Shown: positions 1-64,000 of the stretch, one piece after another | Layout: every line of letters begins with the position of its first letter | How positions within the stretch are numbered: the stretch's first letter is position 1 | Virus record (IMG/VR): IMGVR_UViG_3300023179_008562 | Location: 1-64,000 of that record | Length of the DNA: 64,000 bases | Reading direction: 5' to 3' (one strand) | From: a virus | Notes under the pieces: generated by a model | The model's input: the letters and a program-made list of their open reading frames with translations, nothing else | What the model was told of the DNA's origin: nothing | The model's database searches: none | Made by a program: the position numbers and the translations under genes

Positions 1-89
1 AACTTGGATTCCCACGCTTCATTCAATGCAGTTTGGGTATCTTCGTTGATGATGCCACTATCTAACAATGGTTTGATAGCATCTAACAT
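1..89 (-). CDS. 22: Prohead scaffold protein, gp22-like (5' end only)
   Basis: Only the first 29 codons are in the window; the gene runs off the left edge. The peptide begins MLDAIKPLLDSGIINEDTQT and is helical and acidic. The call rests mainly on position: in T4-like phages the scaffold gene 22 directly follows the gene 21 protease, and this ORF starts 10 nt after the gp21 stop with a GGAGATCAC ribosome-binding region before its ATG. In T4, gp22 forms the core of the prohead and is later degraded by gp21. The identity is inferred from order plus a weak resemblance of the N-terminus. Confidence 0.6.
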   Translation of the reverse strand, partial: MLDAIKPLLDSGIINEDTQTALNEAWESK

Positions 90-98
90 TGTGATCTC

Positions 99-740
99 CT
101 ATTTAATTTTTAAATCTTTGATTAGGCTTGTTACAGCTTGTTTCAAATACTTCTGTACTCTTTGATCTGCGCTGGCTTCACGGGCCACCTCGAATACCCG
201 ATGCCCGCCACGCATGTTCATTAGCCCTTCGTAAATGGCCTTGGGGTATGCGTTGGGTGCACTGGGTTGCGCAACTACATCCACAGTGACTATTTCAAAG
301 TCACTGACCTTGCCGTCTGCCTCGTTAACGTTTCCGCTGCCGCGACTTGATACGCCAAGTTTGACTCCACTTTCCAGCATGGTCTCAACTAGTTTGCCCA
401 TGGGGGTTGGTAGAATCTTGAGTTTACCAAAACCGTTGGGGCCATCCATCCACATTTCTGTGATCATATGGCTCACACGGTCCAGGTTAATTTTTAAATC
501 ATCTGGATGATCTACTTCGCCTAATACGCTGTAGCCACCCTTGATTTGTTCGTTGATGCTGGTGACAGCACTGCTAATTTCATCCACTGGATATATTCTT
601 TCATTGTGATTTTTAACACCACCCTGAATGAATATACCCTTCATGTAGAGATTCTTACTCTGACCGTCAGCATGACTTTCTCTCAGAACTTCCATTCTGG
701 CATGGTCAAACGTTAAATTTTCTCTAAGATACATGGACAT
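99..740 (-). CDS. 21: Prohead core protease gp21
   Basis: This 213-aa protein is the prohead maturation protease of T4-like phages, which cleaves scaffold and head proteins before DNA packaging. Visible landmarks are GEVDHPD with His78, GVSSRGSGN with Ser131/132 and VTVDVVAQPSAPNAYP with Asp154, matching the His/Ser/Asp arrangement of the herpesvirus-assemblin-like fold used by this family. The length is close to T4 gp21. The ATG at 740 is preceded by AGGAA at 6-nt spacing; a second ATG two codons later is also possible. It sits between the acidic prohead-core gene and the gp22-like scaffold, the usual order for this cluster. Confidence 0.93.
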   Translation of the reverse strand: MSMYLRENLTFDHARMEVLRESHADGQSKNLYMKGIFIQGGVKNHNERIYPVDEISSAVTSINEQIKGGYSVLGEVDHPDDLKINLDRVSHMITEMWMDGPNGFGKLKILPTPMGKLVETMLESGVKLGVSSRGSGNVNEADGKVSDFEIVTVDVVAQPSAPNAYPKAIYEGLMNMRGGHRVFEVAREASADQRVQKYLKQAVTSLIKDLKIK

Positions 741-754
741 GGATGTTTCCTGTA

Positions 755-1651
755 TTAACGTACTTTGCCACCAACCAGACTCTTGTTACTGACTGGTAGT
801 TTGCCGTCAGTGGTCTGACCTTCGGCACCCTTGTTCTTTTCCCAGCTGGTTTCTTTGTGGCCGTAGAACTTGTCAGCACCGTGACCACCTGGCTTGTTGA
901 CATTACGCTTGGCAACATCTAGTTCCTGAGCTGGCTTGACAAATCCACTAGCCTTGCCTGCAGGACGTTGGCCGTCTGGAGCGGGGTTAGCTTTACCTGT
1001 GGCGATGTTCTTGGCTGAGCCGCCCATGTCATTCTTGCTGGCAACATTGCTTTGCTTGTTGATGCTGGCTGATTTGCCACCGCGACCAACTTCGCCGCCT
1101 TCGGACTTCTGACCAGTGTCACCCACACGCTCAACATACTCACGAACCATAGTTTCGTCTAGTTCTTCGTCTTCTTCCGAATCTTCTTCTGAATCTTCAG
1201 CTGATTCATCTTCATCACCGTGGATGCCTGGGAACATTTCTTCTTCATGTTCTTCGCCAGCCATCAGTTGATCGAATTCTGCCTTGAGTTCGTCCAGGGC
1301 ATCTTCCAGGTCCATGACGCGGTCTTCTAGTTCTTCTTCACCGCCAACGTCAGCATGGTGGTCCATTTCTTCGTCGTCCTGGTCCATATCAGCATCCATG
1401 TCCATGCCCATATCGGCATCCATGTCCATGTCGTCTTCTTCTTCGCTGATGCCCTCTTCGTCCATCTGAACGTCCTGCATCAGACCTTTAACAGGGTTGC
1501 CACCAACTGTTTCATCCATTTCTTCTTCATCGTCCATGATGCTTTCATAGATGTCACGTGACTTTTCAACAACGATTTCATGGAATAGTTCACGAGCACG
1601 ATCTGATTCATCATTGATGATGTACTCAATTAACTTTTCATACTTGTTCAT
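755..1651 (-). CDS. Acidic prohead core / internal scaffold protein (gp67/gp68-like position)
   Basis: A 298-aa protein with three parts: an N-terminal helix of about 40 residues (MNKYEKLIEYIINDESDRAR), a very acidic middle of runs of Glu, Asp and Met (about residues 40-170), and a Gly/Lys/Asn-rich low-complexity C-terminal third. It lies between the portal and protease genes, where T4 has the small internal core proteins gp67 and gp68, and the N-terminal helix resembles the prohead-core proteins of marine T4-like phages. It probably packs in the prohead core and is cut by gp21. It is much longer than T4 gp67 or gp68. The start has a strong AAAGGAG ribosome-binding site. Function is inferred from position and composition. 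Confidence 0.65.
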   Translation of the reverse strand: MNKYEKLIEYIINDESDRARELFHEIVVEKSRDIYESIMDDEEEMDETVGGNPVKGLMQDVQMDEEGISEEEDDMDMDADMGMDMDADMDQDDEEMDHHADVGGEEELEDRVMDLEDALDELKAEFDQLMAGEEHEEEMFPGIHGDEDESAEDSEEDSEEDEELDETMVREYVERVGDTGQKSEGGEVGRGGKSASINKQSNVASKNDMGGSAKNIATGKANPAPDGQRPAGKASGFVKPAQELDVAKRNVNKPGGHGADKFYGHKETSWEKNKGAEGQTTDGKLPVSNKSLVGGKVR

Positions 1652-1724
1652 AACAACTCCTTTAAGGTGTATACGGTACCCAAGTTACTATTTCAAACTT
1701 AGATATACAATTTGTATGTAATAT

Positions 1725-1732
1725 TATTTACA
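1725..1732 (-). promoter_or_regulatory. Possible late promoter octamer TGTAAATA
   Basis: On the minus strand TGTAAATA lies about 75 nt upstream of the acidic prohead-core start, one mismatch from the T4 late consensus TATAAATA. It falls in the longest gap of the head cluster (1652-1789), which is AT-rich and otherwise empty. This would let the core, protease and scaffold genes be transcribed apart from the portal. The match is short and could be chance. Confidence 0.35.
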
Positions 1733-1768
1733 TATTTTGTAAAAATCAGGGGTTAAATGTGTGTTTTT

Positions 1769-1793
1769 CTAATTATTCTGTCAGAATAATTAG
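1769..1793 (-). terminator. 11-bp hairpin overlapping the stop of the 75-aa gene
   Basis: CTAATTATTCT and AGAATAATTAG form a perfect 11-bp stem with a 3-nt loop. The TAA stop of the upstream 75-aa gene lies inside the stem. No U-run follows on the minus transcript, so it is not a classical intrinsic terminator. It may be an RNA-processing or 3'-end-stabilising hairpin that separates portal-level from core-level expression. Confidence 0.45.
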
Positions 1794-2017
1794 AGGCCGG
1801 GAGGTTGTGCTGCTGGTGCTTTGTATTGATTCTGCACTTGTTCCAGATCTTTCTCATGCTCCAACTTACGCACATCGTTCATGATTCGCAGGCGATTTAT
1901 CTGTCTGAGAGTTATTTTTGTCTTTCTCAGATCGTTCAATCGCATGACAGTGTTATCGTCCTTTTCAGTCCGATATCCTTTCATATTGTCATCATCAAAC
2001 ATTTCCATTAGGCGCAT
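1790..2017 (-). CDS. Small conserved protein downstream of the portal gene
   Basis: A 75-aa, charged, helical protein beginning MRLMEMFDDDNMKGYRTEKD and ending in a Pro/Ala-rich tail (APAAQPPGL). I know similar short proteins next to the portal gene in marine T4-like phages but not a function. It lies 20 nt after the gp20 stop and is probably co-transcribed with it. No clear ribosome-binding site precedes the ATG. A role in the prohead core, like T4 gp67, is possible but is only inferred from position. Confidence 0.6.
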   Translation of the reverse strand: MRLMEMFDDDNMKGYRTEKDDNTVMRLNDLRKTKITLRQINRLRIMNDVRKLEHEKDLEQVQNQYKAPAAQPPGL

Positions 2018-2037
2018 GTAGTTATTTACTTAAAATG

Positions 2038-3774
2038 TCAAATTCCAGCACCAGGGGCGGTGGGCCCACCAGCGGGTGCTGCAGGCGCATTTCCGGCCAC
2101 CGCACCAGCTTCGGGAGGAGTTTGCCCCAGCGGCATTTCACCACCGATGTCTGGTTCCGGCACGGCCAGGTTGTCCATGTCCTGTTGTATGCCCGCATTG
2201 GTCACGCCCACTGCACGCAATCCTGCTTCACCAGCTGGCGCCTCTTTGGCAGTCTGATTTTCTTCTGCCCAGAGTTCGTCATTTTCCTGCATTTCTTCTT
2301 CGCTAAGATCCAGGAATCTCTTGAGCAGGAAGCGTTTGCTCAGATAGGGGATCTGCTCCAGACTGGTGAATGCCTGGATTCTGACGCCGTCAATTTCACT
2401 CTGACGATACTTGGCAAAATTCTGTGGTTCATTGAATCTGAGTTCAAATAGTTGACCGTCAATGTTGATGCCGCGCCAACGCATGAACATTTTGAATTCC
2501 AGATCCAGCTTTTCCACAATCATGGTCTGCAGACGTTTACAATACTGGTTGAATCGCCATTCTTGAATCAGTGCGGTTGTGGTGCGACCATCGTTATAAG
2601 CCTGTGTGCCATCGTCATCAGTCTGTGGCAAATAACTACTGGGAATACGCAGACCTCTGAACAGCTTATTGGTAAAGAATCTCAGGTCAGTGATTTCGCC
2701 CAGATTGCTACCGCCGGGCAGTGTCTCAACACTGGATCCCCGACCCTCGGCAGTGACTGGAAAGAAGTAGTCCTCATTGGTGCTCAATGGGTTATAGGTG
2801 GCATCCATCATGTTTACCCCACCACCAGTCTGTGTGGGGATACGTCTCTGATGTATTTCGTTTTTGATGCGATCCACAAATGCCATGGCCATGTGTGTGG
2901 GCATGTTACCCACATCAATTTTGAAGATTCTGCGTTCGGGCGCACGTTGTATGCGGTAGATAATGATGGCGTCTTCCAACAGTTCTTTCTGTTTGAAGAT
3001 TTTAAACACACTTTCTAGCACACTGTTGCCAAATGGCCAGTTCAGATCCAGGCCTTCGGTCAGACTCAGATGCATGACATGCTCGGCATTGATGACTGCT
3101 TCATTCTGCGCATGACTGAATCTGGTGCCACCACTGTAGGGCACATTGGGCTGTGTGTATGCACCGCTGGGTCCGCCCACCTGAGGATGATTGACGTAGG
3201 TGTCACTGGCGCTGACTGCAGTGGCAGTCAGATTCTGGAAATTGATGTTGAGGTCTTTGATCACATACTGTTCGGGTTCTTTGCCTTCAGCTTCATTGAC
3301 AATGACCTTGATGACCTTGTGCATTTCGGTCCAGTACAGCTCAAATGTTTCGGGATCACGCAGGAAAACCTGATCACCGTACTTGATGGTGTTGCGCACC
3401 AGCTTGAACAGTCGTTTGTTGAGTTTGTTGAGAGTGACCCACTGCAGCAGTTGATCTTTCAGAATCTTGACTTCATTGTCGGTGGGTTTGTCTTTGAAAT
3501 ATAAATCAAATCCAGTGCCATTGTCGTCATTCAATTGAGTGCAGAAGTCAGCAATGATGTCCAGAGCAGCATTGATTTCTGAATCCATGTCCATCTGCTC
3601 GTATTGATTGTATCGCTCCACACGATTGGGGTGGCCAATGTAAACTTCGGGCAATTTACTGGCGAAATTTCTATAGCCAGGGTCAATTGCCGCCGTTGGT
3701 CCAGTGGCACCACTGATGGGACTCAAGCCACCGCTGACGTTTGCCGATTTAAAATACTTTTTCCATCCTGCCAT
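2038..3774 (-). CDS. 20: Portal vertex protein gp20
   Basis: A 578-aa portal protein. It would form the dodecameric ring at the unique head vertex, nucleate head assembly and serve as the channel for DNA entry and exit. The N-terminal region (residues about 35-90: PEVYIGHPNRVERYNQYEQM, then DSEINAALDIIADFC) is the conserved start of the T4-like portal core. The middle has a typical GGSNLGEITDLRFFTNKLFR segment, and the C-terminus is a Pro/Ala/Gly-rich tail. Length is slightly above T4 gp20 (524 aa). The ATG at 3774 has an AGAGAAAA upstream region. It follows the tape-measure-like gene on the same strand. Confidence 0.95.
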   Translation of the reverse strand: MAGWKKYFKSANVSGGLSPISGATGPTAAIDPGYRNFASKLPEVYIGHPNRVERYNQYEQMDMDSEINAALDIIADFCTQLNDDNGTGFDLYFKDKPTDNEVKILKDQLLQWVTLNKLNKRLFKLVRNTIKYGDQVFLRDPETFELYWTEMHKVIKVIVNEAEGKEPEQYVIKDLNINFQNLTATAVSASDTYVNHPQVGGPSGAYTQPNVPYSGGTRFSHAQNEAVINAEHVMHLSLTEGLDLNWPFGNSVLESVFKIFKQKELLEDAIIIYRIQRAPERRIFKIDVGNMPTHMAMAFVDRIKNEIHQRRIPTQTGGGVNMMDATYNPLSTNEDYFFPVTAEGRGSSVETLPGGSNLGEITDLRFFTNKLFRGLRIPSSYLPQTDDDGTQAYNDGRTTTALIQEWRFNQYCKRLQTMIVEKLDLEFKMFMRWRGINIDGQLFELRFNEPQNFAKYRQSEIDGVRIQAFTSLEQIPYLSKRFLLKRFLDLSEEEMQENDELWAEENQTAKEAPAGEAGLRAVGVTNAGIQQDMDNLAVPEPDIGGEMPLGQTPPEAGAVAGNAPAAPAGGPTAPGAGI

Positions 3775-3806
3775 GATTTTCTCTGAGAAGTATTATATTT
3801 AACAAT

Positions 3807-6533
3807 TTAGTAAGAAGCCGTCAATATATCTCGACTGACTCTGGTGCCACGCTGCTGTTCATTGATCATGCTTCGGGTCAGGTTGGTCTGCTCTTGCATG
3901 GCATCCAGTTGTCGTTGCATCAGACCCACCATTTCTTTATTACTGTCGGCAATGTCACTGGCTGCTTGTTCTGGAGTAACAGTTTGTCCAGCTGCTCGAT
4001 CTTGCTTGAACTGTTCCACTAGGTCCTGAATTTGTTTGGAAAAATCTTCCATTTTTAGATTTCTGGTGTCCTGGAAAGAACCCAGAGCATTGACTTTCTC
4101 ATCGCCCAGATCGTATGTGGTACCGTAACCCAGTAATTCCTTCCAGGTTTTGGTATCAGTGATGGTGCCACCACCAGCCTTGTCAAATGCTCCCAATTTT
4201 TCTGCCATGGCTGCAACAATACGCAGGTCTGTTCTCATGGGACCAATGTTGAGTCCGCTGAATTCTTTCAATCCCGGCAGCAATTCCTTTTCCATGCTCA
4301 TGGCCAACTGAACTGATATGGGTTTACTATCTGACATCGAATTTTTTATACTTGCCGATATTTGATCAGCAATGGCTGCGACGCCAGAAAGATCTTTTTC
4401 TCCGCGGTCTTGGGCGTTGATATTAACTGGAATTGTTTTACCATCTGGTAACGGAACCACTGCTTCAGTTCCATGTAATGTGGCAGCAAATCCAGTGGTT
4501 GGGCCTCTGGCTATACCACCATCTGCGAACATGGGCGAGGACTGTTCATCCCTCCAGCGTTTGTATTCTTCTTCTTTTTTTGCAAATTCTTTATCTACTT
4601 TTAGACGTTCTTGATATGCAGCACGCGCTTTATCCTCTGCGGCCGTTAATTGGGCACTCTTCTGACCAGTGGCCTCCTGCCAGGCAGTGGGCTTCTCTTC
4701 AGATCTGATGGACTTTGCCTCCTGAGCGGTCTGTGTCTGCTCTGTCTGCGCTTGTTCAAGTGCTTTTCCGCCGACACCAAACCCCAGCTCATTCATCATG
4801 TCCTGGACACCTTTGAGCATTTGGGCGGAAATAGCAGCAAAGTTTTTAATGGCTGGAGTCAAAGTTTCTTCTAGGGCCACTTTTAATTTTTGTGCTTGTT
4901 CTTCAGCCCCAACAACCGAGTTGGTTAGCCCATCAGTGGCCTCTTTTTGTTTTGCAGCAGCTTCCTCTGCTGCTGTGATGCCTTCTGCAGTGAATTTTCC
5001 AATTTGGGGCAGCTCGCGACCCATTGCCTCTGACAACTCACCCGCCGCACCGCCGACGCCAGCTAGACCGGCCTTGCCTATGGTGGCGCCCAACGCCAGA
5101 AGTTCTCGTTGATTCTGTTCGGCATGCTTCTTTTGATTTTCCAATGTGCGACGGCCATCCAGAACACCTGCTCGGGCGTCGCGTACCTGATCCTGGGTAA
5201 ATTCTGCCACGCTGGGCATTTGCGCAGCCATGATAGCACCAGTTTTGTTTATGATAGTCCCATACACCATCATGTCAACAAAGTTCTTTCTCTGTTGATC
5301 AGTCATGTTCTGCATGGCCGATTCAATACCAGCGCGTTGTTCGGGGCCCATTTTGGCAAGTTCAGCCTGGAACGCAATATTAGCCGAGGCTTGTCTGGCC
5401 TCGTCCTGACGTTTTTTGGCATCTTCGCCGGTGATGGCAGCAATGACTCTTAGATTTTCAGCATATTTTTGCGTCTGTTCAGCAACCTGCGCTTCTGTGG
5501 CTCTAAGTGGACCAGCTGCACTGCCACGCATGGCCTGCATGACATCAGCCACCAATGCGCCTTGTTCTTCAAAGCCATATCCCAATTTCAATAGAGATTG
5601 CTGCATTTTGCCGCCACCAGCAGCCAGAACTTTGCCGGTGTATTGGGCTGCTTCAGCCACACTCATGCCCGAGCTGGCCAGTTGTGCACTGGATCCTTTG
5701 ACCACCTGGCTGAATTGTTCCACTGTCAGCCCAGCGGCATGTGCAGAGGCGCGCATGCCGGTCATGCCATCGGCAAACATGGCGCCACTGGCGCTCATGC
5801 TATTGAATGCTTTGACTGTCTTTTCTACTTCTTTGGCCGCAATTTCCACACCAAATTTGGCCAATTTGGCGGCGGTTTCCTGAGCTGCATTGGCCAAAGC
5901 TCCCACACCCGACACCAGTGTACCAATTGCAGCAGTCCAGGGCGTGGGTATGGCTGCAATTGCTGCACCAGCACCGGTGATGCCCTTGGCTAGTGCGCCT
6001 GCTCCAGCACTAGCCACATCAATGGCAGTGTTCATCAGACCAGCAGAGAGTTCAGTGCCGCTGGATCCTGCTTGCAATCCTTTGACAAACTGTCCTGCGC
6101 TAGTAACTATTTGTGTGGAAGCAGTGCGCGTGGCTTCACCCACACCTTTGCCAAATTCCTGTGCTTGCTCTTTAAAATTCTGTTGGTAGGCCTGTCTGGC
6201 CACTTCCTCCTTCTGCTCAAGCAATCGCTTTCTTTCGGTGGCATCGCCGTGTGATTCAATGGATTCTTCGATGGCATCATTGAGTTGCTTAAGAAGCTGT
6301 TGCTGATCTTTGTAACCAGCCTCACCACGTTTGACAGACCTGCCCAGATTAACCATGTCTCGAGCAAAATCATCTGATGATCGTTTTATTCGACCATTAA
6401 ATATTTTCATCTCAGAACTGTTCGCATCAAAGCGATCAGTCAACTGTGTGAGTGCCTGAAATACCGCTTCTGCTACCTGGTGAGCGCCTTCTTCATCCAT
6501 GGGTGTTTTACTTTCTTGGGTTTTTAACACCAT
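3807..6533 (-). CDS. Tail tape-measure-like protein
   Basis: A 908-aa protein with long helical and Ala/Gln/Lys-rich stretches. It has a hydrophobic Gly/Ala-rich zone at about residues 165-225 (for example AGAGALAKGITGAGAAIAAI) and a C-terminal ATLHGTEAVVPLPDGKTIPV segment, a motif often seen in phage tail-length tape measures. A tape measure sets tail-tube length and leaves with the DNA at infection. T4 gp29 is shorter (590 aa). The gene starts 48 nt from the divergent gp26-like gene, so the tape measure and a frameshifting chaperone-like pair are neighbours, as in lambda-type tails. A late promoter octamer lies at 6561-6568. I am fairly sure of the class, less sure of homology to gp29. Confidence 0.7.
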   Translation of the reverse strand: MVLKTQESKTPMDEEGAHQVAEAVFQALTQLTDRFDANSSEMKIFNGRIKRSSDDFARDMVNLGRSVKRGEAGYKDQQQLLKQLNDAIEESIESHGDATERKRLLEQKEEVARQAYQQNFKEQAQEFGKGVGEATRTASTQIVTSAGQFVKGLQAGSSGTELSAGLMNTAIDVASAGAGALAKGITGAGAAIAAIPTPWTAAIGTLVSGVGALANAAQETAAKLAKFGVEIAAKEVEKTVKAFNSMSASGAMFADGMTGMRASAHAAGLTVEQFSQVVKGSSAQLASSGMSVAEAAQYTGKVLAAGGGKMQQSLLKLGYGFEEQGALVADVMQAMRGSAAGPLRATEAQVAEQTQKYAENLRVIAAITGEDAKKRQDEARQASANIAFQAELAKMGPEQRAGIESAMQNMTDQQRKNFVDMMVYGTIINKTGAIMAAQMPSVAEFTQDQVRDARAGVLDGRRTLENQKKHAEQNQRELLALGATIGKAGLAGVGGAAGELSEAMGRELPQIGKFTAEGITAAEEAAAKQKEATDGLTNSVVGAEEQAQKLKVALEETLTPAIKNFAAISAQMLKGVQDMMNELGFGVGGKALEQAQTEQTQTAQEAKSIRSEEKPTAWQEATGQKSAQLTAAEDKARAAYQERLKVDKEFAKKEEEYKRWRDEQSSPMFADGGIARGPTTGFAATLHGTEAVVPLPDGKTIPVNINAQDRGEKDLSGVAAIADQISASIKNSMSDSKPISVQLAMSMEKELLPGLKEFSGLNIGPMRTDLRIVAAMAEKLGAFDKAGGGTITDTKTWKELLGYGTTYDLGDEKVNALGSFQDTRNLKMEDFSKQIQDLVEQFKQDRAAGQTVTPEQAASDIADSNKEMVGLMQRQLDAMQEQTNLTRSMINEQQRGTRVSRDILTASY

Positions 6534-6538
6534 AAATA
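6531..6538 (+). promoter_or_regulatory. Late promoter octamer CATAAATA for the gp26-like gene
   Basis: CATAAATA on the plus strand, one base from the T4 late consensus TATAAATA, ends 42 nt before the gp26-like ATG at 6581. The usual start point 6-12 nt downstream would leave room for the ATAGGA ribosome-binding sequence. The octamer overlaps the start codon of the divergent tape-measure gene. Confidence 0.6.
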
Positions 6539-6560
6539 CAGAATATATGGCATTATCAAT

Positions 6561-6568
6561 TATTTATA
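6561..6568 (-). promoter_or_regulatory. Late promoter octamer TATAAATA for the tape-measure gene
   Basis: An exact TATAAATA octamer on the minus strand lies 27 nt upstream of the tape-measure ATG (6533). With the plus-strand CATAAATA at 6531-6538 it forms a crossed divergent pair: each transcript would read through the other promoter's octamer. Confidence 0.65.
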
Positions 6569-6580
6569 GGATTTCAAACC

Positions 6581-7441
6581 ATGGAAAATACACCGCAGAG
6601 ACCAGCGTCGACTAATCCTCTGGCCCGACATTTCAGACAGCCAGCAATTTATTTCCGACTGCCCAGCCAGGGCGCCCATTGGCCTGCCAATACTCTGACA
6701 CTGCCAGCGCACGGTGAAATTGGCATCATGCCCATGACCACTCGAGACGAAATCACACTCAAGACTCCTGATGCCTTGCTGAATGGTCAGGGTGTGGTCA
6801 GTGTGATTGAGAGTTGCTGCCCTGATATCCAGGATGCCTGGCAGATGCCCAGCATTGATGTGGACGCCACACTGATCGCCATACGCATCGCCAGTTATGG
6901 GCATCAGATGGATTTTGACACCACTTGCCCACATTGTGGGTCTACCAATGAGCATGCTATTGATCTGACCCAGGTGCTGAGTAATATTCAGGCACCAGAC
7001 TACAACACACCCCTGGACGTTGCGGGACTAAAAATCACTCTGAAGCCACAGCCCTATTTCAGTGCCAACAAAACCAACATGATTGCCTTTGAAGAACAAC
7101 AGTTGCTACGCACCCTGGGGGACATTGAAGATGATCCTGAATCAGCCAAAGCCAGATTTGATCAGCACCTGAGCAAAGTGATTGAACTGAATATTGGTCT
7201 GTTGAGCACCAGTACTGCGGCCATTATCACCGACGACGGCACTGTGGTGACTGACCAGCAATACATTAGTGAATTTTTCAACAATGCCGACAACCGTGTG
7301 ATCAAAGCGGTACAACGACGTCTGAAAGAATTGTCAGAAGAGGCCGGAATTAAACCCATCATTGTGGTATGTCTGAATCCAGACTGTCAGAAAGAATTCC
7401 CAGTCAGCATAACTTTCGATTATTCAAGTTTTTTCGGCTAA
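6581..7441 (+). CDS. 26: gp26-like baseplate / tail-assembly protein (0-frame product)
   Basis: A 286-aa protein of the T4_baseplate family (gp26-like in T4 and its marine relatives). Conserved blocks include GEIGIMPMTTRDEITLKTPD (residues 45-64) and SIDVDATLIAIRIASYG (91-107). CPHC at 116-119 and CLNPDC at 264-269 could form a split zinc ribbon. T4 gp26 acts in baseplate hub assembly. The ATG follows ATAGGA. The last codons read AGT TTT TTC GGC TAA, and the AGT-TTT-TTC part contains a -1 slippery heptamer; shifted ribosomes would enter the gp51-like frame and make a fusion of about 361 aa. Late expression is expected from the octamer at 6531-6538. Confidence 0.85.
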   Translation: MENTPQRPASTNPLARHFRQPAIYFRLPSQGAHWPANTLTLPAHGEIGIMPMTTRDEITLKTPDALLNGQGVVSVIESCCPDIQDAWQMPSIDVDATLIAIRIASYGHQMDFDTTCPHCGSTNEHAIDLTQVLSNIQAPDYNTPLDVAGLKITLKPQPYFSANKTNMIAFEEQQLLRTLGDIEDDPESAKARFDQHLSKVIELNIGLLSTSTAAIITDDGTVVTDQQYISEFFNNADNRVIKAVQRRLKELSEEAGIKPIIVVCLNPDCQKEFPVSITFDYSSFFG

Positions 7442-7474
7442 GGCTCTTGACTCTGGACCCAGACGCGGTCCAGA
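7429..7474 (+). promoter_or_regulatory. -1 programmed frameshift signal: T TTT TTC plus downstream hairpin
   Basis: The heptamer T TTT TTC (7429-7435) is in the correct register with the gp26-like frame, three codons before its TAA. A perfect 8-bp hairpin follows: TCTGGACC (7452-7459) and GGTCCAGA (7467-7474) with a 7-nt loop. The spacer of 16 nt is longer than the usual 5-9 nt. The -1 frame runs on without a stop for 76 more codons and encodes a gp51-like domain that has no convincing start codon of its own. Confidence 0.75.
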
Positions 7475-7665
7475 AACTGATCGACGGATACGAACGAGAC
7501 GTAAGAGCCTATAAAGATGATGCGTTGAGACTGTGCTGGTACATGCGCGGTGGGTTAAGTTACGACGATGCCATGCTGTTGTCATCAACTGATCGTGAAT
7601 TAATTGGTAAATTGGTCAAAGACAACTTAGAAACTACCAAAAAGTCCAACATGCCATTCTTTTAA
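7435..7665 (+). CDS. 51: gp51-like baseplate hub assembly domain, expressed by -1 frameshift
   Basis: From the shift point the -1 frame encodes 76 residues. They contain DPDAVQKLIDGYERDVRAY, then RLCWYMRGGLSYDDAMLLSS and a KSNMPFF C-terminus, which resemble the gp51-like hub-assembly proteins of marine T4-like phages. The first ATG of this frame (7369) lies inside the gp26-like gene without a ribosome-binding site, and the only in-frame Met after the gp26 stop is deep inside the conserved WYMRG block. Expression as a C-terminal extension of gp26 is therefore the simplest reading. An unrecognised non-AUG start, such as TTG near 7447, is the alternative. Confidence 0.7.
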   Translation, partial: RLRLLTLDPDAVQKLIDGYERDVRAYKDDALRLCWYMRGGLSYDDAMLLSSTDRELIGKLVKDNLETTKKSNMPFF

Positions 7666-7714
7666 GATGTACTTCGTACATCTGCATTTTCGCTTGCGCT
7701 CAATGCCTTTTTTT
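7665..7714 (+). terminator. Terminator region after the gp26/gp51 unit
   Basis: AGATGTAC and GTACATCT (7665-7683) form an 8-bp hairpin with a UUC triloop, starting at the gp51-like stop codon. A second stem, GCATT/AATGC with an inner CGC/GCG (7684-7706), is followed by seven T residues (7708-7714). The second hairpin plus U-run has the form of an intrinsic terminator for the plus-strand unit. Confidence 0.6.
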
Positions 7715-8083
7715 CCTACTCTGGACATTCTGGATAACTTTGATGCTTTTAAGTGCTTTATCTAGATTCTAGTCATACTTCACCTATCACAGGCAAAGTA
7801 TGATGGTCTTTATCTGAGTCCCACACCATACCAACCAAAAGAGATTTGTGCTTGTCATGTGCACAGCGGAGGCGGTCAGCCGGTACCCCCTACTCTAGCT
7901 TCATCTGACGGACGCTGATATAGCCGTGGTTAGCCAACTATATCCGACGCATGGGTTGTGCCTTTTTCACAGAGCCCACATCCTTGGGTTTTTACACCTA
8001 GAAGTCCGGTGCCGTCTCTGCAAGGTCTAGTCCTTGCGTTCCATGTGCGGCCATCACGCGAGCACAATCACCTGAGACACAGC
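7715..8083. ncRNA. Gene-free, hairpin-rich stretch; candidate structured RNA
   Basis: This region has no convincing ORF in any frame and lies between convergent genes. It holds several perfect stems: TCATACTT/AAGTATGA (7773-7780, 7796-7803) with an inner CCT/AGG; GATATAG/CTATATC (7917-7923, 7938-7944); GCAAGG/CCTTGC (8020-8025, 8032-8037); and CCCA/TGGG followed by five T residues (7975-7993). It looks richer in G+C than the AT-rich cargo genes that follow. I could not fit it to a tRNA, tmRNA, RNase P RNA or group I intron. Strand is undetermined; the U-run favours plus. Confidence 0.4.
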
Positions 8084-8623
8084 TTACGCTGCAACAGTGG
8101 CTATTTGGTTACTGCAAAGTTCTGCAAATTTGTTGCTATTTAATTCAAAAAACAAATCCATGTCCATGATGAACCAGTGACCATGATGCTGTGTGCCATA
8201 ATTGAAGTGCCGGGTCAAGAATAAATTGGTGTGATTGGGTTGTGCCTGAAATGCTACGTATCGACCTTTGCGGTTAAACTTCATGAACAGTATGTTGAAA
8301 TCGCCTGTGTCAGCTGCATCCATACACTGTTCAATCCATTGATCTAAAATTTTAACTGAGCCTTGAAATAATTGATGAAAGGGAAAATCTTTGTAACTCT
8401 TGCATTCAGCATTCAATGCTGAGAAACTTTCACCAGGAACAATGTCACCTTTGAAACTGCGAATTTGTCCCTGATGCAAGAATTGTTTTCTAATGTTGTT
8501 GGTACCACCCACATAAGCCCCTGATCCTGGCGCGCGAATAAACGTCTGACCGAACTGTTGAGTCAGATACCGGGCGACTTCGCGCTCCCAACTGCTGCCT
8601 TTGGCTTTCTGTGGGCTGGGCAT
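8084..8623 (-). CDS. PD-(D/E)XK nuclease, Holliday-junction-resolvase-like
   Basis: A 179-aa protein with the order of motifs of small PD-(D/E)XK resolvases. Near the N-terminus KGSSWEREVARYL supplies the helix with the metal-binding Glu and RAPGSGAYVGG follows. GDIVPGE supplies the catalytic Asp, and NAECKSYKDF the E-X-K pair. Such enzymes cut branched DNA and often resolve recombination or packaging intermediates; a plausible role here is processing replication junctions before packaging, as endonuclease VII does in T4. Its ATG overlaps the stop of the upstream H1-like gene (TAATG), so the two are translationally coupled. The exact substrate is not shown by the sequence. Confidence 0.75.
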   Translation of the reverse strand: MPSPQKAKGSSWEREVARYLTQQFGQTFIRAPGSGAYVGGTNNIRKQFLHQGQIRSFKGDIVPGESFSALNAECKSYKDFPFHQLFQGSVKILDQWIEQCMDAADTGDFNILFMKFNRKGRYVAFQAQPNHTNLFLTRHFNYGTQHHGHWFIMDMDLFFELNSNKFAELCSNQIATVAA

Positions 8624-8817
8624 TACTTGGTGGCTGCCAGGGCGTTTTTCTTTTCCTGAATTTCAGCACGGCGTGCTTTGGACAGCTTGCCCAGATCACC
8701 CAGTGCTGAACGAGCACGGGCCGCAGCGGCTTTGACGCCCTTGACTTCAAACTTTTCGTTCTCTGCCAGGTATGTTTCGTATGCTGCTACGATTTGTTCA
8801 TGAATTGTTGTTTCCAT
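8623..8817 (-). CDS. Small histone-H1-like helical protein
   Basis: A 64-aa, Ala/Lys/Arg-rich helical protein. Its core VKAAAARARSALGDLGKLSK and the RRAEIQEKKNAL tail resemble short proteins annotated as histone H1-like in T4-like phages of aquatic bacteria. Binding to nucleic acid is possible but not shown. The ATG is preceded by AAGGAGAG, a strong ribosome-binding site, and the stop overlaps the ATG of the nuclease gene. The 77 nt upstream are AT-rich with no clear promoter. Confidence 0.65.
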   Translation of the reverse strand: METTIHEQIVAAYETYLAENEKFEVKGVKAAAARARSALGDLGKLSKARRAEIQEKKNALAATK

Positions 8818-8894
8818 TTTATACTCTCCTTGTGATTTTATTTAACTGTAGAAATTTTCATTAAATGATTTTTTTATTTTGTGCATTGTTTAAA

Positions 8895-9770
8895 TTAAAA
8901 CTCTTTTTCAACTCGCCATTGATTTTTAAAGCTGTTGGTGTTGTCGGATGTGGTGCAGGTATTTACGCAAATTTTCACTGGGTTTTGGGAATTCCAGGAA
9001 GATTTTACAGTTTCAAAATCATTGATATCATGATCTGTATTGCCCAGCCAGCAGCAGGGGTAGAGTTTTCCCTGAGCAGACAAATAAACACTGGATTCCA
9101 CCAGTGCCTGACAGTGAATTTTTCCAGAGATCACCGTGGGGACCTCATATGTTTTGGGGGGTTTTAAAAATGTTATTGGTGATGATGAAAACCTTCGACT
9201 AACTTTACCTCGGAACCATCGGAAACCCAGGGATTTGGCCAAATTTTCTGCATCAATTATCTGATGCTCATTATGTTCAAAAATCAACATATCCCAATGG
9301 GCATTACCCCCTGCCTGGATAAATGCTCGGGCATTTTCAATTAATTTCTTCCAATTGACATTAATTCTATAAATGTGATTGGTGTCTTCTAATCCATCAA
9401 TACTCCATACCACAAAATCTTTGTCTTGATTGAGGACTAAAGCTAAATCCTGCCACCATTTTGCTGTTCGAATGCCACCATTGGTATTCATCCCCAGGAC
9501 AATGTTCGGATTTATTTTTCTAAAATATTTGAAAATTTCTATAGTGTGTGCACCAGCTGCTGGGTCTCCGTACACCCCGCACATAAACATTTTATCCAGA
9601 TTTCTTATTTCGTGGTCAGTAACTACCAATTTAATTTCTGCCAGAGTCAAATGTTTTACATTGTTTTTATCAAACGAGTTGTCAGTCTCTCGAGCACATT
9701 GGGGGCAGGCTGCATTGCATGCATTGGTGGGTTCTATGTGTAATACTTTTGTACTGGATATTGGAGACAT
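8895..9770 (-). CDS. Radical SAM protein with C-terminal SPASM-like cysteines
   Basis: A 291-aa enzyme. CNAACPQC (Cys18, Cys22, Cys25) is the CX3CX2C site that binds the 4Fe-4S cluster and S-adenosylmethionine. GVYGDP takes the place of the GGEP motif. VVWSIDGLEDTNHIYR is the conserved radical-SAM core strand and loop. C-terminal cysteines (LYPCCWLGN, then KICVNTCTT) look like a SPASM auxiliary-cluster domain. SPASM enzymes usually modify peptides or proteins, though sugar-modifying members exist. It has the same architecture as the protein at 10397-11521, with an SDR gene between them. The gene is AT-rich compared with gp46 nearby, suggesting recent acquisition. Substrate unknown. Confidence 0.85.
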   Translation of the reverse strand: MSPISSTKVLHIEPTNACNAACPQCARETDNSFDKNNVKHLTLAEIKLVVTDHEIRNLDKMFMCGVYGDPAAGAHTIEIFKYFRKINPNIVLGMNTNGGIRTAKWWQDLALVLNQDKDFVVWSIDGLEDTNHIYRINVNWKKLIENARAFIQAGGNAHWDMLIFEHNEHQIIDAENLAKSLGFRWFRGKVSRRFSSSPITFLKPPKTYEVPTVISGKIHCQALVESSVYLSAQGKLYPCCWLGNTDHDINDFETVKSSWNSQNPVKICVNTCTTSDNTNSFKNQWRVEKEF

Positions 9771-9818
9771 ATATAAAGGCAGCTTTCTTTTATGCGAAAG
9801 AATTTTTAGGATGCGTGC

Positions 9819-10400
9819 TTATTCAAAATTAAAATTCACATATAAAATAATTTCTTCTACACAGGTATTGGGCTCAAGTGTCATTGAATACTTGATAAAA
9901 TCTACAACATCTGAACAGTTAATGCCATTACCGGTCCAATTTTCTCGAGATCTGGACAATGGGGTGTCCAATCGATCCAATGTTATCATTGAAGTTTTAA
10001 ATTTAACCAGATTATTTTTAAATGCAATAGTGCATTGCCGACTGGCGTGAGCTAATGCAGCTTTTGAAACTCGATATGTTTCAAACATGGGGTCTGGTTC
10101 TTTGATGTGCTTCTCACCAACACTGCCGATATTGAAAATCCATCCGGATTTATTATTTGTCTTCCATTCTTGATAAACTGCATGCAGTACATTGGTTTGT
10201 CCAAAATTTGCCCAGGGTTCGTGCGGGGGGCCGTCAAACGCATTGTTTATAAAAATGTCATAATCTAAGGATTTTTTCGCTATTTTATTATGATCTTTAG
10301 TGATGTCAAATCCTTCAGTTCTTGAAATACTCTCCCCATTGAGTGAATTGCATAATACTTGCCCTAATCCTCGATTGCCGCCTGTGACCAATACGCTCAT
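9819..10400 (-). CDS. Short-chain dehydrogenase/reductase (SDR)
   Basis: A 193-aa Rossmann-fold oxidoreductase. TGGNRGLG at residues 6-13 is the TGxxxGxG nucleotide-binding loop, INNAF resembles the NNAG strand motif, IFNIGS supplies the catalytic Ser and YRVSKAAL the YxxxK pair. It is shorter than most SDRs (about 250 aa) and lacks part of the C-terminal substrate region. It lies between two radical SAM/SPASM genes on the same strand and overlaps the upstream one by 4 nt (ATGA), so it probably acts in the same pathway, perhaps as a sugar or alcohol dehydrogenase. The exact substrate cannot be read. Confidence 0.85.
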   Translation of the reverse strand: MSVLVTGGNRGLGQVLCNSLNGESISRTEGFDITKDHNKIAKKSLDYDIFINNAFDGPPHEPWANFGQTNVLHAVYQEWKTNNKSGWIFNIGSVGEKHIKEPDPMFETYRVSKAALAHASRQCTIAFKNNLVKFKTSMITLDRLDTPLSRSRENWTGNGINCSDVVDFIKYSMTLEPNTCVEEIILYVNFNFE

Positions 10401-11521
10401 CGTTTATTGCCTCCCTGATCCCATACTTTAGTTAATTTATTACCACACGTCATGGCACATTCAAATATGCGGCCATTGGATAAATCTTTGCTCCAACTGT
10501 CAATTATCTCTTGCCAAAATTCACTGTCAAATATTTGTTTTAACGATCGGTGATGTATGTTGAGATTCTCAAACCCGTGTTTTTCTATCAATGATCTAAT
10601 TTGATTTTTGCCATCAACAAAACTCAATTCGTTTCTGCCCGGCAAAGTATCTGCGTCATAAAATCTTTTATCATAGAGGTTATGTGTAAAAAAATTGCAA
10701 GGCAATACCAGTCCTTCTGCAGTTATTACAACTTTTCTCCCCAGCAATGAATCACAGTTGATCTCGGTGCGGTCAAAGTAATCTCTGATATCAGGGTATT
10801 CTTGTTTTATTTCAGTTATCCGAACCATGGATTTATTCTTATAGCTGGGATTGACCGGCGGTTCCAGATAATAATTTGGGGAATGTCGCTGGTACACCGG
10901 CCATTGGTCCATCTCTTCAATTTTATTGTGATGAAAAAATCTACCAGTATTTCTAGGTAAAAAAGTTTCAAACCCCAGTTCTTTACTCATAGCCTCGGCG
11001 TCGTCGACTTGATGTTCGTTGTGTTTGAATACAATGAAATTCCATTGGGCCCGCCCCCCTGCGGCAATAAATGCTGCGGCGTTTTCTATTACTTTATTAA
11101 AGTTTACATTTTTCCGATACAAATGATTGGTATCAGATAATCCGTCGATACCAAAATCTATCTTACCGTACCCATTAATAATTTTAGCCAGCTCCGCCCA
11201 CCAGGATTTTCCACGTATTCCACCATTGGTGTGCAGATACAACCACACAGTGGGGCTTTTTTGTCTGAAATCTCTTAAGATTTCCAAAAAATCTGGGTGA
11301 GCAATGGGATCGCCATAGCTGCCACAAAAAAATATTTGTCTGAGTCGCTGTACTGTTTCGGTGGGAAACGCTTGATCAATGATATTTTTGGGTAAATTCA
11401 CCAATGGAAGGTGGGGATTAACTTCATCACCATTGATATTCCTGGGGCATTGCGGACAAGCGGCATTACATAGCGTAGTGATCTCAATTTGGTATTCGTC
11501 GATATTGTCGCAGGTGAACAT
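10397..11521 (-). CDS. Radical SAM protein with C-terminal SPASM-like cysteines
   Basis: A 374-aa enzyme with CNAACPQC at residues 18-25 for the SAM-binding 4Fe-4S cluster, GSYGDP in place of GGEP, and IDFGIDGLSDTNHLYRK in the core. C-terminal cysteines (INCDSLLGRK, VLPCNFF, ECAMTCG) suggest an auxiliary-cluster domain. It is a paralogue of the product of 8895-9770, with a longer middle and C-terminal part. It starts 11 nt after the gp46 stop and overlaps the SDR start by 4 nt. Role unknown; the pair plus an SDR looks like a small modification pathway placed behind a replication gene. Confidence 0.85.
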   Translation of the reverse strand: MFTCDNIDEYQIEITTLCNAACPQCPRNINGDEVNPHLPLVNLPKNIIDQAFPTETVQRLRQIFFCGSYGDPIAHPDFLEILRDFRQKSPTVWLYLHTNGGIRGKSWWAELAKIINGYGKIDFGIDGLSDTNHLYRKNVNFNKVIENAAAFIAAGGRAQWNFIVFKHNEHQVDDAEAMSKELGFETFLPRNTGRFFHHNKIEEMDQWPVYQRHSPNYYLEPPVNPSYKNKSMVRITEIKQEYPDIRDYFDRTEINCDSLLGRKVVITAEGLVLPCNFFTHNLYDKRFYDADTLPGRNELSFVDGKNQIRSLIEKHGFENLNIHHRSLKQIFDSEFWQEIIDSWSKDLSNGRIFECAMTCGNKLTKVWDQGGNKR

Positions 11522-11531
11522 TAATCAATGC

Positions 11532-13307
11532 CTATTGGAAAATTTCAACATCTGTGTTATAGGTTGTAAATCCATTTTCTTTGACCACTGTCATGATATT
11601 GTTGACTCTGCTGGTTAGTTCATCCTTATGGCTGACCAACCAGACACTCTTTTGTGACTCTCGGCTCATGCGTTTCAGTATGGCCAGAGCATTTTCCACA
11701 CCACTGGCATCCATGCCCGAATCGATCAGTTCATCAATGAATAGCAAATTGATGGGTTGATACAAGCTCTCCCAGACATCACGGAACGCCCAGCTCAGGC
11801 TCAAAATCAGTCGATTGCGTTCTCCTCGGCTCAGATTGTCAAAATCCAGTTCTCGGCCCAGCTCAGTGATGTTGACCGACAGATCATTCTGGAACATCAC
11901 TGTGTGTGGCAGACCAATTCTTTCCAGATACTGTCCCAGCCTGGTGTTCAGATAACTCAGATTCTGATCAATGATTCTCTTACGAATAAACGAGTCCTTG
12001 TTGGTCAAGAGTTTCAACAAAAACTCCTGGTGGTCTCGTATGCGATTGAGTTCATTAATTATACCATAATCAATTTCCACCAGAGCAGTCTGATGCATTT
12101 CCAGAATTTGCTCGGCGTAGGGGTCTATTTCGGCCCGCTTGGCAACAAGTTGCTGCTGAAGATTTGTAACTGTGCTGCGATGATGTATGGCATCTTCTTC
12201 TTTGCTATAAAATACTCGGGGCTCAATACCAGGCTCTCCCAGGTCCTGAACTGCCTGACTCAGCTGCTGTATTTGCTGTTGGGTGTCTGATAAATGCGCA
12301 AGTTCTTCCTGCAAACTTTGTTCTTTGGCCTGCAGAACTTCTTGATGTTTGACATCGTGTATGTCCTGCCCACAGGCGTAACACCGATGATCTTTTAAGT
12401 CTGTGATTTCTTTTTGTAATTTTTCAATATTGCGCTGTTGGCGTGACTGATCGGATTCTGCTCGGGCGATGAATTTATTAAGATCAGCTAAATCTCGAGA
12501 TTTCTGACGATATTGAGACAACTGTTGGTGTGCCAGTATTTCAGCGTCAATGTCCAGAGTCAACAACTCATCCAGGGCCATCTGCAGCTTGGCAACATCA
12601 TCGGCGTGCTTGTTCTGCCAGAGAGTCTGCCGACGAATCAGATTTTCTATTTGCTCTTTGATTTTGCCATTGGCTTCAATCAAGGCCTTGATGCGATATT
12701 CTTCTTCAGTGATGGCGTCTCGAGTCTGTTTGGACTGTTCTTTGAGACTTTCGGCCTTTTCACTCAGCAGAGTAATGCCCAGCAATTGTTCAATGATGCT
12801 GCGTTGGTCATTGGCTCTGAGATTCAGAAAGGGCTCAGTGTAGGTATTGAGTGCCACAATGTGCTTGAACATGTCGTGACTCATGCCCAACAGACGTTCA
12901 ATTTCCTGCTGTGTTTCTCTGCTGTCGCCCTGACTGTTGTCGTCTTTGCTCTCTTGCTCCTGATCACCGATATAGAACTTCAACACATTGGGTTTTCGAC
13001 CGCGTTCAATTCTGTACTCTGTGCCATTGACTTCGAAGTCAATGGTGGTCAGCATGTTTCGGGCATTGGTTTTGTTGATCAGGTTATCTTTGCGGATATT
13101 GGTCAGAGCATTGCCAAATAATGCATAGCTCAGGGCATTAATGATGGTGGTCTTACCGGTGCCATTTCTGGCACCTGAATCATCACCACCCAGATCAATG
13201 TTTTCTCCCAGTACCAGTGTTAGATCTCGACGATCAAAATTAACTGCTTGTGTGGCATTGCCCACACTCATGAAATTTTTAACGGTTAGAGTTTTTATTT
13301 TAAACAT
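11532..13307 (-). CDS. 46: Recombination endonuclease subunit gp46 (SbcC/Rad50-like ATPase)
   Basis: A 591-aa SMC-type ATPase. It has Walker A GARNGTGKTT (residues 45-54), a coiled-coil middle with a Rad50 zinc hook CYACGQ (Cys309, Cys312), the ABC signature LSRGERNRLILSLSW, and Walker B LLFIDELID at about residue 520. With gp47 it forms the exonuclease that resects DNA ends for recombination-dependent replication in T4-like phages. Normally 46 and 47 are close neighbours; here two AT-rich foreign-looking genes separate them. The gene ends in TAG, showing that amber is used as a true stop in this genome. Confidence 0.95.
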   Translation of the reverse strand: MFKIKTLTVKNFMSVGNATQAVNFDRRDLTLVLGENIDLGGDDSGARNGTGKTTIINALSYALFGNALTNIRKDNLINKTNARNMLTTIDFEVNGTEYRIERGRKPNVLKFYIGDQEQESKDDNSQGDSRETQQEIERLLGMSHDMFKHIVALNTYTEPFLNLRANDQRSIIEQLLGITLLSEKAESLKEQSKQTRDAITEEEYRIKALIEANGKIKEQIENLIRRQTLWQNKHADDVAKLQMALDELLTLDIDAEILAHQQLSQYRQKSRDLADLNKFIARAESDQSRQQRNIEKLQKEITDLKDHRCYACGQDIHDVKHQEVLQAKEQSLQEELAHLSDTQQQIQQLSQAVQDLGEPGIEPRVFYSKEEDAIHHRSTVTNLQQQLVAKRAEIDPYAEQILEMHQTALVEIDYGIINELNRIRDHQEFLLKLLTNKDSFIRKRIIDQNLSYLNTRLGQYLERIGLPHTVMFQNDLSVNITELGRELDFDNLSRGERNRLILSLSWAFRDVWESLYQPINLLFIDELIDSGMDASGVENALAILKRMSRESQKSVWLVSHKDELTSRVNNIMTVVKENGFTTYNTDVEIFQ

Positions 13308-13365
13308 TCAAGCATCTCAAAAATTTCTTTTATTATAGCATTAAAATCATGACCGATGCAACGGC

Positions 13366-14280
13366 CTAAACTCGCAGAACTGCTGTTGGCGTCCATAAAT
13401 CATCAAATAATTTTTTCTCCACAATGCAGTCATTGACCATTTCGACCCACTCTCTTGTCTTATTGCTAATATTATATTCTGGAAGAATTGTGTCCAGATA
13501 TTTTAAATGTTCTAGAGGCACGGGGTGCAAGTCGTTGCCTACATCAAATACAAATGGTGTGCTTTTGGGATCAAAATATGCTTTTAAATAGATATTGTCG
13601 AATATTTCTTTAATAAACCTTTCGTTTACTCCTGACAGATCACGTTCTAAAAATTTATTAATGGGTGGCCAATCGTTCCCGGATAAAGATTTATATATTT
13701 TGATAATTTCTTCTTTTTTTGGTAGTCGATTATGACCCCAGGACGAATTAAAAATAACTTCAAAGACACTGGGTTTTATATTGTCAATGACATCTTTAAA
13801 TAAATCCAGTATATCGGTAACTTGGTCTTCTTTTAAATAATCAAAATTACTACATAGATTATCCAATGGCATCATGGCTAACATATTAAAATTGACGTTC
13901 CAACTCTTTAGTAAATTTGTGGCAGCAGAAATTAATCCAACATCGCACAAAAAATTCCCCCGCCAATCAAAATAATCTTTTACAAATTCTTTTGGCCACG
14001 CCAAATGATGATATACACTACCATTGCCACGCCAATGATTTTTGATATATCTATCTTCTCTATCAGTAGTAGACCACATGATGATAATAGTATCATTGGG
14101 GGTAAATTTGTTTTTTTGGTGGCATTCAATCAACGCATGAAAAATAAATTTATTGCCAGCTCCACCCTTTCCCCAGTTTTCAAAATAATCAAACTCGCGT
14201 CCTAAGATATCGGCCCAGGTGGGCCATTTATAATTGGTGAAACTACACCCAAACGTAAAAAGTCGTTTTTTGTTATTCAT
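13366..14280 (-). CDS. SGNH/GDSL-type hydrolase-like protein
   Basis: A 304-aa protein opening with LFTFGCSFTNY (the GDS-like nucleophile block, with Ser13 as likely nucleophile). A glycine/asparagine-rich GKGGAGNKF block follows, and DVGNDLHPVPLEH near residues 245-257 resembles the terminal Asp-X-X-His block. Such folds remove acyl groups from sugars, lipids or peptidoglycan. I recognise this family as common in aquatic T4-like phages, without a known substrate. It overlaps the upstream glycosyltransferase-like gene by 4 nt, is very AT-rich compared with gp46 and gp47, and ends in TAG. It lies between gp46 and gp47, so it appears to be cargo. Confidence 0.65.
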   Translation of the reverse strand: MNNKKRLFTFGCSFTNYKWPTWADILGREFDYFENWGKGGAGNKFIFHALIECHQKNKFTPNDTIIIMWSTTDREDRYIKNHWRGNGSVYHHLAWPKEFVKDYFDWRGNFLCDVGLISAATNLLKSWNVNFNMLAMMPLDNLCSNFDYLKEDQVTDILDLFKDVIDNIKPSVFEVIFNSSWGHNRLPKKEEIIKIYKSLSGNDWPPINKFLERDLSGVNERFIKEIFDNIYLKAYFDPKSTPFVFDVGNDLHPVPLEHLKYLDTILPEYNISNKTREWVEMVNDCIVEKKLFDDLWTPTAVLRV

Positions 14281-15452
14281 AATATATGTTTGGCAATGCC
14301 GGTTAGTATTTTATTAAATTCTTGACCTGGTAAAACATTTTTTAAATGATTAAAATTGTAATCTAATATAGGTTGCATATCAACAGCCATTTTTTGCAGT
14401 TCATCTGATGATTTATTAGATAAACTATGTAATAGCTCTAGAATAGCATCAACACGATCTTCAAAATCTTCGATTTTGTCATAACTCTCGTCCCAATAAT
14501 CGGAAAATGTTTTAAACCCCAATGATCTTAGATGTGACAATAACCCTGGGGTACCAAACAATATAAACGGGCGTTTGGTTCCGATACCTTTAAATCCTAT
14601 TTCATCATTATAGGGTTCGGGGCAGTTTACAGTCGCTTCCAACCCAATATAAATTAAAGAATTTTGCAGCTCAGACCATTGATATGATGTAGATTTAGCT
14701 TTGTCTTTGATTAAATCAATTTTTTCACAGTTTGAATAGGATTTTACAGTCTGTTGAAAATTTTTCACTATCTCTCGATTTTTATTATTTTTAATTATTA
14801 TTTCTGGATAGGTTCTGGTGAATGGTATACTAGATAAGAAATAACAAGGCGCAGCGGTTAAGTTTTCTTTAGTCGATGGTTGATACGTGCTGTCATTGGT
14901 TTGCAAAATATTATAATAATTTATAAATCCAAAGTCTTCTAATTTTTTGTCAAACAATTGTGCCATGAAGTATGTTCGATGGAATCGGCTTAGTCTACTG
15001 CCAACGGAAAACAGTTTAGTGATACGGCTAGCATTTAATTCAATATCATCAACTACTAAAGATTTTAATTTGGTGTATGAAGAAGTAATACTACCAATTG
15101 GGCAAGGGTCCACAGTAAGACGCCCCTGTACCATTTTAGTATACCTTTGGTAATTTGGTAACTGAGTAATTATTAGACAAAAATTATTTGGTATATCTAA
15201 TTCTCGTAAAACTAATTGTAGATTGTATAAAATAAATCCTGGAACATTATTGTCAATAAAAAAATCATGGTCAGCATGTAAAAAAATGATTCTTTCATCA
15301 TGAGAAAATTCAATATTCCCATCAGGAAATCTATGGTCGATATACTTTTTAAGATCATGATAGAATAGATTCATATTAAAATCATAATCGAGCATGTCAT
15401 AAAATTGACATATTTTAACCTTTGGTAATCTTGCCTTGATTAGATCAATCAT
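14277..15452 (-). CDS. Glycosyltransferase-like cargo protein
   Basis: A 391-aa AT-rich gene. The C-terminal part (RPFILFGTPGLLSHLRSLGF, then a DESYDKIEDFEDR segment) matches a motif I know from aquatic phage and bacterial proteins that often also carry a TEKT-KP signature; a GT-B-like glycosyltransferase role has been suggested from context, not proven. The product of 56825-57919 has the TEKTWKP form of the same C-terminal pattern. The gene overlaps both neighbours by 4 nt (ATGA), so it sits in a coupled unit with gp47 and the SGNH gene. Base composition differs clearly from gp47, which supports horizontal gain. Confidence 0.45.
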   Translation of the reverse strand: MIDLIKARLPKVKICQFYDMLDYDFNMNLFYHDLKKYIDHRFPDGNIEFSHDERIIFLHADHDFFIDNNVPGFILYNLQLVLRELDIPNNFCLIITQLPNYQRYTKMVQGRLTVDPCPIGSITSSYTKLKSLVVDDIELNASRITKLFSVGSRLSRFHRTYFMAQLFDKKLEDFGFINYYNILQTNDSTYQPSTKENLTAAPCYFLSSIPFTRTYPEIIIKNNKNREIVKNFQQTVKSYSNCEKIDLIKDKAKSTSYQWSELQNSLIYIGLEATVNCPEPYNDEIGFKGIGTKRPFILFGTPGLLSHLRSLGFKTFSDYWDESYDKIEDFEDRVDAILELLHSLSNKSSDELQKMAVDMQPILDYNFNHLKNVLPGQEFNKILTGIAKHIL

Positions 15453-16465
15453 AGATGTCTATATATGTCTAGTAAAATTTTGGAGTCGTAATGCTCGCTA
15501 GAAATATTAGTCAATTGATTGGTGACAATGGTATCTACGCTTTCAAATGCAATATTTCCAATGGCAGTGTCCGAACTCAGATCTAGATTTTTGTTGGGCA
15601 CCAGGGTCATTTCTCTGAGACCATAGGTGCCCACAAACGTTTCCTTGATGAAGGTTGATTCCTCGTAGGTGATATCAATGTCAATGTTAACACGGCAGTG
15701 CATGCCGGGCAACAGCAATTTTTCAGGAGTCTTGAGCACATCACTCAAACCATAGACTCTGTAACGAGGCTGATCAGGCCAGGCATAATACTTCGGCTCT
15801 TGACCCCAAGCGAGTATCATCATACCACGCTCATCATCTCCGGCATCGGCATAGTTATGTGGAAAACAGTTACCAATGTAGGTGATGTTGCCACGTTGTT
15901 GTCGTTTATGAAAGTGCCCAGTAAACACGCGTTCCACCCCGTTAAACGCGTCTTCCCTAATTTCACCATGGTCCGGCATCTGTACCATGGCGTTCATGTA
16001 AAAGTGCGGCAATTCAAAATGTCCAAACATATATTTGGCTTGGATCTTGCCTAGTTTCTTGTGATCATCGCCCACCAACCAAGGCACAATACTGACGTCA
16101 CCTTCAGTGTAGAAGTCATTGACAATTTCAATGTTGGGAATATGTCGAGCCCACTCGGCTGATTGTACATCACGCTTGTCTCTGTAGTACAAATCGTGGT
16201 TACCGGGAATAAAAAACACGCGATCAAAGGCCTGTCCCAACAGTTCCAGCGCAGTGAGACTGTAGTTGAGTGTGACAATGTTGATGGACGCACGATTGTT
16301 GTGCCAGTCACCTGTGACAAAACAGGTGTCACAGCCTTCTGTCTTGGCAGTTGCGATAAACCATTTGACAAAGTTAAGACAGTCGTCGTTGTGTGTCAGA
16401 CTGTTGCTTTTTAATCCAAAATGGATGTCAGTTAACACCGCTGCTTTTTTGAATAAATTACTCAT
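15449..16465 (-). CDS. 47: Recombination endonuclease subunit gp47 (SbcD/Mre11-like)
   Basis: A calcineurin-like metallophosphoesterase of 338 aa from the chosen start. AVLTDIHFG, VTGDWHNN, PGNHDLY and a late GHFHKRQQ are the metal-binding motifs of Mre11/SbcD nucleases. With gp46 it makes the end-resecting nuclease of recombination-dependent replication. I chose the ATG at 16465 because it overlaps the gp55 stop (ATGAGTAA) and starts [17 protein letters not shown]; an ATG five codons upstream (16480) would also work. Confidence 0.93.
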   Translation of the reverse strand: MSNLFKKAAVLTDIHFGLKSNSLTHNDDCLNFVKWFIATAKTEGCDTCFVTGDWHNNRASINIVTLNYSLTALELLGQAFDRVFFIPGNHDLYYRDKRDVQSAEWARHIPNIEIVNDFYTEGDVSIVPWLVGDDHKKLGKIQAKYMFGHFELPHFYMNAMVQMPDHGEIREDAFNGVERVFTGHFHKRQQRGNITYIGNCFPHNYADAGDDERGMMILAWGQEPKYYAWPDQPRYRVYGLSDVLKTPEKLLLPGMHCRVNIDIDITYEESTFIKETFVGTYGLREMTLVPNKNLDLSSDTAIGNIAFESVDTIVTNQLTNISSEHYDSKILLDIYRHL

Positions 16466-17330
16466 CGTAATGGCCACCACCCCATTCGTTTTGTCGGGTA
16501 TAACTGGGATTATAGTTGTTCATTTCCAGGATGTCATCTCGGATGTTCTGGTTGCGTTTTTCTATATTCAATACTCGAGTAAAACTGTTGGTAATAGCAG
16601 CGGTATAATAAGCAAATGGATTCTGTGATTTTGATTCATCAAATTGCAGACCAATCTGACTCAGCTGCAGCAGGGCCTGACTGCGCATCTCGTCGTTGTA
16701 GGTATAGCCTCGCCAGTTGCTGCGTGTGGCATAACGTTCGCACAGTTTGACAAACATATGAGCCAATTTGGGTGTCATGGCACCATGATCTCGACTGAAC
16801 ATGCCAGATTCCAAATCGCCCATCCAATGACTCCGGCCCACCAGCACAGGAGTTAGATCTTCAGTAACCCGGTAGTGTTGAAAAGGTGGGAAGTTGACCT
16901 TGACGTATTTGGCTGGTGCTCGAATCTGTATGGGTGGTTCGTCATATTCGGTCTCTGCCAGTTCATCTTCATAATCTTCCTGTGCTTTGGCGTCAGCCTT
17001 GCGTTGTTTGACATCATCAATGGGAATGTGCTCCCAGGACATGACACGAAAAATAATATCAGTGATGGGCACGGAAGTGGGTGCTATGGTCACGGCCTCT
17101 AATTTGACTTTGTTGCCCTGCGCCAGTTCGGCATCTTGTGCTTCTTTGCTGAGTCTGTCGGCCCGTAATTTTCTGGCCTCGGTGATGGTCTTTTTGGTAA
17201 TCCTGCCAACTGAGTCTACGATCATGTCATAATTGGCATCTTCTGGTGTGGAGAAACTACAGTATGTGATTTTGCTACGGTGTATTTCTTTTAGTATGTC
17301 TTTATTGTTTAGGTAATTGACTTTACGAAT
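16458..17330 (-). CDS. 55: Late transcription sigma factor gp55
   Basis: The late sigma factor directs host RNA polymerase to late promoters. The strongest block is near the C-terminus: [20 protein letters not shown] and the following [20 protein letters not shown], typical of marine T4-like gp55. The N-terminal [19 protein letters not shown] also matches these proteins. An ORF with ATG exists from 17423, but its first 31 codons overlap the homing-endonuclease gene in another frame. I place the native N-terminus at the ATT codon at 17330, seven nt after AAGGGG; ATT initiation is unusual and needs proof. The downstream gp47 overlaps by 8 nt. Confidence 0.85.
17307..17330 (-). repeat. Recoded copy (downstream) of the gp55 start segment
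   Basis: Reads ATT-CGT-AAA-GTC-AAT-TAC-CTA-AAC on the minus strand, giving (start)-RKVNYLN. The same peptide is coded at 18006-18029 with different third bases in six of seven codons. It lies across the end of the homing-endonuclease gene, whose TAA stop (17323-17325) falls inside it. Confidence 0.8.
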
Positions 17331-17976
17331 TTTGATTCCCCTTTTTATCTTGTGCAGCACGTCTGGCCTCTGACCAAGGTTTTCCTCGGTGCACTTTGCC
17401 AATATTTTCTCTGTGTTGTTCACTAAACGGTGCTTTGGGTTTTCCTGCTAGTGACCCGCTAATTTTTTTTCTGTGTTCAGTTGACAATGGTTTATTAATT
17501 TTGGCATTTGACATTTTTTCTTTGGATTCAACTGATCTTGTTTTTCCTTTATTGGATTCACTAATTTTTCTTTTTGTCTCTTCACTACAAGGGCGCTTTG
17601 CTCTATTTTTTGCAGCTATCGATCTTTTTAACCGGGTTTCAGCCGACTCGTTTCTTTTAGCATACGCTAATTTTTCTCTGGTTTCAAGACTTGGATTACT
17701 AATTCCTTCGCCACCATCTGTTCTATTATGCAGAATACCAGTTCCTAAATCTTTACGCCCGTATTCTGCAATCAATTTTTTTTCTAAATCGTGTGCCTGT
17801 TGTTCGGTTAAACTATCTTTAATGAAGATAATATTTGATTGATTTTTGGGAACTGGGGTAAAATGTTTAACATAAGCTCTGTTGCCGGTGCCTTTGCCTA
17901 TGTAATATGGGGTTCCTGATTTGCCTGTATTCGAGTCTTTGTCTCTAAGATAAGCATAAACATAAAAGTTTGACAT
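17323..17976 (-). CDS. GIY-YIG homing endonuclease with NUMOD3 repeats
   Basis: A 217-aa free-standing homing endonuclease. The GIY-YIG domain occupies about residues 4-95: [20 protein letters not shown], the [11 protein letters not shown] helix with the catalytic Glu, and [10 protein letters not shown]. About five NUMOD3-type DNA-binding repeats follow ([30 protein letters not shown] and [15 protein letters not shown] among them), rich in Lys/Arg. It is inserted at the very start of gp55: a copy of the gp55 start segment lies on each side. A CATAAATA late octamer is 17 nt upstream of its ATG and AAAAGG is its ribosome-binding site. Such enzymes spread by cutting alleles that lack them. Confidence 0.92.
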
Positions 17977-17992
17977 AAAATACCTTTTATAT

Positions 17993-18000
17993 TATTTATG
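17993..18000 (-). promoter_or_regulatory. Late promoter octamer CATAAATA before the homing endonuclease
   Basis: CATAAATA on the minus strand lies just after the upstream copy of the gp55 start segment and 17 nt before the endonuclease ATG. Transcription from it would give a very short leader carrying only the AAAAGG ribosome-binding site. It suggests the insert has its own late expression. Confidence 0.5.
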
Positions 18001-18005
18001 CTTCT

Positions 18006-18029
18006 ATTAAGATAATTAACCTTGCGCAC
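18006..18029 (-). repeat. Upstream copy of the gp55 start segment (GTG RKVNYLN)
   Basis: Reads GTG-CGC-AAG-GTT-AAT-TAT-CTT-AAT on the minus strand, giving (start)-RKVNYLN, with AAAAGG nine nt upstream of the GTG. This looks like the original gp55 ribosome-binding site and start. The frame then runs into the endonuclease insert instead of into gp55. Confidence 0.8.
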
Positions 18030-18054
18030 CTGGGTTTTCCTTTTAACAACTACT

Positions 18055-18084
18055 ATTATATAGCAAATAAATATTCAATAGCAA
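18055..18084 (-). promoter_or_regulatory. sigma70-like promoter for the endonuclease-gp55-gp47 unit
   Basis: On the minus strand a perfect TATAAT (18055-18060) follows TTGCTA (18079-18084) with an 18-nt spacer. It is 26 nt upstream of the GTG start of the upstream gp55 segment. A host-type promoter fits the need to make gp55 before late transcription begins. Confidence 0.6.
18066..18073 (+). promoter_or_regulatory. Late promoter octamer AATAAATA for the tail block
   Basis: AATAAATA on the plus strand ends 27 nt before the first structural gene of the rightward block (ATG 18101). The same octamer precedes gp6 (25295-25302) and a fibre gene (45938-45945). It overlaps the spacer of the divergent sigma70-like promoter. 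Confidence 0.6.
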
Positions 18085-18100
18085 AGGTTTATCTACCAAA

Positions 18101-19411
18101 ATGGCAATCTTTCTCCCTGATTCTCAAGTGGCTGACCCCATCACCGGGCAAACTGTGAGTTTTGGCTCACTGTCCCGAGATAATCAGGCGGCAGTCATGG
18201 AACAACAATACGCTGGTGAACGCGCCGATTTCAGATCTGCTGCAGGAGCATTGCGGCAGGCTGACTCCACCACCAATTCAGATCAGCAGATGAGTGATTA
18301 CTCTACGCCAGCCACCACCAATGGTGGATTTGTGGTGGGTGACGATGGCACAGTTTATGCACCATCAGGTGCAGTGAATGGTCAGCTCACCAGTTTTCCT
18401 GATGCAGCACAGGGCGACACCACATATTTTGGTGGTGGTACACAGGATGCATTTGCTGATACCTACTATAATGACGCTGGATCTGAAATAGGTACCACCA
18501 CAAATTTTGGCGATGGGCCCGACACTAATTTCAATCCTGAAGCCGACAACACTGCTGCATTGAGTGACCCCACTGCTGCCAGACAGGACGCCAGTGGGCT
18601 ACCGCCTGGCGGTGAACCACCAGGCGCCACCGGCGACACTCAGGTGGCGTTTCAGGCCACCAACGATGCCACACCATCAGCAGCTGATAGTGACTGGCGG
18701 GTGAGAATCAGCCTGGCCGACGGTGCCAACATATTTTACAAATCCACTGGCAGTAATCAGAATGAATTAATGCGGCCTCTGATTGAAACCAATGGTGTCA
18801 TCTGGCCCTATACTCCGGCCATCACTGTGACACATTCGGCCACTTATAATCAGACCAATCTGACACACAGCAACTATAACCCAAGTTTTTACCACCATAG
18901 TGATGTATCGGACATCAGCATCAGTGGTGAATTCACAGTACAGAGCCAGGAAGAAGGTCGATATCTCATGGCTGCGGTTTACTTTTTCAGATCAGCCACC
19001 AAGATGTTCTTTGGACAAGGGGCCAATGTGGGCAATCCTCCACCCATAGTGTTCCTGGACGGTTATGGTAGTCATTATTTTCCACACGTGCCCTGTGTGA
19101 TCACCAGTTTTGCTCACACCCTGCCAGCTGATGTGGATTATATCAGCGTGGACATCACCAGTTCAGAAATGGTGACCACCAGCACAGGGCCTGCCAGAAA
19201 CATCAGCCAAAATGGCGGCATCAGTGGCGGCCGAACTCGCGAACTTAAGACTGTGACCACCAGCACCCGAGTGCCCACCATGAGCACCATTGCGGTCACA
19301 GTCAAGCCCATGTACAGTCGCAAGAATTTGCATGACCGATTTAACCTGGACAAATTTGCTGCTGGGCTGTTGTTGGCAGACAGAAAAAATGGATATGGGG
19401 GATTCATCTGA
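18101..19411 (+). CDS. Virion structural protein, probably tail-tube/baseplate junction
   Basis: A 436-aa protein. Residues about 1-195 are low-complexity, Ala/Asp/Thr/Gly-rich and probably flexible. The folded part begins near SDWRVRISLADGANIFYKS and holds IWPYTPAITVTHSATYNQ and FFRSATKMFFGQ segments, recurring in a conserved structural protein of aquatic T4-like phages. It stands just before gp53 and upstream of gp5, gp25 and gp6, so a baseplate role is likely. It could fill the role of T4 gp48 or gp54 at the tube-baseplate junction, but I see no decisive similarity. Its TGA overlaps the gp53 ATG by 1 nt. Confidence 0.6.
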   Translation: MAIFLPDSQVADPITGQTVSFGSLSRDNQAAVMEQQYAGERADFRSAAGALRQADSTTNSDQQMSDYSTPATTNGGFVVGDDGTVYAPSGAVNGQLTSFPDAAQGDTTYFGGGTQDAFADTYYNDAGSEIGTTTNFGDGPDTNFNPEADNTAALSDPTAARQDASGLPPGGEPPGATGDTQVAFQATNDATPSAADSDWRVRISLADGANIFYKSTGSNQNELMRPLIETNGVIWPYTPAITVTHSATYNQTNLTHSNYNPSFYHHSDVSDISISGEFTVQSQEEGRYLMAAVYFFRSATKMFFGQGANVGNPPPIVFLDGYGSHYFPHVPCVITSFAHTLPADVDYISVDITSSEMVTTSTGPARNISQNGGISGGRTRELKTVTTSTRVPTMSTIAVTVKPMYSRKNLHDRFNLDKFAAGLLLADRKNGYGGFI

Positions 19412-19713
19412 TGGCCGTCAGTTATAACAAAACCAGTCCCTACAGCCAGACTGAATTCTATGGATTTTTTCTGGATGTGGCCAGCATACCTGCGATACCG
19501 CAGGACCCCAGCGACATCCGGTATGAAATTGATGCCATCTATCGTCATCGTCCTGATCTGTTGGCACACGATTTATACGGTGACGTGGGCCTGTGGTGGG
19601 TGTTCTCAGTGCGCAACCCCAATGTGCTGCAGGATCCGGTGTTTGATTTCATACCCGGTGCCACTATATTCGTTCCTAAAAAATCCGTACTCAAATCTGT
19701 GTTGGGGTTGTAA
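19411..19713 (+). CDS. 53: Baseplate wedge protein gp53
   Basis: A 100-aa protein with YRHRPDLLAHDLYGDVGLWW followed by FSVRNPNVLQDP and ATIFVPK, a characteristic gp53-like pattern ending in a LysM-like strand. T4 gp53 (196 aa) clamps neighbouring wedges when the six wedges close around the hub; the marine versions are shorter, as here. The ATG overlaps the stop of the upstream structural gene and the next gene starts 6 nt downstream, so the three are coupled. Confidence 0.85.
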   Translation: MAVSYNKTSPYSQTEFYGFFLDVASIPAIPQDPSDIRYEIDAIYRHRPDLLAHDLYGDVGLWWVFSVRNPNVLQDPVFDFIPGATIFVPKKSVLKSVLGL

Positions 19714-19719
19714 TCGGGT

Positions 19720-22700
19720 ATGGCTACCATTCAAGAACTTCAGGCCGCAGTGAACAGTGCCCAAGTGGCTTATGATAATGGCATTGCCGCAAATAATAGA
19801 TTGTCCGAACAATATTTTTCTTTGCAACGCACAGGGCAAAGCAATACTCCTGAGGCAATAAATCTCAGAGATCAGCGAGATCAACAATTCAATACCACAC
19901 AATCTTTGTTGCTGGAGTTGAATCAGGCCAAAAGTCGATTGGAAAATTTTTCAGCAGCCAATCAAACACCAACACCCCCCAACGCGTCTGCGGCTGATGC
20001 CATTAACAATGATACCCCGCCCCCACCAGCCACATCACCGGCTGCGGCCACTGAGCCCCCTGCTGGTGGTCTGAGCGACGAGGAACAGTCTCGACTGGAT
20101 CAGGCTCAGCCCAAAGATTCAGAACCTGTGATCGATCCTGCAGGGTCTAATAAAAAAGAATCTGATCCAGAGCCTCGGGCATTGACTGCCAATGCTCAGG
20201 GTGTTTATCAGGATGATCCAGTGGTGGTAACTGCTGCCAGGTTACCACCGCCTGTATTTGAACCCCTGATGAATCCCCTGCATGAATATCCCAGTTATAC
20301 CTATAATCTGAGTTTGCATATGTTGACTGGTCAGGAGTTTATAGATCTGTTGGAAACTCAACAGTACCAGGCGCGACGAGTTCTGATAGCCAGTGCTGGC
20401 AGATACAACAATTCTGCAGGATCAGACCAATTTGTTCGAGCACCCAGATTCCAGGAAGACTTTTATTTTGAAAGTCTCAATATGGAAACTGTGATTCAAC
20501 CCACTGAGCGCAACAGAAACACCAATGCCTTGACCTGTGATTTTACCATCATTGAACCCTATGGGTTTACTCTGATCGATCGTCTGCTAAAAACCAGTCA
20601 GGATGTGGGCAGTAAAAATTATCTGGACATGCCCTATCTGCTGCAGATAGATTTTTTTGCCATGAACAATGCTGGGGAAATTACAGGCATATTGGGCAAT
20701 CTGACCAAACGTATTCCCATTCGATTGCTCAATATGGAATCCACCATCACTGAACGGGGTGCAGAATATCATATCAAAGCAGTGGTGTATGGACAGGCGG
20801 CCTTTGGTGAGATCTACGGCACTACCCGAGCTGGATTCCAGGTCACAGGCAGCACTGTGGGCAGCTTTTTCCAGTCAGACAAACTCACCGAGGAACAAAC
20901 CACACGCATGGAACGTCAGGCGGGCGACAAGGTTGTCTTTAATCAGGCCATGAATGGCAGCATCAGTGGTGGTCGTCGAGCCGGGGCCGATGATTTCATC
21001 ACAGTGGACAGTTATGCTGCCGCTCTCAATTACTGGCAACAAGCACTCAAAAAAGAAAACAAAATTGAATACCCCGATGTCTATAAATTTGAATTTGACC
21101 CTGAGATAGCCAGTGCACAGTTTGTCAAAAACAACCTGATCAACCACCAGGACACTGCATTTGTGCCCAAGGACAGTGCGCAGCGAATCAGTGATCAATA
21201 CCTGAGTAATAATGGTCAGGCCAAAGCCATGCTGGATCAAGAAAGACAGAGTTTTACCATAAACGCCGGCACCGCGGTGGATCGAGTCATTGATTACATT
21301 GTCAGAAACAGCACATATATTCTGAATCAACTGGTGGTACCAGAAAATTCAGATTACGCGGCTAAAATAAAGGACAATAACAAACCGCTCATGTGGTGGA
21401 AGATTGTACCCAAAGTCAAATTACAGCAATTTGATAAAATTCGCAACACCTACAGCAAGGAAATCACCTACTACGTCAAAAAATATAAAATGAAGAATCT
21501 GCCATTGGATTTTGGTCCCCGAGGCATAGAGCAGTATCCAGCAAAAGTCTATAATTACATCTACACTGGAAAAAATGTCGACATTCTGGACTTTGAATTA
21601 AAGTTCAACATGACTTTCTATACTGTGGCCACTGCCTACCGGAGTGCTCTGGTGGAAGTCAATCCTGTGCCGGCAGACGGCGAAGACAACAAGGATAAAA
21701 ATGCCGACGGATATCAGGGCAGCAGCATAGGGTCAACCACCGCTGGCACCAGTGTGGCACCCATCCAACAACACCCCCTGGTGGCTGACACCAGATCCCG
21801 AGCCACTGGTGCTGCAGTGACTGCCGAACAGGTGGCTGCCACTGATCTGGAAAATTATGTTCTGAGCCGAGCCGAAGGTGAAATGATTCAGGTGGATTTA
21901 AAAATTCTGGGGGACCCACATTTTATCAAACAGGACGATGTGTTCTATCCTCCGGAATTCACCGCTGATCTGAACGAAGCATCTGACACTGCCAACACAC
22001 CGGATGTCAGACTCACGCCCAATGGCAGCATCAGAACCGATGATGGACAGATTTTTGTCAATCTGAATTTCAGAACTCCCACAGATATCAATGAAGCCGA
22101 CGGCCTGATCAAATTCAGTGATGAGAACCTGACTCGTAGTTCATTCAGCGGGCTCTATAGAATATTGACAGTGACCAACCATTTTAAAGATGGTCAGTTT
22201 ACTCAGCAGCTGACATTGGTCAGAGCCTCCCGACAGCAGGAAAATGAGGTCAATCAGATTAAAACTTCCACAGAGCAACGATCTGAATCCACTACGTCAG
22301 GCAACCCCACAGTGGAAAATGTCGGCACAGGTGGTGCAGCCACTAAAAAAACCATTGATCCTGAAGAAGGCACCAAACCCAATCAGAATGCACCTGACAG
22401 TCAGCCACCAGGACCCGACATTCCACCAGCTGCTGATCAGAAGGATCTGGCTGAGGTCAATGCCACCGCTGAAGAAAAGCCCATTACACAGCAGACTGAA
22501 CCGGCTCAGGTTCCACCGCCGCCCCCGCCGCCACCACCTTTGCCTCCTGGAGTCACAATAGACCCCCCCACTGGATTTTACATATACAAAGGCGAGAGAT
22601 TCTGGGGACCGACCCCTGAAATTCTATTAGGTACTATTAATAGTATAGATACAAATACTCCTTACACTTATGACGCGGTAGATCCCACCACCGGACTGAC

Positions 22701-22728
22701 GCGTACAACAACATTTAGACCAGGGTAA
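19720..22728 (+). CDS. Large baseplate-region structural protein
   Basis: A 1002-aa protein. Residues 1-85 form a Gln-rich coiled-coil stretch, about 85-165 are Pro/Ala/Ser-rich linker, and the folded core begins near YPSYTYNLSLHMLTGQEFID and runs to about residue 840, with blocks such as CDFTIIEPYGFTLIDRLLKT. The tail is disordered and contains a nine-proline run (22515-22541) before a short C-terminal unit (TGFYIYKGERFWGPTPEILL). It lies between gp53 and gp5, so a hub role is possible; T4 gp27 is otherwise missing from this block. I recognise it only as a conserved structural protein of aquatic T4-like phages. Confidence 0.6.
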   Translation: MATIQELQAAVNSAQVAYDNGIAANNRLSEQYFSLQRTGQSNTPEAINLRDQRDQQFNTTQSLLLELNQAKSRLENFSAANQTPTPPNASAADAINNDTPPPPATSPAAATEPPAGGLSDEEQSRLDQAQPKDSEPVIDPAGSNKKESDPEPRALTANAQGVYQDDPVVVTAARLPPPVFEPLMNPLHEYPSYTYNLSLHMLTGQEFIDLLETQQYQARRVLIASAGRYNNSAGSDQFVRAPRFQEDFYFESLNMETVIQPTERNRNTNALTCDFTIIEPYGFTLIDRLLKTSQDVGSKNYLDMPYLLQIDFFAMNNAGEITGILGNLTKRIPIRLLNMESTITERGAEYHIKAVVYGQAAFGEIYGTTRAGFQVTGSTVGSFFQSDKLTEEQTTRMERQAGDKVVFNQAMNGSISGGRRAGADDFITVDSYAAALNYWQQALKKENKIEYPDVYKFEFDPEIASAQFVKNNLINHQDTAFVPKDSAQRISDQYLSNNGQAKAMLDQERQSFTINAGTAVDRVIDYIVRNSTYILNQLVVPENSDYAAKIKDNNKPLMWWKIVPKVKLQQFDKIRNTYSKEITYYVKKYKMKNLPLDFGPRGIEQYPAKVYNYIYTGKNVDILDFELKFNMTFYTVATAYRSALVEVNPVPADGEDNKDKNADGYQGSSIGSTTAGTSVAPIQQHPLVADTRSRATGAAVTAEQVAATDLENYVLSRAEGEMIQVDLKILGDPHFIKQDDVFYPPEFTADLNEASDTANTPDVRLTPNGSIRTDDGQIFVNLNFRTPTDINEADGLIKFSDENLTRSSFSGLYRILTVTNHFKDGQFTQQLTLVRASRQQENEVNQIKTSTEQRSESTTSGNPTVENVGTGGAATKKTIDPEEGTKPNQNAPDSQPPGPDIPPAADQKDLAEVNATAEEKPITQQTEPAQVPPPPPPPPPLPPGVTIDPPTGFYIYKGERFWGPTPEILLGTINSIDTNTPYTYDAVDPTTGLTRTTTFRPG

Positions 22729-22795
22729 TTATTATAAAGAATCACAAACACACATTATTCATAAAATAATTTTTTAATAATATAGGCAACACAAA

Positions 22796-24883
22796 ATGAC
22801 CGTAGACCGTAGATTAGGTACCAAAGTAGACAAGGCTTTCCGCAGAGAAGAGGCCACTGGCACCCGAGTGGATCCCTATCCCTATATTGGTGTGGTCAAA
22901 AACAACCTGGACCCCACACGCAGCGGCAGACTTCAGGTCTGGATTCCTGATCTGGGAGGTGATGAAAAAGATCGAAAAAATTGGCGCACAGTCAGATATG
23001 CCAGTCCTTTCCAGGGCTACAGCAACGCCGACAGCACCAGTCAGGTCAATGATTTTAAATCTGTATTACACACCTATGGCATGTGGATGGTGCCACCGGA
23101 CATTGGAGTGCAGGTCATCTGTATTTTTATCGCTGGTGACCCACAACGTGGTTACTGGATAGCCTGTGTTAACCCCCATCTGAGTCACCATATGACACCG
23201 GGTCTGGCTGGCAGTACCAATGTGGACATCACAACAGCCGGTGCTGAAGCCAAAAAAGGATTTGTTGCTGGCAACAATATGCCAGTGGTGGAATTCAATG
23301 AAACCAGTGCAAATTTGGTCAATGAGAAATTCTTCAACAATCTCAAACCCTTGCATGATATTCAGTACAACATCTATCGTCAGCAGGGTCTGGACCGTGA
23401 TGAGATACGCGGGGCCATCAGCAGCAGCAGTCAGCGTGAGAGTCCCAGCAATGTGTTTGGTATCAGCACACCCGGCAGACCAGTCAATGACCCTGCGGAT
23501 GACATAGATCGATTCAATCAGTTGGCCAATGCTGGCAAGATAACTGCAGAAACCTACCAGGTAGGTGCTCGTAAAGGCGGGCATACATTTGTTCTGGACG
23601 ATGGTACTACCCTGGGCCTGGACCAGTTGGTCAGATTGCGGACCGCCAAAGGACATCAGTTATTGATGCATGACACTGCCAACAGTGTGTACCTGGCGCA
23701 CGCTGACGGCACCAGCTGGGTTGAACTGACCACCGACGGATCAATAAAAATTTACAGTCAGAGTGGTGTCAGCATTCGCAGTCAGGGCACCATAAACTTG
23801 CACAGCGACGCCAACATCAACCTCAACGCTAAAAACAACATCAACATCAGAGCCGGTGGCAACGTCGTTGTGAACTCTGGCACCACTAACTTACTGCAGG
23901 GCCAATTGAATGTGGAGAGCACTGGAGAAATAGGATTAAAGTCAGGTGGTGATTTTAAAGTGGATGCCGGTGCCACCATTGGCTTACAGGCCGGTGGAGT
24001 CATCGCACATACCGGCAGCCTGATTAAACAAAACAGCGGTGGTACCAAATCCATAAAACCTCTGACAGCCTTGCCCAGTACCAGTTTCCCCGACACTGCG
24101 TTTGATGGAAAAACTGGATTGTGGATCAGCAAGCCCAAACAGACTGATAGTATCGCCACAGTGCTGCCCACACACGAGCCTCATGATCGTGATGCAGTGG
24201 CATCTTTTGTGGTACAACAAAATGATGCGCAATCACCTATTGCAGGTAGCACTCCAGACCAGGCCTACACTGGCACCGTGGATGCCATAAAGAACACCAC
24301 CGGCAGTGGTGTGAAAAGTCCTGCCAATGATAAAGATCTGAGAAATCAACCAGCTTGTGATTGCACGGTGGGTAATTTAAATTCCGATCAGATGACAGCA
24401 TACTATGCGCAGATAGGCAAAAAAGAAAGTGGTGGAAAATATGACACGGTGAATAGCATTGGGTTTGTGGGCAAGTATCAATTTGGTTACCCAGCCCTGA
24501 TAGATCTCAAAATGGTCAAAAGTTCGGTCACCAGTAATGCACAGTTGCGCAACCCCAACAGTTGGATCGGCAATGGTGGCCCTGCCAGCCTGGAAGAATT
24601 TCTCAGCAATGGCCCCCTGCAGGAAAAATTGATCTGTCAGTATACTCGCTCCAATTATACCACCATGGTGCGGATCGGTGTTATTGACAAAGATATGAAA
24701 CCTGAGGAAGTGGGCGGCATGCTGGCAGTCAGTCACTTGCTGGGTGCTGGCGGCGCTAAAAAATGGCGCAATGGTCAGGGCGGTTCAGATGCTTACGGCA
24801 CCACAGGCGATACTTATTTTAATGTGGGTAAATATGCCATAGCAGTGCTGGCTCCCAAGATTCCAGAAATCAAACAAGGTTAA
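22796..24883 (+). CDS. 5: Baseplate hub spike gp5-like with C-terminal cell-wall hydrolase
   Basis: A 695-aa central spike. Residues about 25-150 form the OB-fold (YIGVVKNNLDPTRSGRLQVW, then GDPQRGYWIACVN). Residues about 260-400 are the VgrG-like needle, with short repeats such as INLHSDANINLNAKNNINIR. The C-terminal 165 residues after a Pro/Thr/Ser linker hold a lysozyme-like domain with IGKKESGGKYDTVNS (Glu about 544) and GFVGKYQFGYPAL. In T4 gp5 the lysozyme lies between OB-fold and needle; here it follows the needle. The spike punctures the outer membrane and the enzyme cuts peptidoglycan. An AT-rich 67-nt gap precedes it. Confidence 0.85.
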   Translation: MTVDRRLGTKVDKAFRREEATGTRVDPYPYIGVVKNNLDPTRSGRLQVWIPDLGGDEKDRKNWRTVRYASPFQGYSNADSTSQVNDFKSVLHTYGMWMVPPDIGVQVICIFIAGDPQRGYWIACVNPHLSHHMTPGLAGSTNVDITTAGAEAKKGFVAGNNMPVVEFNETSANLVNEKFFNNLKPLHDIQYNIYRQQGLDRDEIRGAISSSSQRESPSNVFGISTPGRPVNDPADDIDRFNQLANAGKITAETYQVGARKGGHTFVLDDGTTLGLDQLVRLRTAKGHQLLMHDTANSVYLAHADGTSWVELTTDGSIKIYSQSGVSIRSQGTINLHSDANINLNAKNNINIRAGGNVVVNSGTTNLLQGQLNVESTGEIGLKSGGDFKVDAGATIGLQAGGVIAHTGSLIKQNSGGTKSIKPLTALPSTSFPDTAFDGKTGLWISKPKQTDSIATVLPTHEPHDRDAVASFVVQQNDAQSPIAGSTPDQAYTGTVDAIKNTTGSGVKSPANDKDLRNQPACDCTVGNLNSDQMTAYYAQIGKKESGGKYDTVNSIGFVGKYQFGYPALIDLKMVKSSVTSNAQLRNPNSWIGNGGPASLEEFLSNGPLQEKLICQYTRSNYTTMVRIGVIDKDMKPEEVGGMLAVSHLLGAGGAKKWRNGQGGSDAYGTTGDTYFNVGKYAIAVLAPKIPEIKQG

Positions 24884-24893
24884 ATACCAGACT

Positions 24894-25271
24894 ATGGCTA
24901 TAATGTATCGTGGATTCAGCACCGTTAATCGAAAGAAAAAATTTCGTCTGACTGATTTTGAGTTGGTTCGTCAGGATCTGATCAATCACTTTTATATTCG
25001 CAAAGGTGAAAAACTCATGAATCCCGGGTTCGGTACTATTATCTGGAACGTGTTGCACGAGCCTCTGACCGACAATCTCAAAAGCATTATAACCACTGAC
25101 ATTAAAAACATTGTGAGCTCAGACCCCAGACTGGCGGTGGATCGAGTCATGATCACCGAATATGATCAGGGCTTACAGATAGATCTGGAACTCAGATATG
25201 TTCAGACCAATCAGAGTAGTTTGTTAAATCTCAGATTTGACAACCAATCCAACCAACTGACTGCCCGTTAA
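24894..25271 (+). CDS. 25: Baseplate wedge protein gp25
   Basis: A 125-aa gp25/W-type wedge protein. LNPGFGT-like EKLMNPGFGTIIWNVLHEPL is the conserved core, and the short length matches T4 gp25 (132 aa). In contractile tails and type VI secretion, gp25-like proteins join wedge to sheath and start sheath polymerisation. It starts 10 nt after the gp5 stop and is followed by gp6 after a 51-nt gap with a late promoter octamer. Confidence 0.93.
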   Translation: MAIMYRGFSTVNRKKKFRLTDFELVRQDLINHFYIRKGEKLMNPGFGTIIWNVLHEPLTDNLKSIITTDIKNIVSSDPRLAVDRVMITEYDQGLQIDLELRYVQTNQSSLLNLRFDNQSNQLTAR

Positions 25272-25294
25272 TAAACAACGTACATTTTCCTAAT

Positions 25295-25302
25295 AATAAA
25301 TA
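25295..25302 (+). promoter_or_regulatory. Late promoter octamer AATAAATA before gp6
   Basis: AATAAATA ends 20 nt before the gp6 ATG in a 51-nt AT-rich gap, followed by an AGGA ribosome-binding site. The octamer matches those at 18066-18073 and 45938-45945. Confidence 0.55.
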
Positions 25303-25322
25303 TATAATATCAGGAATTACAC

Positions 25323-28300
25323 ATGGCCATCACCACTCGGCAGTCGGGTCTTCTGGTAGCTGAAGACTGGACCAAGCTATATCAAACCTTCCGAAATGCA
25401 GATTTCCAGAGTTATGATTATGAAACTCTGCGCAAGAGCATGGTTGAATATTTGCGTCTGTACTATCCCGAAGACTTCAATGACTTTATTGAAAGCAGTG
25501 AATTTGTTGCCCTACTGGATCTGATTGCGTTCCTGGGTCAGAGTCTGGCATTCCGTGCCGACCTGAATGCCCGAGAAAACTACATAGACACTGCACAACG
25601 TCGTGACAGCGTGCTGAAACTGGCCCGACTCATCAGCTATACTCCCAAGAGAAATATTCCTGCCAGCGGATTCCTGAAAGTTGAAAGTGTCAGCACCACT
25701 GAAGTGGTGTATGACAGCAATGGCATCAATCTGTCGGGCCTGGTCGTCAGCTGGGCAGATTCCGGTAATGATAACTGGCTGGAACAGATGACCACTGTGA
25801 TCAATGCAGCTCTGGTGACAAATCAGGTCATCAGCAAGCCCAGCAATCGACAGACCATCAACGGCGTCATCAATGACGAATATCAGATAAATCTCATAGC
25901 CAGCTTGGCCCTGCCCACGTTTGCCTTCAAGACCAACATCGAGGGCACTGGCATGAGTTTTGAGGCAGTCAGCCCCACCAGTCTGGGTCAGAGTTACATC
26001 TATGAAGACAGCCCCAGACCCAACGGCCTGTTCAATCTATTATATCGAAATGACAACCAGGGCAATAACAGCACCAACACTGGATTCTTTCTGTATTTTA
26101 AACAGGGTGAACTCAAGAGCCTGGATGTGAATTTCCAGGACAGCATACCCAATCGAGTCTACGGCATCAACACCAATAACATCAACAACACTGACATCTG
26201 GGTCTACAGTGTGAGTCCTTCAGGCAGTCTGGACACACTCTGGCAGCCAGTGGCGTCAGTTAACAATACCAACGTCATATACAACAAGAGTGCCAATAAA
26301 AACATCTACCAGATCAATAGTCGCAGCAATGATCAGATTGATCTGATATTTGGTGACGGTGCATTTGCCAATATCCCACAGGGCCGATTCAGAATCTACT
26401 ATCGGGTCAGCAACGGACTGCAGTACAAGATCACCCCTGATGAAATGTCCAGTGTGATCATTCCCATCACTTACATGAGTCGAAATAATCGGCCCGAAAC
26501 CATCAACATCAGAGCCAGCCTGCAATACACAGTGGCCAACAGCAGCCCACGTGAAACCCTGGATGAAATTCGTCAGAAGGCGCCACAACAATATTACACA
26601 CAGGACCGCATGGTCACTGGTGAAGACTACAACATTTTGCCTTACACCTTGTTCAGTAACATATTGAAAGTCAAGGCCATAAATCGCACCAGCAGTGGTA
26701 TCAGCCGCTACCTGGATGTCATTGACACCACTGGCAAATATTCCAGCACCAATATTTTTGCTCAGGATGGTATCCTGTATCGAGACCCATTTGTCAAGTC
26801 ATTTAGTTTCGACTTTGCCACCAGAAATGACATTTATCGTGTTATCAATAACAAAATTAAACCCATTGCTGCGGCCAAGGAAACACAGCAATTTTTCTAT
26901 GCATTCTACAAGAAATTTGGAATCACCGGAATCCGCTGGCACCAGTCCACCGAAATTGCCAATGGCAGTACCGGATTTTTCTTCAATGATCTAAATGACG
27001 ATGCCATCTACTCCCGAGATTTTGATCTGATGCTGCAATTGGGCGCGGGCGCCGCCAGTGGTAACACCAGATACATCAGGCATGGGGCCATTTTGAGATT
27101 TAGTGCTGGTGAGGGAAAATATTTTGATGCCAGAAATAACATCAAAACTGGTGCACCGGTCAACAACACTGACAAATATTATATCTATGCCGCAATTCAG
27201 CAAATCATCGGCGATGGCACCAATGGCGGCATCGGTAACCTGTTAAATGGTCAGGGCCCAGTGACAGTTAATCAGGTAGTTCCCAATGGTGCACAGGTTG
27301 ATCATGTGATAGCAGTCTTCAATAATGAATTTGACAATTCATTAATCAATGATATCACCAATTATATTCAGACATATTCGGATTTTGGTCTCAGATACGA
27401 TGAAAATTTGTCCAAATGGCAGATCGTTAGTCCCGAGAACATCAGTATTGATTCTGAGTTCAGTCTGTCCTATGCTGGCAACACCAGTGGGCGTCAGTTG
27501 GATGCCAGCTGGTTTATCCAATTTACTGCCCAGGGACAGATCTACACTGTGAGCTACCGTGGATTGGATTATGTGTTTGAAAGTGTTCAAGAAACTGGGT
27601 TCTATTTTGACGGCACTACAAAAATTTATGACCCCAAGACTGGATTCACAGTTCATGATCAGATAAAGATTCTCAGAGTCAACTCACAATCCGATAGTTC
27701 TGCACCACTATTGTCAGACTACACCTGGTTCGTTCATAAGAACATTGTGGAGGTGGACGGGTACGAGAATACACAAAAAATTCTGGTGACATTCCCAGAC
27801 AGTGATTCAGACGGTGTGCCGGACAACCCCGAATTATTTGAACAGCTGGTAAATCCCGACGTCAACAGCCAGAACAAGCGGGTTTATTTTCGACAGGTCA
27901 TCAGTGATGACAACTTTGCCAGATTGCAATTGGTCAGACAGGAGCTGGTGTCAACTGACGCTGAAACATATTATGATCTGCAAAAAAACATCACTCTGTA
28001 TCGGGATGGGCAGATATTTTATATACCCAACATGAATAAATTCTATCAGTTGTCGGTATCGGGATCTGATTATAATATAAATGATCTGTCGGGGTACACT
28101 GCCAAGTATGGCAGACAAGATTTATATTTCCAATACCGCCATAACAGTCCCAACAACCGAAGAATTGACCCCAGTCCCAACAACATCATTGACCTATACA
28201 TACTGCCCAAACAGTATGCAGCTGACTACACTGCCTGGGTGCAGGACACTTCCAACAAGGTGACCAAACCTCGAGCGCCCACATCTGAAGAATTGAAACT

Positions 28301-28745
28301 GGAATTCAGCAGACTGGAAAACTACAAGACCATATCAGACACACTGATTTATAATCCTGTCAAGTTCAAACCCATTTTTGGCGCCAAGGCCGAGCCAAAT
28401 CTTCAGGCCATGTTCAAAGTGGTCAAAAACCCCAATGTGGTGGTCAGCGACAATGACATCAAAACATCAGTGGTGGCCGCCATCAATCAGTACTTTGATC
28501 TGGCCAACTGGGATTTTGGCGAGACCTTCTATTTCAGTGAGCTCAATGCATACCTGCATCAGGCCCTGGCACCCAACATTGCCAGTGTGATCATAGTTCC
28601 CGCCAGCAAGAACAGTGTGTTCGGAAGTCTGTTACAGATAAATGCCGAATATAATGAAGTTATCATTAGTGCTGCCACAGTGGACAATGTACAGATTATA
28701 ACTGCAATTACAGCAGCACAGATCAATCAGAACGTAATAGTTTAA
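25323..28745 (+). CDS. 6: Baseplate wedge protein gp6
   Basis: An 1140-aa gp6-like wedge core protein. The N-terminal block (VAEDWTKLYQTFRNADFQSY, then ESSEFVALLDLIAFLGQSLA and FRADLNARENYIDTAQRRDS) is diagnostic, and a C-terminal helix-strand region near residue 1010 carries LANWDFGETFYFSELNAYLH. gp6 dimers form the inner ring linking the six wedges, the equivalent of P2 gpJ and type VI TssF. The protein is nearly twice the length of T4 gp6 (660 aa), with extra beta-rich material in the middle. It has an AGGA ribosome-binding site. Confidence 0.92.
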   Translation: MAITTRQSGLLVAEDWTKLYQTFRNADFQSYDYETLRKSMVEYLRLYYPEDFNDFIESSEFVALLDLIAFLGQSLAFRADLNARENYIDTAQRRDSVLKLARLISYTPKRNIPASGFLKVESVSTTEVVYDSNGINLSGLVVSWADSGNDNWLEQMTTVINAALVTNQVISKPSNRQTINGVINDEYQINLIASLALPTFAFKTNIEGTGMSFEAVSPTSLGQSYIYEDSPRPNGLFNLLYRNDNQGNNSTNTGFFLYFKQGELKSLDVNFQDSIPNRVYGINTNNINNTDIWVYSVSPSGSLDTLWQPVASVNNTNVIYNKSANKNIYQINSRSNDQIDLIFGDGAFANIPQGRFRIYYRVSNGLQYKITPDEMSSVIIPITYMSRNNRPETINIRASLQYTVANSSPRETLDEIRQKAPQQYYTQDRMVTGEDYNILPYTLFSNILKVKAINRTSSGISRYLDVIDTTGKYSSTNIFAQDGILYRDPFVKSFSFDFATRNDIYRVINNKIKPIAAAKETQQFFYAFYKKFGITGIRWHQSTEIANGSTGFFFNDLNDDAIYSRDFDLMLQLGAGAASGNTRYIRHGAILRFSAGEGKYFDARNNIKTGAPVNNTDKYYIYAAIQQIIGDGTNGGIGNLLNGQGPVTVNQVVPNGAQVDHVIAVFNNEFDNSLINDITNYIQTYSDFGLRYDENLSKWQIVSPENISIDSEFSLSYAGNTSGRQLDASWFIQFTAQGQIYTVSYRGLDYVFESVQETGFYFDGTTKIYDPKTGFTVHDQIKILRVNSQSDSSAPLLSDYTWFVHKNIVEVDGYENTQKILVTFPDSDSDGVPDNPELFEQLVNPDVNSQNKRVYFRQVISDDNFARLQLVRQELVSTDAETYYDLQKNITLYRDGQIFYIPNMNKFYQLSVSGSDYNINDLSGYTAKYGRQDLYFQYRHNSPNNRRIDPSPNNIIDLYILPKQYAADYTAWVQDTSNKVTKPRAPTSEELKLEFSRLENYKTISDTLIYNPVKFKPIFGAKAEPNLQAMFKVVKNPNVVVSDNDIKTSVVAAINQYFDLANWDFGETFYFSELNAYLHQALAPNIASVIIVPASKNSVFGSLLQINAEYNEVIISAATVDNVQIITAITAAQINQNVIV

Positions 28746-28775
28746 GTAGTACAATTTTTTTTAAATGAGTTAATA

Positions 28776-31700
28776 ATGGCCGCAAGAAAAAGTTCAAATT
28801 TATTGCCAGGTGTATTTCAGACCGATACCAATCAGAAATTTTTATCTGCAACTGTGGATCAGCTGATATCCGAACCCAGACTAACCAAAGTCAACGGATA
28901 CATAGGCAGAAAGTTTGCGCCCACCTACAAGTCTGGTGACAACTACATCACAGAAATCAGTGCTGACAGACAAAACTATCAACTTGAGCCCAGTCTGTTG
29001 GTCAAGGATGAGTCTGGTCAGATAACTTTCTTTGCCAGTTATGACGATTTTCTAAACAAGATAAAATACTACGGTGGTTTTACTGATAAACAAAGTCGTC
29101 TGTTTGAGCAGGAATATTATAGTTTTGATCCTGGTATCAGTTACGACGCATTTGTTAACTTTAGTCAATATTACTGGCTCCCCGACGGTCCTGAAGCAGT
29201 GTCAGTGAATACCACCACAATTGAGTTGGTGAAAAATTTCCGAGTTGTCAGAAATGTTGCCAGTGACCGATATGACTTTTATGATAACAATATTGTCAAT
29301 AACAGCATTACTCTGGCACGTGGCGGCACTTACACATTTACGGTCAATCAGCCAGGTATACCTTTCTGGATACAGACTGAACTGGGAATCGACGGAGCAA
29401 TTAATGCCACACCTGCTATATCGTCACGTGACGTTTTGGGCGTGGAAAACAATGGGACTGATTCGGGTGTTATAACTTTCCGAGTGCCTCAGTCAGATGC
29501 ACAGGACCGTTTTGTCAAGATGAAAACAGTCTACAATGTGGATTATGCATTCTCCATGGCATATGCCGACATACATAATTCCCGACTGTCTGAGTTTCTA
29601 GAAAAGTTTCCAGAATATTATGGGATAACCAATCAGTTCGTTGGTAAAACCCTGGTTTTGGTTGACCAAAATCTTTTAACCAGTCGAGGTGAAGCAGCCT
29701 GGTCTGGCGATGGCATCTACGATGAGCAGAATTATAATACAAACCCATTTGATTCCAGTGACATCATACCAGAGAATCAGAGATCCGGGGTCTGGCAAAT
29801 ACTTTATTCAGAATCAGGAGTTCCAGAAGATCCAATCATAAAACTGGTACCAGTTCTGGTACTCAAACAAGATCAGAAAGTTTTTGTCAAATCTGGCATT
29901 CGAGCCAGTCGGGAATTTTATCAGGACTATGATGGCCTACTGAAACCCATGCCATTGTTGAGCAATCTACAGGATACTTTGTATTTTCAGGATGGCGACA
30001 GTGCCGGCATTTATGGATTTTTAAAAGTAGTCAATCCTGCCAATGATGTCATTGATGTTGACCGAGAGATCATTGGCAAGAAACTCTACACCAGCCCCAA
30101 TGGTGTCAAATTCACCAATGGTTTGAAAGTCAGATTTGGTTCAGATGTCAGCCCTGTACAATATCAGAACCAGGAGTTTTATGTTGAACGGGTAGGGCGC
30201 GGTATACATCTGGTGCCAGTTGATATTCTGGTGCGTCCCGAAGCATACAATGATGAAATTGCCCAGAATTATTCAGATGAAATTTTTCCTGAATACATCA
30301 CTATTAATCGTGATTCCATTGATCTGAATGCCTGGTCCAGAAACAACCGATGGTTCCATATTGACGTCATAATTAAAACTGCAGCCTATAATAATCGCCA
30401 GCCGGCGTTGGACCAGCGAGCGCGTGCACAAAGACCTATTATACAGTTTGATGTCAACTTTCAGTTGTTCAATAATGGTAGAACCGCCAAGAAGCCCATT
30501 GACATCCTGGACGTCACTACTAGTGATCCGTTTAATGCCTACGACGGTCAGATCATTGAATCAATTTTCGGTATCAAACCTTTTGATGGAATGCGTATCC
30601 TGTTTTCAGCAGCTGAAGATCCATTGGTGAGAAATAAGATTTATGTCATTAATCTCATACAGTATGATCTAGATGATTCTGGGTTGCCAACAGGACCACG
30701 ACGTATTGCCTTGTCTATTGCCGAGGACGGAGATGCCGCTGTCTGGGATTCAGTGGTGGTCACGCAAGGGCAATATCGGGGCGTCACCTGGTGGTTCAAT
30801 GGTAACCAATGGGTCCAGGGCCAGCAAAAAACACAATTGCAGCAAGAACCCCTGTTTGACATCATTGATTCAGATGGTCGTAGTTTGTCAGAGTTTTACC
30901 GCAGTACATTTAACGGAACTCGACTTTTTGGTTATGTAAGAAATGCCGCTGGGGTCACCGATAAAATTTTGGGATTTGCTCTGAAATACAGAAATTTCGG
31001 TACCCAGGGCGACATTGAATTTGAAAATTACTATGACACTGATGTGTTTAGTTATGTTGAAAATCAACTCACACAGAGTGATTTGAGAATTTCTGATTAC
31101 GGATTCCTTTATGAGATTCAGTCTGACGGGGAACTTGCCCCAAGAAACAACTGGCGCACAGCAGTGGAATCCAGCCGGCAGTATCAGATTTTAAACTTTA
31201 CATACGATGGCATTAATAATTCGTTTCAGCTGGATGTTGTTGCTGCGGAATCGACCAGTGTGCCCAGTCTGAAAGTATATAAAAATAATGTTTTTCTTCA
31301 GACCAATGAATATCAACTTGTCGATAATAAATTAACTGTCACTGCGTCATTGGCGACTAATGACAAAATTGATGTATTAATTTATAGCCGGAAACCCAGT
31401 AATATTGGATATTATGAAGTTCCCAGTAACTTAAACTTAAACGCACAGAACATAGACCTGAATCAGATATCTCTGGGGCAGGTGAGAAATCATCTGGTGG
31501 CTTTGAGCCAGAATTCCACAGAACTAGTGGGTAATATTCTGTCCACAAACAATCTCAGAGACATTGATATAACCTCACAGGGCGGCACCATACTACAGCA
31601 CAGTGCACCGGTGACATACTCCATGCTGTTTTTGATGGATAAGTCTGCAAATTTCATTGATGCATTGCGATTTGCACAACTAGAGTACAGTAAGTTTAAA

Positions 31701-34700
31701 AATAAGTTTTTGGAATTGGCTCAGACTCTGGGTGGCATTGAATCCATGACACCCGAGGCTGGTGTTGATGCCATTATGGTGAGTTTGACCAATATTAAAA
31801 ATATATCGTTCCCCTGGTATTATAGTGATATGGTACCATATGGTACGCTCAAGAGAGTGGTCAATGGACAGGGTTACACAGTATTTGATCCTCTGGTTCG
31901 TTCATACGAAATCAATGGAGTGTTTAATGATCAAGTATTAAGTAGCCGTGCAGTTCTGGTCTATCTGAAAAAATACAATCAGAATAATTTTGTGCAACTG
32001 ATTAACCGTTTAGATTATACATTTGATCAAACTCGTCCAGCCGTTACTATTGAAAGTCGTGTGGAACTGGACATAGATGATGTTATCAAAATTGTTGAAT
32101 ATGACAACACTGATGGCAATTATATACCCGAGACCCCCACCAAATTGGGGTTATATCCCAGATATGTGCCTGAAATTTTTCTAGACAATACCTATAGACA
32201 ACCCATAAATGTCATCAGAGGTCATGATGGTAGTATTATTCCAGCATTTAACGATTATCGAGATAATCTGATATTGGAACTGGAAAAAAGAATTTACAAT
32301 AATATAAAATTACCAGAGACAAATATCAACAGTGATATAATGTCATTGACTCCCGGCAAGTTCAGATCATCCGATTATACTCTGGGCGAAGTCACACAAC
32401 TGATTTCCCGAAGTTTTCTGGCCTGGGTGGGAAACAATCGATTGGACTTTTCCACCAATCAGACCTTTGCCAGCAACGATTCATTTACCTGGAATTATTC
32501 GGGCAGTCAGGACAGAATTGACGGCGAATACATGCCTGGAAATTGGCGTGCATGTTATCAATATTATTACGACACACAGCGACCACATCTGACACCCTGG
32601 GAAATGCTGGGATTTACTTCCCAGCCAGACTGGTGGCAGGACTATTATGGGCCTGCTCCCTACACTGGTGCCAATCAGGTGCTGTGGGATGATCTGGAAG
32701 CCGGTAGAATCAGACAGGGATTTAGAAGCCTGATAGATCAGGGGCAGGGCCCAGGCATTGATCCCACCTTTGCCAGACCCGGTCTCAGTCAGGTAATACC
32801 TGTGGACGAACATGGAATATTACTGAGCCCAGCTCAGATTTTGGCCAGATCCACCCATCCCAAATCTGCGGCCAGTGCCTGGAAAGTGGGGGATTTTGGT
32901 CCCGTCGAATGGGCCTGGCGCAGCAGCAGTGATTATCCTTTCGCAGTTCAACGTGCCATGGCTCTGGGAAAACCAGCCAGATATTTTGGGCTGTTAATCG
33001 ATACGTATGGATACAAATCAGACAGTCTGATTGATCAATATCTGACACCCAATAAAAATCACCTCAGGCAGACCGATGTCAAATTTAACGGCGATATTAC
33101 TCAGACTGGCGTAGTCAGAAGTGCCGGTTACATAAACTGGATCATTGATTATCTGAAAAACCAGGGCCTGGATCCTGTGAGCAAATTGTCATATATTCTG
33201 AAAAATTATCAGGTCAATCTGGCCTACAAGATGTCAGGGTTTACTGACAAAAAATTTATTCGGGTCCTGGCAGAGCAAAGTAGCCCCAGCAGCACCAATG
33301 ACAGCATTATGATTCCTGATGAAAACTATCAGATTCATTTGCATAAATCAACCCCCATACAGAAACTCACATACAGTGCAGTGATTGTACAAAAAACAAC
33401 CAATGGGTACAGTGTCAAGGGATACAATTTAAACAATCCTTTCTTTACCATTATACCCAGCCAGACCAACAATAACAGCACCAAAATACAGGTCTTAACC
33501 GAAATTGCAACTATTTTTAAAGACTATCAGAGAGTCAAACTCACTGTGCCTTATGGTTATGAATTTAAAAATCCGCAGCAAGTGGTGGATTTTCTCATAA
33601 GTTATGAGCGATATCTTCTGAGTCAGGGGTTTACATTTAATGGGCGAGATCCCGACCTCAGGCAGCCTCGTAACTGGAAACTCAGTGCGCAGGAATTTTT
33701 ATTCTGGTCACAGCAGGGCTGGGGTGTTGGCAGTATTTTGGTTTTGAGTCCCACGGTCAATGATCTGGCCCTGGTGACCAAAAATGCTGTGGTTGATGAA
33801 ATTAGCAATAGCCAGATTGGGTCAAGAATTCTTGATCAGAATTTCAAACTTGTCAAGAACAACAACTACAATGTGGTGAGAACTCCCACAGATTTTAAAA
33901 TATCATTGTCTGTCACCGGTAGCACAATTGGATTTGTGGAATTGGACCTGGTACAGTACGAACACGCATTAATTTTTGATAATCTCACAGTTTTTAATGA
34001 CATCATTTACAAACCAGAACTGGGCAATCGACAATATCGATTAAAATTAATCGGACAGAAGACCTCAAACTGGGACGGCAGTCTGAATGCACCGGGATTC
34101 GTATACAGTTCTGATCAGATTCAAACCTGGCAGCCTGGCCGAGATTACCAGAGAGGCGAACTTGTGCAATACAAGGCACAGTACTGGGTGGCGCTGGAAT
34201 TTGTGATTGCCACCACTGATTTTGCCTGGACCAAGTGGAAACAGATTGAGCAGTCGCAAGTCCGTGTTGGTATGCTACCAAATCTTTCTACTCTGGCGGT
34301 TAAAGGTCTGATTTCTTACGACAATTACGGGCAGATACAGGATTCAGATCAGTTGAAATACAGCTATGGGTTAATTGGATATAAACCCAGGCAGTATCTG
34401 ACAGATTTGGGTCTTTCAGACGCCACACAGATTGAACTTTACAAAGGATACATTAAGCAGAAGGGCACAGAAAATGCGGTCAATCAGCTGACCAAATCCA
34501 AATTCAATAACATTAATAGCGATATCAAATATTACGAAGAGTGGGCGGTGCGTGTGGGTGAGTACGGGGCGTTAAACATGAATCCCTATGTGGAAATCGC
34601 TCTGGACGAAACTAATTTTGGAGTCAATCCTTCCCTGGCCAGGTTTGTTGAGGATACGTCAAGGGATCAGGGTGATGGTATTACAGTTTTCAATAAAACA

Positions 34701-37700
34701 CAGTTATACGGGTCATCTGGGCACTTCAGTGGGTTTGTGGCACTAAACCGATCAGTGATCAGTGATATTAGTAATGACATTCCCACAGCTGGGTACGTTA
34801 ACATTGAAGATATAGATGCCACTTTATTTGATCTCAGCTATTATTCATACATTGGGTTAGATATAGATTACGTTGGCAGTGGTTACACCATCTGGTGTGC
34901 TCGAGATTTTGCCGGTGATTGGAACGTTTATCGAGTTACTGAAACCGACAACCACATTATCAGTGTTGCCAACAGTTTAGACAACTATGTGTCATTCACC
35001 ACACAGGCACCACATCAATTAACTATTGGTGATGTGTTTTTGGTCAAAGGACTGAATTCTGCATTTGATGGGTTTTATCGAGTTCACCAGACCCAGGGAC
35101 TTGATCAGATTATTGCTCTCTATCAGGGTGATCCCGCAAATTATCAAAATTTAACTTCTCTAGACGGATTTGCCATGTTACTCAGACTGGACAGCATGCG
35201 ATTCCGATACATGGAAGATGCCAGAATTTATGGTCTCAACAACCCCCTGCATGGGTGGAAAGCCGGAGATAAAATTTGGATTGATGTGGATGCGGCCACC
35301 ACAACAGCAAATGGTCAAAGTCAGGACACTGAAAGTGGAACCTGGAAGGTCTACGAGAAAACCATGCCCTGGGGGCTACAGCAGAACTTATCCAAGGCGT
35401 CTGGGGAATATGTGACCAATGATGGTTTTGGCACTTCAGTTAAAATGAATGCCGACGGGTTATACGCAGTTGTTGGGTCACCCAAATCTCTGAACACCGG
35501 CACAGTCACAGTATTCAATAAAAACGCTTCAGGAGTGTTGGTCGAAGGAGAACAATTATTACCTAAATTGGATCAGACTCTGGATTACGGCGCCGAGGTC
35601 AGTCTGGCCACTGAAAGGCTTGCAATCGGTGCCCCTGGCAGTGTCAGTAATACGGGTAGAGTCTTTGTTTACAACCGACCCACCGGGACCAGTACATTTT
35701 TACCAACACAGGTATTATCAGGACCAGCAAACTCTGCTGGGCGATTCGGATCCAGCCTGACATTTGATGAAGTTGGAAACTGGCTGTATGTTGGTGCTCC
35801 TGATGAAGACCGAGTATATGTGTATGGATTAAATCCCAGGGTCTCAGTCAAAACACAATCTCTGGCCATAAACTCTCCCACAAATATCATTACATTGTCC
35901 TTCAGTCCTGATGTTCCCAACAATGCCGAATCTTTGCTAATCACCGGAGTCAATCGAATATTTTTACCAGATATTGATTATACAGTTACTGGTAGAATTA
36001 TAACATTTGCATCCAATTTAAGTTCTGGTGATTATGAAATCACACAAAGAAGTTACTACACATTGGTAAAAGTGCTTACTGGTCCTGCTGGCAGCGAATT
36101 TGGATATGCTGTCAGTGCCAGTCTGGATGGTGCGCAATTGGCAGTTGGTGCACCAAATGATTCAGTCACGGTCGATGATGCAGCCATCCCTGGTGCTGGT
36201 GCAGTGTATGTCTATGACCGATCCATTGAAGCGTTTAACACCATCACTGATGCCACTGACACCGAAGGTGTGACTTATCAGACACGGGGTAATATTGGGT
36301 TGATCTATCGAGTCACCATCAATAACACTGAAGTCTCTGACTATGTTGTTGCTGGTGACCATACTCTGAAATTTAAGAAAACCCCAGTTATTGGCCAGGT
36401 CATTTATGTTGAGACCAATGAATTTAAATTGTTGGAAAAATTAATTGGCATCGACAGTCTGGAGGGTGGGCTAACAGCCATACAGGAAAACTGCAGATTT
36501 GGTACAAGCCTGACCATTTGCAGCAACAACTGTGCCATCTATGTGGGTGCTCCCAATTACGATGCTGGTACACAGTATAACACTGGTGCAGTCTGGAAAT
36601 TTCATAATCGAGGCAGATTGTATGGCACCAACACTGGCAGCACACGAGACCCAGTGTTCACACCAGGTGACACCATACGATTGGACAATTTTGAAATCAC
36701 TGTCACTGGCACCAGTCTGGATGATCTGGTTCAAGACATTAACAATGCCAGCGTCTTGGGTGTGACTGCAACTAACCAAAACGGACACCTGCGTCTGGAC
36801 AGTGATCGAACCGTGGCCAAAAATCTCTTGCGAATTCTCAGTGGTGAGAACAACACCGGGGATACTGACGGGGTCAGTAACGTTTATGCTGCTGCTGGCT
36901 TGTCAGTATTTGCGTTTATGCAAATTATCGTCACGCCCTATCGAAATGCCAATGAACAATTCGGTAAACGGGTTGTGCTGGCACGAAATGCCTACATGTT
37001 GGTGATTGCCAGTGATGGTGGCACCACCAGACATTATACTACTTTTGATCAGGATCAGACCTACATAGACGATCGTTCCACCGGTATATTTGATTCAGTC
37101 GTGAACAGCGGTAGTGTATACATATATGAATTATACGATGACCCCCGCAATGAGGTGGAACATCCGGGCAGATACGCATTTGCTCAGCAGCTGGACCCTG
37201 GCCAACTCAGAGCAGGAGATCGATTTGGTGCCGCCATAGATGTTGTGGGTCGTCAGATAGTGGTCACCGCACCGACGTCTGATCTGGTAAAAACCGACGC
37301 CGGCGCAGTTTATGTATTCAACAATCCCACAGGTCACAGAGGTTGGCATCTGATCAGATATCAGGAACCCAGGGTTGATATTGAAACTGTAAACAGAATG
37401 TATCTGTATGACACTATTTCACATACCATTTTAACTAATTTAGAATTTATTGATCCTGCCAAGGGAAAAATATTGGGCCTGGCCGAACAAGAAATTACTT
37501 TCAAAACTCCATATGACCCAGCCTATTACAATCGTGGCGCATCAACCCAGACTGATCTGGATCGCAATCTCTACTGGGGCCCATCACAGATTGGTCAGGT
37601 CTGGTGGAACCTGGACAACGTCAGATATCTGGATTACGAGCAGGGTGATTTGAGTTATAGAAGTGCCAACTGGGGCAGGGTATTCCCGGGATCAACAGTT

Positions 37701-40700
37701 GAAGTCTGTGAATGGGTGGAAAGTGACGTCCTGCCCAGTCAGTATTCTGGTGACGGCCAGGCCAAGCATGCCGACGACAGCGCCTATGTTGAGATCATGA
37801 CAGTGGATCCAGTCACCAACATAATAACCAGCAAATACTACTATTGGGTCACCGGAAAAACAGAATTAGACTATAACATCCCATTTAGAAAACTACCCCT
37901 GAATTCCATTCGAAATCTGATTGAAAATCCCAGAAATCAGGACATTGCATATGCTGCATTGATTCGAAATAATGCTGTGGTGTTTTACAACCTGGGAAAA
38001 TATTTGTCAGCACGCAATACCATATTACACCTGGACTATGAATTACAGCCCAACGATAGTCTGATACATAGCGAATATGACTTGTTACAGGTTGGTAATG
38101 TCAGCAGTGCCATACCTGAAAAAATTGTCAATAGGATGATTGACAGTTTATCGGGGATCAACAACACCGGAGCAAATGTGCCTGATCCAACATTGCCTCC
38201 GGCCAATCGTTATGGTATTAGTATCAGACCCAGACAGACCATGTTTGTGGACCGATTGCAGGCCATGTCGGATCTGGTGGACTTCGTTAATTCCATATTC
38301 ATCACAAAGCCCATCACCAGACAATACGATCTCAGACAACTGATGTCAGAGGAGCCCATACCAGATGTAAAATATTCAGAATATGATCATCAGGTGGAAA
38401 CCAGAATTGAACTGGATTATATTGACACGGTTAAAACACCTGTGGGGTATCGGGTATTGGTCAAAATAGACACCACCCAGGATGGCTTATGGGTAATATA
38501 TCAACTACGGTCAGACCGGACCTGGCAGGTGACCAGGGTTCAGAGGTATAAAACTGAACTGTATTGGGATTTCGTTGATTGGTATGCTGAGGGCTACAAC
38601 ATCACTGATAAAATAGAATATGTGGTGGAAACTCTAGTGGATGCTCTGGCATTGCCTGCCAGGCCGGGTGATGAAATATTAATTCGAGTAAATCGGGGAC
38701 TTAACAATGTCAGAGGTTGGAATTTAATTTCAGTCAGTGACAATGGTGAATTTCAGGTGGTTGGCATTGAAAATGGCACCATACAACTGAAATCATCACT
38801 ATACAATCTCACAGATAATCAATTGGGATTTGACGGTCGTGGATTTGATTCCAGCAGATATGATCAGAACCCAAATATTGAAATTCGACAAATTTTAGCA
38901 GCACTGAAGGATGACATTTTTGTCAATGAGTTGCGCTCCGAATTCAACAATTTGTTCTTTGTCATGATAAATTATCTGATGACCGAACAAAAATATGTGG
39001 ATTGGATTTTCAAAACCAGCTTCATTAGTGTGGCACACAAACTTCGTGATCTCAACCAATATCCCAATTATGTCAAAGATAATCAGACCTACTATCTGGA
39101 TTACATCAACGAAATCAAACCCTACGCAACCAAGGTCAGAGAATACCTGATCAAATATGCTGGTGATGACAATTACGCTGGTGATGTCACTGACTTCGAT
39201 CTGCCACCATACTATGACAGAGAACTTGGTCAGTGGAGAAGTCCGGACGGTGAGTATATTGAACAAGATCGACAACTCTGGGCCACCGGATATCTGGCTG
39301 ATGGTACGCTGATTAACCCAGATTACCCACAATGGTATCAACACAGACATCATCAGATTGTTGCGATTGTCGTTGAAGATTCTGGTCAGGGATATACATC
39401 TGAGCCCACTATCACCATCGTGGGCGGTGGTGGCAATGTGATAGCTGCCCGAGCACGCGCCCGGATAGATTTTGACACCGGGCAGGTTATTGACATTGAG
39501 ATTGTTAGTTCTGGTAATGGGTATGCCAGTACGCCCACGGTGGTAATCAATGGTAGTTGTGAACGCCCAGCGCGTGCATATGCAGTTTTAAAAAATTTAC
39601 AAGTCAGAAGCTTTGATTCAACCCTGAAGTTTGACAGAATCAACTATACCAGTCTGGTTAAAGAGTGGGCAGCAAACACTGTTTATGCGGCGGGTGATAT
39701 CCTGACTTACGCAGTGCCTGACGGTGGGACCCTGGTCAGAACGGCCTATCGTGTACTGAACAATATGGTTACTGGGGCACAATTTGACCCCACCAATCTG
39801 GAAATTTGCCCGGCGGATTACTTTACCAATGCCAATGACAGAATCATTGCCTATTATCAACCACTGACGGGCGCAGTGGGCAGAGATTTGAGAAAATTAA
39901 TATCAGGTATTGATTATCCGGGGGTGGGTATTACTGGGTTGACATTTGATCGGCAGCCGGGATTTGACGGACTATTAGATGGTGAGCCCTTTGATGCAGT
40001 GGAATATGACGAGGACGGAAACCCCATACTGAGTCGGTCTGCCGTTGACACAATCATTCGCAGCAACTATCTGGATAGTAATTTAGGTCTCAGACCCGAA
40101 GACATTGATGTCGATGGCGGTGCATATGTGGATACCTATAGTAGCCACGCTCCTGAAGAACTGGTGCCAGGCATAGTATTTGATACTTTAAATCTCAAAG
40201 TCTATACCAAGGTGGCTCTGGGAACAACACTTCTGGGGTATAGAATATTTGTTGATATGCTGGGAGTGCCTCACTATACCAGAATTGCATCTGCCTACTC
40301 CACCAAATTAACCAGAGATTTAAATCTAAATGATCAACGTATGTACGTGGCAGACGCCACCGTGTTGGCCAGACCTGATCCCACCACTGCCACACCAGGC
40401 GTGGTGTTTGTCAACGCCGAACGCATCACATACTATCGAAATTATGCCACTGAAGTCAGATTCTGGGTCCCCAATGTCAGTTATCGATCCGACACTGTGT
40501 TGAGCCACGGCAATATTATTACCTTCAGTGGCCCAGTGACTGCTAACATTGGCGATACCATCCATCAACCAGATTCTGGTGCTAACATCAGAGTGGTTTC
40601 CAATGTAGTGTCCAGTCTGGAGGTTCCAGCACAATATACATTATCGCAAGGGCGAATCGTTGGTAATGTGCTGATTATGGGATCGGGAACTGTACAAATA

Positions 40701-41945
40701 ATTGCCGCGGGTCAATTAAACGCCAGTAATTTATCAGTTTACCCCACTGACACTCGTACTGGATATTACCGCTCTCTGACAGAGCTGCCAGCGGCTACCA
40801 GCCTGGATTTTGACAATGTTGAGTTCATTGATGACATTAATATTTTGACTCAGCTAAGAAGAGGCACACAGGGAACCAAAGCTGGAATTCAGAGCGCCGG
40901 GTTGGCAGTGCTGGACGCTGGTGTAGATCAGAATATTCCTGGGATCAATATAACAGCAACAACCATTACTGGTAATGTGACATATCATACAACATCGACA
41001 CCGCCATACGAGTTATTACTGTCTGGTAATGTCGTACCCGAATTGGGCAGCTATATCACACAGTCCAGCAGTGGTGCAAATGTGACTGTGACTGCCATCA
41101 GTGATTCACCTGCTGACACCATTCAGTTAAGTGGGGTAATGTCTGCATTGCCGGGAGATTATATCACTCAACCCAGTACTGGTGCCAATGCTCTGATAAG
41201 AAACTCATCAGAAAACCAGATCTATCTGGACATTGTGTATACAGCAGGGCAATTTGGAATTGGGTCCGGTAACGTTTTCATCAACGGCAAAAACACTGGA
41301 GTATATCCCACCGCAGCCAAGCAACGTGGAGCATCACGCATTACTGTGACCTATAATACACCCACACCATTCGATTTCACAGATGCCACTATAGAATTAA
41401 GTGGAAGTGTCACAGTCAACTCCGGGGACTTGATTGGTCAACTCGTTGGTGGTGCTGAGCTACGGGCGAGTCGCACTACTATTGACTCTAATCGGATATA
41501 TACAGTTTACCAGAATACCAATGACCTTGTCATTGGTCAGGGCAATATACAGATCAACGGTCAGCCGACTTCAGTTTATCCAATAAATAGAACTTATAAT
41601 TCCACAATATCTAATGAAATCACCATTGACGGTGTTCGCCAACAGTTAATTTGCCCTGTGTCAGTGTCCTTGGTTGGTGGAACTGATGCAAACGGAAATG
41701 TGACACTGACCACAGGTACAAAAGTTTTACAAGAGAAAATTTGGTATAGTCCTGGTGTAGGCACTGCTGCCAACGGTGAGGGATTTGATACAACTTCAAC
41801 CGAGCAAGTTTTGTTCCTTAAACAGCGTGCTGCAGAATTACTGACCAGTTCGGAATTGTCTGATGAGGGCGATGAAGATATAGTAAATATACTAATTACT
41901 GAAGACGGAAAAATACTGTCGGCTGAGTTCGGAGGTTATCAATGA
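28776..41945 (+). CDS. Giant baseplate/tail structural protein (gp7 position)
   Basis: A single 4389-codon frame, about a fifth of the window. The N-terminus (SNLLPGVFQTDTNQKFLSAT, then LISEPRLTKVNGYIGRKFAP) is known to me from large structural proteins of aquatic T4-like phages. Features in order: beta-rich repeats over the first 2200 residues; seven FG-GAP repeats at 2216-2851; two GYxSxPTxxI units at about 3540-3595; and four tandem beta repeats at 3919-4275. It directly follows gp6 where T4 has gp7 and gp8, which I do not otherwise find, so it may replace them and add receptor-binding modules. Its TGA overlaps the next ATG (ATGA). Confidence 0.65.
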   Translation: MAARKSSNLLPGVFQTDTNQKFLSATVDQLISEPRLTKVNGYIGRKFAPTYKSGDNYITEISADRQNYQLEPSLLVKDESGQITFFASYDDFLNKIKYYGGFTDKQSRLFEQEYYSFDPGISYDAFVNFSQYYWLPDGPEAVSVNTTTIELVKNFRVVRNVASDRYDFYDNNIVNNSITLARGGTYTFTVNQPGIPFWIQTELGIDGAINATPAISSRDVLGVENNGTDSGVITFRVPQSDAQDRFVKMKTVYNVDYAFSMAYADIHNSRLSEFLEKFPEYYGITNQFVGKTLVLVDQNLLTSRGEAAWSGDGIYDEQNYNTNPFDSSDIIPENQRSGVWQILYSESGVPEDPIIKLVPVLVLKQDQKVFVKSGIRASREFYQDYDGLLKPMPLLSNLQDTLYFQDGDSAGIYGFLKVVNPANDVIDVDREIIGKKLYTSPNGVKFTNGLKVRFGSDVSPVQYQNQEFYVERVGRGIHLVPVDILVRPEAYNDEIAQNYSDEIFPEYITINRDSIDLNAWSRNNRWFHIDVIIKTAAYNNRQPALDQRARAQRPIIQFDVNFQLFNNGRTAKKPIDILDVTTSDPFNAYDGQIIESIFGIKPFDGMRILFSAAEDPLVRNKIYVINLIQYDLDDSGLPTGPRRIALSIAEDGDAAVWDSVVVTQGQYRGVTWWFNGNQWVQGQQKTQLQQEPLFDIIDSDGRSLSEFYRSTFNGTRLFGYVRNAAGVTDKILGFALKYRNFGTQGDIEFENYYDTDVFSYVENQLTQSDLRISDYGFLYEIQSDGELAPRNNWRTAVESSRQYQILNFTYDGINNSFQLDVVAAESTSVPSLKVYKNNVFLQTNEYQLVDNKLTVTASLATNDKIDVLIYSRKPSNIGYYEVPSNLNLNAQNIDLNQISLGQVRNHLVALSQNSTELVGNILSTNNLRDIDITSQGGTILQHSAPVTYSMLFLMDKSANFIDALRFAQLEYSKFKNKFLELAQTLGGIESMTPEAGVDAIMVSLTNIKNISFPWYYSDMVPYGTLKRVVNGQGYTVFDPLVRSYEINGVFNDQVLSSRAVLVYLKKYNQNNFVQLINRLDYTFDQTRPAVTIESRVELDIDDVIKIVEYDNTDGNYIPETPTKLGLYPRYVPEIFLDNTYRQPINVIRGHDGSIIPAFNDYRDNLILELEKRIYNNIKLPETNINSDIMSLTPGKFRSSDYTLGEVTQLISRSFLAWVGNNRLDFSTNQTFASNDSFTWNYSGSQDRIDGEYMPGNWRACYQYYYDTQRPHLTPWEMLGFTSQPDWWQDYYGPAPYTGANQVLWDDLEAGRIRQGFRSLIDQGQGPGIDPTFARPGLSQVIPVDEHGILLSPAQILARSTHPKSAASAWKVGDFGPVEWAWRSSSDYPFAVQRAMALGKPARYFGLLIDTYGYKSDSLIDQYLTPNKNHLRQTDVKFNGDITQTGVVRSAGYINWIIDYLKNQGLDPVSKLSYILKNYQVNLAYKMSGFTDKKFIRVLAEQSSPSSTNDSIMIPDENYQIHLHKSTPIQKLTYSAVIVQKTTNGYSVKGYNLNNPFFTIIPSQTNNNSTKIQVLTEIATIFKDYQRVKLTVPYGYEFKNPQQVVDFLISYERYLLSQGFTFNGRDPDLRQPRNWKLSAQEFLFWSQQGWGVGSILVLSPTVNDLALVTKNAVVDEISNSQIGSRILDQNFKLVKNNNYNVVRTPTDFKISLSVTGSTIGFVELDLVQYEHALIFDNLTVFNDIIYKPELGNRQYRLKLIGQKTSNWDGSLNAPGFVYSSDQIQTWQPGRDYQRGELVQYKAQYWVALEFVIATTDFAWTKWKQIEQSQVRVGMLPNLSTLAVKGLISYDNYGQIQDSDQLKYSYGLIGYKPRQYLTDLGLSDATQIELYKGYIKQKGTENAVNQLTKSKFNNINSDIKYYEEWAVRVGEYGALNMNPYVEIALDETNFGVNPSLARFVEDTSRDQGDGITVFNKTQLYGSSGHFSGFVALNRSVISDISNDIPTAGYVNIEDIDATLFDLSYYSYIGLDIDYVGSGYTIWCARDFAGDWNVYRVTETDNHIISVANSLDNYVSFTTQAPHQLTIGDVFLVKGLNSAFDGFYRVHQTQGLDQIIALYQGDPANYQNLTSLDGFAMLLRLDSMRFRYMEDARIYGLNNPLHGWKAGDKIWIDVDAATTTANGQSQDTESGTWKVYEKTMPWGLQQNLSKASGEYVTNDGFGTSVKMNADGLYAVVGSPKSLNTGTVTVFNKNASGVLVEGEQLLPKLDQTLDYGAEVSLATERLAIGAPGSVSNTGRVFVYNRPTGTSTFLPTQVLSGPANSAGRFGSSLTFDEVGNWLYVGAPDEDRVYVYGLNPRVSVKTQSLAINSPTNIITLSFSPDVPNNAESLLITGVNRIFLPDIDYTVTGRIITFASNLSSGDYEITQRSYYTLVKVLTGPAGSEFGYAVSASLDGAQLAVGAPNDSVTVDDAAIPGAGAVYVYDRSIEAFNTITDATDTEGVTYQTRGNIGLIYRVTINNTEVSDYVVAGDHTLKFKKTPVIGQVIYVETNEFKLLEKLIGIDSLEGGLTAIQENCRFGTSLTICSNNCAIYVGAPNYDAGTQYNTGAVWKFHNRGRLYGTNTGSTRDPVFTPGDTIRLDNFEITVTGTSLDDLVQDINNASVLGVTATNQNGHLRLDSDRTVAKNLLRILSGENNTGDTDGVSNVYAAAGLSVFAFMQIIVTPYRNANEQFGKRVVLARNAYMLVIASDGGTTRHYTTFDQDQTYIDDRSTGIFDSVVNSGSVYIYELYDDPRNEVEHPGRYAFAQQLDPGQLRAGDRFGAAIDVVGRQIVVTAPTSDLVKTDAGAVYVFNNPTGHRGWHLIRYQEPRVDIETVNRMYLYDTISHTILTNLEFIDPAKGKILGLAEQEITFKTPYDPAYYNRGASTQTDLDRNLYWGPSQIGQVWWNLDNVRYLDYEQGDLSYRSANWGRVFPGSTVEVCEWVESDVLPSQYSGDGQAKHADDSAYVEIMTVDPVTNIITSKYYYWVTGKTELDYNIPFRKLPLNSIRNLIENPRNQDIAYAALIRNNAVVFYNLGKYLSARNTILHLDYELQPNDSLIHSEYDLLQVGNVSSAIPEKIVNRMIDSLSGINNTGANVPDPTLPPANRYGISIRPRQTMFVDRLQAMSDLVDFVNSIFITKPITRQYDLRQLMSEEPIPDVKYSEYDHQVETRIELDYIDTVKTPVGYRVLVKIDTTQDGLWVIYQLRSDRTWQVTRVQRYKTELYWDFVDWYAEGYNITDKIEYVVETLVDALALPARPGDEILIRVNRGLNNVRGWNLISVSDNGEFQVVGIENGTIQLKSSLYNLTDNQLGFDGRGFDSSRYDQNPNIEIRQILAALKDDIFVNELRSEFNNLFFVMINYLMTEQKYVDWIFKTSFISVAHKLRDLNQYPNYVKDNQTYYLDYINEIKPYATKVREYLIKYAGDDNYAGDVTDFDLPPYYDRELGQWRSPDGEYIEQDRQLWATGYLADGTLINPDYPQWYQHRHHQIVAIVVEDSGQGYTSEPTITIVGGGGNVIAARARARIDFDTGQVIDIEIVSSGNGYASTPTVVINGSCERPARAYAVLKNLQVRSFDSTLKFDRINYTSLVKEWAANTVYAAGDILTYAVPDGGTLVRTAYRVLNNMVTGAQFDPTNLEICPADYFTNANDRIIAYYQPLTGAVGRDLRKLISGIDYPGVGITGLTFDRQPGFDGLLDGEPFDAVEYDEDGNPILSRSAVDTIIRSNYLDSNLGLRPEDIDVDGGAYVDTYSSHAPEELVPGIVFDTLNLKVYTKVALGTTLLGYRIFVDMLGVPHYTRIASAYSTKLTRDLNLNDQRMYVADATVLARPDPTTATPGVVFVNAERITYYRNYATEVRFWVPNVSYRSDTVLSHGNIITFSGPVTANIGDTIHQPDSGANIRVVSNVVSSLEVPAQYTLSQGRIVGNVLIMGSGTVQIIAAGQLNASNLSVYPTDTRTGYYRSLTELPAATSLDFDNVEFIDDINILTQLRRGTQGTKAGIQSAGLAVLDAGVDQNIPGINITATTITGNVTYHTTSTPPYELLLSGNVVPELGSYITQSSSGANVTVTAISDSPADTIQLSGVMSALPGDYITQPSTGANALIRNSSENQIYLDIVYTAGQFGIGSGNVFINGKNTGVYPTAAKQRGASRITVTYNTPTPFDFTDATIELSGSVTVNSGDLIGQLVGGAELRASRTTIDSNRIYTVYQNTNDLVIGQGNIQINGQPTSVYPINRTYNSTISNEITIDGVRQQLICPVSVSLVGGTDANGNVTLTTGTKVLQEKIWYSPGVGTAANGEGFDTTSTEQVLFLKQRAAELLTSSELSDEGDEDIVNILITEDGKILSAEFGGYQ
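35421..37328 (+). repeat. Seven FG-GAP repeats: predicted integrin-like beta-propeller
   Basis: Inside the giant protein the unit 'aFG.sv...g..l.vgaP.....G.vyvy' occurs seven times. Examples are DGFGTSVKMNADGLYAVVGS, DYGAEVSLATERLAIGAPGS, RFGSSLTFDE, EFGYAVSASLDGAQLAVGAP, RFGTSLTICS, QFGKRVVLARN and RFGAAIDVVGRQIVVTAP. Seven copies are what a closed seven-bladed propeller of the integrin alpha-subunit type needs. The function on the virion is unknown; carbohydrate or protein binding is the usual role of such domains. Confidence 0.75.
40530..41600 (+). repeat. Four tandem beta repeats near the C-terminus of the giant protein
   Basis: A diverged unit recurs four times: a 'sG.v....GdyI.q..sGAn' strand pair (TANIGDTIHQPDSGANIRVV; ELGSYITQSSSGANVTVT; LPGDYITQPSTGANALIR; SGDLIGQLVGGAELRASR). 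Three of the four continue to 'G.GnV.ING....vYP' (GSGNVFINGKNTGVYP, GQGNIQINGQPTSVYP). The second copy is shortened. This looks like an extended beta fibre. Confidence 0.65.
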
Positions 41946-43813
41946 CAATTAAAATTAGCCAGTTAGGAACACTGAGTACACTGGCTGGAAACACTCTTAT
42001 ACCAGTGGTGGAATCCACAGGAACTGGATTTACCAGCAAAAAAATTCAGGCGTCTGCTCTGAGAAGTTTTTTTGCCAATCTTGCCACCGGTGGAGATTCG
42101 GCAAATTTAAGAATTAATTCTGATTTAATCCCATCGGCCGCTGGGACATATAACCTGGGGTCTGCTGGCTCGCCCTATGCTGATTTTTATCTGTCAGGAA
42201 CTCTGGCTACCAGCAGTGTCATACAAAATACTTCTAATATTCAATCGCAGTCCACAACCACTGGTGCATTGGTGGTACAGGGTGGAGTTGGGGTAACCGG
42301 CAACATCAATGCTCAAAGTGTTGCTGCAACCAGTTTGACTGGTACACTTGCCACGCCTAATCAACCCAATATCACTGGGGTTGGGGTAATTACCAGTGGT
42401 ACCTGGCAAGGGATGTCCATCACTAATACATATCTGGCCAACAGCAGCCTGACAATCAACGGCACAAGTGTATCACTGGGCGGCATTGCGACCGTCACAG
42501 CCAACGCAGCAACCCTGACTGGTACCGCCCTGAACTCAACCGTTGTTGCATCGAGTTTGACATCAGTGGGTAACCTGACTTCATTGAGTGCTCGTGGTGC
42601 AATTACCACAACCGGTAATATAAGTGCCGCGTATTTCATTGGTGACGGCAGCCAATTGACCAATGTTCCGGCCAGTGCTCTGATTGGGACTGCCTCGTCA
42701 ATTGCAGTGAGCGGAAATATCACTGCAGGCAACGTTTCAGCAACTAGATTGACTGGTACATTAACTACGGCATCACAAACTAATATCACAGCAGTGGGCA
42801 ATATTGTCACTGGCACCTGGTCAGCGACACCAATTCAGAACGCATACTTGGCCAATAGCAGTATTACCATCAACGGCACAGCGGTATCATTGGGCGGCAG
42901 TGCAACTGTCACAGCCAACGCAGCCACACTGACTGGTACAACATTAAACGCAACAGTAGTTGCTTCAAGTTTGACATCAGTTGGTAACATCACAAGTGGT
43001 ACCTGGTCGGGTTCAGTAATTCAACCAGCTTACATTGCTACCCTGAACCAGAACACCACAGGAAGTGCAGCCAGCTTGACCACCTCACGTAACATCAACG
43101 GAGTGGCATTCAATGGCACAGCTGACATCACTGTCACAGCCAATGCGGCTACCCTGACTGGTACAACATTGAACTCAACAGTTGTGGCATCAAGTTTGAC
43201 CTCAGTGGGCAACCTGACTGCACTGAGTGCCAGTGGCAATATTAGTACTACCGGTAACGTTATTGCTGCCAAATACTACGGCGACGGTAGCAGCCTAACT
43301 GGAGTAGTGGCCACTGGTATCGGTAACCTGACGTCAATCACAGTGGGAAATATCACTAATGCCAATACCAATGGTGTTGGGAATATTGGGTCATCCACAA
43401 ATAGTTTTAATACTATATTTGCTCGAGCAACGTCTGCACAATACGCGGATATTGCCGAATGTTATTTGGCAGATGCTGCGTATACACCAGGCACAGTTCT
43501 GGAATTTGGTGGCAAATTTGAAGTCACTGAATCCACTGATGAGTCTCAGAGAATTGCTGGTGTGGTGTCCACCAATCCTGCATACGTCATGAATGATCAA
43601 TTACAAGGTCAGCACGTGGTGCAAGTGGCACTATTGGGCCGTGTGCCCTGTCGAGTTCGTGGAAAAATATTCAAAGGTGACTTCATGGTGGCAGGCGGCA
43701 GCGGCTATGCCAGGCCCACTGCCTATCCCAAATTTGGCACTGTGATTGGCAAGGCACTGGAAGATTTTGATGGTGTTGATGGTATTATTGAAATCGTGGT
43801 GGGTAGGCTCTGA
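41942..43813 (+). CDS. Repetitive tail fibre protein with conserved C-terminal module
   Basis: A 623-aa Ser/Thr/Asn/Gly-rich fibre. The middle has three long repeats built on TVTANAATLTGT, then TVVASSLTSVGN (42484-43230), typical of trimeric beta fibres. The last 150 residues (QYADIAECYLADAAYTPGTV, then VPCRVRGKIFKGDFMVAGGS) form a module shared with the product of 45969-47447, where it reads NYADLAERFAADQPYTAGTV. It probably caps the fibre and may act in folding or self-cleavage, but that is inference. It overlaps the giant gene by 4 nt and would be co-translated with it. Confidence 0.7.
   Translation: MTIKISQLGTLSTLAGNTLIPVVESTGTGFTSKKIQASALRSFFANLATGGDSANLRINSDLIPSAAGTYNLGSAGSPYADFYLSGTLATSSVIQNTSNIQSQSTTTGALVVQGGVGVTGNINAQSVAATSLTGTLATPNQPNITGVGVITSGTWQGMSITNTYLANSSLTINGTSVSLGGIATVTANAATLTGTALNSTVVASSLTSVGNLTSLSARGAITTTGNISAAYFIGDGSQLTNVPASALIGTASSIAVSGNITAGNVSATRLTGTLTTASQTNITAVGNIVTGTWSATPIQNAYLANSSITINGTAVSLGGSATVTANAATLTGTTLNATVVASSLTSVGNITSGTWSGSVIQPAYIATLNQNTTGSAASLTTSRNINGVAFNGTADITVTANAATLTGTTLNSTVVASSLTSVGNLTALSASGNISTTGNVIAAKYYGDGSSLTGVVATGIGNLTSITVGNITNANTNGVGNIGSSTNSFNTIFARATSAQYADIAECYLADAAYTPGTVLEFGGKFEVTESTDESQRIAGVVSTNPAYVMNDQLQGQHVVQVALLGRVPCRVRGKIFKGDFMVAGGSGYARPTAYPKFGTVIGKALEDFDGVDGIIEIVVGRL
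42484..43230 (+). repeat. Three direct repeats in the fibre gene
   Basis: Near-identical DNA around GTCACAGCCAA(C/T)GC and CTGACTGGTAC recurs at about 42496, 42910 and 43136. The spacing is uneven (about 415 and 225 nt) because other modules lie between copies. Such repeats recombine easily and can change fibre length. Confidence 0.7.
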
Positions 43814-43814
43814 A

Positions 43815-44507
43815 ATGCATACTCGGACCGAAATAAATAATGATATGAATAACATAAATCAACAATCATCAGAAATTCAGACACCTGAAAAGACCCCCGA
43901 CGAACGTGGCGGAGTGCACATTCAGGGTCATATCAAGATTTTTGATCCTGTGACACAGGAAGTTTTTGTGGACAAAAGAAATGCCATTCATTATGAGAAT
44001 ATGAGTGAGGCATTGGCATTGAGTGTAGCCAACAAAGGCAACTCGTTTATCAGCGAAATGCATTTTGGAAATGGTGGTACCACAGTGGATCCCACTGGCG
44101 TTATCACATATCTGCCCACAAACACCAATGTACAGAATGCCAATTTATACAGTCCCCAGTACTATAAAATTGTTGATGACACCAACGCTGCCAACGGTGA
44201 CCCTTCCAGAAACAGAATGGAAGTCACACACATTCCTGGCCAGATATACACTGATATTGTTGTCAGATGTCTGCTGGACTACGGTGAGCCCAGTGGGCAG
44301 GCAGCCTTTGATAACAGCCAGGACCTGAACGGTCAGTTTGTATTCGATGAATTGGGACTCAAGGGGTATAGTTTAAACGGCCCTGGTCAGGGAAAATTAC
44401 TGACACACGTAATTTTTAGTCCAGTTCAAAAATCACTCAACAGATTGATACAAATTGATTATACAGTTCGCATACAGACACTGACTAATTTGAGCACAAA
44501 CGCATAA
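43815..44507 (+). CDS. Virion structural protein of the fibre cluster
   Basis: The open frame extends upstream to 43746, inside the fibre gene, but the ATG at 43815, two nt after the fibre stop and preceded by GGTAGG, is the likely start, giving 230 aa (MHTRTEINNDMNNINQQ). The body contains GGVHIQGHIKIFDPVTQEVF and EMHFGNGGTTVDPTGVITYL, a pattern I know from aquatic T4-like phages beside tail-fibre genes, with no assigned function. It lies between fibre genes and is probably a fibre- or baseplate-attachment protein. Confidence 0.6.
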   Translation: MHTRTEINNDMNNINQQSSEIQTPEKTPDERGGVHIQGHIKIFDPVTQEVFVDKRNAIHYENMSEALALSVANKGNSFISEMHFGNGGTTVDPTGVITYLPTNTNVQNANLYSPQYYKIVDDTNAANGDPSRNRMEVTHIPGQIYTDIVVRCLLDYGEPSGQAAFDNSQDLNGQFVFDELGLKGYSLNGPGQGKLLTHVIFSPVQKSLNRLIQIDYTVRIQTLTNLSTNA

Positions 44508-44520
44508 CTAGGAAAAGATC

Positions 44521-45927
44521 ATGTCATATATTATAAGAAAAACCAACGGCACAACACTAGGCACCATCCTGGATGGCACCATTGATGACAGATCCAAGAC
44601 CAGTCTGCGGCTAGTGGGCAGAAATTACAGCAATTACGGTCAGATCATAGCCGACGATCTGGTGAGTTTACTGGAAAACTTTGCCTATGGCATTGCCCCA
44701 CCAAATCCTCTGGCGGGACAACTCTGGTGGAACACTGACGATCAGAGATTACGTGTTTACAATGGATCTGCATTTAAAATTGTCAGTAGTTGTACCGCAC
44801 AAGACACTGGTCCTGTGACCACCACTGCTGGTGACCTGTGGTGGGATTCAGTCAACAAACAATTGTATGTTTATGACGGAACTACCCCCTACAATTTGTC
44901 CGGCTGGCGTCTGATAGGCCCACAGAGAAATGGCAGTGGTGCCGTCTGGGAACAGATTGCTGATACTACGCAGACTGTCCACGACGTTGTTTCCATATAT
45001 CTGAACAGAGTTCGAGTTGGTATCATCTGTCTGGATACTGAGTTTACTCCAGCAACTCCCATTGCAGGATTCAGTACCATTAAGCCGGGGCATAATCTCA
45101 ACAGTTCGGGAATATTCAATGGCACCTCTGTTGATAGTCGGAAGTTGGCTGGAGTCGCAGCAGAAAACTATCTGAGAAGCGATGTCAATGGTACCACCAC
45201 AGGATCACTGACCATATCAAATAATTTGGGTCTGACCATTGGTAAATCAGCCAATCTGCAAATTACCACCAGTTCCATAGGTGATGTCAGTATAAAGAAC
45301 ACCAGACTCAATGGCAGAATCAGCTTGTATTCCAATACCCAGGGCTCAAATACCGAATCATTTTACATTGATGGCGGCACCGGTAAGACAGTGATGAACT
45401 CAGCGGCAGTGGGCGACATTACCACATCCACATCCACCACCACTGGTGCATTGGTTGTTGCTGGTGGGGTAGGCATTTCTGGTGGTTTGAATGTAGGCGG
45501 AGTCGCAAACTTTTTGGGATCAGCAACTGCTGTGACTATGCCCACAGGAACTGCCAACACCAGCGTGGCCACCACCGAGTTTGTTATCAGTAGTTCGGGA
45601 TTTTTGAAAAATAAAATTTATGTGGGTTCAGAAACATATGTGGCGGTTGAAGACTTTGGTGTGGGTAATATGTCCGTGGTTGTTGATGGTGTCACTGTGG
45701 TGACTGCTAGTCGAGACGGACTGAATTTAGCAAGTGGTGCCACCGCCGTCACCCAACCCGACGCCCACAACAGCGCAGGCAATGCCAGAGTTGCAACCAC
45801 CCAGTTTGTCAAAACAGCTACCCAATGGTGGGGCGGCAGTGCAAAATTTGTTAGTCCCCAATCCCCCAACCCCGGAGTTAATGATACGGGTTCTCGGGAT
45901 GGTGATTTTTGGTTTCAGTACATTTGA
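44521..45927 (+). CDS. Tail fibre protein A
   Basis: A 468-aa fibre with a conserved N-terminal attachment region (residues 1-95, SLRLVGRNYSNYGQIIADDL, then PLAGQLWWNTDDQRLRVYNG) followed by a second GDLWWDS-LYVYDG unit and a long Ser/Thr/Gly-rich beta body. The N-terminus is paralogous to the next fibre. The C-terminal part has TTTGALVVAGGVGISGGLNV, resembling QSTTTGALVVQGGVGVTG in the product of 41942-43813. It lacks the AEC/AER C-terminal module of the other two fibres and ends in GDFWFQYI. It follows the previous gene by 13 nt with an AGGAAAAG ribosome-binding site. Confidence 0.7.
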   Translation: MSYIIRKTNGTTLGTILDGTIDDRSKTSLRLVGRNYSNYGQIIADDLVSLLENFAYGIAPPNPLAGQLWWNTDDQRLRVYNGSAFKIVSSCTAQDTGPVTTTAGDLWWDSVNKQLYVYDGTTPYNLSGWRLIGPQRNGSGAVWEQIADTTQTVHDVVSIYLNRVRVGIICLDTEFTPATPIAGFSTIKPGHNLNSSGIFNGTSVDSRKLAGVAAENYLRSDVNGTTTGSLTISNNLGLTIGKSANLQITTSSIGDVSIKNTRLNGRISLYSNTQGSNTESFYIDGGTGKTVMNSAAVGDITTSTSTTTGALVVAGGVGISGGLNVGGVANFLGSATAVTMPTGTANTSVATTEFVISSSGFLKNKIYVGSETYVAVEDFGVGNMSVVVDGVTVVTASRDGLNLASGATAVTQPDAHNSAGNARVATTQFVKTATQWWGGSAKFVSPQSPNPGVNDTGSRDGDFWFQYI

Positions 45928-45937
45928 TCAGGTTTCG

Positions 45938-45945
45938 AATAAATA
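45938..45945 (+). promoter_or_regulatory. Late promoter octamer AATAAATA before fibre B
   Basis: AATAAATA ends 23 nt before the ATG at 45969, in the 41-nt gap between the two paralogous fibre genes. An ATAGG ribosome-binding sequence follows. Same octamer as at 18066 and 25295. Confidence 0.55.
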
Positions 45946-45968
45946 TATACTATTATAGGTCATAAACG

Positions 45969-47447
45969 ATGTCATACACAATTACTACCACTTCGGGCAC
46001 CACAATTGCAACTGTTGCAGACGGGACCGTTAATAATTCCAACACCAGTTTGACTCTAATTGGTAAAAACTATGCTGGTTACGGGGTCTTTTTAAATGAA
46101 AACTTTGTAAAACTATTAGAAAACTTTTCTTACGGTACTCCCCCAGCCACTCCGCTAACTGGACAAATTTGGTATGACACCAGCGTTGGGGTTTTGAAGG
46201 TCTACACTGGATCAAACTGGAAGGCAATTAGTAGCTCTGCATCTGGTGCCACCTCCCCAGTAAACCCAGTCATTGGTGATTTGTGGTGGGATTCAACAAA
46301 TTCACAATTAAAAGTCTGGAGTGGCACCACCTGGGTCATCATTGGGCCATCCTATACTTCTACATCAGGCACCAGTGGTGCTCTGGTGGAAACCATACTG
46401 GACACATCCAGCGTCAGCCACGTCATTGTAAAATTTTATATTTCCAACACAGTTGTGGGAATACTGAGTAAAGACGCAGTATTTACTCCACAAACCAGCA
46501 TTGCTGGGTTCAGTACAATCAAACCAGGTTTTAACCTGGTAAGTACCAGTGCCATCACTGGATCACAGTTTTCAGGGGATGCCAGTAACGCTTTGTCACT
46601 ACAGGGCATCACGGCCAACCAATTACTGCGTAGTGATCAGAACACCAGCACCAGTTACAACATAACAGCCGGTGGGCTGACCATTGGATCAGATTTAAGT
46701 ATCTCTTCAGTTTCAGCGTCAGAAGTCGGCATTGTCAACACCACACTGAACAAAGATTTGAATTTGTATGTCAATGCCGGCGGGGTTCAGACCCGAGCCA
46801 TTGGTGTTTTTGGTGGCAACGCAGCAGTGTTTCTCAATGGGGCGTCCCTGTCAGTTGCTGGCAACGCCAGAGTCACTGGTGCATTGACTGCAGCATCAAA
46901 TCTAACAGTGTCCGGAACAGCAACATTTAACCAGACAGTCACAATTGGTGGACAAATTTTACCTAACAGCACAAACACAATTGAAATCGGGTCGAATAGC
47001 AATAAGTTTGCCAATGTTTGGGCAACTACCTTTAGAGGTACTGCAATAACTGCCAACTACGCTGACTTGGCAGAACGCTTTGCTGCAGATCAGCCCTACA
47101 CTGCTGGCACAGTAGTGGCACTGGGTGGCACACGAGAAGTCACTGCAGTATCAGAAGATTTGAGTGAGGATGTATTTGGGGTAGTCAGTGAGCGTGCTGG
47201 ATTTTTGATGAATGGTGCTGCTGGTGATGATTCAACACACCCCCCAATTGCAGTCAGTGGTAGAGTTCCGGTCAGAGTCATTGGCCGAGTTAAAAAAGGC
47301 GACAGATTGGTCGCAGCGGGCAATGGGCTTGCAAGATCTGCCAGACGGGACGAGATGACCGCGTTCAATGTCATTGGTAGATCTCTTGAAAATAAAGAAA
47401 AAGACGGCGAAGGCGTGGTAGAAGCCATCGTCAAACTAAATAGTTAA
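45969..47447 (+). CDS. Tail fibre protein B
   Basis: A 492-aa fibre. The N-terminal region (SLTLIGKNYAGYGVFLNENF, then PLTGQIWYDTSVGVLKVYTG) is a paralogue of fibre A, and the C-terminal 135 residues (NYADLAERFAADQPYTAGTV, VIGRVKKGDRLVAAGNGLAR) are a paralogue of the end of the product of 41942-43813. The protein is thus a join of two module types found separately in its neighbours. The middle is Ser/Thr/Asn-rich beta structure. A late promoter octamer lies 23 nt upstream. Confidence 0.7.
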   Translation: MSYTITTTSGTTIATVADGTVNNSNTSLTLIGKNYAGYGVFLNENFVKLLENFSYGTPPATPLTGQIWYDTSVGVLKVYTGSNWKAISSSASGATSPVNPVIGDLWWDSTNSQLKVWSGTTWVIIGPSYTSTSGTSGALVETILDTSSVSHVIVKFYISNTVVGILSKDAVFTPQTSIAGFSTIKPGFNLVSTSAITGSQFSGDASNALSLQGITANQLLRSDQNTSTSYNITAGGLTIGSDLSISSVSASEVGIVNTTLNKDLNLYVNAGGVQTRAIGVFGGNAAVFLNGASLSVAGNARVTGALTAASNLTVSGTATFNQTVTIGGQILPNSTNTIEIGSNSNKFANVWATTFRGTAITANYADLAERFAADQPYTAGTVVALGGTREVTAVSEDLSEDVFGVVSERAGFLMNGAAGDDSTHPPIAVSGRVPVRVIGRVKKGDRLVAAGNGLARSARRDEMTAFNVIGRSLENKEKDGEGVVEAIVKLNS

Positions 47448-47460
47448 AAGGAACTAAAAA

Positions 47461-48402
47461 ATGGCTTATCAGACCGGTGACTTGATCCTACGCGATCACT
47501 ACAATACATTTGCAACAGGCAATGCCGATGGCACTGCCAACAATGCAGTAGCAAACATTAACACAGTATGGGGCGTGGGCTCAGGCGACAAGGGATATGG
47601 TCAGAGCACCACATTGTCGGCAGTGGCCACAGGTGATACTGTGACTGCCACACAATGGTCAACCTTGTTGGCAAGATTAAACAGCGTCCTGACACACCAA
47701 GCGGGCACTGGTTCAGGTATCACCAACCCAACTGCTGGTAGTATAATCACTGCCTTGAGTACACTTCAAACCAACGTTACCAACGCATTCAATAACCGCG
47801 CAAACTTTAACAGTACACGCGGTACACCAGCAACCACCAGTTTGGCTGGAACCTGGAACGTTGCAAGCCCAACAACATTCCAACAAGTTCGCACAGTGAC
47901 ATTTGCCAGCAGTGATCAGGCCAGATATTTCTTCAACGCCGGTGGCAGAATCGCATTGAGTTTTAGTGTGACCAACGGTGCAGACAATGCCAAAGAGTCA
48001 GCCTGGACCGCATTGTTGGGCACTAAATTGGCCACACTGAACTTTGATTTCACCACCAGTGGCCGTACCGGTACTGGCGGTACATTAACCACCGACGGCA
48101 GTGCAATTGGTTTCTGGGATCTGACAACATCAGATCAGACACTGATCAAATTAACAGATACCACTGCTGCTTACACCACCAACTATGTGGAAGTGCTGGC
48201 CAAAATTTCAGGTACTGCAGGCAGCAATGGTGGGTTGGGTAACGTTATCACCTTTACCATTAACTATAATGATGCTGCAACTGATACATTTGATGATGCA
48301 ATCAATATGATTATCAATGCCAACGTGGTTGTTACTCCACCAGAAACCACCAATCTTACCAACACCTGGGGCACAGTAACACCCGCCGCAACAGTAAACT
48401 AA
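47461..48402 (+). CDS. Virion structural protein at the end of the fibre cluster
   Basis: A 313-aa protein rich in Thr, Asn, Ala and Gly. LILRDHYNTFATGNADGTAN, VWGVGSGDKGYGQ and ATQWSTLLARLNSVLTHQAG are the conserved N-terminal segments; the C-terminal half is beta-rich. I have seen similar proteins in aquatic T4-like phages among structural genes, with no defined role; adhesin, fibre tip or head decoration are all possible. A strong AAAAGGAAC ribosome-binding site suggests high expression, and the unit ends in a strong terminator at 48431-48459. Confidence 0.6.
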   Translation: MAYQTGDLILRDHYNTFATGNADGTANNAVANINTVWGVGSGDKGYGQSTTLSAVATGDTVTATQWSTLLARLNSVLTHQAGTGSGITNPTAGSIITALSTLQTNVTNAFNNRANFNSTRGTPATTSLAGTWNVASPTTFQQVRTVTFASSDQARYFFNAGGRIALSFSVTNGADNAKESAWTALLGTKLATLNFDFTTSGRTGTGGTLTTDGSAIGFWDLTTSDQTLIKLTDTTAAYTTNYVEVLAKISGTAGSNGGLGNVITFTINYNDAATDTFDDAINMIINANVVVTPPETTNLTNTWGTVTPAATVN

Positions 48403-48430
48403 TTTGATTTTAATCGGTTAAGTTTGTATA

Positions 48431-48459
48431 ATAAAAGCACTGCTAGTCAGTGCTTTTAT
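48431..48459 (+). terminator. Strong intrinsic terminator closing the structural block
   Basis: ATAAAAGCACTG (48431-48442) and CAGTGCTTTTAT (48448-48459) form a perfect 12-bp stem with a 5-nt loop CTAGT, followed by TTTG. The A-run and T-run on the two sides make it usable on both strands. It separates the virion genes from the modification island. Confidence 0.85.
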
Positions 48460-48492
48460 TTTGACACCACACTTTCGTAGATAATTACAAGT

Positions 48493-48810
48493 ATGACCAC
48501 CACCACTGAAAATATTATCAATCAGGTTAAACAAGCCACCGATTTTCAAATCAACAAACGTGCATTGCAGGAACGAATTAAAATTGACCTGCACCTGGCC
48601 CACAATGGTGGGCTATTTTTAGTTGATCAAACTTTGCTGGCCTTTTTGTCCACCTGGCCCACAGATGAATTGTTTATTGAGGATGTCTATGGCAATCCCA
48701 TCTGTTGTGACCGATCAGAACTTTTGGCTCAGGCCCGGGAGTGTTATCAGACTGCAATGAATTCCTGGCATATTCAACATGAAGAACTGCGACGTGTTAG
48801 AAAAATCTAA
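48493..48810 (+). CDS. Conserved small phage protein
   Basis: A 105-aa protein. ALQERIKIDLHLAHNGGLF, TDELFIEDVYGNPICC and MNSWHIQHEELRRVRKI are familiar to me from uncharacterised proteins of aquatic T4-like phages. It is helical and charged, with two adjacent cysteines. It is the first gene after the terminator and its end overlaps the next gene by 32 nt, so it is coupled to the glycosyltransferase-like genes. No function can be assigned. Confidence 0.65.
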   Translation: MTTTTENIINQVKQATDFQINKRALQERIKIDLHLAHNGGLFLVDQTLLAFLSTWPTDELFIEDVYGNPICCDRSELLAQARECYQTAMNSWHIQHEELRRVRKI

Positions 48811-49555
48811 AGGCGTATTGATCTTTGCCAACAACACTGGTTATATAGATTACACCACAATTGCCGCCAGAGCCCAAACCCTTGCAGAACATTATCTTAA
48901 ACTGCCAGTGACCATTGTCACGGGTCAGGATTTTGCCAATAAAAGATATAATATTGACTCGGGGAATTTTGAAGCGTGGCACAATGGTGGCAGATATCTG
49001 GCCTATGAGTTGAGCCCCTACGATCAGACTATTCTGATAGACAGCGATTACTTTGTTTTTGATGACAATCTACTGAAAATTTTAGACGTGGTAAATGATT
49101 ATCAGATCACAAAAACAAATAATTATGTCTGCAGTCAACACAGCAATCAGATGGGACAATATAGCCTGGACACACTCTGGGCAACCGTGATTGTGTTTAA
49201 TAAAACTCCCAAGACCCGAATGTTATTTGATCTGGTGGGCGTAATTGAGCGCAATTATCAATATTACAGAGACCTCTACAACATCGAGGCCAGAAATTTC
49301 AGAAATGATTATGCATTTACCATTGCCGACAATATCATAAATGGATATTGTCCCAATCAGGAAAACTATTTACCCTGGCCTATTGTCAGCGTGCCTGGGC
49401 CCATTGATAGTCTGGAATTAAAAGATTTCAAGTTTTACCTGAAAACCTCAGGTCAGGCCCTGGTATTACCAAAGCAAAGTATTCATCTGATGAGCAAGGC
49501 CTGGTTATTATCTGATTCCTGCAAGCAATTAATCGAGGCAGCGACTAATGCGTGA
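48779..49555 (+). CDS. Glycosyltransferase-like protein 1 (GT-A-type features)
   Basis: A 258-aa protein. GVLIFANNTGYIDYTTIAAR at the N-terminus, QTILIDSDYFVFDDNLLKI in the middle (Asp-Ser-Asp as a DxD-like metal site) and LDTLWATVIVFNKTPKTRM suggest a GT-A-type glycosyltransferase fold. I recognise the family from T4-like phages of aquatic hosts, where its acceptor is unknown. The first ATG (48779) lies inside the previous gene; a GTG at 48794 is an alternative start. The gene overlaps the next by 8 nt. Confidence 0.6.
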   Translation: MKNCDVLEKSKGVLIFANNTGYIDYTTIAARAQTLAEHYLKLPVTIVTGQDFANKRYNIDSGNFEAWHNGGRYLAYELSPYDQTILIDSDYFVFDDNLLKILDVVNDYQITKTNNYVCSQHSNQMGQYSLDTLWATVIVFNKTPKTRMLFDLVGVIERNYQYYRDLYNIEARNFRNDYAFTIADNIINGYCPNQENYLPWPIVSVPGPIDSLELKDFKFYLKTSGQALVLPKQSIHLMSKAWLLSDSCKQLIEAATNA

Positions 49556-50366
49556 ATTTAAAAGTCAATTTGGGTTCTTGACCATTGCACAAAATAACGA
49601 CAACACTGATTATCTGGAGTTGGCGTATCAGCAAGCACTGAACGTCAAGGCAACACAAAAACAAAATCAATTTGCGGTACTGGTGGATGCTGACACTGCC
49701 AAATTCATCACTGATCAGCATCGTGAGATTTTTGATTATATTATTGAATTCTCGACTGACCATGCTAAAAATGAACACTGGAAGATGAGCAATGAATGGC
49801 AGGTATTCCATCTGACCCCTTTCAAAGAAACCATTAAACTTGAAAGTGATTTGTTATTCACGCGGGACATCACACATTGGTTAGACGGGCTAAGACTCAG
49901 AGACATCTGCTTTAGTTTGCACTGTAAAAATCTCCAGTCTGAGAATATTACATCGAGTCCCTACAGAAAGATTTTTAAAGAAAACGACTTGCCGGACATC
50001 TACACTGGCATGTATTATTTTAGATACAGTCAGACGAGTGCGGACTTTTTTAGAACGGTGCGTGATGTTTATGCTGGTTGGGATACAGTAAAAAATCATC
50101 TGGCGTTGATCAATGAACCGCCCACTACAGACCTTGCATTTGCAGTGGCGGTAAAAATCGTCGGGTCTGATATCTGCACCATTCCTACCCAGGATTTTTT
50201 TAACTTTGTTCATCTAAAACCACAAATTCAGGGCTGGAATGAAACTCAAGCAGTGACTGATCATACAAATATTGAATGGCAGAACGATATAGTAAGAATC
50301 AACAATCGCAATCAGTATTACCCAGTACATTATTACGAGAAGGGGTTTGTTCATGCTACCAGGTGA
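49548..50366 (+). CDS. Glycosyltransferase-like protein 2
   Basis: A 272-aa protein with YLELAYQQALNVKATQ, ETIKLESDLLFTRDITHWLD (an acidic E-S-D core that could be the metal site) and DIYTGMYYFRYSQTSADFFR. The layout (an N-terminal nucleotide-binding half, a mid acidic motif and a C-terminal acceptor half) parallels glycosyltransferase-like protein 1. Its role is inferred from this layout and its neighbours. It overlaps genes on both sides. Confidence 0.5.
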   Translation: MREFKSQFGFLTIAQNNDNTDYLELAYQQALNVKATQKQNQFAVLVDADTAKFITDQHREIFDYIIEFSTDHAKNEHWKMSNEWQVFHLTPFKETIKLESDLLFTRDITHWLDGLRLRDICFSLHCKNLQSENITSSPYRKIFKENDLPDIYTGMYYFRYSQTSADFFRTVRDVYAGWDTVKNHLALINEPPTTDLAFAVAVKIVGSDICTIPTQDFFNFVHLKPQIQGWNETQAVTDHTNIEWQNDIVRINNRNQYYPVHYYEKGFVHATR

Positions 50367-50709
50367 GTCTGAATTTTTGCAGGCATTGTCGTCGGCTATA
50401 TCAGCGACACCGGCGGTTGAAGAATACCGTGCATATTATGACGCGGATGGCTGGGTCACAGGATTTTCGGGCAGTGGATTTCCTGACAATGACAATTGGA
50501 TAAACATCAGCAGAGAAATGTATGTGACACATGATTGGAGTTGCATGCGAGTAGTTGATGGAAAAATTTGTCGAGTCGAACCTGTATATTTTCATCATTT
50601 TGCTTTGACTCGCAGCAACAAGGGTGTTAAAGTAGTAAAAGATCATGCTGGAATTGTTGTAGAAGATGACTATTTAGAGACGGAATATTATGAGCGTAGA
50701 AATCGTTGA
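50353..50709 (+). CDS. Unknown small protein between glycosyltransferase-like genes
   Basis: A 118-aa protein from the ATG at 50353 (MLPGESEFLQALSSAI), which has AAGGGG eight nt upstream; a TTG two codons earlier is also in frame. The sequence includes YDADGWVTGFSGSGFPDNDN and THDWSCMRVVDGKICRVEPV with two cysteines. I do not recognise it. It is embedded in the overlapping operon (14 nt with the gene before, 20 nt with the gene after), so it probably belongs to the same pathway. Confidence 0.6.
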   Translation: MLPGESEFLQALSSAISATPAVEEYRAYYDADGWVTGFSGSGFPDNDNWINISREMYVTHDWSCMRVVDGKICRVEPVYFHHFALTRSNKGVKVVKDHAGIVVEDDYLETEYYERRNR

Positions 50710-51586
50710 TGTTGCAGATTTAGATTGTATTTTTCTCACCTATGACGAGCCAAAAAAAGAAGAATTCTGGATTAAAATTCAGAACATGGTGCCCTGGGCC
50801 CGACGTGTAGATGGAGTCAAAGGGTCGGATGCAGCACACAAAGCCGCTGCTGACGCCAGCGATACTGACCGCTTCGTGCTGATTGACGGTGACAATTTAC
50901 CAGATCCAGAATTTTTTAATCTGCAGTTGAAGCTGGATACAACCAATCGGGACTGTGTGTTTCGCTGGAAAGCCAGAAACATCATTAATGGCCTGCAATA
51001 TGGTAATGGTGGCATGAGCTGCTGGACCAAGGACTTTGTCCGCAACATGAAGACTCATGAAGCCAGTGACGGTTTAGCAGCCAACGATGTGGAATTCTGC
51101 TTCTACCCCAACTATTGGTCCATGAACGATTGTTACAGTGCAACCTATCCCAATGCCACACCTTTCCAGGCCTGGCGAGCTGGGTTCCGCGAGGGTGTCA
51201 AAATGTGTCTGGATCGTGGCGCCCGACCCAATATTGAACAATTCAAAGACCGTATTGTCAGTAGAAATTATGACAATCTCTGCATCTGGCAGACGGTGGG
51301 GGCAGATGTGGAAAATGGCTTCTGGGCCATCTATGGTGCCAGACTGGGCACACAACTAACCATGCTGCAGGACTGGGATTACCGGCAGGTACAGTGGTTT
51401 GATGCATTGTCTGAACTGTGGCAAAATTACAAAGATCACGAGCCTGATCATTGCACTGCTGTGGGCGATGAACTACGTCAGAGATTGGGGTTGAAAATTG
51501 TCGACATGGATCCCGACGCCAGTGCATTTTTCAAGCATCATTACCGGAGCAATTTTCAGAACAAAGGACCAATGATTCGTGAGTAA
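50690..51586 (+). CDS. Glycosyltransferase-like protein 3
   Basis: A 298-aa protein. DLDCIFLTYDEPKKEEFW, WARRVDGVKGSDAAHKAAA, then RFVLIDGDNLPDPEFF with an Asp-Gly-Asp metal-binding motif; GNGGMSCWTKDFVRNMKTHE probably forms the acceptor side. This arrangement is that of family-2-like GT-A glycosyltransferases, and near relatives occur in aquatic T4-like phages. It is the third such gene in a row and leads directly into the radical SAM genes, overlapping the next by 8 nt. Confidence 0.65.
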   Translation: MSVEIVDVADLDCIFLTYDEPKKEEFWIKIQNMVPWARRVDGVKGSDAAHKAAADASDTDRFVLIDGDNLPDPEFFNLQLKLDTTNRDCVFRWKARNIINGLQYGNGGMSCWTKDFVRNMKTHEASDGLAANDVEFCFYPNYWSMNDCYSATYPNATPFQAWRAGFREGVKMCLDRGARPNIEQFKDRIVSRNYDNLCIWQTVGADVENGFWAIYGARLGTQLTMLQDWDYRQVQWFDALSELWQNYKDHEPDHCTAVGDELRQRLGLKIVDMDPDASAFFKHHYRSNFQNKGPMIRE

Positions 51587-52970
51587 GAGCAAGTTCATGG
51601 GTACTGCTGAGGAAATGCGTGAAAAATTAGGTCATGCACTGTGCCTGGCCAAATGGCAGCAGGTTAGTTTACATTTGCCCACTGGGTTAACCAATAGTTG
51701 CTATCATCCTCCCTTGCATGAAATTGATGCTGCACCACTGACGTTTAATCCCGGTGCACTGCACAATACTGCACACAAGAAAGCGCAACGTAAGTTGATG
51801 CTAGAGCAGCAACGTCCGTCGGAGTGTGCCTATTGCTGGTCAGCTGAAGACAACGGCCAACTTAGTGACAGGCATTATCGCAGTGGCGAACCTTGGGCAG
51901 CAGAACACTATGAAGAAATAGCCCATGGCTCTTGGGATCAGGATGCCACACCCAGTTATGTGGAAGTTAACTTTAGTCATGGCTGCAACCTAGCTTGTAG
52001 TTATTGTAGCCCACAGTTCAGTACCGAGTGGGGCAAAGAAATTGATCGCTGGGGGGCCTATCCCACCACCACACCGCACAATGACCCCATACACTTTCAG
52101 GGACGCCGCAAACCCATTCCGGTTCGTGAAGAAAATCCCTATGTGGACGCCTTCTGGCGCTGGTGGCCAGAATTGTATCCCCACCTCAAGCATTTTCGCA
52201 TGACTGGTGGTGAGCCACTCATGGACAAAAACACTCACCGAGTGTTTGATTACATCCTGGCCCTGCCCAAAAGCGATTTGCATGTGGACGTCACCAGCAA
52301 TTTTAGTGTGGATGATGCACTGTTTGAAAAATACATGCACAAGGTTGAGCAACTGTGTCAGGGCACAAAAATTGAACACTTCATGCAGTATGTGAGTTTG
52401 GATTCGGGTATTAAAGAGCAGAGTGAGTACATACGCGGTGGGCTCAATCTAGACAAGTGTCTGCATAATACTGAAGAATTTCTAACCAGAGTGCCCTATC
52501 GTAACAGTCTGACTTATATCATTACCATGAGCAACCTCAATATTCTAGGTCTGCGAAAGTTATTGGAAATCATTCTGGAACAACGTAAAAAACACAGTCT
52601 GACTTATCAGCGTGTCTGGTTTGATACTCCCCTGCTGCGACAGCCCACCTGGCAGAGTCTGCAAATTTTGCCAGCTAGTTATGTTAGAATATTAGAAGAT
52701 GTTGCTGATTGGATGGAGTCCCATCAACTACCCGAAGGTGTTGATAGATTTGATGGATTCAAAGATTATGAAGTTCAACGCATGCGCAGAAATATTGCCT
52801 GGATGAAAAATGGGCGGGATCTAGATCCTGAATATATACAACAACAACGTGCAGATTTTTATAGATTTTTTAACGAATACGACAAGCGTCGAGGATTTAG
52901 TTTTATTAGCAGCTTCCCCACAATGAAGGAATTCTGGCAAGAGTGCCGATATTATGCCGAAAATACATAA
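51579..52970 (+). CDS. Radical SAM protein, N-terminal Cys module, subfamily A (1)
   Basis: A 463-aa enzyme starting at GTG (51579) with AAAGGA upstream. The SAM site is CNLACSYC (Cys136, 140, 143), followed by MTGGEPLM. An N-terminal Cys module (Cys22, Cys41, Cys83, Cys86; SCYHPPLHE, LHNTAHKKAQRKLM and ECAYCW) looks like the auxiliary-cluster half of a SPASM or twitch domain placed before the barrel. The protein aligns end to end with the next gene, so the two are tandem paralogues. I recognise such proteins as twitch-type radical SAM enzymes of aquatic phages, with no known substrate. Confidence 0.85.
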   Translation: MSKSKFMGTAEEMREKLGHALCLAKWQQVSLHLPTGLTNSCYHPPLHEIDAAPLTFNPGALHNTAHKKAQRKLMLEQQRPSECAYCWSAEDNGQLSDRHYRSGEPWAAEHYEEIAHGSWDQDATPSYVEVNFSHGCNLACSYCSPQFSTEWGKEIDRWGAYPTTTPHNDPIHFQGRRKPIPVREENPYVDAFWRWWPELYPHLKHFRMTGGEPLMDKNTHRVFDYILALPKSDLHVDVTSNFSVDDALFEKYMHKVEQLCQGTKIEHFMQYVSLDSGIKEQSEYIRGGLNLDKCLHNTEEFLTRVPYRNSLTYIITMSNLNILGLRKLLEIILEQRKKHSLTYQRVWFDTPLLRQPTWQSLQILPASYVRILEDVADWMESHQLPEGVDRFDGFKDYEVQRMRRNIAWMKNGRDLDPEYIQQQRADFYRFFNEYDKRRGFSFISSFPTMKEFWQECRYYAENT

Positions 52971-54306
52971 CGAAACAGATTTAGAATATAGACGTAGAGT
53001 AATCGACATCAAGTCTGAAAGTTTCTGTGCCGCCAAATGGTACAATGCCACTATCTGGCTGGGGTCGGGTATGACCACTAGTTGTCATCACCCATTACCA
53101 CATAAAGTTTCAGTCCAAGAGGTAGAGGCCAACCCCAGAGCTCTGCATAATACGCCACGCAAAAAGCAAGAACGTCATCAGATGCAACAGGGAGAAAGAC
53201 CTACCGGCTGTGAGTATTGCTGGAAAATTGAAGACATGGGCGTGGATGCCATAAGCGATAGAGTATATAAAACTGTAATTTATAAAGACGAGGACCTGGA
53301 TCTTGCATACAACACTGATTGGAATTCGGACATTAATCTTAAAACTTTGGAAATCGCATTTGATAGAACTTGCCAGTTGGCCTGCAGCTATTGTAATCCT
53401 GCTTTCAGCACTAGCTGGGTACGCGATATTCACCGAAATGGAGCATACATCAATCTGGTCAGCGATGGTCGTAACCATTTCACTCATGAGCATGATAGTG
53501 CTCAACTTTATAAACTCGGTGAAACTAATCCGTATGTGGAAGCATTCTTCAAATGGTGGGAAACCGACCTCCACCAGACCCTGACTGAACTCAGAATCAC
53601 CGGCGGTGAACCGCTCATGAGCGGGTATACAAAACGTCTGTTGGATTGGTTCAAGAATAATCGTGGAGCTAGTACGACCAGACTGGCCATTAATAGCAAC
53701 CTGTGCTTTGACCAATCAGTGCTGGAAGAATTACTAGACAGTACCCAAGGCATCGAACTTGATCTGTATACCAGCAATGAAAGTCTGGGCGCTCATGCAG
53801 AATACATTCGCGATGGGCTTGAATGGCAGCAGTGGACGGATAACATGTGGTTCTTGATGCGCAGCGGTCGGTTGCGTAGCTTGCATGTCATGTGCACAAT
53901 TAATGCTCTTTGCCTGGAAAGTTTGCCAGAATTTCTAACCATGCTCATGGAATGGAAAAGTCAATGGGGTCGAAATAACCCCAACTTTACATTAAACATT
54001 CTGCGTTTTCCCAGTTTTCAGAGTCCATTGGTGCTGCCTGATGATATTCGTATGAAACATCGACAGAGACTGGTGGATTGGTTAAATAGATTTAATGATC
54101 ATTGCATGCTTCATGAGCATGAAAAGAATCATGTGCAACGTCTGATTGATTATTTGGATATTGTTAAAACTCCACACAGTGATGCGTTTGACTTGCCAGC
54201 ATTACATAACGATTTCAAACAGTTTCATCAACAATATGATCAGCGTCGTGACAAGGATTTTAAAACAACATTCCCACAACTGGCCGATTGGTACACAACA
54301 CTATGA
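52954..54306 (+). CDS. Radical SAM protein, N-terminal Cys module, subfamily A (2)
   Basis: A 450-aa enzyme paralogous to the preceding one. SAM site CQLACSYC (Cys140, 144, 147), ITGGEPLMSGY, and an N-terminal Cys module with Cys25, Cys44, Cys86 and Cys89 (TSCHHPLPHK, LHNTPRKKQERHQM, GCEYCW). The two share the HHP/LHNT/KK/R..M pattern that sets subfamily A apart from the three later genes. It overlaps the gene before by 17 nt and the next by 4 nt. Confidence 0.85.
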   Translation: MPKIHNETDLEYRRRVIDIKSESFCAAKWYNATIWLGSGMTTSCHHPLPHKVSVQEVEANPRALHNTPRKKQERHQMQQGERPTGCEYCWKIEDMGVDAISDRVYKTVIYKDEDLDLAYNTDWNSDINLKTLEIAFDRTCQLACSYCNPAFSTSWVRDIHRNGAYINLVSDGRNHFTHEHDSAQLYKLGETNPYVEAFFKWWETDLHQTLTELRITGGEPLMSGYTKRLLDWFKNNRGASTTRLAINSNLCFDQSVLEELLDSTQGIELDLYTSNESLGAHAEYIRDGLEWQQWTDNMWFLMRSGRLRSLHVMCTINALCLESLPEFLTMLMEWKSQWGRNNPNFTLNILRFPSFQSPLVLPDDIRMKHRQRLVDWLNRFNDHCMLHEHEKNHVQRLIDYLDIVKTPHSDAFDLPALHNDFKQFHQQYDQRRDKDFKTTFPQLADWYTTL

Positions 54307-55646
54307 GCGATTCAAACGATATTAAAAGTTTTTATAATAAAGGCTACAGTTACACGGCCAGAGCACCATATTTTGCTGATCTGGAAAGTTTAACAGAGAG
54401 ACAAAAAGAATTGCTTTTGGAGAGCAAGACATTTTGTATGTTGCCCTGGGTGCACATGCATGCATTTCCTGATGGAAGAGTTTATCCTTGTTGTTTGGCA
54501 GACTACTGGCATCCCCTGGGGGATTTACGTAAAGACGACATGGTGACTGTGTGGAATCAAGATGCCTATAAACAGTTGCGTCAAAACATGCTGACTGAGA
54601 AGCCTAGTAAGGAATGCAACAAATGCTATGAACAAGAGAAAAGTGGATTTTTCAGCATGCGGTATGATGCCAACAGAAATTATGGTCATCATATTGCAGA
54701 AGTAGAACAGACTCTTGAAGATGGTGAGCATCCAGAATTCAATATTAGATACTGGGATGTGAGATTCAGTAATCTCTGCAATTTCCGTTGCAGAACCTGT
54801 GGGCCTATCTTTAGCAGTAATTGGTATAGTGATCACATTAAACTTTATAATAGAAACCCAGATGTTTTGGGTAGGGAAATGACCACAGTGGAGTACGCTG
54901 GCCGCCATGAGATGGATATCTGGGAGCAAATGCAACCACACATCCCGCATTTGGAACAAGTTTATTTTGCTGGTGGCGAACCTTTGATCATGAAAGAGCA
55001 TTACCTGTTACTGGAAAAATTGATCGAGTTGGGCAAGACTGATGTCAGACTCATGTACAATACCAATTTTAGTGAGCTCAGATATAAAAATAAACATGTG
55101 TTTGAGTACTGGAAGCATTTTAAAACTGTTAACGTTGGTGCTAGTCTGGATGCCAGTGGTTCCCGCGCAGAAATCCTACGTAAAGGCACTGATTGGCAGC
55201 AAACGGTGGAGAATCGCGAGCGTATGATGCGTGAAGTCCCACACGCTGATTTTTATATCAGCGCAACTGTTAGTGCCGCTAATGTGTTGCATGTATTGGA
55301 TTTTCACCGTGAATGGACTGAGTTGGGCCTAATAAAAGCTAAAGATTTTAATGTTAACATTTGTCAGAGTCCTGAATGGCACAGAATTGATGTATTACCA
55401 GAACAATTTAAACGAGAAGTGGTTGAGCCAGCATATCGTAAACATCTGGAATGGTTGCGCCCGCAGGACGATTTAAAACGAGCTACAAATGGTTTTGAAA
55501 GTGCCATCAACTTTATGATGGCCAAGGACAACAGCCAACACTGGAATAAGTTTGTTGCGGAGACCGCCAAACTTGATCGAGTCAGAAATGAAGATTTCTG
55601 GCAAGTATTTACTGAATTGAGCTCTTTACCACATGACATTACCTAA
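54303..55646 (+). CDS. Radical SAM protein, N-terminal Cys module, subfamily B (1)
   Basis: A 447-aa enzyme from the ATG at 54303, which overlaps the previous stop (ATGA); an ATG 15 nt upstream is also in frame. N-terminal module: FCMLPWVHMHAFPDGRVYPC with Cys45, Cys63 and Cys64, then ECNKC (Cys105, 108). SAM site CNFRCRTC (Cys159, 163, 166), then FAGGEPLI. The N-terminal FC..PW...PDG.V.PCC pattern is the core of a SPASM domain, normally found after the barrel. Confidence 0.85.
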   Translation: MSDSNDIKSFYNKGYSYTARAPYFADLESLTERQKELLLESKTFCMLPWVHMHAFPDGRVYPCCLADYWHPLGDLRKDDMVTVWNQDAYKQLRQNMLTEKPSKECNKCYEQEKSGFFSMRYDANRNYGHHIAEVEQTLEDGEHPEFNIRYWDVRFSNLCNFRCRTCGPIFSSNWYSDHIKLYNRNPDVLGREMTTVEYAGRHEMDIWEQMQPHIPHLEQVYFAGGEPLIMKEHYLLLEKLIELGKTDVRLMYNTNFSELRYKNKHVFEYWKHFKTVNVGASLDASGSRAEILRKGTDWQQTVENRERMMREVPHADFYISATVSAANVLHVLDFHREWTELGLIKAKDFNVNICQSPEWHRIDVLPEQFKREVVEPAYRKHLEWLRPQDDLKRATNGFESAINFMMAKDNSQHWNKFVAETAKLDRVRNEDFWQVFTELSSLPHDIT

Positions 55647-56832
55647 TAGCATTTGCATATTGCCCTGGATTAGTGTTGAGACCAGCCCTGTTGGAACAGT
55701 GCGACCCTGTTGTTTAGCCAAAGATGAAATAACCAAACCATCGGGCGAAAAATACTTGCTTAAAGAGCATAATCTGGAAGAGATTTATCAGAGCAAGTAC
55801 ATGCAACGTCTCAGACAGGAATTTTTATCAGGAAATAAACCCCCCACTTGCGATCGTTGCTGGGAAGAGGAAGCTGCAGGTCGAACCAGCAAAAGAATCA
55901 ACAGTCGAGTTCGTCTTAAGGAGTATTATGATCAAGTGGATTGGCACAACGTCAATCCTGACCAATTGTGGTTCATTGATCTTAAATTGGGCAATATTTG
56001 CAATCTCAAATGTCGTATTTGCGGCAGCTGGAGCAGCAGCAAGTGGGTCCAGGAAGAAATTGATTATGTGCCAGGTCTTGTCAACAGAAAAGAACATCTG
56101 GCTTATAAGTTTTTGCAGCAGGGCGCTTGGCCCAGAGAAAGTCCTGATTTCTGGGAAAATTTAAAAAGTCTGTTGCCCAACATCAAATATTTTGAGTTTA
56201 CGGGCGGAGAACCTTTTCTAATTCAACAACATTTTGATTTGTTGGAGTATGCTGCAGAACATGGCCACAGTCAGCATATTGATATTCATTACAATACCAA
56301 TGGCACTGTGTTTCCCGACGCTGCTGAATTATGGAACAAGTTCAATCGTGTGGAAATTGCTTTCAGCATAGACAACGTTGGCGAGAGATTCGAGCTGGAA
56401 CGTTATGGTGCTGACTGGTCAGAAGTACAGGAAAATTTAAATAAATTTTCGGCCATGCGCAGCAAGAAAATCACCACGCAACTCTGCACCACCATGAATG
56501 CTCAGAATGTCTATTATTTGCCAGAAATTTGTGATTGGGCCAGTACTCAAGATTTTGACTACATATATTTCAATATGCTGCATGATCCCTGGCACATGAA
56601 TATTGGTCGTATGACTCCTGCAGCACAACAGTTGGTGATTGAACGATTAACCAATCACAAGTTTCACACCAAATATCGTGCAGAGATTGAACGTATTATT
56701 CAGTTTATTCGTAATGGGTCTGGCAGTGATGGTCAGAAATTTCTAACAACAATGAAATTGGCCGACCAATACAGAAAACAAAGTTTTGCTGAAACGCATC
56801 CTGAAATTGCCAAGGCCATGGGGTATGATTGA
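55633..56832 (+). CDS. Radical SAM protein, N-terminal Cys module, subfamily B (2)
   Basis: A 399-aa enzyme. N-terminal module ICILPWISVETSPVGTVRPC with Cys8, Cys26 and Cys27, then TCDRCW (Cys73, 76); SAM site CNLKCRIC (Cys123, 127, 130); FTGGEPFL. It has almost no sequence before the first cysteine, so the auxiliary-cluster module begins at the N-terminus. It overlaps both neighbours. Confidence 0.85.
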   Translation: MTLPNSICILPWISVETSPVGTVRPCCLAKDEITKPSGEKYLLKEHNLEEIYQSKYMQRLRQEFLSGNKPPTCDRCWEEEAAGRTSKRINSRVRLKEYYDQVDWHNVNPDQLWFIDLKLGNICNLKCRICGSWSSSKWVQEEIDYVPGLVNRKEHLAYKFLQQGAWPRESPDFWENLKSLLPNIKYFEFTGGEPFLIQQHFDLLEYAAEHGHSQHIDIHYNTNGTVFPDAAELWNKFNRVEIAFSIDNVGERFELERYGADWSEVQENLNKFSAMRSKKITTQLCTTMNAQNVYYLPEICDWASTQDFDYIYFNMLHDPWHMNIGRMTPAAQQLVIERLTNHKFHTKYRAEIERIIQFIRNGSGSDGQKFLTTMKLADQYRKQSFAETHPEIAKAMGYD

Positions 56833-57919
56833 TTATTTACCGACTGATGTTTGCGGGCCCTGGAAAGATGTTAACTCAAACAACATCTTTCAAACGGTGT
56901 ATCAACAATTTAAATTGTTACAATGGGGGCAGATTTATTTTGTTTTAAATGTGCAAGACATTACAAGAATTTCCATACCTAAAAATTATAAAAATATATT
57001 AATTAGTTTTCATACTGAATTTTATCATTATGACAAGTTGATACATTTTTTTAATTTACATGCTGACTGTGACTTTTTGTTAATTTGTGATGGTGATGCC
57101 AATGAAAATATATGGCCAGATCATGTAACATATTGTCCCTGGGTCACCTGGCACCAACAATTATCAATGGTTGTTGATCGGTACGGATACAATCAGGAAA
57201 AACGATCCCCAACAAAACGACTGAGTGCATTAAGTCGGCGCAATGATTTTAATCGCGCAGCAATTATTGCATATCTAATGAATGAATATGATCTAACAGA
57301 CTGTATTGTTAGTTGGCATAATATAGACTATGGAATTTCACCCTGGTATTTTGATGCATCTGCCGGTGTGCCTGACAGAATCTGGCGATATCTAAGTAGT
57401 GAAAAATTTAGCCAACTCACCAATCTTTTTGCTGACGGCCCACTTGTGTTGCCCAACTTGCCAATCACCAATGGTGATTGGAGAAAATCTGCGTATTTGG
57501 ATGCAATTTTAAATCTTACCAATGAAGGGGTTTATGGAACAATGTTCAATCAGGATAAATGTTATACTACTCCTTATTTAACAGAAAAAACTTGGAAACC
57601 TCTGATTGCCAGACAACCCTTTTTGCCAATAGGGCAGTTTAATACACTGACGCATCTTTCTAAATTGGGTATGAATTTTGACTATGGATTCAATTTGGAT
57701 TTTGATCAGTGCAAACATGATTTTGATCGAATGATCAAAATATATGAGTTGCTTGAACATATTAAAAATATGGATTTTAATTCTTTGTTGAATGATTCCC
57801 AACCGTCAGCTGATCATAATTTAGAAATTATTATTAACGGCGAATTTTCAAAAAAATGTCAGGAACATAATAATGAAAATTTTGATTTGGTTGACAACTG
57901 GGTCTCAAGACACAGATGA
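56825..57919 (+). CDS. TEKTWKP-family protein, possible glycosyltransferase
   Basis: A 364-aa protein from the ATG at 56825, which overlaps the previous stop by 8 nt; an ATG at 56786 would add 13 residues inside the upstream gene. YLTEKTWKPLIARQPFLPIG near residues 245-270 is a C-terminal signature of a family I know from aquatic phages and bacteria; a GT-B-type transferase is a reasonable but unproven guess. The gene at 14277-15452 carries a related C-terminal segment. It lies between radical SAM genes and is AT-rich compared with them. Confidence 0.5.
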   Translation: MIDYLPTDVCGPWKDVNSNNIFQTVYQQFKLLQWGQIYFVLNVQDITRISIPKNYKNILISFHTEFYHYDKLIHFFNLHADCDFLLICDGDANENIWPDHVTYCPWVTWHQQLSMVVDRYGYNQEKRSPTKRLSALSRRNDFNRAAIIAYLMNEYDLTDCIVSWHNIDYGISPWYFDASAGVPDRIWRYLSSEKFSQLTNLFADGPLVLPNLPITNGDWRKSAYLDAILNLTNEGVYGTMFNQDKCYTTPYLTEKTWKPLIARQPFLPIGQFNTLTHLSKLGMNFDYGFNLDFDQCKHDFDRMIKIYELLEHIKNMDFNSLLNDSQPSADHNLEIIINGEFSKKCQEHNNENFDLVDNWVSRHR

Positions 57920-59238
57920 AATTAGAGAAATCAGAAATTGCTTTTCACAAAAAGCCACCAACACTTTGTATGGCCCCCTGGGCACACACCTATCTGAGTC
58001 CGCAGACTGAGAGAAGAATGTGCTGTGCTAGTCGTGAGCCGGCACAAAACTTTCAACAGTATATTGATACTCGGGCCGGCACAGGCAAGTACATTCCCAT
58101 CACACTAGAGCAGCATTGGAATAGCGAGCACATGAAGTCGGTGCGCCGGCGTATGATGGCAGGAGAAACATTGCCTGAGTGCGAAGTCTGCAATAATAAG
58201 CTACTAAATACCGACGTATACCGCAGCTATTTTAATCAGTTGTTCGGACATAAGTACAATAGCATATGGGAAACCACAGATGAATCGGGGTATACTACCA
58301 TGCAACCTGTCAGCTGGGATTATCGTTTCAGTAATCTCTGCAACTTCAAATGCCGTACGTGCGGCGACATGTTGAGCAGTGCCTGGGAAACCGAACAACG
58401 GCAGCACAACATGATCAACTGGCATGACTCCAAGAATAATTGGCAGCGTCCAGAAATAAAAAAACAAATCGAATATTTTCAAGAAACACAGATTGAACAA
58501 GAGTTCGCTCAAGCAGTCGAGAACCATCAAGTTGAGGAGGTATATTGGGTAGGCGGTGAGCCTCTGATGTACGAACAGCACTGGCGTTATATGCGGCGCA
58601 TTGTTGAACTGGGAGATGGTAAAAATGTTTACGCTAGATACAACACAAACCTTAGTCGCATCAATTATCGCGGCATCAATCTCTATAGCGATATTTTGGC
58701 TGGGCTACGCGACTGGCAAATATGTGCAAGCATCGATGGTACGGGCCGAGTTGGAGAGTATATACGAACAGGTCTCGATTATGCAACGTGGCTTGAAAAC
58801 TTTAAGGCTGGTGTTCGAGTCGCTACGCATCGTCGTCAGATGAGAATTGATTTCACACTTACCCTGCCGGGTATGTTTGAAATAGCGAATATTCAAAAGT
58901 TAGCAGATGAACTGGGGGTGGATATCCTGGCCAAAGTGGTGTTTAGCTTCGGTCCGGATATCCTGCTTTCACCTCTGGCTTTACCTCGAGACATATTACA
59001 TACTTGGATAGATGAATTGCTACCAGAGACTCAGGGAGCATTGCGGGATATATTGGTACAACTCAAAACTCGACCCACCTTCGCCGAGCAATGGCCCAAC
59101 GAGTATACTGCGGGATTATGCGAAGGTAAAGCCAGAATTTTAAAATTGGAATCTATTCGCAAGGATACATATACATTAGCAGATATTCTTAGTCAGAGGC
59201 CCCAAGTTCATGAGTGGTACAAATCCATCGACAGTTAA
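57916..59238 (+). CDS. Radical SAM protein, N-terminal Cys module, subfamily B (3)
   Basis: A 440-aa enzyme. N-terminal module LCMAPWAHTYLSPQTERRMC with Cys18, Cys36 and Cys37, then ECEVC (Cys89, 92); SAM site CNFKCRTC (Cys142, 146, 149); WVGGEPLMYEQ. The segment SWDYRFSNLCNFKCRTCG closely matches YWDVRFSNLCNFRCRTCG in the product of 54303-55646, so these two are the closest pair. Starts with an ATGA overlap and overlaps the next gene by 29 nt. Confidence 0.85.
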   Translation: MKLEKSEIAFHKKPPTLCMAPWAHTYLSPQTERRMCCASREPAQNFQQYIDTRAGTGKYIPITLEQHWNSEHMKSVRRRMMAGETLPECEVCNNKLLNTDVYRSYFNQLFGHKYNSIWETTDESGYTTMQPVSWDYRFSNLCNFKCRTCGDMLSSAWETEQRQHNMINWHDSKNNWQRPEIKKQIEYFQETQIEQEFAQAVENHQVEEVYWVGGEPLMYEQHWRYMRRIVELGDGKNVYARYNTNLSRINYRGINLYSDILAGLRDWQICASIDGTGRVGEYIRTGLDYATWLENFKAGVRVATHRRQMRIDFTLTLPGMFEIANIQKLADELGVDILAKVVFSFGPDILLSPLALPRDILHTWIDELLPETQGALRDILVQLKTRPTFAEQWPNEYTAGLCEGKARILKLESIRKDTYTLADILSQRPQVHEWYKSIDS

Positions 59239-60361
59239 AGTCACTTTAAGAAATCCCGTCAATAAGTCAGAGACCTGGGATTACTGGATCATTCCAGACC
59301 ACCATCAACTGGCCCAGGATTGGGTAGTTGCACTTAGAGAATTGTTAAAGTCTGGCAGACCATTGGAAAAAAATTATTGTTTTATGGGATTTCCAGACAC
59401 TGCTAGAAATTTAGAATATTTGTGTAACGAGCTCAATCGACACATTAAAACCATCAATCTTTTTAATCGAACAAAGGTCTGGCAAAATGCAGGGTTAGAA
59501 TCATATGTCATTGAGGATTACTTTACTCCTGATGTTGTGAGATTTGGTAGTGACTATTCCGTTGGCTGGGACGATGAAAACCTGGGGCTCAGTGTCAAAC
59601 ACGAAGTAATGAACCGTCTGCATAATCATTTTGAAGTATTGCAGGGAGTTGCCTGGGACCTCAGCAGCTATTATAAATTAGCGGATTATGATACCAAATA
59701 CGCCATCAGGCAATTAAACAATATTTGTCATGAAATTGAAACTCTGATTCTGAGTCAGCGTAAACGGGCAGTTTTACCAGACTGGGTGCGCCCCAGTCAG
59801 ATTACCACATTCCTGCAAGCCCAACGATATGAATTAACGCCCGAGCACAGACAGTTATTTTTGACCAATGGTTATGATCGAGAATTTGGTAGAGTCTACA
59901 TGCATTGGACACAGATTGGAAAAACTCTGTTTGAAGTCTTTCGTGACGAACATGCTCCCAGACTGACTGACACAATTTGTGAAGCCATCACTGAGCTCAA
60001 ATACTACAGTGGCGAATTTGACATTGAGTGGGGCAATAATGTCACCTATGGTCGGGGATTCAAATGGCACGATCAGGAACAGGATCAGTTCCGCCAATGG
60101 TTGATAGATAACGGTCGTGACCCTGGGGATACCAATCTGAGTCTGGGATATTTGCCTATTGGGCAAGTTGATCTAATTAAAAGTTTTAATACCCAAAACC
60201 CGATTAAAATCAGAGAAATTTTGGGGAAGTATTTGGACATATATCAGATACAAATTGACGATGTCATTGGGGTCTATGATAATTGTTGGTCGGATGATGA
60301 CCACCAACAGCAGCAAATTAATGCAATGATGGCTGGTTATGATTTTAGTAGCCGGGGGTGA
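59210..60361 (+). CDS. Unknown protein in the modification operon
   Basis: A 383-aa protein I do not recognise by function. TWDYWIIPDHHQLAQDWVVA, CFMGFPDTARNLEYLCNELN and YMHWTQIGKTLFEVFRDEHA are its clearest blocks; it is rich in aromatic residues and His. It has no membrane segment, signal peptide or cysteine cluster. It overlaps the radical SAM gene before it by 29 nt and the SGNH gene after it by 23 nt. Proteins like it accompany such operons in aquatic phages as far as I recall. Confidence 0.6.
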   Translation: MSGTNPSTVKVTLRNPVNKSETWDYWIIPDHHQLAQDWVVALRELLKSGRPLEKNYCFMGFPDTARNLEYLCNELNRHIKTINLFNRTKVWQNAGLESYVIEDYFTPDVVRFGSDYSVGWDDENLGLSVKHEVMNRLHNHFEVLQGVAWDLSSYYKLADYDTKYAIRQLNNICHEIETLILSQRKRAVLPDWVRPSQITTFLQAQRYELTPEHRQLFLTNGYDREFGRVYMHWTQIGKTLFEVFRDEHAPRLTDTICEAITELKYYSGEFDIEWGNNVTYGRGFKWHDQEQDQFRQWLIDNGRDPGDTNLSLGYLPIGQVDLIKSFNTQNPIKIREILGKYLDIYQIQIDDVIGVYDNCWSDDDHQQQQINAMMAGYDFSSRG

Positions 60362-61160
60362 CAGCCTAATTTTTGGGTCGGAGTTATCTGATCAGATTAA
60401 TCAAACACCTAGTGAAAAGACGTTTTCTGCTCAACTAGCTAGACTTGCTGGTCTGGAATATGTATCAACTGCCTTTCCTGGTAATGCTAACTCGGCTATT
60501 TCCAGAACAACTCTAAGAAAATGTCAGGACCTACAACGTCAGGGAAAGAAATTTGCTGTACTAATAATGTGGAGTTTTGTTTCCAGATTTGAATTTAGAT
60601 TTAATTATCAGACACATCAACGAAATAGTCCCTGGTATAGCATAAATCCCTGGACCATTGAATCAGACTTAAAGAAAATTTCTGACAATTATTTTACTCC
60701 CAATTCTGATATTGAACAACGACAACTCAACAATATATTAACTGCCAGAACCACTGGAGTCGCAGATTTTGCATCAGTATTTTACAAACATGTAGGCAAC
60801 AGTGAATATTATGAAATGTATTCCAGTTTTAGAGAATTTATTTTCATGCAAGATTATCTAAAATTAAATGGGATCCCCTATATTTTCCTGACAGCTGGTA
60901 ATACATTTTATCAACATGAAAATTATATTAGGAGTCAGGATCACTGGCTATCTGATTTATATCAACTGATTGACTGGGACCAATGGTTTTTCTTTCCTGC
61001 AACATCGGTCAGTTTGACCCAGGAACCCAAAGGATTTTTTCACTGGGCGACAGAAAATAAATACCCAATGGGCACTACACACCCGCTCGAGGCAGCACAC
61101 GATGATGCTGCTAATTTGATTAGGGAAAAATTCAATGAATTGGTTACGAAAAATTTATGA
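60339..61160 (+). CDS. SGNH-type hydrolase-like protein
   Basis: A 273-aa protein. AGGDSLIFGSEL is the nucleophile block (GDS, Ser9), AFPGNANSAIS supplies the Gly/Asn block and GTTHPLEAAHDDAA the terminal HP...H block in which a catalytic His is expected. Such enzymes usually remove acetyl or other acyl groups, or act as acyltransferases on sugars. It overlaps the unknown gene before it, and a 33-aa ORF starts inside its end. Confidence 0.65.
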   Translation: MILVAGGDSLIFGSELSDQINQTPSEKTFSAQLARLAGLEYVSTAFPGNANSAISRTTLRKCQDLQRQGKKFAVLIMWSFVSRFEFRFNYQTHQRNSPWYSINPWTIESDLKKISDNYFTPNSDIEQRQLNNILTARTTGVADFASVFYKHVGNSEYYEMYSSFREFIFMQDYLKLNGIPYIFLTAGNTFYQHENYIRSQDHWLSDLYQLIDWDQWFFFPATSVSLTQEPKGFFHWATENKYPMGTTHPLEAAHDDAANLIREKFNELVTKNL

Positions 61161-61236
61161 TCGTATTGTTTTAGAAATTACCTACCGTAAGAGACTCCGA
61201 GAGTTGCGTAAACGTGATCCATTCATCTACAAATGA
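61135..61236 (+). CDS. 33-aa basic peptide
   Basis: ATG at 61135 and TGA at 61234-61236 overlap the SGNH gene before it by 26 nt and the next by 4 nt (ATGA). The peptide starts MNWLRKIYDRIVLEITYRKR and ends RKRDPFIYK; it is an amphipathic basic helix. The exact fit into the overlap pattern of the operon supports it as a real gene. I recall short phage proteins ending in KRDPFIY, with no known role. Confidence 0.6.
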   Translation: MNWLRKIYDRIVLEITYRKRLRELRKRDPFIYK

Positions 61237-61784
61237 TATTGGTCAACGGCTGTAGTTTTACATCGGGCGAAGAATCTCCCATTGCTTGGCCTCGCCTGCT
61301 AGATTTCGATGTAGTCAACATTGCGACTGCTGGTGCCAGCAATGATTATATTTTAAGAAGTACGGTGGATTTTGTGGATAACCATCGAGTGGACAGGGTC
61401 ATTATTGCCTGGACCAGCCCCCATAGAATAGAAATTTCAAATAAACATTTGACTTCAGGTAGTTTTAGAAAATACGGAAAAATTGTTGAAGAAGTTTTCA
61501 AAGATTGGGATGAACAATGGGCATACTTAAAATTTTTAACGCAGATTAAATTACTTGATAACTATCTTAAGGACATACCACATGTCTTTGTCAGTGCATT
61601 TGATATACAGAAATATGCTTCTGGTGTTGGGTTAGATTGTTATTTGGGCTGGCCCAAGCAAGGTTTGGTGGAGTGGATGGGAGATTGTAGTTTGGGCCCT
61701 GGCGGGCACCCATTGGAAGTTGGACATCAATTAATAGCAGATCGAATCAATGAACATATTAGGAATCTCGGCTGGATTTCATGA
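61233..61784 (+). CDS. SGNH-type hydrolase-like protein (short)
   Basis: A 183-aa protein with VNGCSFTSGEES (GCS in place of GDS; Ser8 as likely nucleophile), NIATAGASNDYILR (Gly/Asn block) and LGPGGHPLEVGHQLIADRIN near the C-terminus, which carries the expected His. It is about the minimal size of this fold. The last 35 nt overlap the carbamoyltransferase gene. Confidence 0.65.
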   Translation: MILVNGCSFTSGEESPIAWPRLLDFDVVNIATAGASNDYILRSTVDFVDNHRVDRVIIAWTSPHRIEISNKHLTSGSFRKYGKIVEEVFKDWDEQWAYLKFLTQIKLLDNYLKDIPHVFVSAFDIQKYASGVGLDCYLGWPKQGLVEWMGDCSLGPGGHPLEVGHQLIADRINEHIRNLGWIS

Positions 61785-63222
61785 CGCAGGTGCTACAGTA
61801 GTTGATGGTAGCACCGGTGACATCCTATTTGCGGCACACAGTGAAAGATACAGCAAGCAAAAAAACGATGCCGACCTCTGTCAGGGCATAGCAGAAGCTG
61901 CGTTGGCACATGGGCCCATTGGCACAATTGCCTATTATGAAACTCCCTGGCTGAAGCAACTGCGACAGCTATACAGCGGTCAGGGCATCGAATGGGATAA
62001 ACTAAATACCAAAAAAATCATAACAGACCAGTTGGGATTCAAAATCTCAGTCCCTGTCAGGACTTATCAGCATCATCTGAGTCATGCCGCTGCGGGATTT
62101 CAGACCAGCCCATTCGATCGGGCCACCGTGGTGGTGATTGATGCCATCGGTGAATGGGACACCATAACCATCTGGGCCGCAGAATACGTCAATGGTCAGG
62201 CCCAATATAACAAACTCTGGGGTCAGAAATATCCACACAGTCTGGGGCTGTTTTATTCAGCCATGACTCAACGTGCAGGGTTGCGGCCATTGGATGAAGA
62301 ATACATTCTCATGGGTATGGCAGCTTATGGCACTGCTGATCCTAGCATGCTAGCGGATTTCGTTCAGAATTTGGACACTCTGGAGTTTCGACGGAATCTC
62401 CATGCGGGTGCTGATGATTATCGTCCAGACATGAGTGATTTTGATATCGCGGCCAGTGCCCAGCAGACTCTGGAAACTTGTCTGGCCAGTGTGATGACAC
62501 GAGCCAGGGCATTCGGCTGGAGCACGAATTTGGTCTATATGGGTGGAGTCGCTTTAAATTGTTCAGCAAACGCCAGACTGGGACAATATTTCGACGACAT
62601 CTGGATCATGCCCAACCCTGGTGATTGCGGCAGCAGTCTGGGGGCCGCGGCTCTGGCTTATAGTGGTCGAATAAACTGGCAACATCCCTATCTGGGCACA
62701 GAAATTCCAGGACCATATCCTCTGGCTGGTCTGATGAATGAACTACTGACTCGTCAGATTGTGGGGGTGGCCAGTGGTCGAGCAGAGTTTGGTCCCAGGG
62801 CCCTGGGCAACCGTAGTCTGTTAGCAGATCCACGGGGTCCTGAAATTAAAGACCGAGTTAACGAAATCAAACGCAGACAAAAGTTCAGACCATTTGCCCC
62901 GGTGATTTTACAAGAGCACGCCAACGACTATTTTGAAATGCCAGTGGGCTTTGCCACCAGCCCATATATGCAGGTCATAGCCAAATGTCGGCATCCTGAA
63001 CAATTTCCTGCTATAATACATGTGGACGGCACCAGTCGAGTGCAGACCGTGTCTGAAAATTGTGGTAGCGGCATCAGACAATTGTTGGAATCCTGGTATG
63101 CACAGACTGGCTGTCCCATGTTGTTGAACACCAGTCTGAACATACGCGGAGAACCCATGGTCAACAATCGTGCAGATGCCGACAGGTTTGAACAGTTGTA
63201 TAATGTAAAGGTCATGTCATGA
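61750..63222 (+). CDS. NodU/CmcH-type O-carbamoyltransferase
   Basis: A 490-aa enzyme of the family that moves a carbamoyl group from carbamoyl phosphate through a carbamoyl-adenylate onto a sugar or antibiotic hydroxyl. N-terminal Kae1-like part: GISAGFHDAGATVV, HHLSHAAAGFQTSPF (metal-binding His pair), VVVIDAIGEWDT, GMAAYG and GGVALNCSANARLGQ. C-terminal YrdC-like part: GRAEFGPRALGNRSLLADPR, KFRPFAPVI and NTSLNIRGEPMVN. Length is close to NodU. Its presence points to a carbamoylated end product. It overlaps genes on both sides. Confidence 0.92.
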   Translation: MNILGISAGFHDAGATVVDGSTGDILFAAHSERYSKQKNDADLCQGIAEAALAHGPIGTIAYYETPWLKQLRQLYSGQGIEWDKLNTKKIITDQLGFKISVPVRTYQHHLSHAAAGFQTSPFDRATVVVIDAIGEWDTITIWAAEYVNGQAQYNKLWGQKYPHSLGLFYSAMTQRAGLRPLDEEYILMGMAAYGTADPSMLADFVQNLDTLEFRRNLHAGADDYRPDMSDFDIAASAQQTLETCLASVMTRARAFGWSTNLVYMGGVALNCSANARLGQYFDDIWIMPNPGDCGSSLGAAALAYSGRINWQHPYLGTEIPGPYPLAGLMNELLTRQIVGVASGRAEFGPRALGNRSLLADPRGPEIKDRVNEIKRRQKFRPFAPVILQEHANDYFEMPVGFATSPYMQVIAKCRHPEQFPAIIHVDGTSRVQTVSENCGSGIRQLLESWYAQTGCPMLLNTSLNIRGEPMVNNRADADRFEQLYNVKVMS

Positions 63223-63590
63223 AGAATCTTATTGTTGTTGGTGATAGTTTTTGTGCTAGCCGAAATGTAAACAATGATAACTTAAATCACCCCCCCTGCT
63301 GGCCAAATCTTTTGGCCCAGGAGTTAAAATTAAATTTATTGGGTGAAGGCATTGGTGGTGCTGGATGGTGGTCCACAAGACAATCGTTAAGAAAATTAAC
63401 ACCAGAACAGATCAATAACACTGAATGCATGGTTTTTTGTCATTCAGATGCCAATCGTTTATTAAATCACAACCTAAATCAAAATCATCTAGATAAACAT
63501 GATCCAAATCCTGCTAATGAAGAACATTTAGCAGTAAAGTTATACTACAAATATATTTTAGATATGGAATTTGCAAACTGGGCTCAATAG
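63219..63590 (+). CDS. SGNH-type protein, first half (ends at in-frame TAG)
   Basis: A 123-codon frame. NLIVVGDSFCASRN is the GDS nucleophile block (Ser10), GEGIGGAGWWSTRQS the Gly block and FCHSDANRLLN a typical third block. It ends at TAG (63588-63590), followed directly by ATG in the same frame, and the sequence then continues as 63591-63953. It is too short alone for this family (usually above 180 aa). Either the gene was broken by an amber mutation (one change from CAG), or the two halves are made separately or by readthrough. Confidence 0.6.
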   Translation: MKNLIVVGDSFCASRNVNNDNLNHPPCWPNLLAQELKLNLLGEGIGGAGWWSTRQSLRKLTPEQINNTECMVFCHSDANRLLNHNLNQNHLDKHDPNPANEEHLAVKLYYKYILDMEFANWAQ

Positions 63591-63953
63591 ATGTGGCTTA
63601 GGGAAATTTCAGACATATATGGGCATTTAAAATTGATTCACTTGCATTGTTTTCCTTGGTCAGTAGAAAAATTAACAATTTCTCCCACTGAGGTTTCTGT
63701 TTCACCTGCACTTGCATCAGTATCTCTTAACGAATTTGAACTTGGGTTATTTGACAGCAAAAATACAATTGTTGAGAAATTAAGGCACGACACGAGGCAT
63801 AATCATCTGAGTGAATTTAATAATATTGAATTGGCCAGACAATTGGCTGAGATTATAAGAAATTACTCAGTAAAAAATTCAAGCCTTGATGTTGGTAAAT
63901 TTCAAACCAAATCTATTAAGTGGTTTGACATTGACTTTTGGGACATTAAATAA
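63591..63953 (+). CDS. SGNH-type protein, second half
   Basis: 120 codons in the same frame as the preceding half, opening with ATG immediately after TAG (MWLREISDIYGHLKLIHLHC). The part near RHDTRHNHLSEFNNIELARQ would supply the C-terminal His-containing block that the first half lacks, so the two together make a plausible full SGNH protein of about 244 aa. Restart at the ATG after termination could produce it as a separate chain. Its TAA overlaps the kinase start. Confidence 0.6.
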   Translation: MWLREISDIYGHLKLIHLHCFPWSVEKLTISPTEVSVSPALASVSLNEFELGLFDSKNTIVEKLRHDTRHNHLSEFNNIELARQLAEIIRNYSVKNSSLDVGKFQTKSIKWFDIDFWDIK

Positions 63954-64000
63954 TGAAGAAGATATTAATCATGGGGTTGCCGGGCAGTGGCAAAACCACT
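63953..64000 (+). CDS. P-loop kinase (5' end only)
   Basis: The first 16 codons, MKKILIMGLPGSGKTT, show a complete Walker A motif. The ATG overlaps the preceding TAA by 1 nt. GLPGSGKTT is usual in small kinases such as adenylylsulfate, nucleotide or sugar kinases; in aquatic phages an adenylylsulfate-kinase-like gene often sits in such operons. The rest is outside the window, so the substrate cannot be given. Confidence 0.7.
   Translation, partial: MKKILIMGLPGSGKTT

Follow-up and report, generated by a model that had tools for sequence, protein, structure and literature searches.

Introduction

In fungal mitochondria, mORF hybrids have been described in atp6, atp9, cox2 and nad3 of Glomus, in atp6 of Allomyces macrogynus and in atp9 of Rhizopus oryzae; the 3' end of the gene is replaced by an incoming copy with 64-81% DNA identity and 94-100% protein identity, and the native end is left behind (PMC3630166). 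The seg genes of phage T4 are GIY-YIG endonuclease genes located outside introns, beside essential genes; they are intergenic, their enzymes cut at a distance from the place of insertion, and elements needed by a neighbour can be embedded in a T4 endonuclease gene, which favours its retention (PMC2988022). In phage Aeh1, the HNH endonuclease gene mobE lies inside the essential gene nrdA, whose function survives (references in PMC3014915; PMC10448857), and nrdA is split into two working polypeptides (PMC10448857). An engineered system, HomeR, places a nuclease at an essential gene together with a re-coded gene end that restores the gene (PMC7968924).

Here we describe a GIY-YIG homing endonuclease gene inserted at the start of the late sigma factor gene gp55 in a stretch of viral DNA of 64,000 nucleotides (IMGVR_UViG_3300023179_008562, positions 1-64,000), referred to below as the window. 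gp55 is an essential gene, as is known from T4. Like the fungal mORFs (LAGLIDADG enzymes, and GIY-YIG in atp9), the window element consists of a free-standing endonuclease within an essential gene, with a duplicated terminus that is divergent in DNA and conserved in protein (PMC3630166). Unlike the fungal mORFs, which belong to the 3' (C-terminal) end of mitochondrial genes (PMC3630166), it occupies the 5' (N-terminal) end of a phage gene, supplying both a fresh ribosome-binding site and a start codon; it is one of seven lineages at a single site for which insert-free relatives exist. The window element works like a fungal mORF hybrid in mirror image and is not filed as a member of that class. 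It shares with the seg genes a GIY-YIG enzyme outside an intron, but the review of the seg genes describes no duplicated or re-spelled start (PMC2988022). It shares with mobE a position inside an essential phage gene, but differs from it in that Aeh1 nrdA works as two polypeptides. HomeR is alike in logic but differs in being artificial, based on Cas9, directed to a 3' end and built in an insect, and there is no relationship between the two (PMC7968924). A search of open-access papers gave no report of a homing gene at gp55, of a 5' rescue start or of a phage version of this arrangement. To our knowledge, mobE and nrdA of Aeh1 show no terminus duplication. The 5'-end phage version at gp55 appears to be new, while the logic of rescue by a duplicated terminus is already known from fungi. 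From the comparison of sequences, we consider it likely that a free-standing GIY-YIG homing element targets the first codons of gp55 and carries a re-spelled rescue start.

Organization of the locus

The locus was read on the minus strand from 18110 to 16440 (Table 1). Direct reading of this strand confirmed the first-pass annotation, which had claimed that the peptide RKVNYLN is coded twice with six of the seven codons differing, at the third base only. Its claim that a purine-rich ribosome-binding sequence precedes each copy also held, with AAAAGGAAAA upstream and AAAAAGGGG downstream. The GIY-YIG gene had been placed exactly between the copies; the order of remnant, ORF and second start was as claimed, but the end of the ORF reaches into the second copy, where the endonuclease stop (TCG TAA) overlaps the downstream gp55 start. 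The leader ahead of the remnant contained a TATATAAT-type box followed by AAAAGGAAAA, and the ATAAATA box and AAAAGG were both located in the 29-nt stretch between the remnant and the endonuclease ORF. The spacing from AAAAAGGGG to the ATT start was 7 nt, and GGGGAATCAAAATTCGTAAAGT was conserved at the gp55-serving ribosome-binding site of lineage B. An assembly artefact was ruled out by the occurrence of the same architecture in many independent contigs.

The gp55 product was identified by its match to 'sigma factor for late transcription' (phrog_12791) and is of the T4 type. The endonuclease ORF matched NUMOD3 (E 2e-7), the only domain given by Pfam, and the homing endonuclease family phrog_314 (E 8e-16). 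The GIY-YIG motif, including the catalytic Arg, Glu and Asn, was present, with Y7, Y24, Y25, G27, R33, E65 and N84 invariant in the seven lineages. The predicted structure was a low-confidence model (pLDDT 66.7, pTM 0.33) for which Foldseek gave no meaningful match, and a sequence search of the PDB gave one weak GIY-YIG match (E 0.68).

Table 1. Features of the gp55 locus in the window
Feature	Position	Strand	Evidence
Original gp55 ribosome-binding site AAAAGGAAAA	18035..18044	-	Direct reading; leader shared with insert-free starts, e.g. L270, L005 and L008
Upstream remnant of the gp55 start, GTG CGC AAG GTT AAT TAT CTT AAT	18006..18029	-	Direct reading; match to insert-free relatives
ATAAATA box, possible late promoter, between remnant and endonuclease	17993..17999	-	Kept in 7/7 lineages
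Endonuclease ribosome-binding site AAAAGG	17988-17983	-	Upstream of the 217-aa ORF
GIY-YIG/NUMOD3 homing endonuclease ORF, 217 aa	17323..17976	-	NUMOD3, phrog_314, invariant motif residues
Element-borne ribosome-binding site AAAAAGGGG serving gp55, within the endonuclease 3' end	17338..17346	-	Direct reading
Element-borne re-spelled gp55 start, ATT CGT AAA GTC AAT TAC CTA AAC	17307..17330	-	Overlaps with the stop of the endonuclease ORF
gp55 late-transcription sigma factor, 290 aa counted from ATT	16458..17330	-	phrog_12791 E 2e-78

Recurrence of the insertion in related phages

Relatives were gathered by searches with gp55, the endonuclease and a DNA pattern; the gp55 relatives in named phages had less than 60% identity. 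Seven endonuclease lineages, A (the window) and B to G, were inserted after the identical gp55 codon (Table 2), and the comparison of these loci documents the insertion point. The complete re-spelled downstream start was present in six of the seven, the contig of lineage F ending inside the start. That six further lineages show the arrangement at this very codon makes the duplicated start more than chance. Synonymy was broken at one codon in lineage E (ATA to CAA) and by a change of Lys to Arg in lineages C and D.

Table 2. Upstream remnant and downstream start in the other six lineages
Lineage	Loci	Remnant	Downstream start
B	L162, L237, L238, L239, L241	ATG AGA AAG GTA AAT TAC CTA AAT	ATT CGT AAA GTC AAC TAT TTA AAT (GTT in L162)
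C	L082	ATG AGA AAG GTG AAT TAT CTT AAT	ATG ACC CGT CGC GTG AAC TAC TTA AAC
D	L004, L164	AGT AAA GTA AAT TAC CTA AAT (start codon lost)	ATG GCA AGA CGT GTG AAC TAT TTG AAT
E	L165	ATG ACA AGA AAA ATA AAT TAT TTA AAT	ATG CGT AAG CAA AAT TAT CTA AAC
F	L166	AAG GTT AAT TAC CTT AAT	ATT AAA ATA AAT TAT TT
G	L382	ATG AGT AAA GTT AAG TAT TTG AAT	ATT CGT AAA GTC AAC TAC CTC AAC

When 133 gp55 proteins were placed on a tree, at least six changes were needed to account for occupied loci; these represent independent placements, most of them beside an empty relative. Occupied and empty loci were grouped as the window with L270, L004 with L003, L082 with L249, lineage B with L242, and L299 with L039 and L045. 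The element has thus spread horizontally into one site at which occupied and empty alleles are both present. L299 is a decayed eighth locus, in which the leader of the empty relatives L039 and L045 is followed by the last ~57 residues of the endonuclease and an ATT start with re-spelled codons, and it documents one stage of decay.

A habit common to the whole endonuclease family was disfavoured: among 90 matches, L130 set aside, gp55 was the one place with a convincing duplicated peptide flanking the enzyme (6-residue windows, which short repeats may escape). In L130, another phage, a long peptide repeat (STGYPPIPFSV..) around 2994 and 3750 flanks a related endonuclease and may be an ordinary direct repeat. 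The L164 record (G001, 329,321 bases) belongs to a large phage and holds 18 matches to the family, which is unusually many. Between gp55 and an sbcD-like gene lay another GIY-YIG-like ORF, distinct from the first, in L082 (2603-3274), L004 (2986-3657) and L005 (4932-5516); L082 and L005 were 100% identical over 637 bp from the gp55 end while their gp55 genes were 85% identical, which suggests recent transfer. Relatives of the endonuclease are also labelled 'translation initiation factor 2' (MW015081.1, 62533-63177; MN095788-type records; Synechococcus phages S-SRM01 and B23), and this label is probably a misannotation.

Origin of the two starts

The upstream copy had been proposed to be the original start left behind as a remnant, and the empty relatives of lineages B and C bear this out. 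The start of L242 was identical to the lineage B remnant at 24/24 bases, with a near-identical leader, and it shares only 1/7 codons with the lineage B downstream copy. The 959 bp leading exactly to the junction were 97.3% identical between L249 and L082, the identity in gp55 beyond it being 87.5%, and the L249 start (ATG ACA CGA AAG GTG AAT TAT CTC AAC) equals the lineage C upstream copy except for a 3-nt gap and two bases. These comparisons settle the direction in two lineages. The expectation that insert-free starts would match the upstream copy stood for L242 and L249, but L270, the empty sister of the window with 85% nucleotide identity in gp55, was ambiguous for the seven codons of the window, with six differences from the upstream copy and four from the downstream copy. 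The leader and the first two codons (CGC AAG) of L270 match the upstream side of the window. Owing to this ambiguity, the window alone could not have settled the direction.

In lineage D, L004 differed from its empty sister L003 at seven positions in the downstream seven codons and at none in the next 14, and the start was the most divergent window of gp55, with none equal elsewhere. L003 also had five differences from the lineage D remnant, so it is not close to the remnant either. The seven codons formed the most divergent 7-codon window of gp55 when L082 was compared with L007 or L005 and L004 with L003 or L002; two other gp55 windows were equally divergent between L082 and L249, and the site was not unusually divergent between the window and L270.

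The claim that the element brought its own gp55 start was also borne out. Lineages A, B and G, which lie in separate gp55 clades, have in common the start ATT CGT AAA GTC and a related endonuclease tail, and lineages C and D have in common RRVNYLN and another tail. The downstream start follows the endonuclease 3' end and not the gp55 lineage, which implies that the start is element-borne. In the DNA, tail and start are adjacent or overlapping and would be able to move as a unit. A rescue start travelling on a homing gene is a well-supported reading of the locus.

Re-spelling of the start and fate of the remnant

In the six lineages with both copies readable, 81% of synonymous codons differed between a locus's own upstream and own downstream copies, versus 54% when starts were paired between different insert-free phages (resampling uncorrected for phylogeny, P about 5e-5). 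Mismatched pairs of remnant and downstream copy differed at 67%, and permutation of matched versus mismatched pairs gave P 0.07-0.14 only. The spelling AAT TAY YTN AAT, a rule spotted post hoc, occurred in 6/7 remnants and 19/108 insert-free starts (P 4e-4) and in 0/6 downstream copies. Its absence from the downstream copies is consistent with the resistance to cleavage by which a home-and-rescue system is recognized. The idea of the first-pass annotation, that the re-spelling is a synonymous shield against cleavage, is plausible on these data, which are accommodated equally by a block on recombination between the copies and by a rescue of gp55 in which codons were not selected. However, most native starts lack AAT..AAT, so the downstream copies need not have been selected, and I-TevI and similar GIY-YIG enzymes tolerate many changes in their sites (PMC2988022), so that third-base changes alone might not stop cutting.

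The re-spelling could also be a device against recombination, since phage recombination across identical 21-bp repeats could delete the endonuclease, or a cut recipient could be repaired off the downstream copy and never acquire the endonuclease. We rate this a real possibility, a little short of even. The longest run common to a locus's own copies averaged 5.3 nt versus 7.1 nt in native pairs (P about 0.05), and engineered rescue drives keep rescue and target free of shared sequence for the same reason (PMC7968924); on the other hand, 21 bp is a short repeat, and the shield fits the same data, from which sequence cannot separate the two. The two purposes need not exclude each other.

The remnant may be more than mere debris. 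The remnant and ATAAATA persist in each of the seven lineages, even in D and F, whose remnants have lost their start codon. Boxes similar to ATAAATA also precede other ORFs of the window. In our judgement it is somewhat unlikely that a function preserves the upstream copy, whether as a half-site operator beside a late promoter of the endonuclease or as a small upstream ORF that restrains translation of the endonuclease, with the downstream copy being simply the working start. The constancy just described argues for such a function, as does the case of I-TevI, where an operator similar to the homing site overlaps the late promoter (PMC2988022), but the remnants may just be recent or be renewed by homologous repair at each transfer, and the operator is only a candidate. 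A conserved leader was observed before endonuclease genes in L382 (1262-1342), L165 (2885-2979) and L205 (2915-3001), in which ATAAATA is followed by GTGTAG..CGCGG..CCCGACTACTC, which probably forms a hairpin; Rfam had no family matching this leader, and in L205 the endonuclease that it precedes lies downstream of gp55.

It is unlikely that no selection on codons was involved and that the start was picked up from an earlier, diverged host phage, with ordinary divergence and decay of an unused remnant. The downstream copies are broadly like ordinary starts: the spelling of the lineage B copy occurs without an insert too, being identical to the start of L003, and 89/108 native starts have no AAT..AAT. 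The fungal cases have likewise been interpreted as horizontal transfer (PMC3630166). Against this, the two copies within a locus are further apart than are the starts of different phages, the remnants match insert-free relatives instead of decaying, and a non-cleavable start would still be logically needed if the enzyme cuts there. Finally, a mobile intron or intein with an incidental duplication is extremely improbable, common as such carriers are for homing endonucleases. Rfam intron families gave no match in 16400-18200 up to E = 1, most of the 675 nt separating the copies is taken up by the ORF, which leaves a ribozyme no space, and the downstream copy is preceded by a separate ribosome-binding site. 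The endonuclease is a free-standing (intronless) homing gene, with neither intron nor intein around it.

Proposed mechanism

In the proposed mechanism of a homing element with a rescue start, the enzyme would cut phages with an intact gp55 start, and donor-templated repair would put the endonuclease after codon 8, so that the leader and first eight codons of the recipient stay as the remnant. Because the essential gene would lose its beginning on insertion, the element brings a rescue start: comparison of the lineages shows in its 3' end a ribosome-binding site, a start codon that is often ATT, and some seven re-spelled codons with which the frame of the resident gp55 is resumed. The re-spelling would most likely be dual in effect, the new start being no target and the 21-bp repeat being unusable for endonuclease-free repair or deletion. 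At the next transfer, the leader and remnant would probably serve as the left homology arm, with gp55 as the right arm. The endonuclease would be expressed late from ATAAATA, and the remnant may double as an operator of this promoter; a sequence like the homing site is found at the late promoter of I-TevI, which represses itself (PMC2988022), and the likeness suggests such a role here. Ribosomes would initiate gp55 at ATT, perhaps on finishing the endonuclease. By holding an essential gene's start, the element would also be guarded against deletion, as has been proposed for embedded promoters in T4 (PMC2988022).

We hold more tentatively, as possible but well short of even, the full reading of the element as a natural phage home-and-rescue drive, which would break the start of the late sigma gene, carry a cleavage-proof ATT start, synonymously re-coded and equipped with a ribosome-binding site, use the former start both as a homology arm and as an operator for repressing itself, and leave behind, once decayed, a resistant ATT-start gp55 as a scar. 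The label ATT, with occupied loci included, required 13 changes on the gp55 tree, at least 10 of them forced by well-supported branches. Insert-free ATT starts are possibly scars of lost elements, or else a regulated weak start. Upstream of the other ATT-start gp55 genes, fossil endonuclease fragments were found only in L299, so the idea of ATT as a scar has one clear case.

Apparent ATT starts after a strong GGAG-type site were observed in the insert-free gp55 genes of L026, L027, L028, L033, L040, L044, L047, L052, L274, L303, L306, L310, L315, L316, L317, L378 and L384.

Significance

The locus represents a homing gene inside an essential coding sequence that does without an intron or intein by means of a carried 5'-end rescue. 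Annotators should be aware that the gp55 genes of these phages may begin at ATT and overlap an endonuclease gene. If true, a home-and-rescue drive that leaves scars would explain the many scattered insert-free ATT-start gp55 genes. Seven natural versions, together with empty relatives and a decay stage, provide a comparative system for the co-evolution of nuclease and target at synonymous sites, which also bears on how natural drives meet the resistance problem of engineered rescue drives.

What the first reader, a model, noticed from the sequence alone, without database searches (positions are those of the whole stretch)
48493..64000. Operon of radical SAM, glycosyltransferase-like, SGNH and carbamoyltransferase genes: candidate undescribed virion or glycan modification system
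Seen: between the terminator at 48431-48459 and the right edge run about 18 genes on one strand, nearly all overlapping by 1-35 nt. They include three glycosyltransferase-like proteins, five radical SAM proteins, a TEKTWKP protein, three SGNH-type genes, a carbamoyltransferase and a kinase start. Known: the carbamoyltransferase family makes O-carbamoyl sugars, SGNH enzymes add or remove acyl groups, and SPASM/twitch enzymes modify peptides or sugars. Inference: the set could build an unusual glycan, or decorate the tail fibres encoded just upstream. Five diverged radical SAM enzymes in one phage operon suggest several sequential radical steps on one scaffold.
Basis: partly seen in the sequence, partly recalled or inferred. 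Interest (0 to 1): 0.85.

Follow-up and report, generated by a model that had tools for sequence, protein, structure and literature searches.

The report
Conserved phage tail-fibre decoration gene cassette
Hundreds of uncultured giant T4-like water phages carry, right after a tail-fibre gene, the same set of sugar-transferring enzymes and five different radical-SAM enzymes in the same order, which most likely chemically decorates the phage's own fibre by a route nobody has described.

Summary
The operon is real and is far more than a chance collection of genes. The window lies in a 90.7-kb T4-like virus record. Starting from the adjacent fibre gene alone (fibC, 47461-48402), every non-redundant IMG/VR relative with over 5.3 kb downstream (56 of 56) carries the same cassette. 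The core is g1, two GT8-type glycosyltransferases (g2, g3), g5, then five radical SAM genes r1-r5, U383, and a large g5-like protein just outside the window. The order r1-r2-r3-r4-r5-U383 is unbroken in 95 loci; r3 and r4 are fused in 13. All five are N_Twi_rSAM proteins with intact iron-sulphur motifs. Each forms its own clade, so they are five ancient, non-redundant enzymes. SGNH, carbamoyltransferase, kinase, sugar-nucleotide and methyltransferase genes vary between phages. No operon protein has a predicted membrane helix. Core proteins have no relative among 50,697 catalogued phages. Best reading: a late-expressed pathway that builds an unusual glycan on a virion protein, most likely fibC. 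The chemistry and the acceptor are inferred, not shown. In passing I found a parallel system, also present in cultured phages: a radical SAM gene beside a virion-type protein ending in an invariant CHxSCHxSCHxSRGRR tail.

The parts
45969..47447 (+). fibB, fibre protein with Peptidase_G2 (autocleaving chaperone) domain; upstream neighbour of the cassette
   Evidence: PF11962 27.4 bits over cut-off 25; late-type motif NATAAWTA upstream in 45/58 relatives
47461..48402 (+). fibC, T/S-rich fibre protein (26% T+S); proposed acceptor
   Evidence: 56/56 non-redundant fibC loci with >5.3 kb downstream carry the cassette; no relative in INPHARED
48431..48459 (+). intrinsic terminator hairpin between fibC and g1
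   Evidence: read directly
48480..48487 (+). late-type promoter-like motif GATAATTA, 13 nt before g1
   Evidence: 20/55 relatives have NATAAWTA at g1 against 0-2% at most internal genes (5-8% at r1 and r3)
48493..48810 (+). g1, 105 aa, conserved, function unknown
   Evidence: 60/62 r1-anchored loci; invariant G40, D64, Y66, P69, R103
48779..49555 (+). g2, GT8-like glycosyltransferase (DSD motif)
   Evidence: hhalign to g3, 99.3%, E 5e-20; no direct Pfam or PDB hit
49548..50366 (+). g3, GT8/glycogenin-type glycosyltransferase
   Evidence: profile hit to glycogenin-1 E 2e-4; AF2 pLDDT 90.1, Foldseek glycogenin E 1e-8
50347..50709 (+). g4, 120 aa, unknown
   Evidence: 39 non-redundant relatives
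50690..51586 (+). g5, GT-A-like protein with invariant DGDN
   Evidence: weak PF13641; homologous to C-terminus of the 1142-aa protein; 64/69 loci
51579..52970 (+). r1, N-twitch radical SAM
   Evidence: NF033640 287 bits; own clade, support 100
52954..54306 (+). r2, N-twitch radical SAM
   Evidence: NF033640 290 bits; own clade, support 100
54288..55646 (+). r3, N-twitch radical SAM
   Evidence: NF033640 400 bits; own clade, support 99; fused to r4 in 13 loci
55633..56832 (+). r4, N-twitch radical SAM
   Evidence: NF033640 354 bits; own clade, support 99
56786..57919 (+). TEKTWKP protein, variable accessory, function unknown
   Evidence: no Pfam, PHROG or INPHARED match; 7 loci with full-length relatives
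57916..59238 (+). r5, N-twitch radical SAM
   Evidence: NF033640 289 bits; own clade, support 100; within 2.5 kb upstream of U383 in 74/74 loci
59210..60361 (+). U383, conserved protein of unknown fold
   Evidence: 274 IMG/VR relatives, none in GTDB genomes or INPHARED; AF2 pLDDT 86.6, no PDB fold match; fused to an SGNH domain in L076
60339..61160 (+). S1, SGNH-type enzyme (GDSL...HPLEAAH)
   Evidence: DUF6071 25 bits, just below cut-off 27; 44/60 U383 loci
61233..61784 (+). S2, SGNH-type enzyme
   Evidence: DUF6071 30.6 bits, over cut-off
61750..63222 (+). CT, NodU/TobZ-type O-carbamoyltransferase
   Evidence: PF16861 177 bits, PF02543 136 bits; PDB relatives decarbamoylnovobiocin carbamoyltransferase, GdmN, TobZ; 52/58 U383 loci
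63219..63953 (+). S3, SGNH gene split by an in-frame TAG at 63588-63590
   Evidence: single frame in L057, L148, L016, L069
63953..64000 (+). start of APS-kinase-like P-loop gene (continues in L008:1953-2384)
   Evidence: PF01583 44.8 bits; 37/58 U383 loci

Best explanation
A virion-decoration pathway. One late-type transcript starting at g1, just after the fibre genes, makes soluble enzymes that build and tailor an unusual glycan. The GT8-type pair g2/g3 and the g5-type enzymes attach or extend sugars; r1-r5 carry out five distinct radical steps (oxidation, epimerisation or cross-linking) on that glycan or on the peptide carrying it; SGNH and carbamoyl enzymes and sugar-nucleotide genes, which differ between phages, add variable acyl and carbamoyl groups. 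The acceptor is most likely the adjacent T/S-rich fibre protein fibC. Shown: gene set, order, orthology, linkage to fibC, intact iron-sulphur motifs, GT8-type fold of g3 (predicted model), absence of predicted membrane segments. Inferred: the reactions, their order, the acceptor and the benefit (changing receptor binding, or shielding the fibre).
For: fibC-only sampling: 56/56 non-redundant loci with >5.3 kb downstream carry the cassette, the rest being cut short. Order r1-r2-r3-r4-r5-U383 in 95 loci. Five clades, support 99-100, on long branches. CxxxCxxC in all 451 orthologues. r3-r4 and U383-SGNH fusions. g3 glycogenin-type fold; g2 homologous. r3/r4 twitch region matches BtrN, a twitch radical SAM enzyme of carbohydrate chemistry. 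A bacterial r5 relative sits between glmU and glmS. Late-type motif at fibB and g1, rare at internal genes. No predicted membrane helix in 22 proteins. At the same site, related phages put a radical SAM gene beside a virion-type protein with an invariant CHxS tail.
Against: No isolate, no proteomics, host unknown. Linkage to fibC may be shared ancestry of a late module rather than substrate. fibC has no invariant core peptide: its WG-containing C-terminus is only moderately conserved and lost in some. No RiPP recognition domain was matched in the operon. g2 and g5 are weak as GTs. U383 has no assignable activity. One bacterial r2 relative neighbours a PqqD-like protein, which points to peptide rather than sugar.
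Confidence: 0.48

Rival explanations
1. Host-surface remodelling: the enzymes alter LPS or capsule of the infected cell, blocking superinfection or debris adsorption, as proposed for glycosyltransferases in the host-recognition cluster of pelagimyophages (PMC7029224).
For: GT8 enzymes, sugar-nucleotide genes and acyl/carbamoyl transferases are typical of surface glycans; same genomic region as the described host-recognition cluster.
Against: No membrane protein, flippase, polymerase or lipid-carrier enzyme in the operon; late-type motif; absolute linkage to a fibre gene; five invariant radical SAM genes are far beyond known seroconversion loci.
Confidence: 0.2
2. Radical-SAM peptide modification first: r1-r5 modify side chains of a fibre or of g1 in a RiPP-like way and the sugars are added to that modified peptide.
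For: Parallel CHxS system with radical SAM/SPASM gene and invariant C-terminal tail at the same site, found in cultured phages; r2 relative beside a PqqD-like protein; r4 resembles peptide maturases at low scores.
Against: No Cys-rich or invariant core in the window's proteins; PqqD-like match is below Pfam's cut-off; twitch match is to a carbohydrate enzyme.
Confidence: 0.15
3. A released small molecule or modified nucleotide (phage-made natural product or anti-defence metabolite) unrelated to the virion.
For: Soluble enzymes only; TobZ/GdmN-type carbamoyltransferase acts on small molecules; the five radical SAM orthologues also occur as a cluster in a Bacteriovoracaceae chromosome without fibre or GT genes.
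Against: Absolute linkage to fibC and position within the structural module.
Confidence: 0.1
4. DNA hypermodification pathway.
For: Genome has QueE- and QueD-like genes, thymidylate synthase and dCMP deaminase; phages can sugar-modify bases (own knowledge).
Against: Cassette is with late fibre genes, away from replication genes; no base hydroxylase found in what was scanned; GT match is to protein-glycosylating glycogenin-type folds.
Confidence: 0.03

Closest known systems
Host-recognition cluster of pelagimyophages and cyanomyophages (PMC7029224)
   Same: T4-like, after a giant structural gene and fibres; glycosyltransferases and occasional radical SAM cassettes
   Different: Described as hypervariable and non-syntenic; here a fixed core in fixed order across hundreds of contigs
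T4-like environmental genome with 12 radical SAM genes, TARA_ERS488813_N000010 (PMC5332604)
   Same: Many radical SAM genes in one T4-like phage
   Different: Reported as Fe-S metabolism; no conserved set, GT partner or fibre link described
N_Twi_rSAM family NF033640
   Same: All five proteins exceed the family cut-off
   Different: Family function unknown; five distinct orthologue groups kept together is not part of its description
BtrN (butirosin pathway), twitch radical SAM dehydrogenase
   Same: Twitch auxiliary-cluster domain, E 2e-5
   Different: Twitch is C-terminal in BtrN and N-terminal here; substrate unknown here
NodU/TobZ/GdmN O-carbamoyltransferases
   Same: Both carbamoyltransferase domains
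   Different: Below the NodU equivalog cut-off; accessory here
Virion glycosylation of mycobacteriophages (own knowledge, not tested)
   Same: Phage GTs decorating virion proteins
   Different: No radical SAM enzymes known there

Membership tests
N_Twi_rSAM (NF033640) | score over curated cut-off 170 bits | tested here: met
   287-400 bits for r1-r5
N_Twi_rSAM (NF033640) | radical SAM CxxxCxxC and N-terminal twitch cysteines | tested here: met
   CxxxCxxC in 451/451 orthologues, twitch cysteines in 439/451
N_Twi_rSAM (NF033640) | SAM cleavage activity | not testable with these tools
   needs anaerobic enzymology
GT8/glycogenin-type glycosyltransferase (g3) | GT-A fold of glycogenin type | tested here: met
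   Foldseek E 1e-8 with 318 PDB chains at E<=0.001; TM only about 0.4-0.5
GT8/glycogenin-type glycosyltransferase (g3) | DxD metal motif | tested here: inconclusive
   invariant ExD (E99, D101) in place of DxD
O-carbamoyltransferase | both Pfam domains over cut-off | tested here: met
   PF02543 135.6, PF16861 176.8 bits
NodU equivalog | NF041651 cut-off 1000 bits | tested here: not met
   144.6 bits
T4-like host-recognition cluster | located after giant structural gene and fibres | tested here: met
   4389-aa gene, w43746, fibB, fibC precede it
T4-like host-recognition cluster | hypervariable, non-syntenic | tested here: not met
   core order conserved in 95 loci; only accessories vary
gtr-type O-antigen seroconversion locus | membrane flippase and polytopic GT | tested here: not met
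   no TM-like segment in 22 proteins
RiPP biosynthetic cluster | precursor with conserved core, or RRE/PqqD domain | tested here: inconclusive
   no Cys-rich tail, no PqqD Pfam hit in the operon; fibC C-terminus only moderately conserved

The most novel reading that the evidence does not exclude
Phages use a fixed five-step radical SAM pathway plus glycosyltransferases to build a new class of modified glycan or glycopeptide on their own tail fibre: a categorically new kind of virion post-translational modification, of which the CHxS-tail system in cultured phages is a second, independent form.
Probability: 0.35. Interest if true: 0.93.

Novelty: new variant of a known kind. Interest (0 to 1): 0.8.

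Why it matters
If right, a large lineage of abundant freshwater and marine jumbo phages chemically re-makes its receptor-binding fibre with radical chemistry not known in virions, which would change how host range and receptor recognition are read from fibre sequences. The functions of N_Twi_rSAM enzymes are unknown, and here five fixed orthologues come with a candidate acceptor. The parallel CHxS system exists in cultured phages (Atu_ph07, Phosso), so the general question, whether phages modify virion proteins with radical SAM enzymes, can be tested at once.

Tried and rejected
metK as SAM supply for the cassette: only 2 of 50 relatives carry it, so not linked. fibC C-terminal 'PETTYLTNTWGTPTIA' as an obligatory core peptide: only as conserved as other fibC regions and W is lost in several. 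U383 as a relative of the Phosso/Atu_ph07 302/300-aa operon protein: hhalign and hmmsearch not significant; a Foldseek hit to a 300-aa Atu_ph07 protein could not be tied to that gene. U383 fold in PDB: none. U383 by PDB sequence profile: nothing. Contexts of single bacterial r3 relatives were mixed and uninformative. TATAAATA as late promoter: only at chance level as an exact 8-mer in the window; the looser NATAAWTA across relatives was informative. A profile scan for relatives of the Phosso protein found only Atu_ph07. Literature searches for radical SAM virion modification found no report, in open-access papers only.
Full report
What is there. The window is bases 1-64000 of a 90,677-base virus record. 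It is T4-like: gp20 portal (PF07230), prohead protease, gp46/47-like genes. At 45969-48402 lie two fibre genes, fibB and fibC, then a terminator hairpin, then the operon. ORFs overlap by 1-47 nt except for one 72-nt gap. The operon continues outside the window to about 68780: APS-kinase-like gene, 158-aa protein, dCMP deaminase, 1142-aa protein; after it come convergent DegT aminotransferase and epimerase genes.

The enzymes. All five radical SAM proteins belong to NF033640, N-terminal-twitch radical SAM, at 287-400 bits (cut-off 170). The r3/r4 twitch region matches that of BtrN in the PDB (E 2e-5). g3 is a GT8-type glycosyltransferase: profile hit to glycogenin, AlphaFold model at pLDDT 90, Foldseek top hits glycogenin at 1e-8. 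g2 is its homologue. g5 is homologous to the C-terminal part of the 1142-aa protein and weakly resembles GT2-type enzymes. CT is a TobZ/GdmN/NodU-type carbamoyltransferase. S1 and S2 are SGNH/DUF6071-like. S3 is one SGNH gene broken by an in-frame TAG. U383 folds confidently in prediction but matches nothing solved.

Conservation. U383 has 274 and r1 has 153 pattern-confirmed relatives in IMG/VR, yet r1, U383, g5, fibC and the TEKTWKP protein have no tblastn match in 50,697 phage records, and U383 is absent from GTDB genomes. The order r1-r2-r3-r4-r5-U383 is intact in 95 loci, with r3-r4 fused into one protein in 13 loci. Anchored on r1 and allowing for contig ends, g1 and fibC are each present in 60/62, g5 in 64/69, r2 in 61/64, r3 in 59/62, r5 in 53/55; anchored on U383, the 1142-aa family in 53/54 and CT in 52/58, but S1 only in 44/60 and the kinase in 37/58. 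Some of these loci come from near-identical contigs, so they are not all independent. A tree of 84 radical SAM proteins puts each of r1-r5 in its own clade with 99-100 support on long branches. CxxxCxxC is kept in 451/451 orthologues. In marine MAG contigs the same set occurs with r5 and r4 swapped and no U383 detected.

Link to the fibre. Because r1- and U383-based sampling could bias the result, I sampled from fibC alone: 80 loci, 68 non-redundant; all 56 with more than 5.3 kb downstream carry g1, g2, g3, g5 and r1; the others are cut short. The sample is the best 80 of at least 579 relatives, so more distant fibC relatives are untested. fibC is T/S-rich (26%; orthologues mean 28%). A late-type motif NATAAWTA precedes fibB in 45/58 and g1 in 20/55 relatives, against 0-2% for most internal genes and 5-8% for r1 and r3.

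Soluble pathway. None of 22 proteins from g1 to the epimerase shows a membrane segment by hydropathy, while two fatty-acid desaturases of the same genome do. This speaks against gtr-like host O-antigen conversion. Accessory genes inserted between the core genes include further radical SAM (some with B12-binding), GDP-mannose dehydratase/epimerase, UDP-glucose dehydrogenase, aminotransferase, GHMP kinase and methyltransferase genes, which fits variable sugar tailoring around a fixed core.

Outside phages. A Bacteriovoracaceae genome carries eight N_Twi_rSAM genes in one cluster, holding relatives of r1-r5, without fibre or GT genes. In its order, one r5 relative lies between glmU and glmS, and one r2 relative lies beside a weak PqqD-like protein and a GT2. 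These give hints both to amino-sugar and to peptide substrates; I cannot decide between them.

A parallel system. Cultured Sinorhizobium phage Phosso and Agrobacterium phage Atu_ph07 share the giant structural gene, the w43746 homologue and a fibB-like fibre, and then have cupin, radical SAM/SPASM and a roughly 300-aa protein ending in CHxSCHASCHxSRSRR. A DNA-pattern scan of IMG/VR gave 40 loci in which proteins of 126-320 aa with variable bodies end in CHxSCHxSCHxSRGRR or a close variant, nearly all with the same radical SAM gene directly upstream. Cultured SURPRISE13 and pPa_SNUABM_DT01 have it too. The invariant C-terminal tail beside a peptide-maturase-like enzyme makes modification of a virion-type protein the simplest reading there, and strengthens, by analogy only, the fibre reading for the present cassette.

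Conclusion. The interpretation as a decoration pathway is partly supported: a real, fixed, fibre-linked pathway is shown; its acceptor and chemistry are inferred. Prior work noted glycosyltransferases and occasional radical SAM cassettes in the host-recognition cluster (PMC7029224) and many radical SAM genes in one T4-like genome (PMC5332604), but I found no description of this fixed set, in a search limited to open-access papers.

Noticed in passing
L187:22626-30369 (Phosso), L188:7363-14101 (Atu_ph07), L336, L337, and 40 of the loci L190-L243: A second radical SAM-fibre system: cupin, radical SAM/SPASM, then a protein of variable body ending exactly in CH[STA]SCH[STA]SCH[SGN]SR[GSA]RR or a close variant. 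It is present in cultured phages; the two examples scanned match no NCBIfam family.
   Followed up: partly
L175:6112-18108: Bacteriovoracaceae chromosome with eight N_Twi_rSAM genes in one cluster, related to r1-r5.
   Followed up: partly
L334:7245-11830; L335:5424-7098: r5 relative between glmU and glmS; r2 relative beside a weak PqqD-like protein.
   Followed up: partly
63588-63590: In-frame TAG splits an SGNH gene that is a single frame in relatives: nonsense change, recoding or assembly error.
   Followed up: partly
L009:11431-12534: Phage-encoded S-adenosylmethionine synthetase; only 2 of 50 relatives carry one.
   Followed up: yes
8895-9770 and 10397-11521: Two further radical SAM genes on the minus strand among replication genes.
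   Followed up: no
L008:3352-6780: 1142-aa protein with tandem repeats like DFSWHPNPLDPPYIYVFGNQW and a g5-like C-terminus.
   Followed up: partly
L009:2211-3813: Two fatty-acid desaturase-like genes side by side in the phage genome.
   Followed up: no
L076:9992-11623: U383 fused to an SGNH (S1-like) domain, tying U383 to the acyl-group enzymes.
   Followed up: no
L186:14977-19379: Cultured Vibrio phage K566 has three radical SAM genes related to r3/r4 in one run with unknown genes.
   Followed up: no
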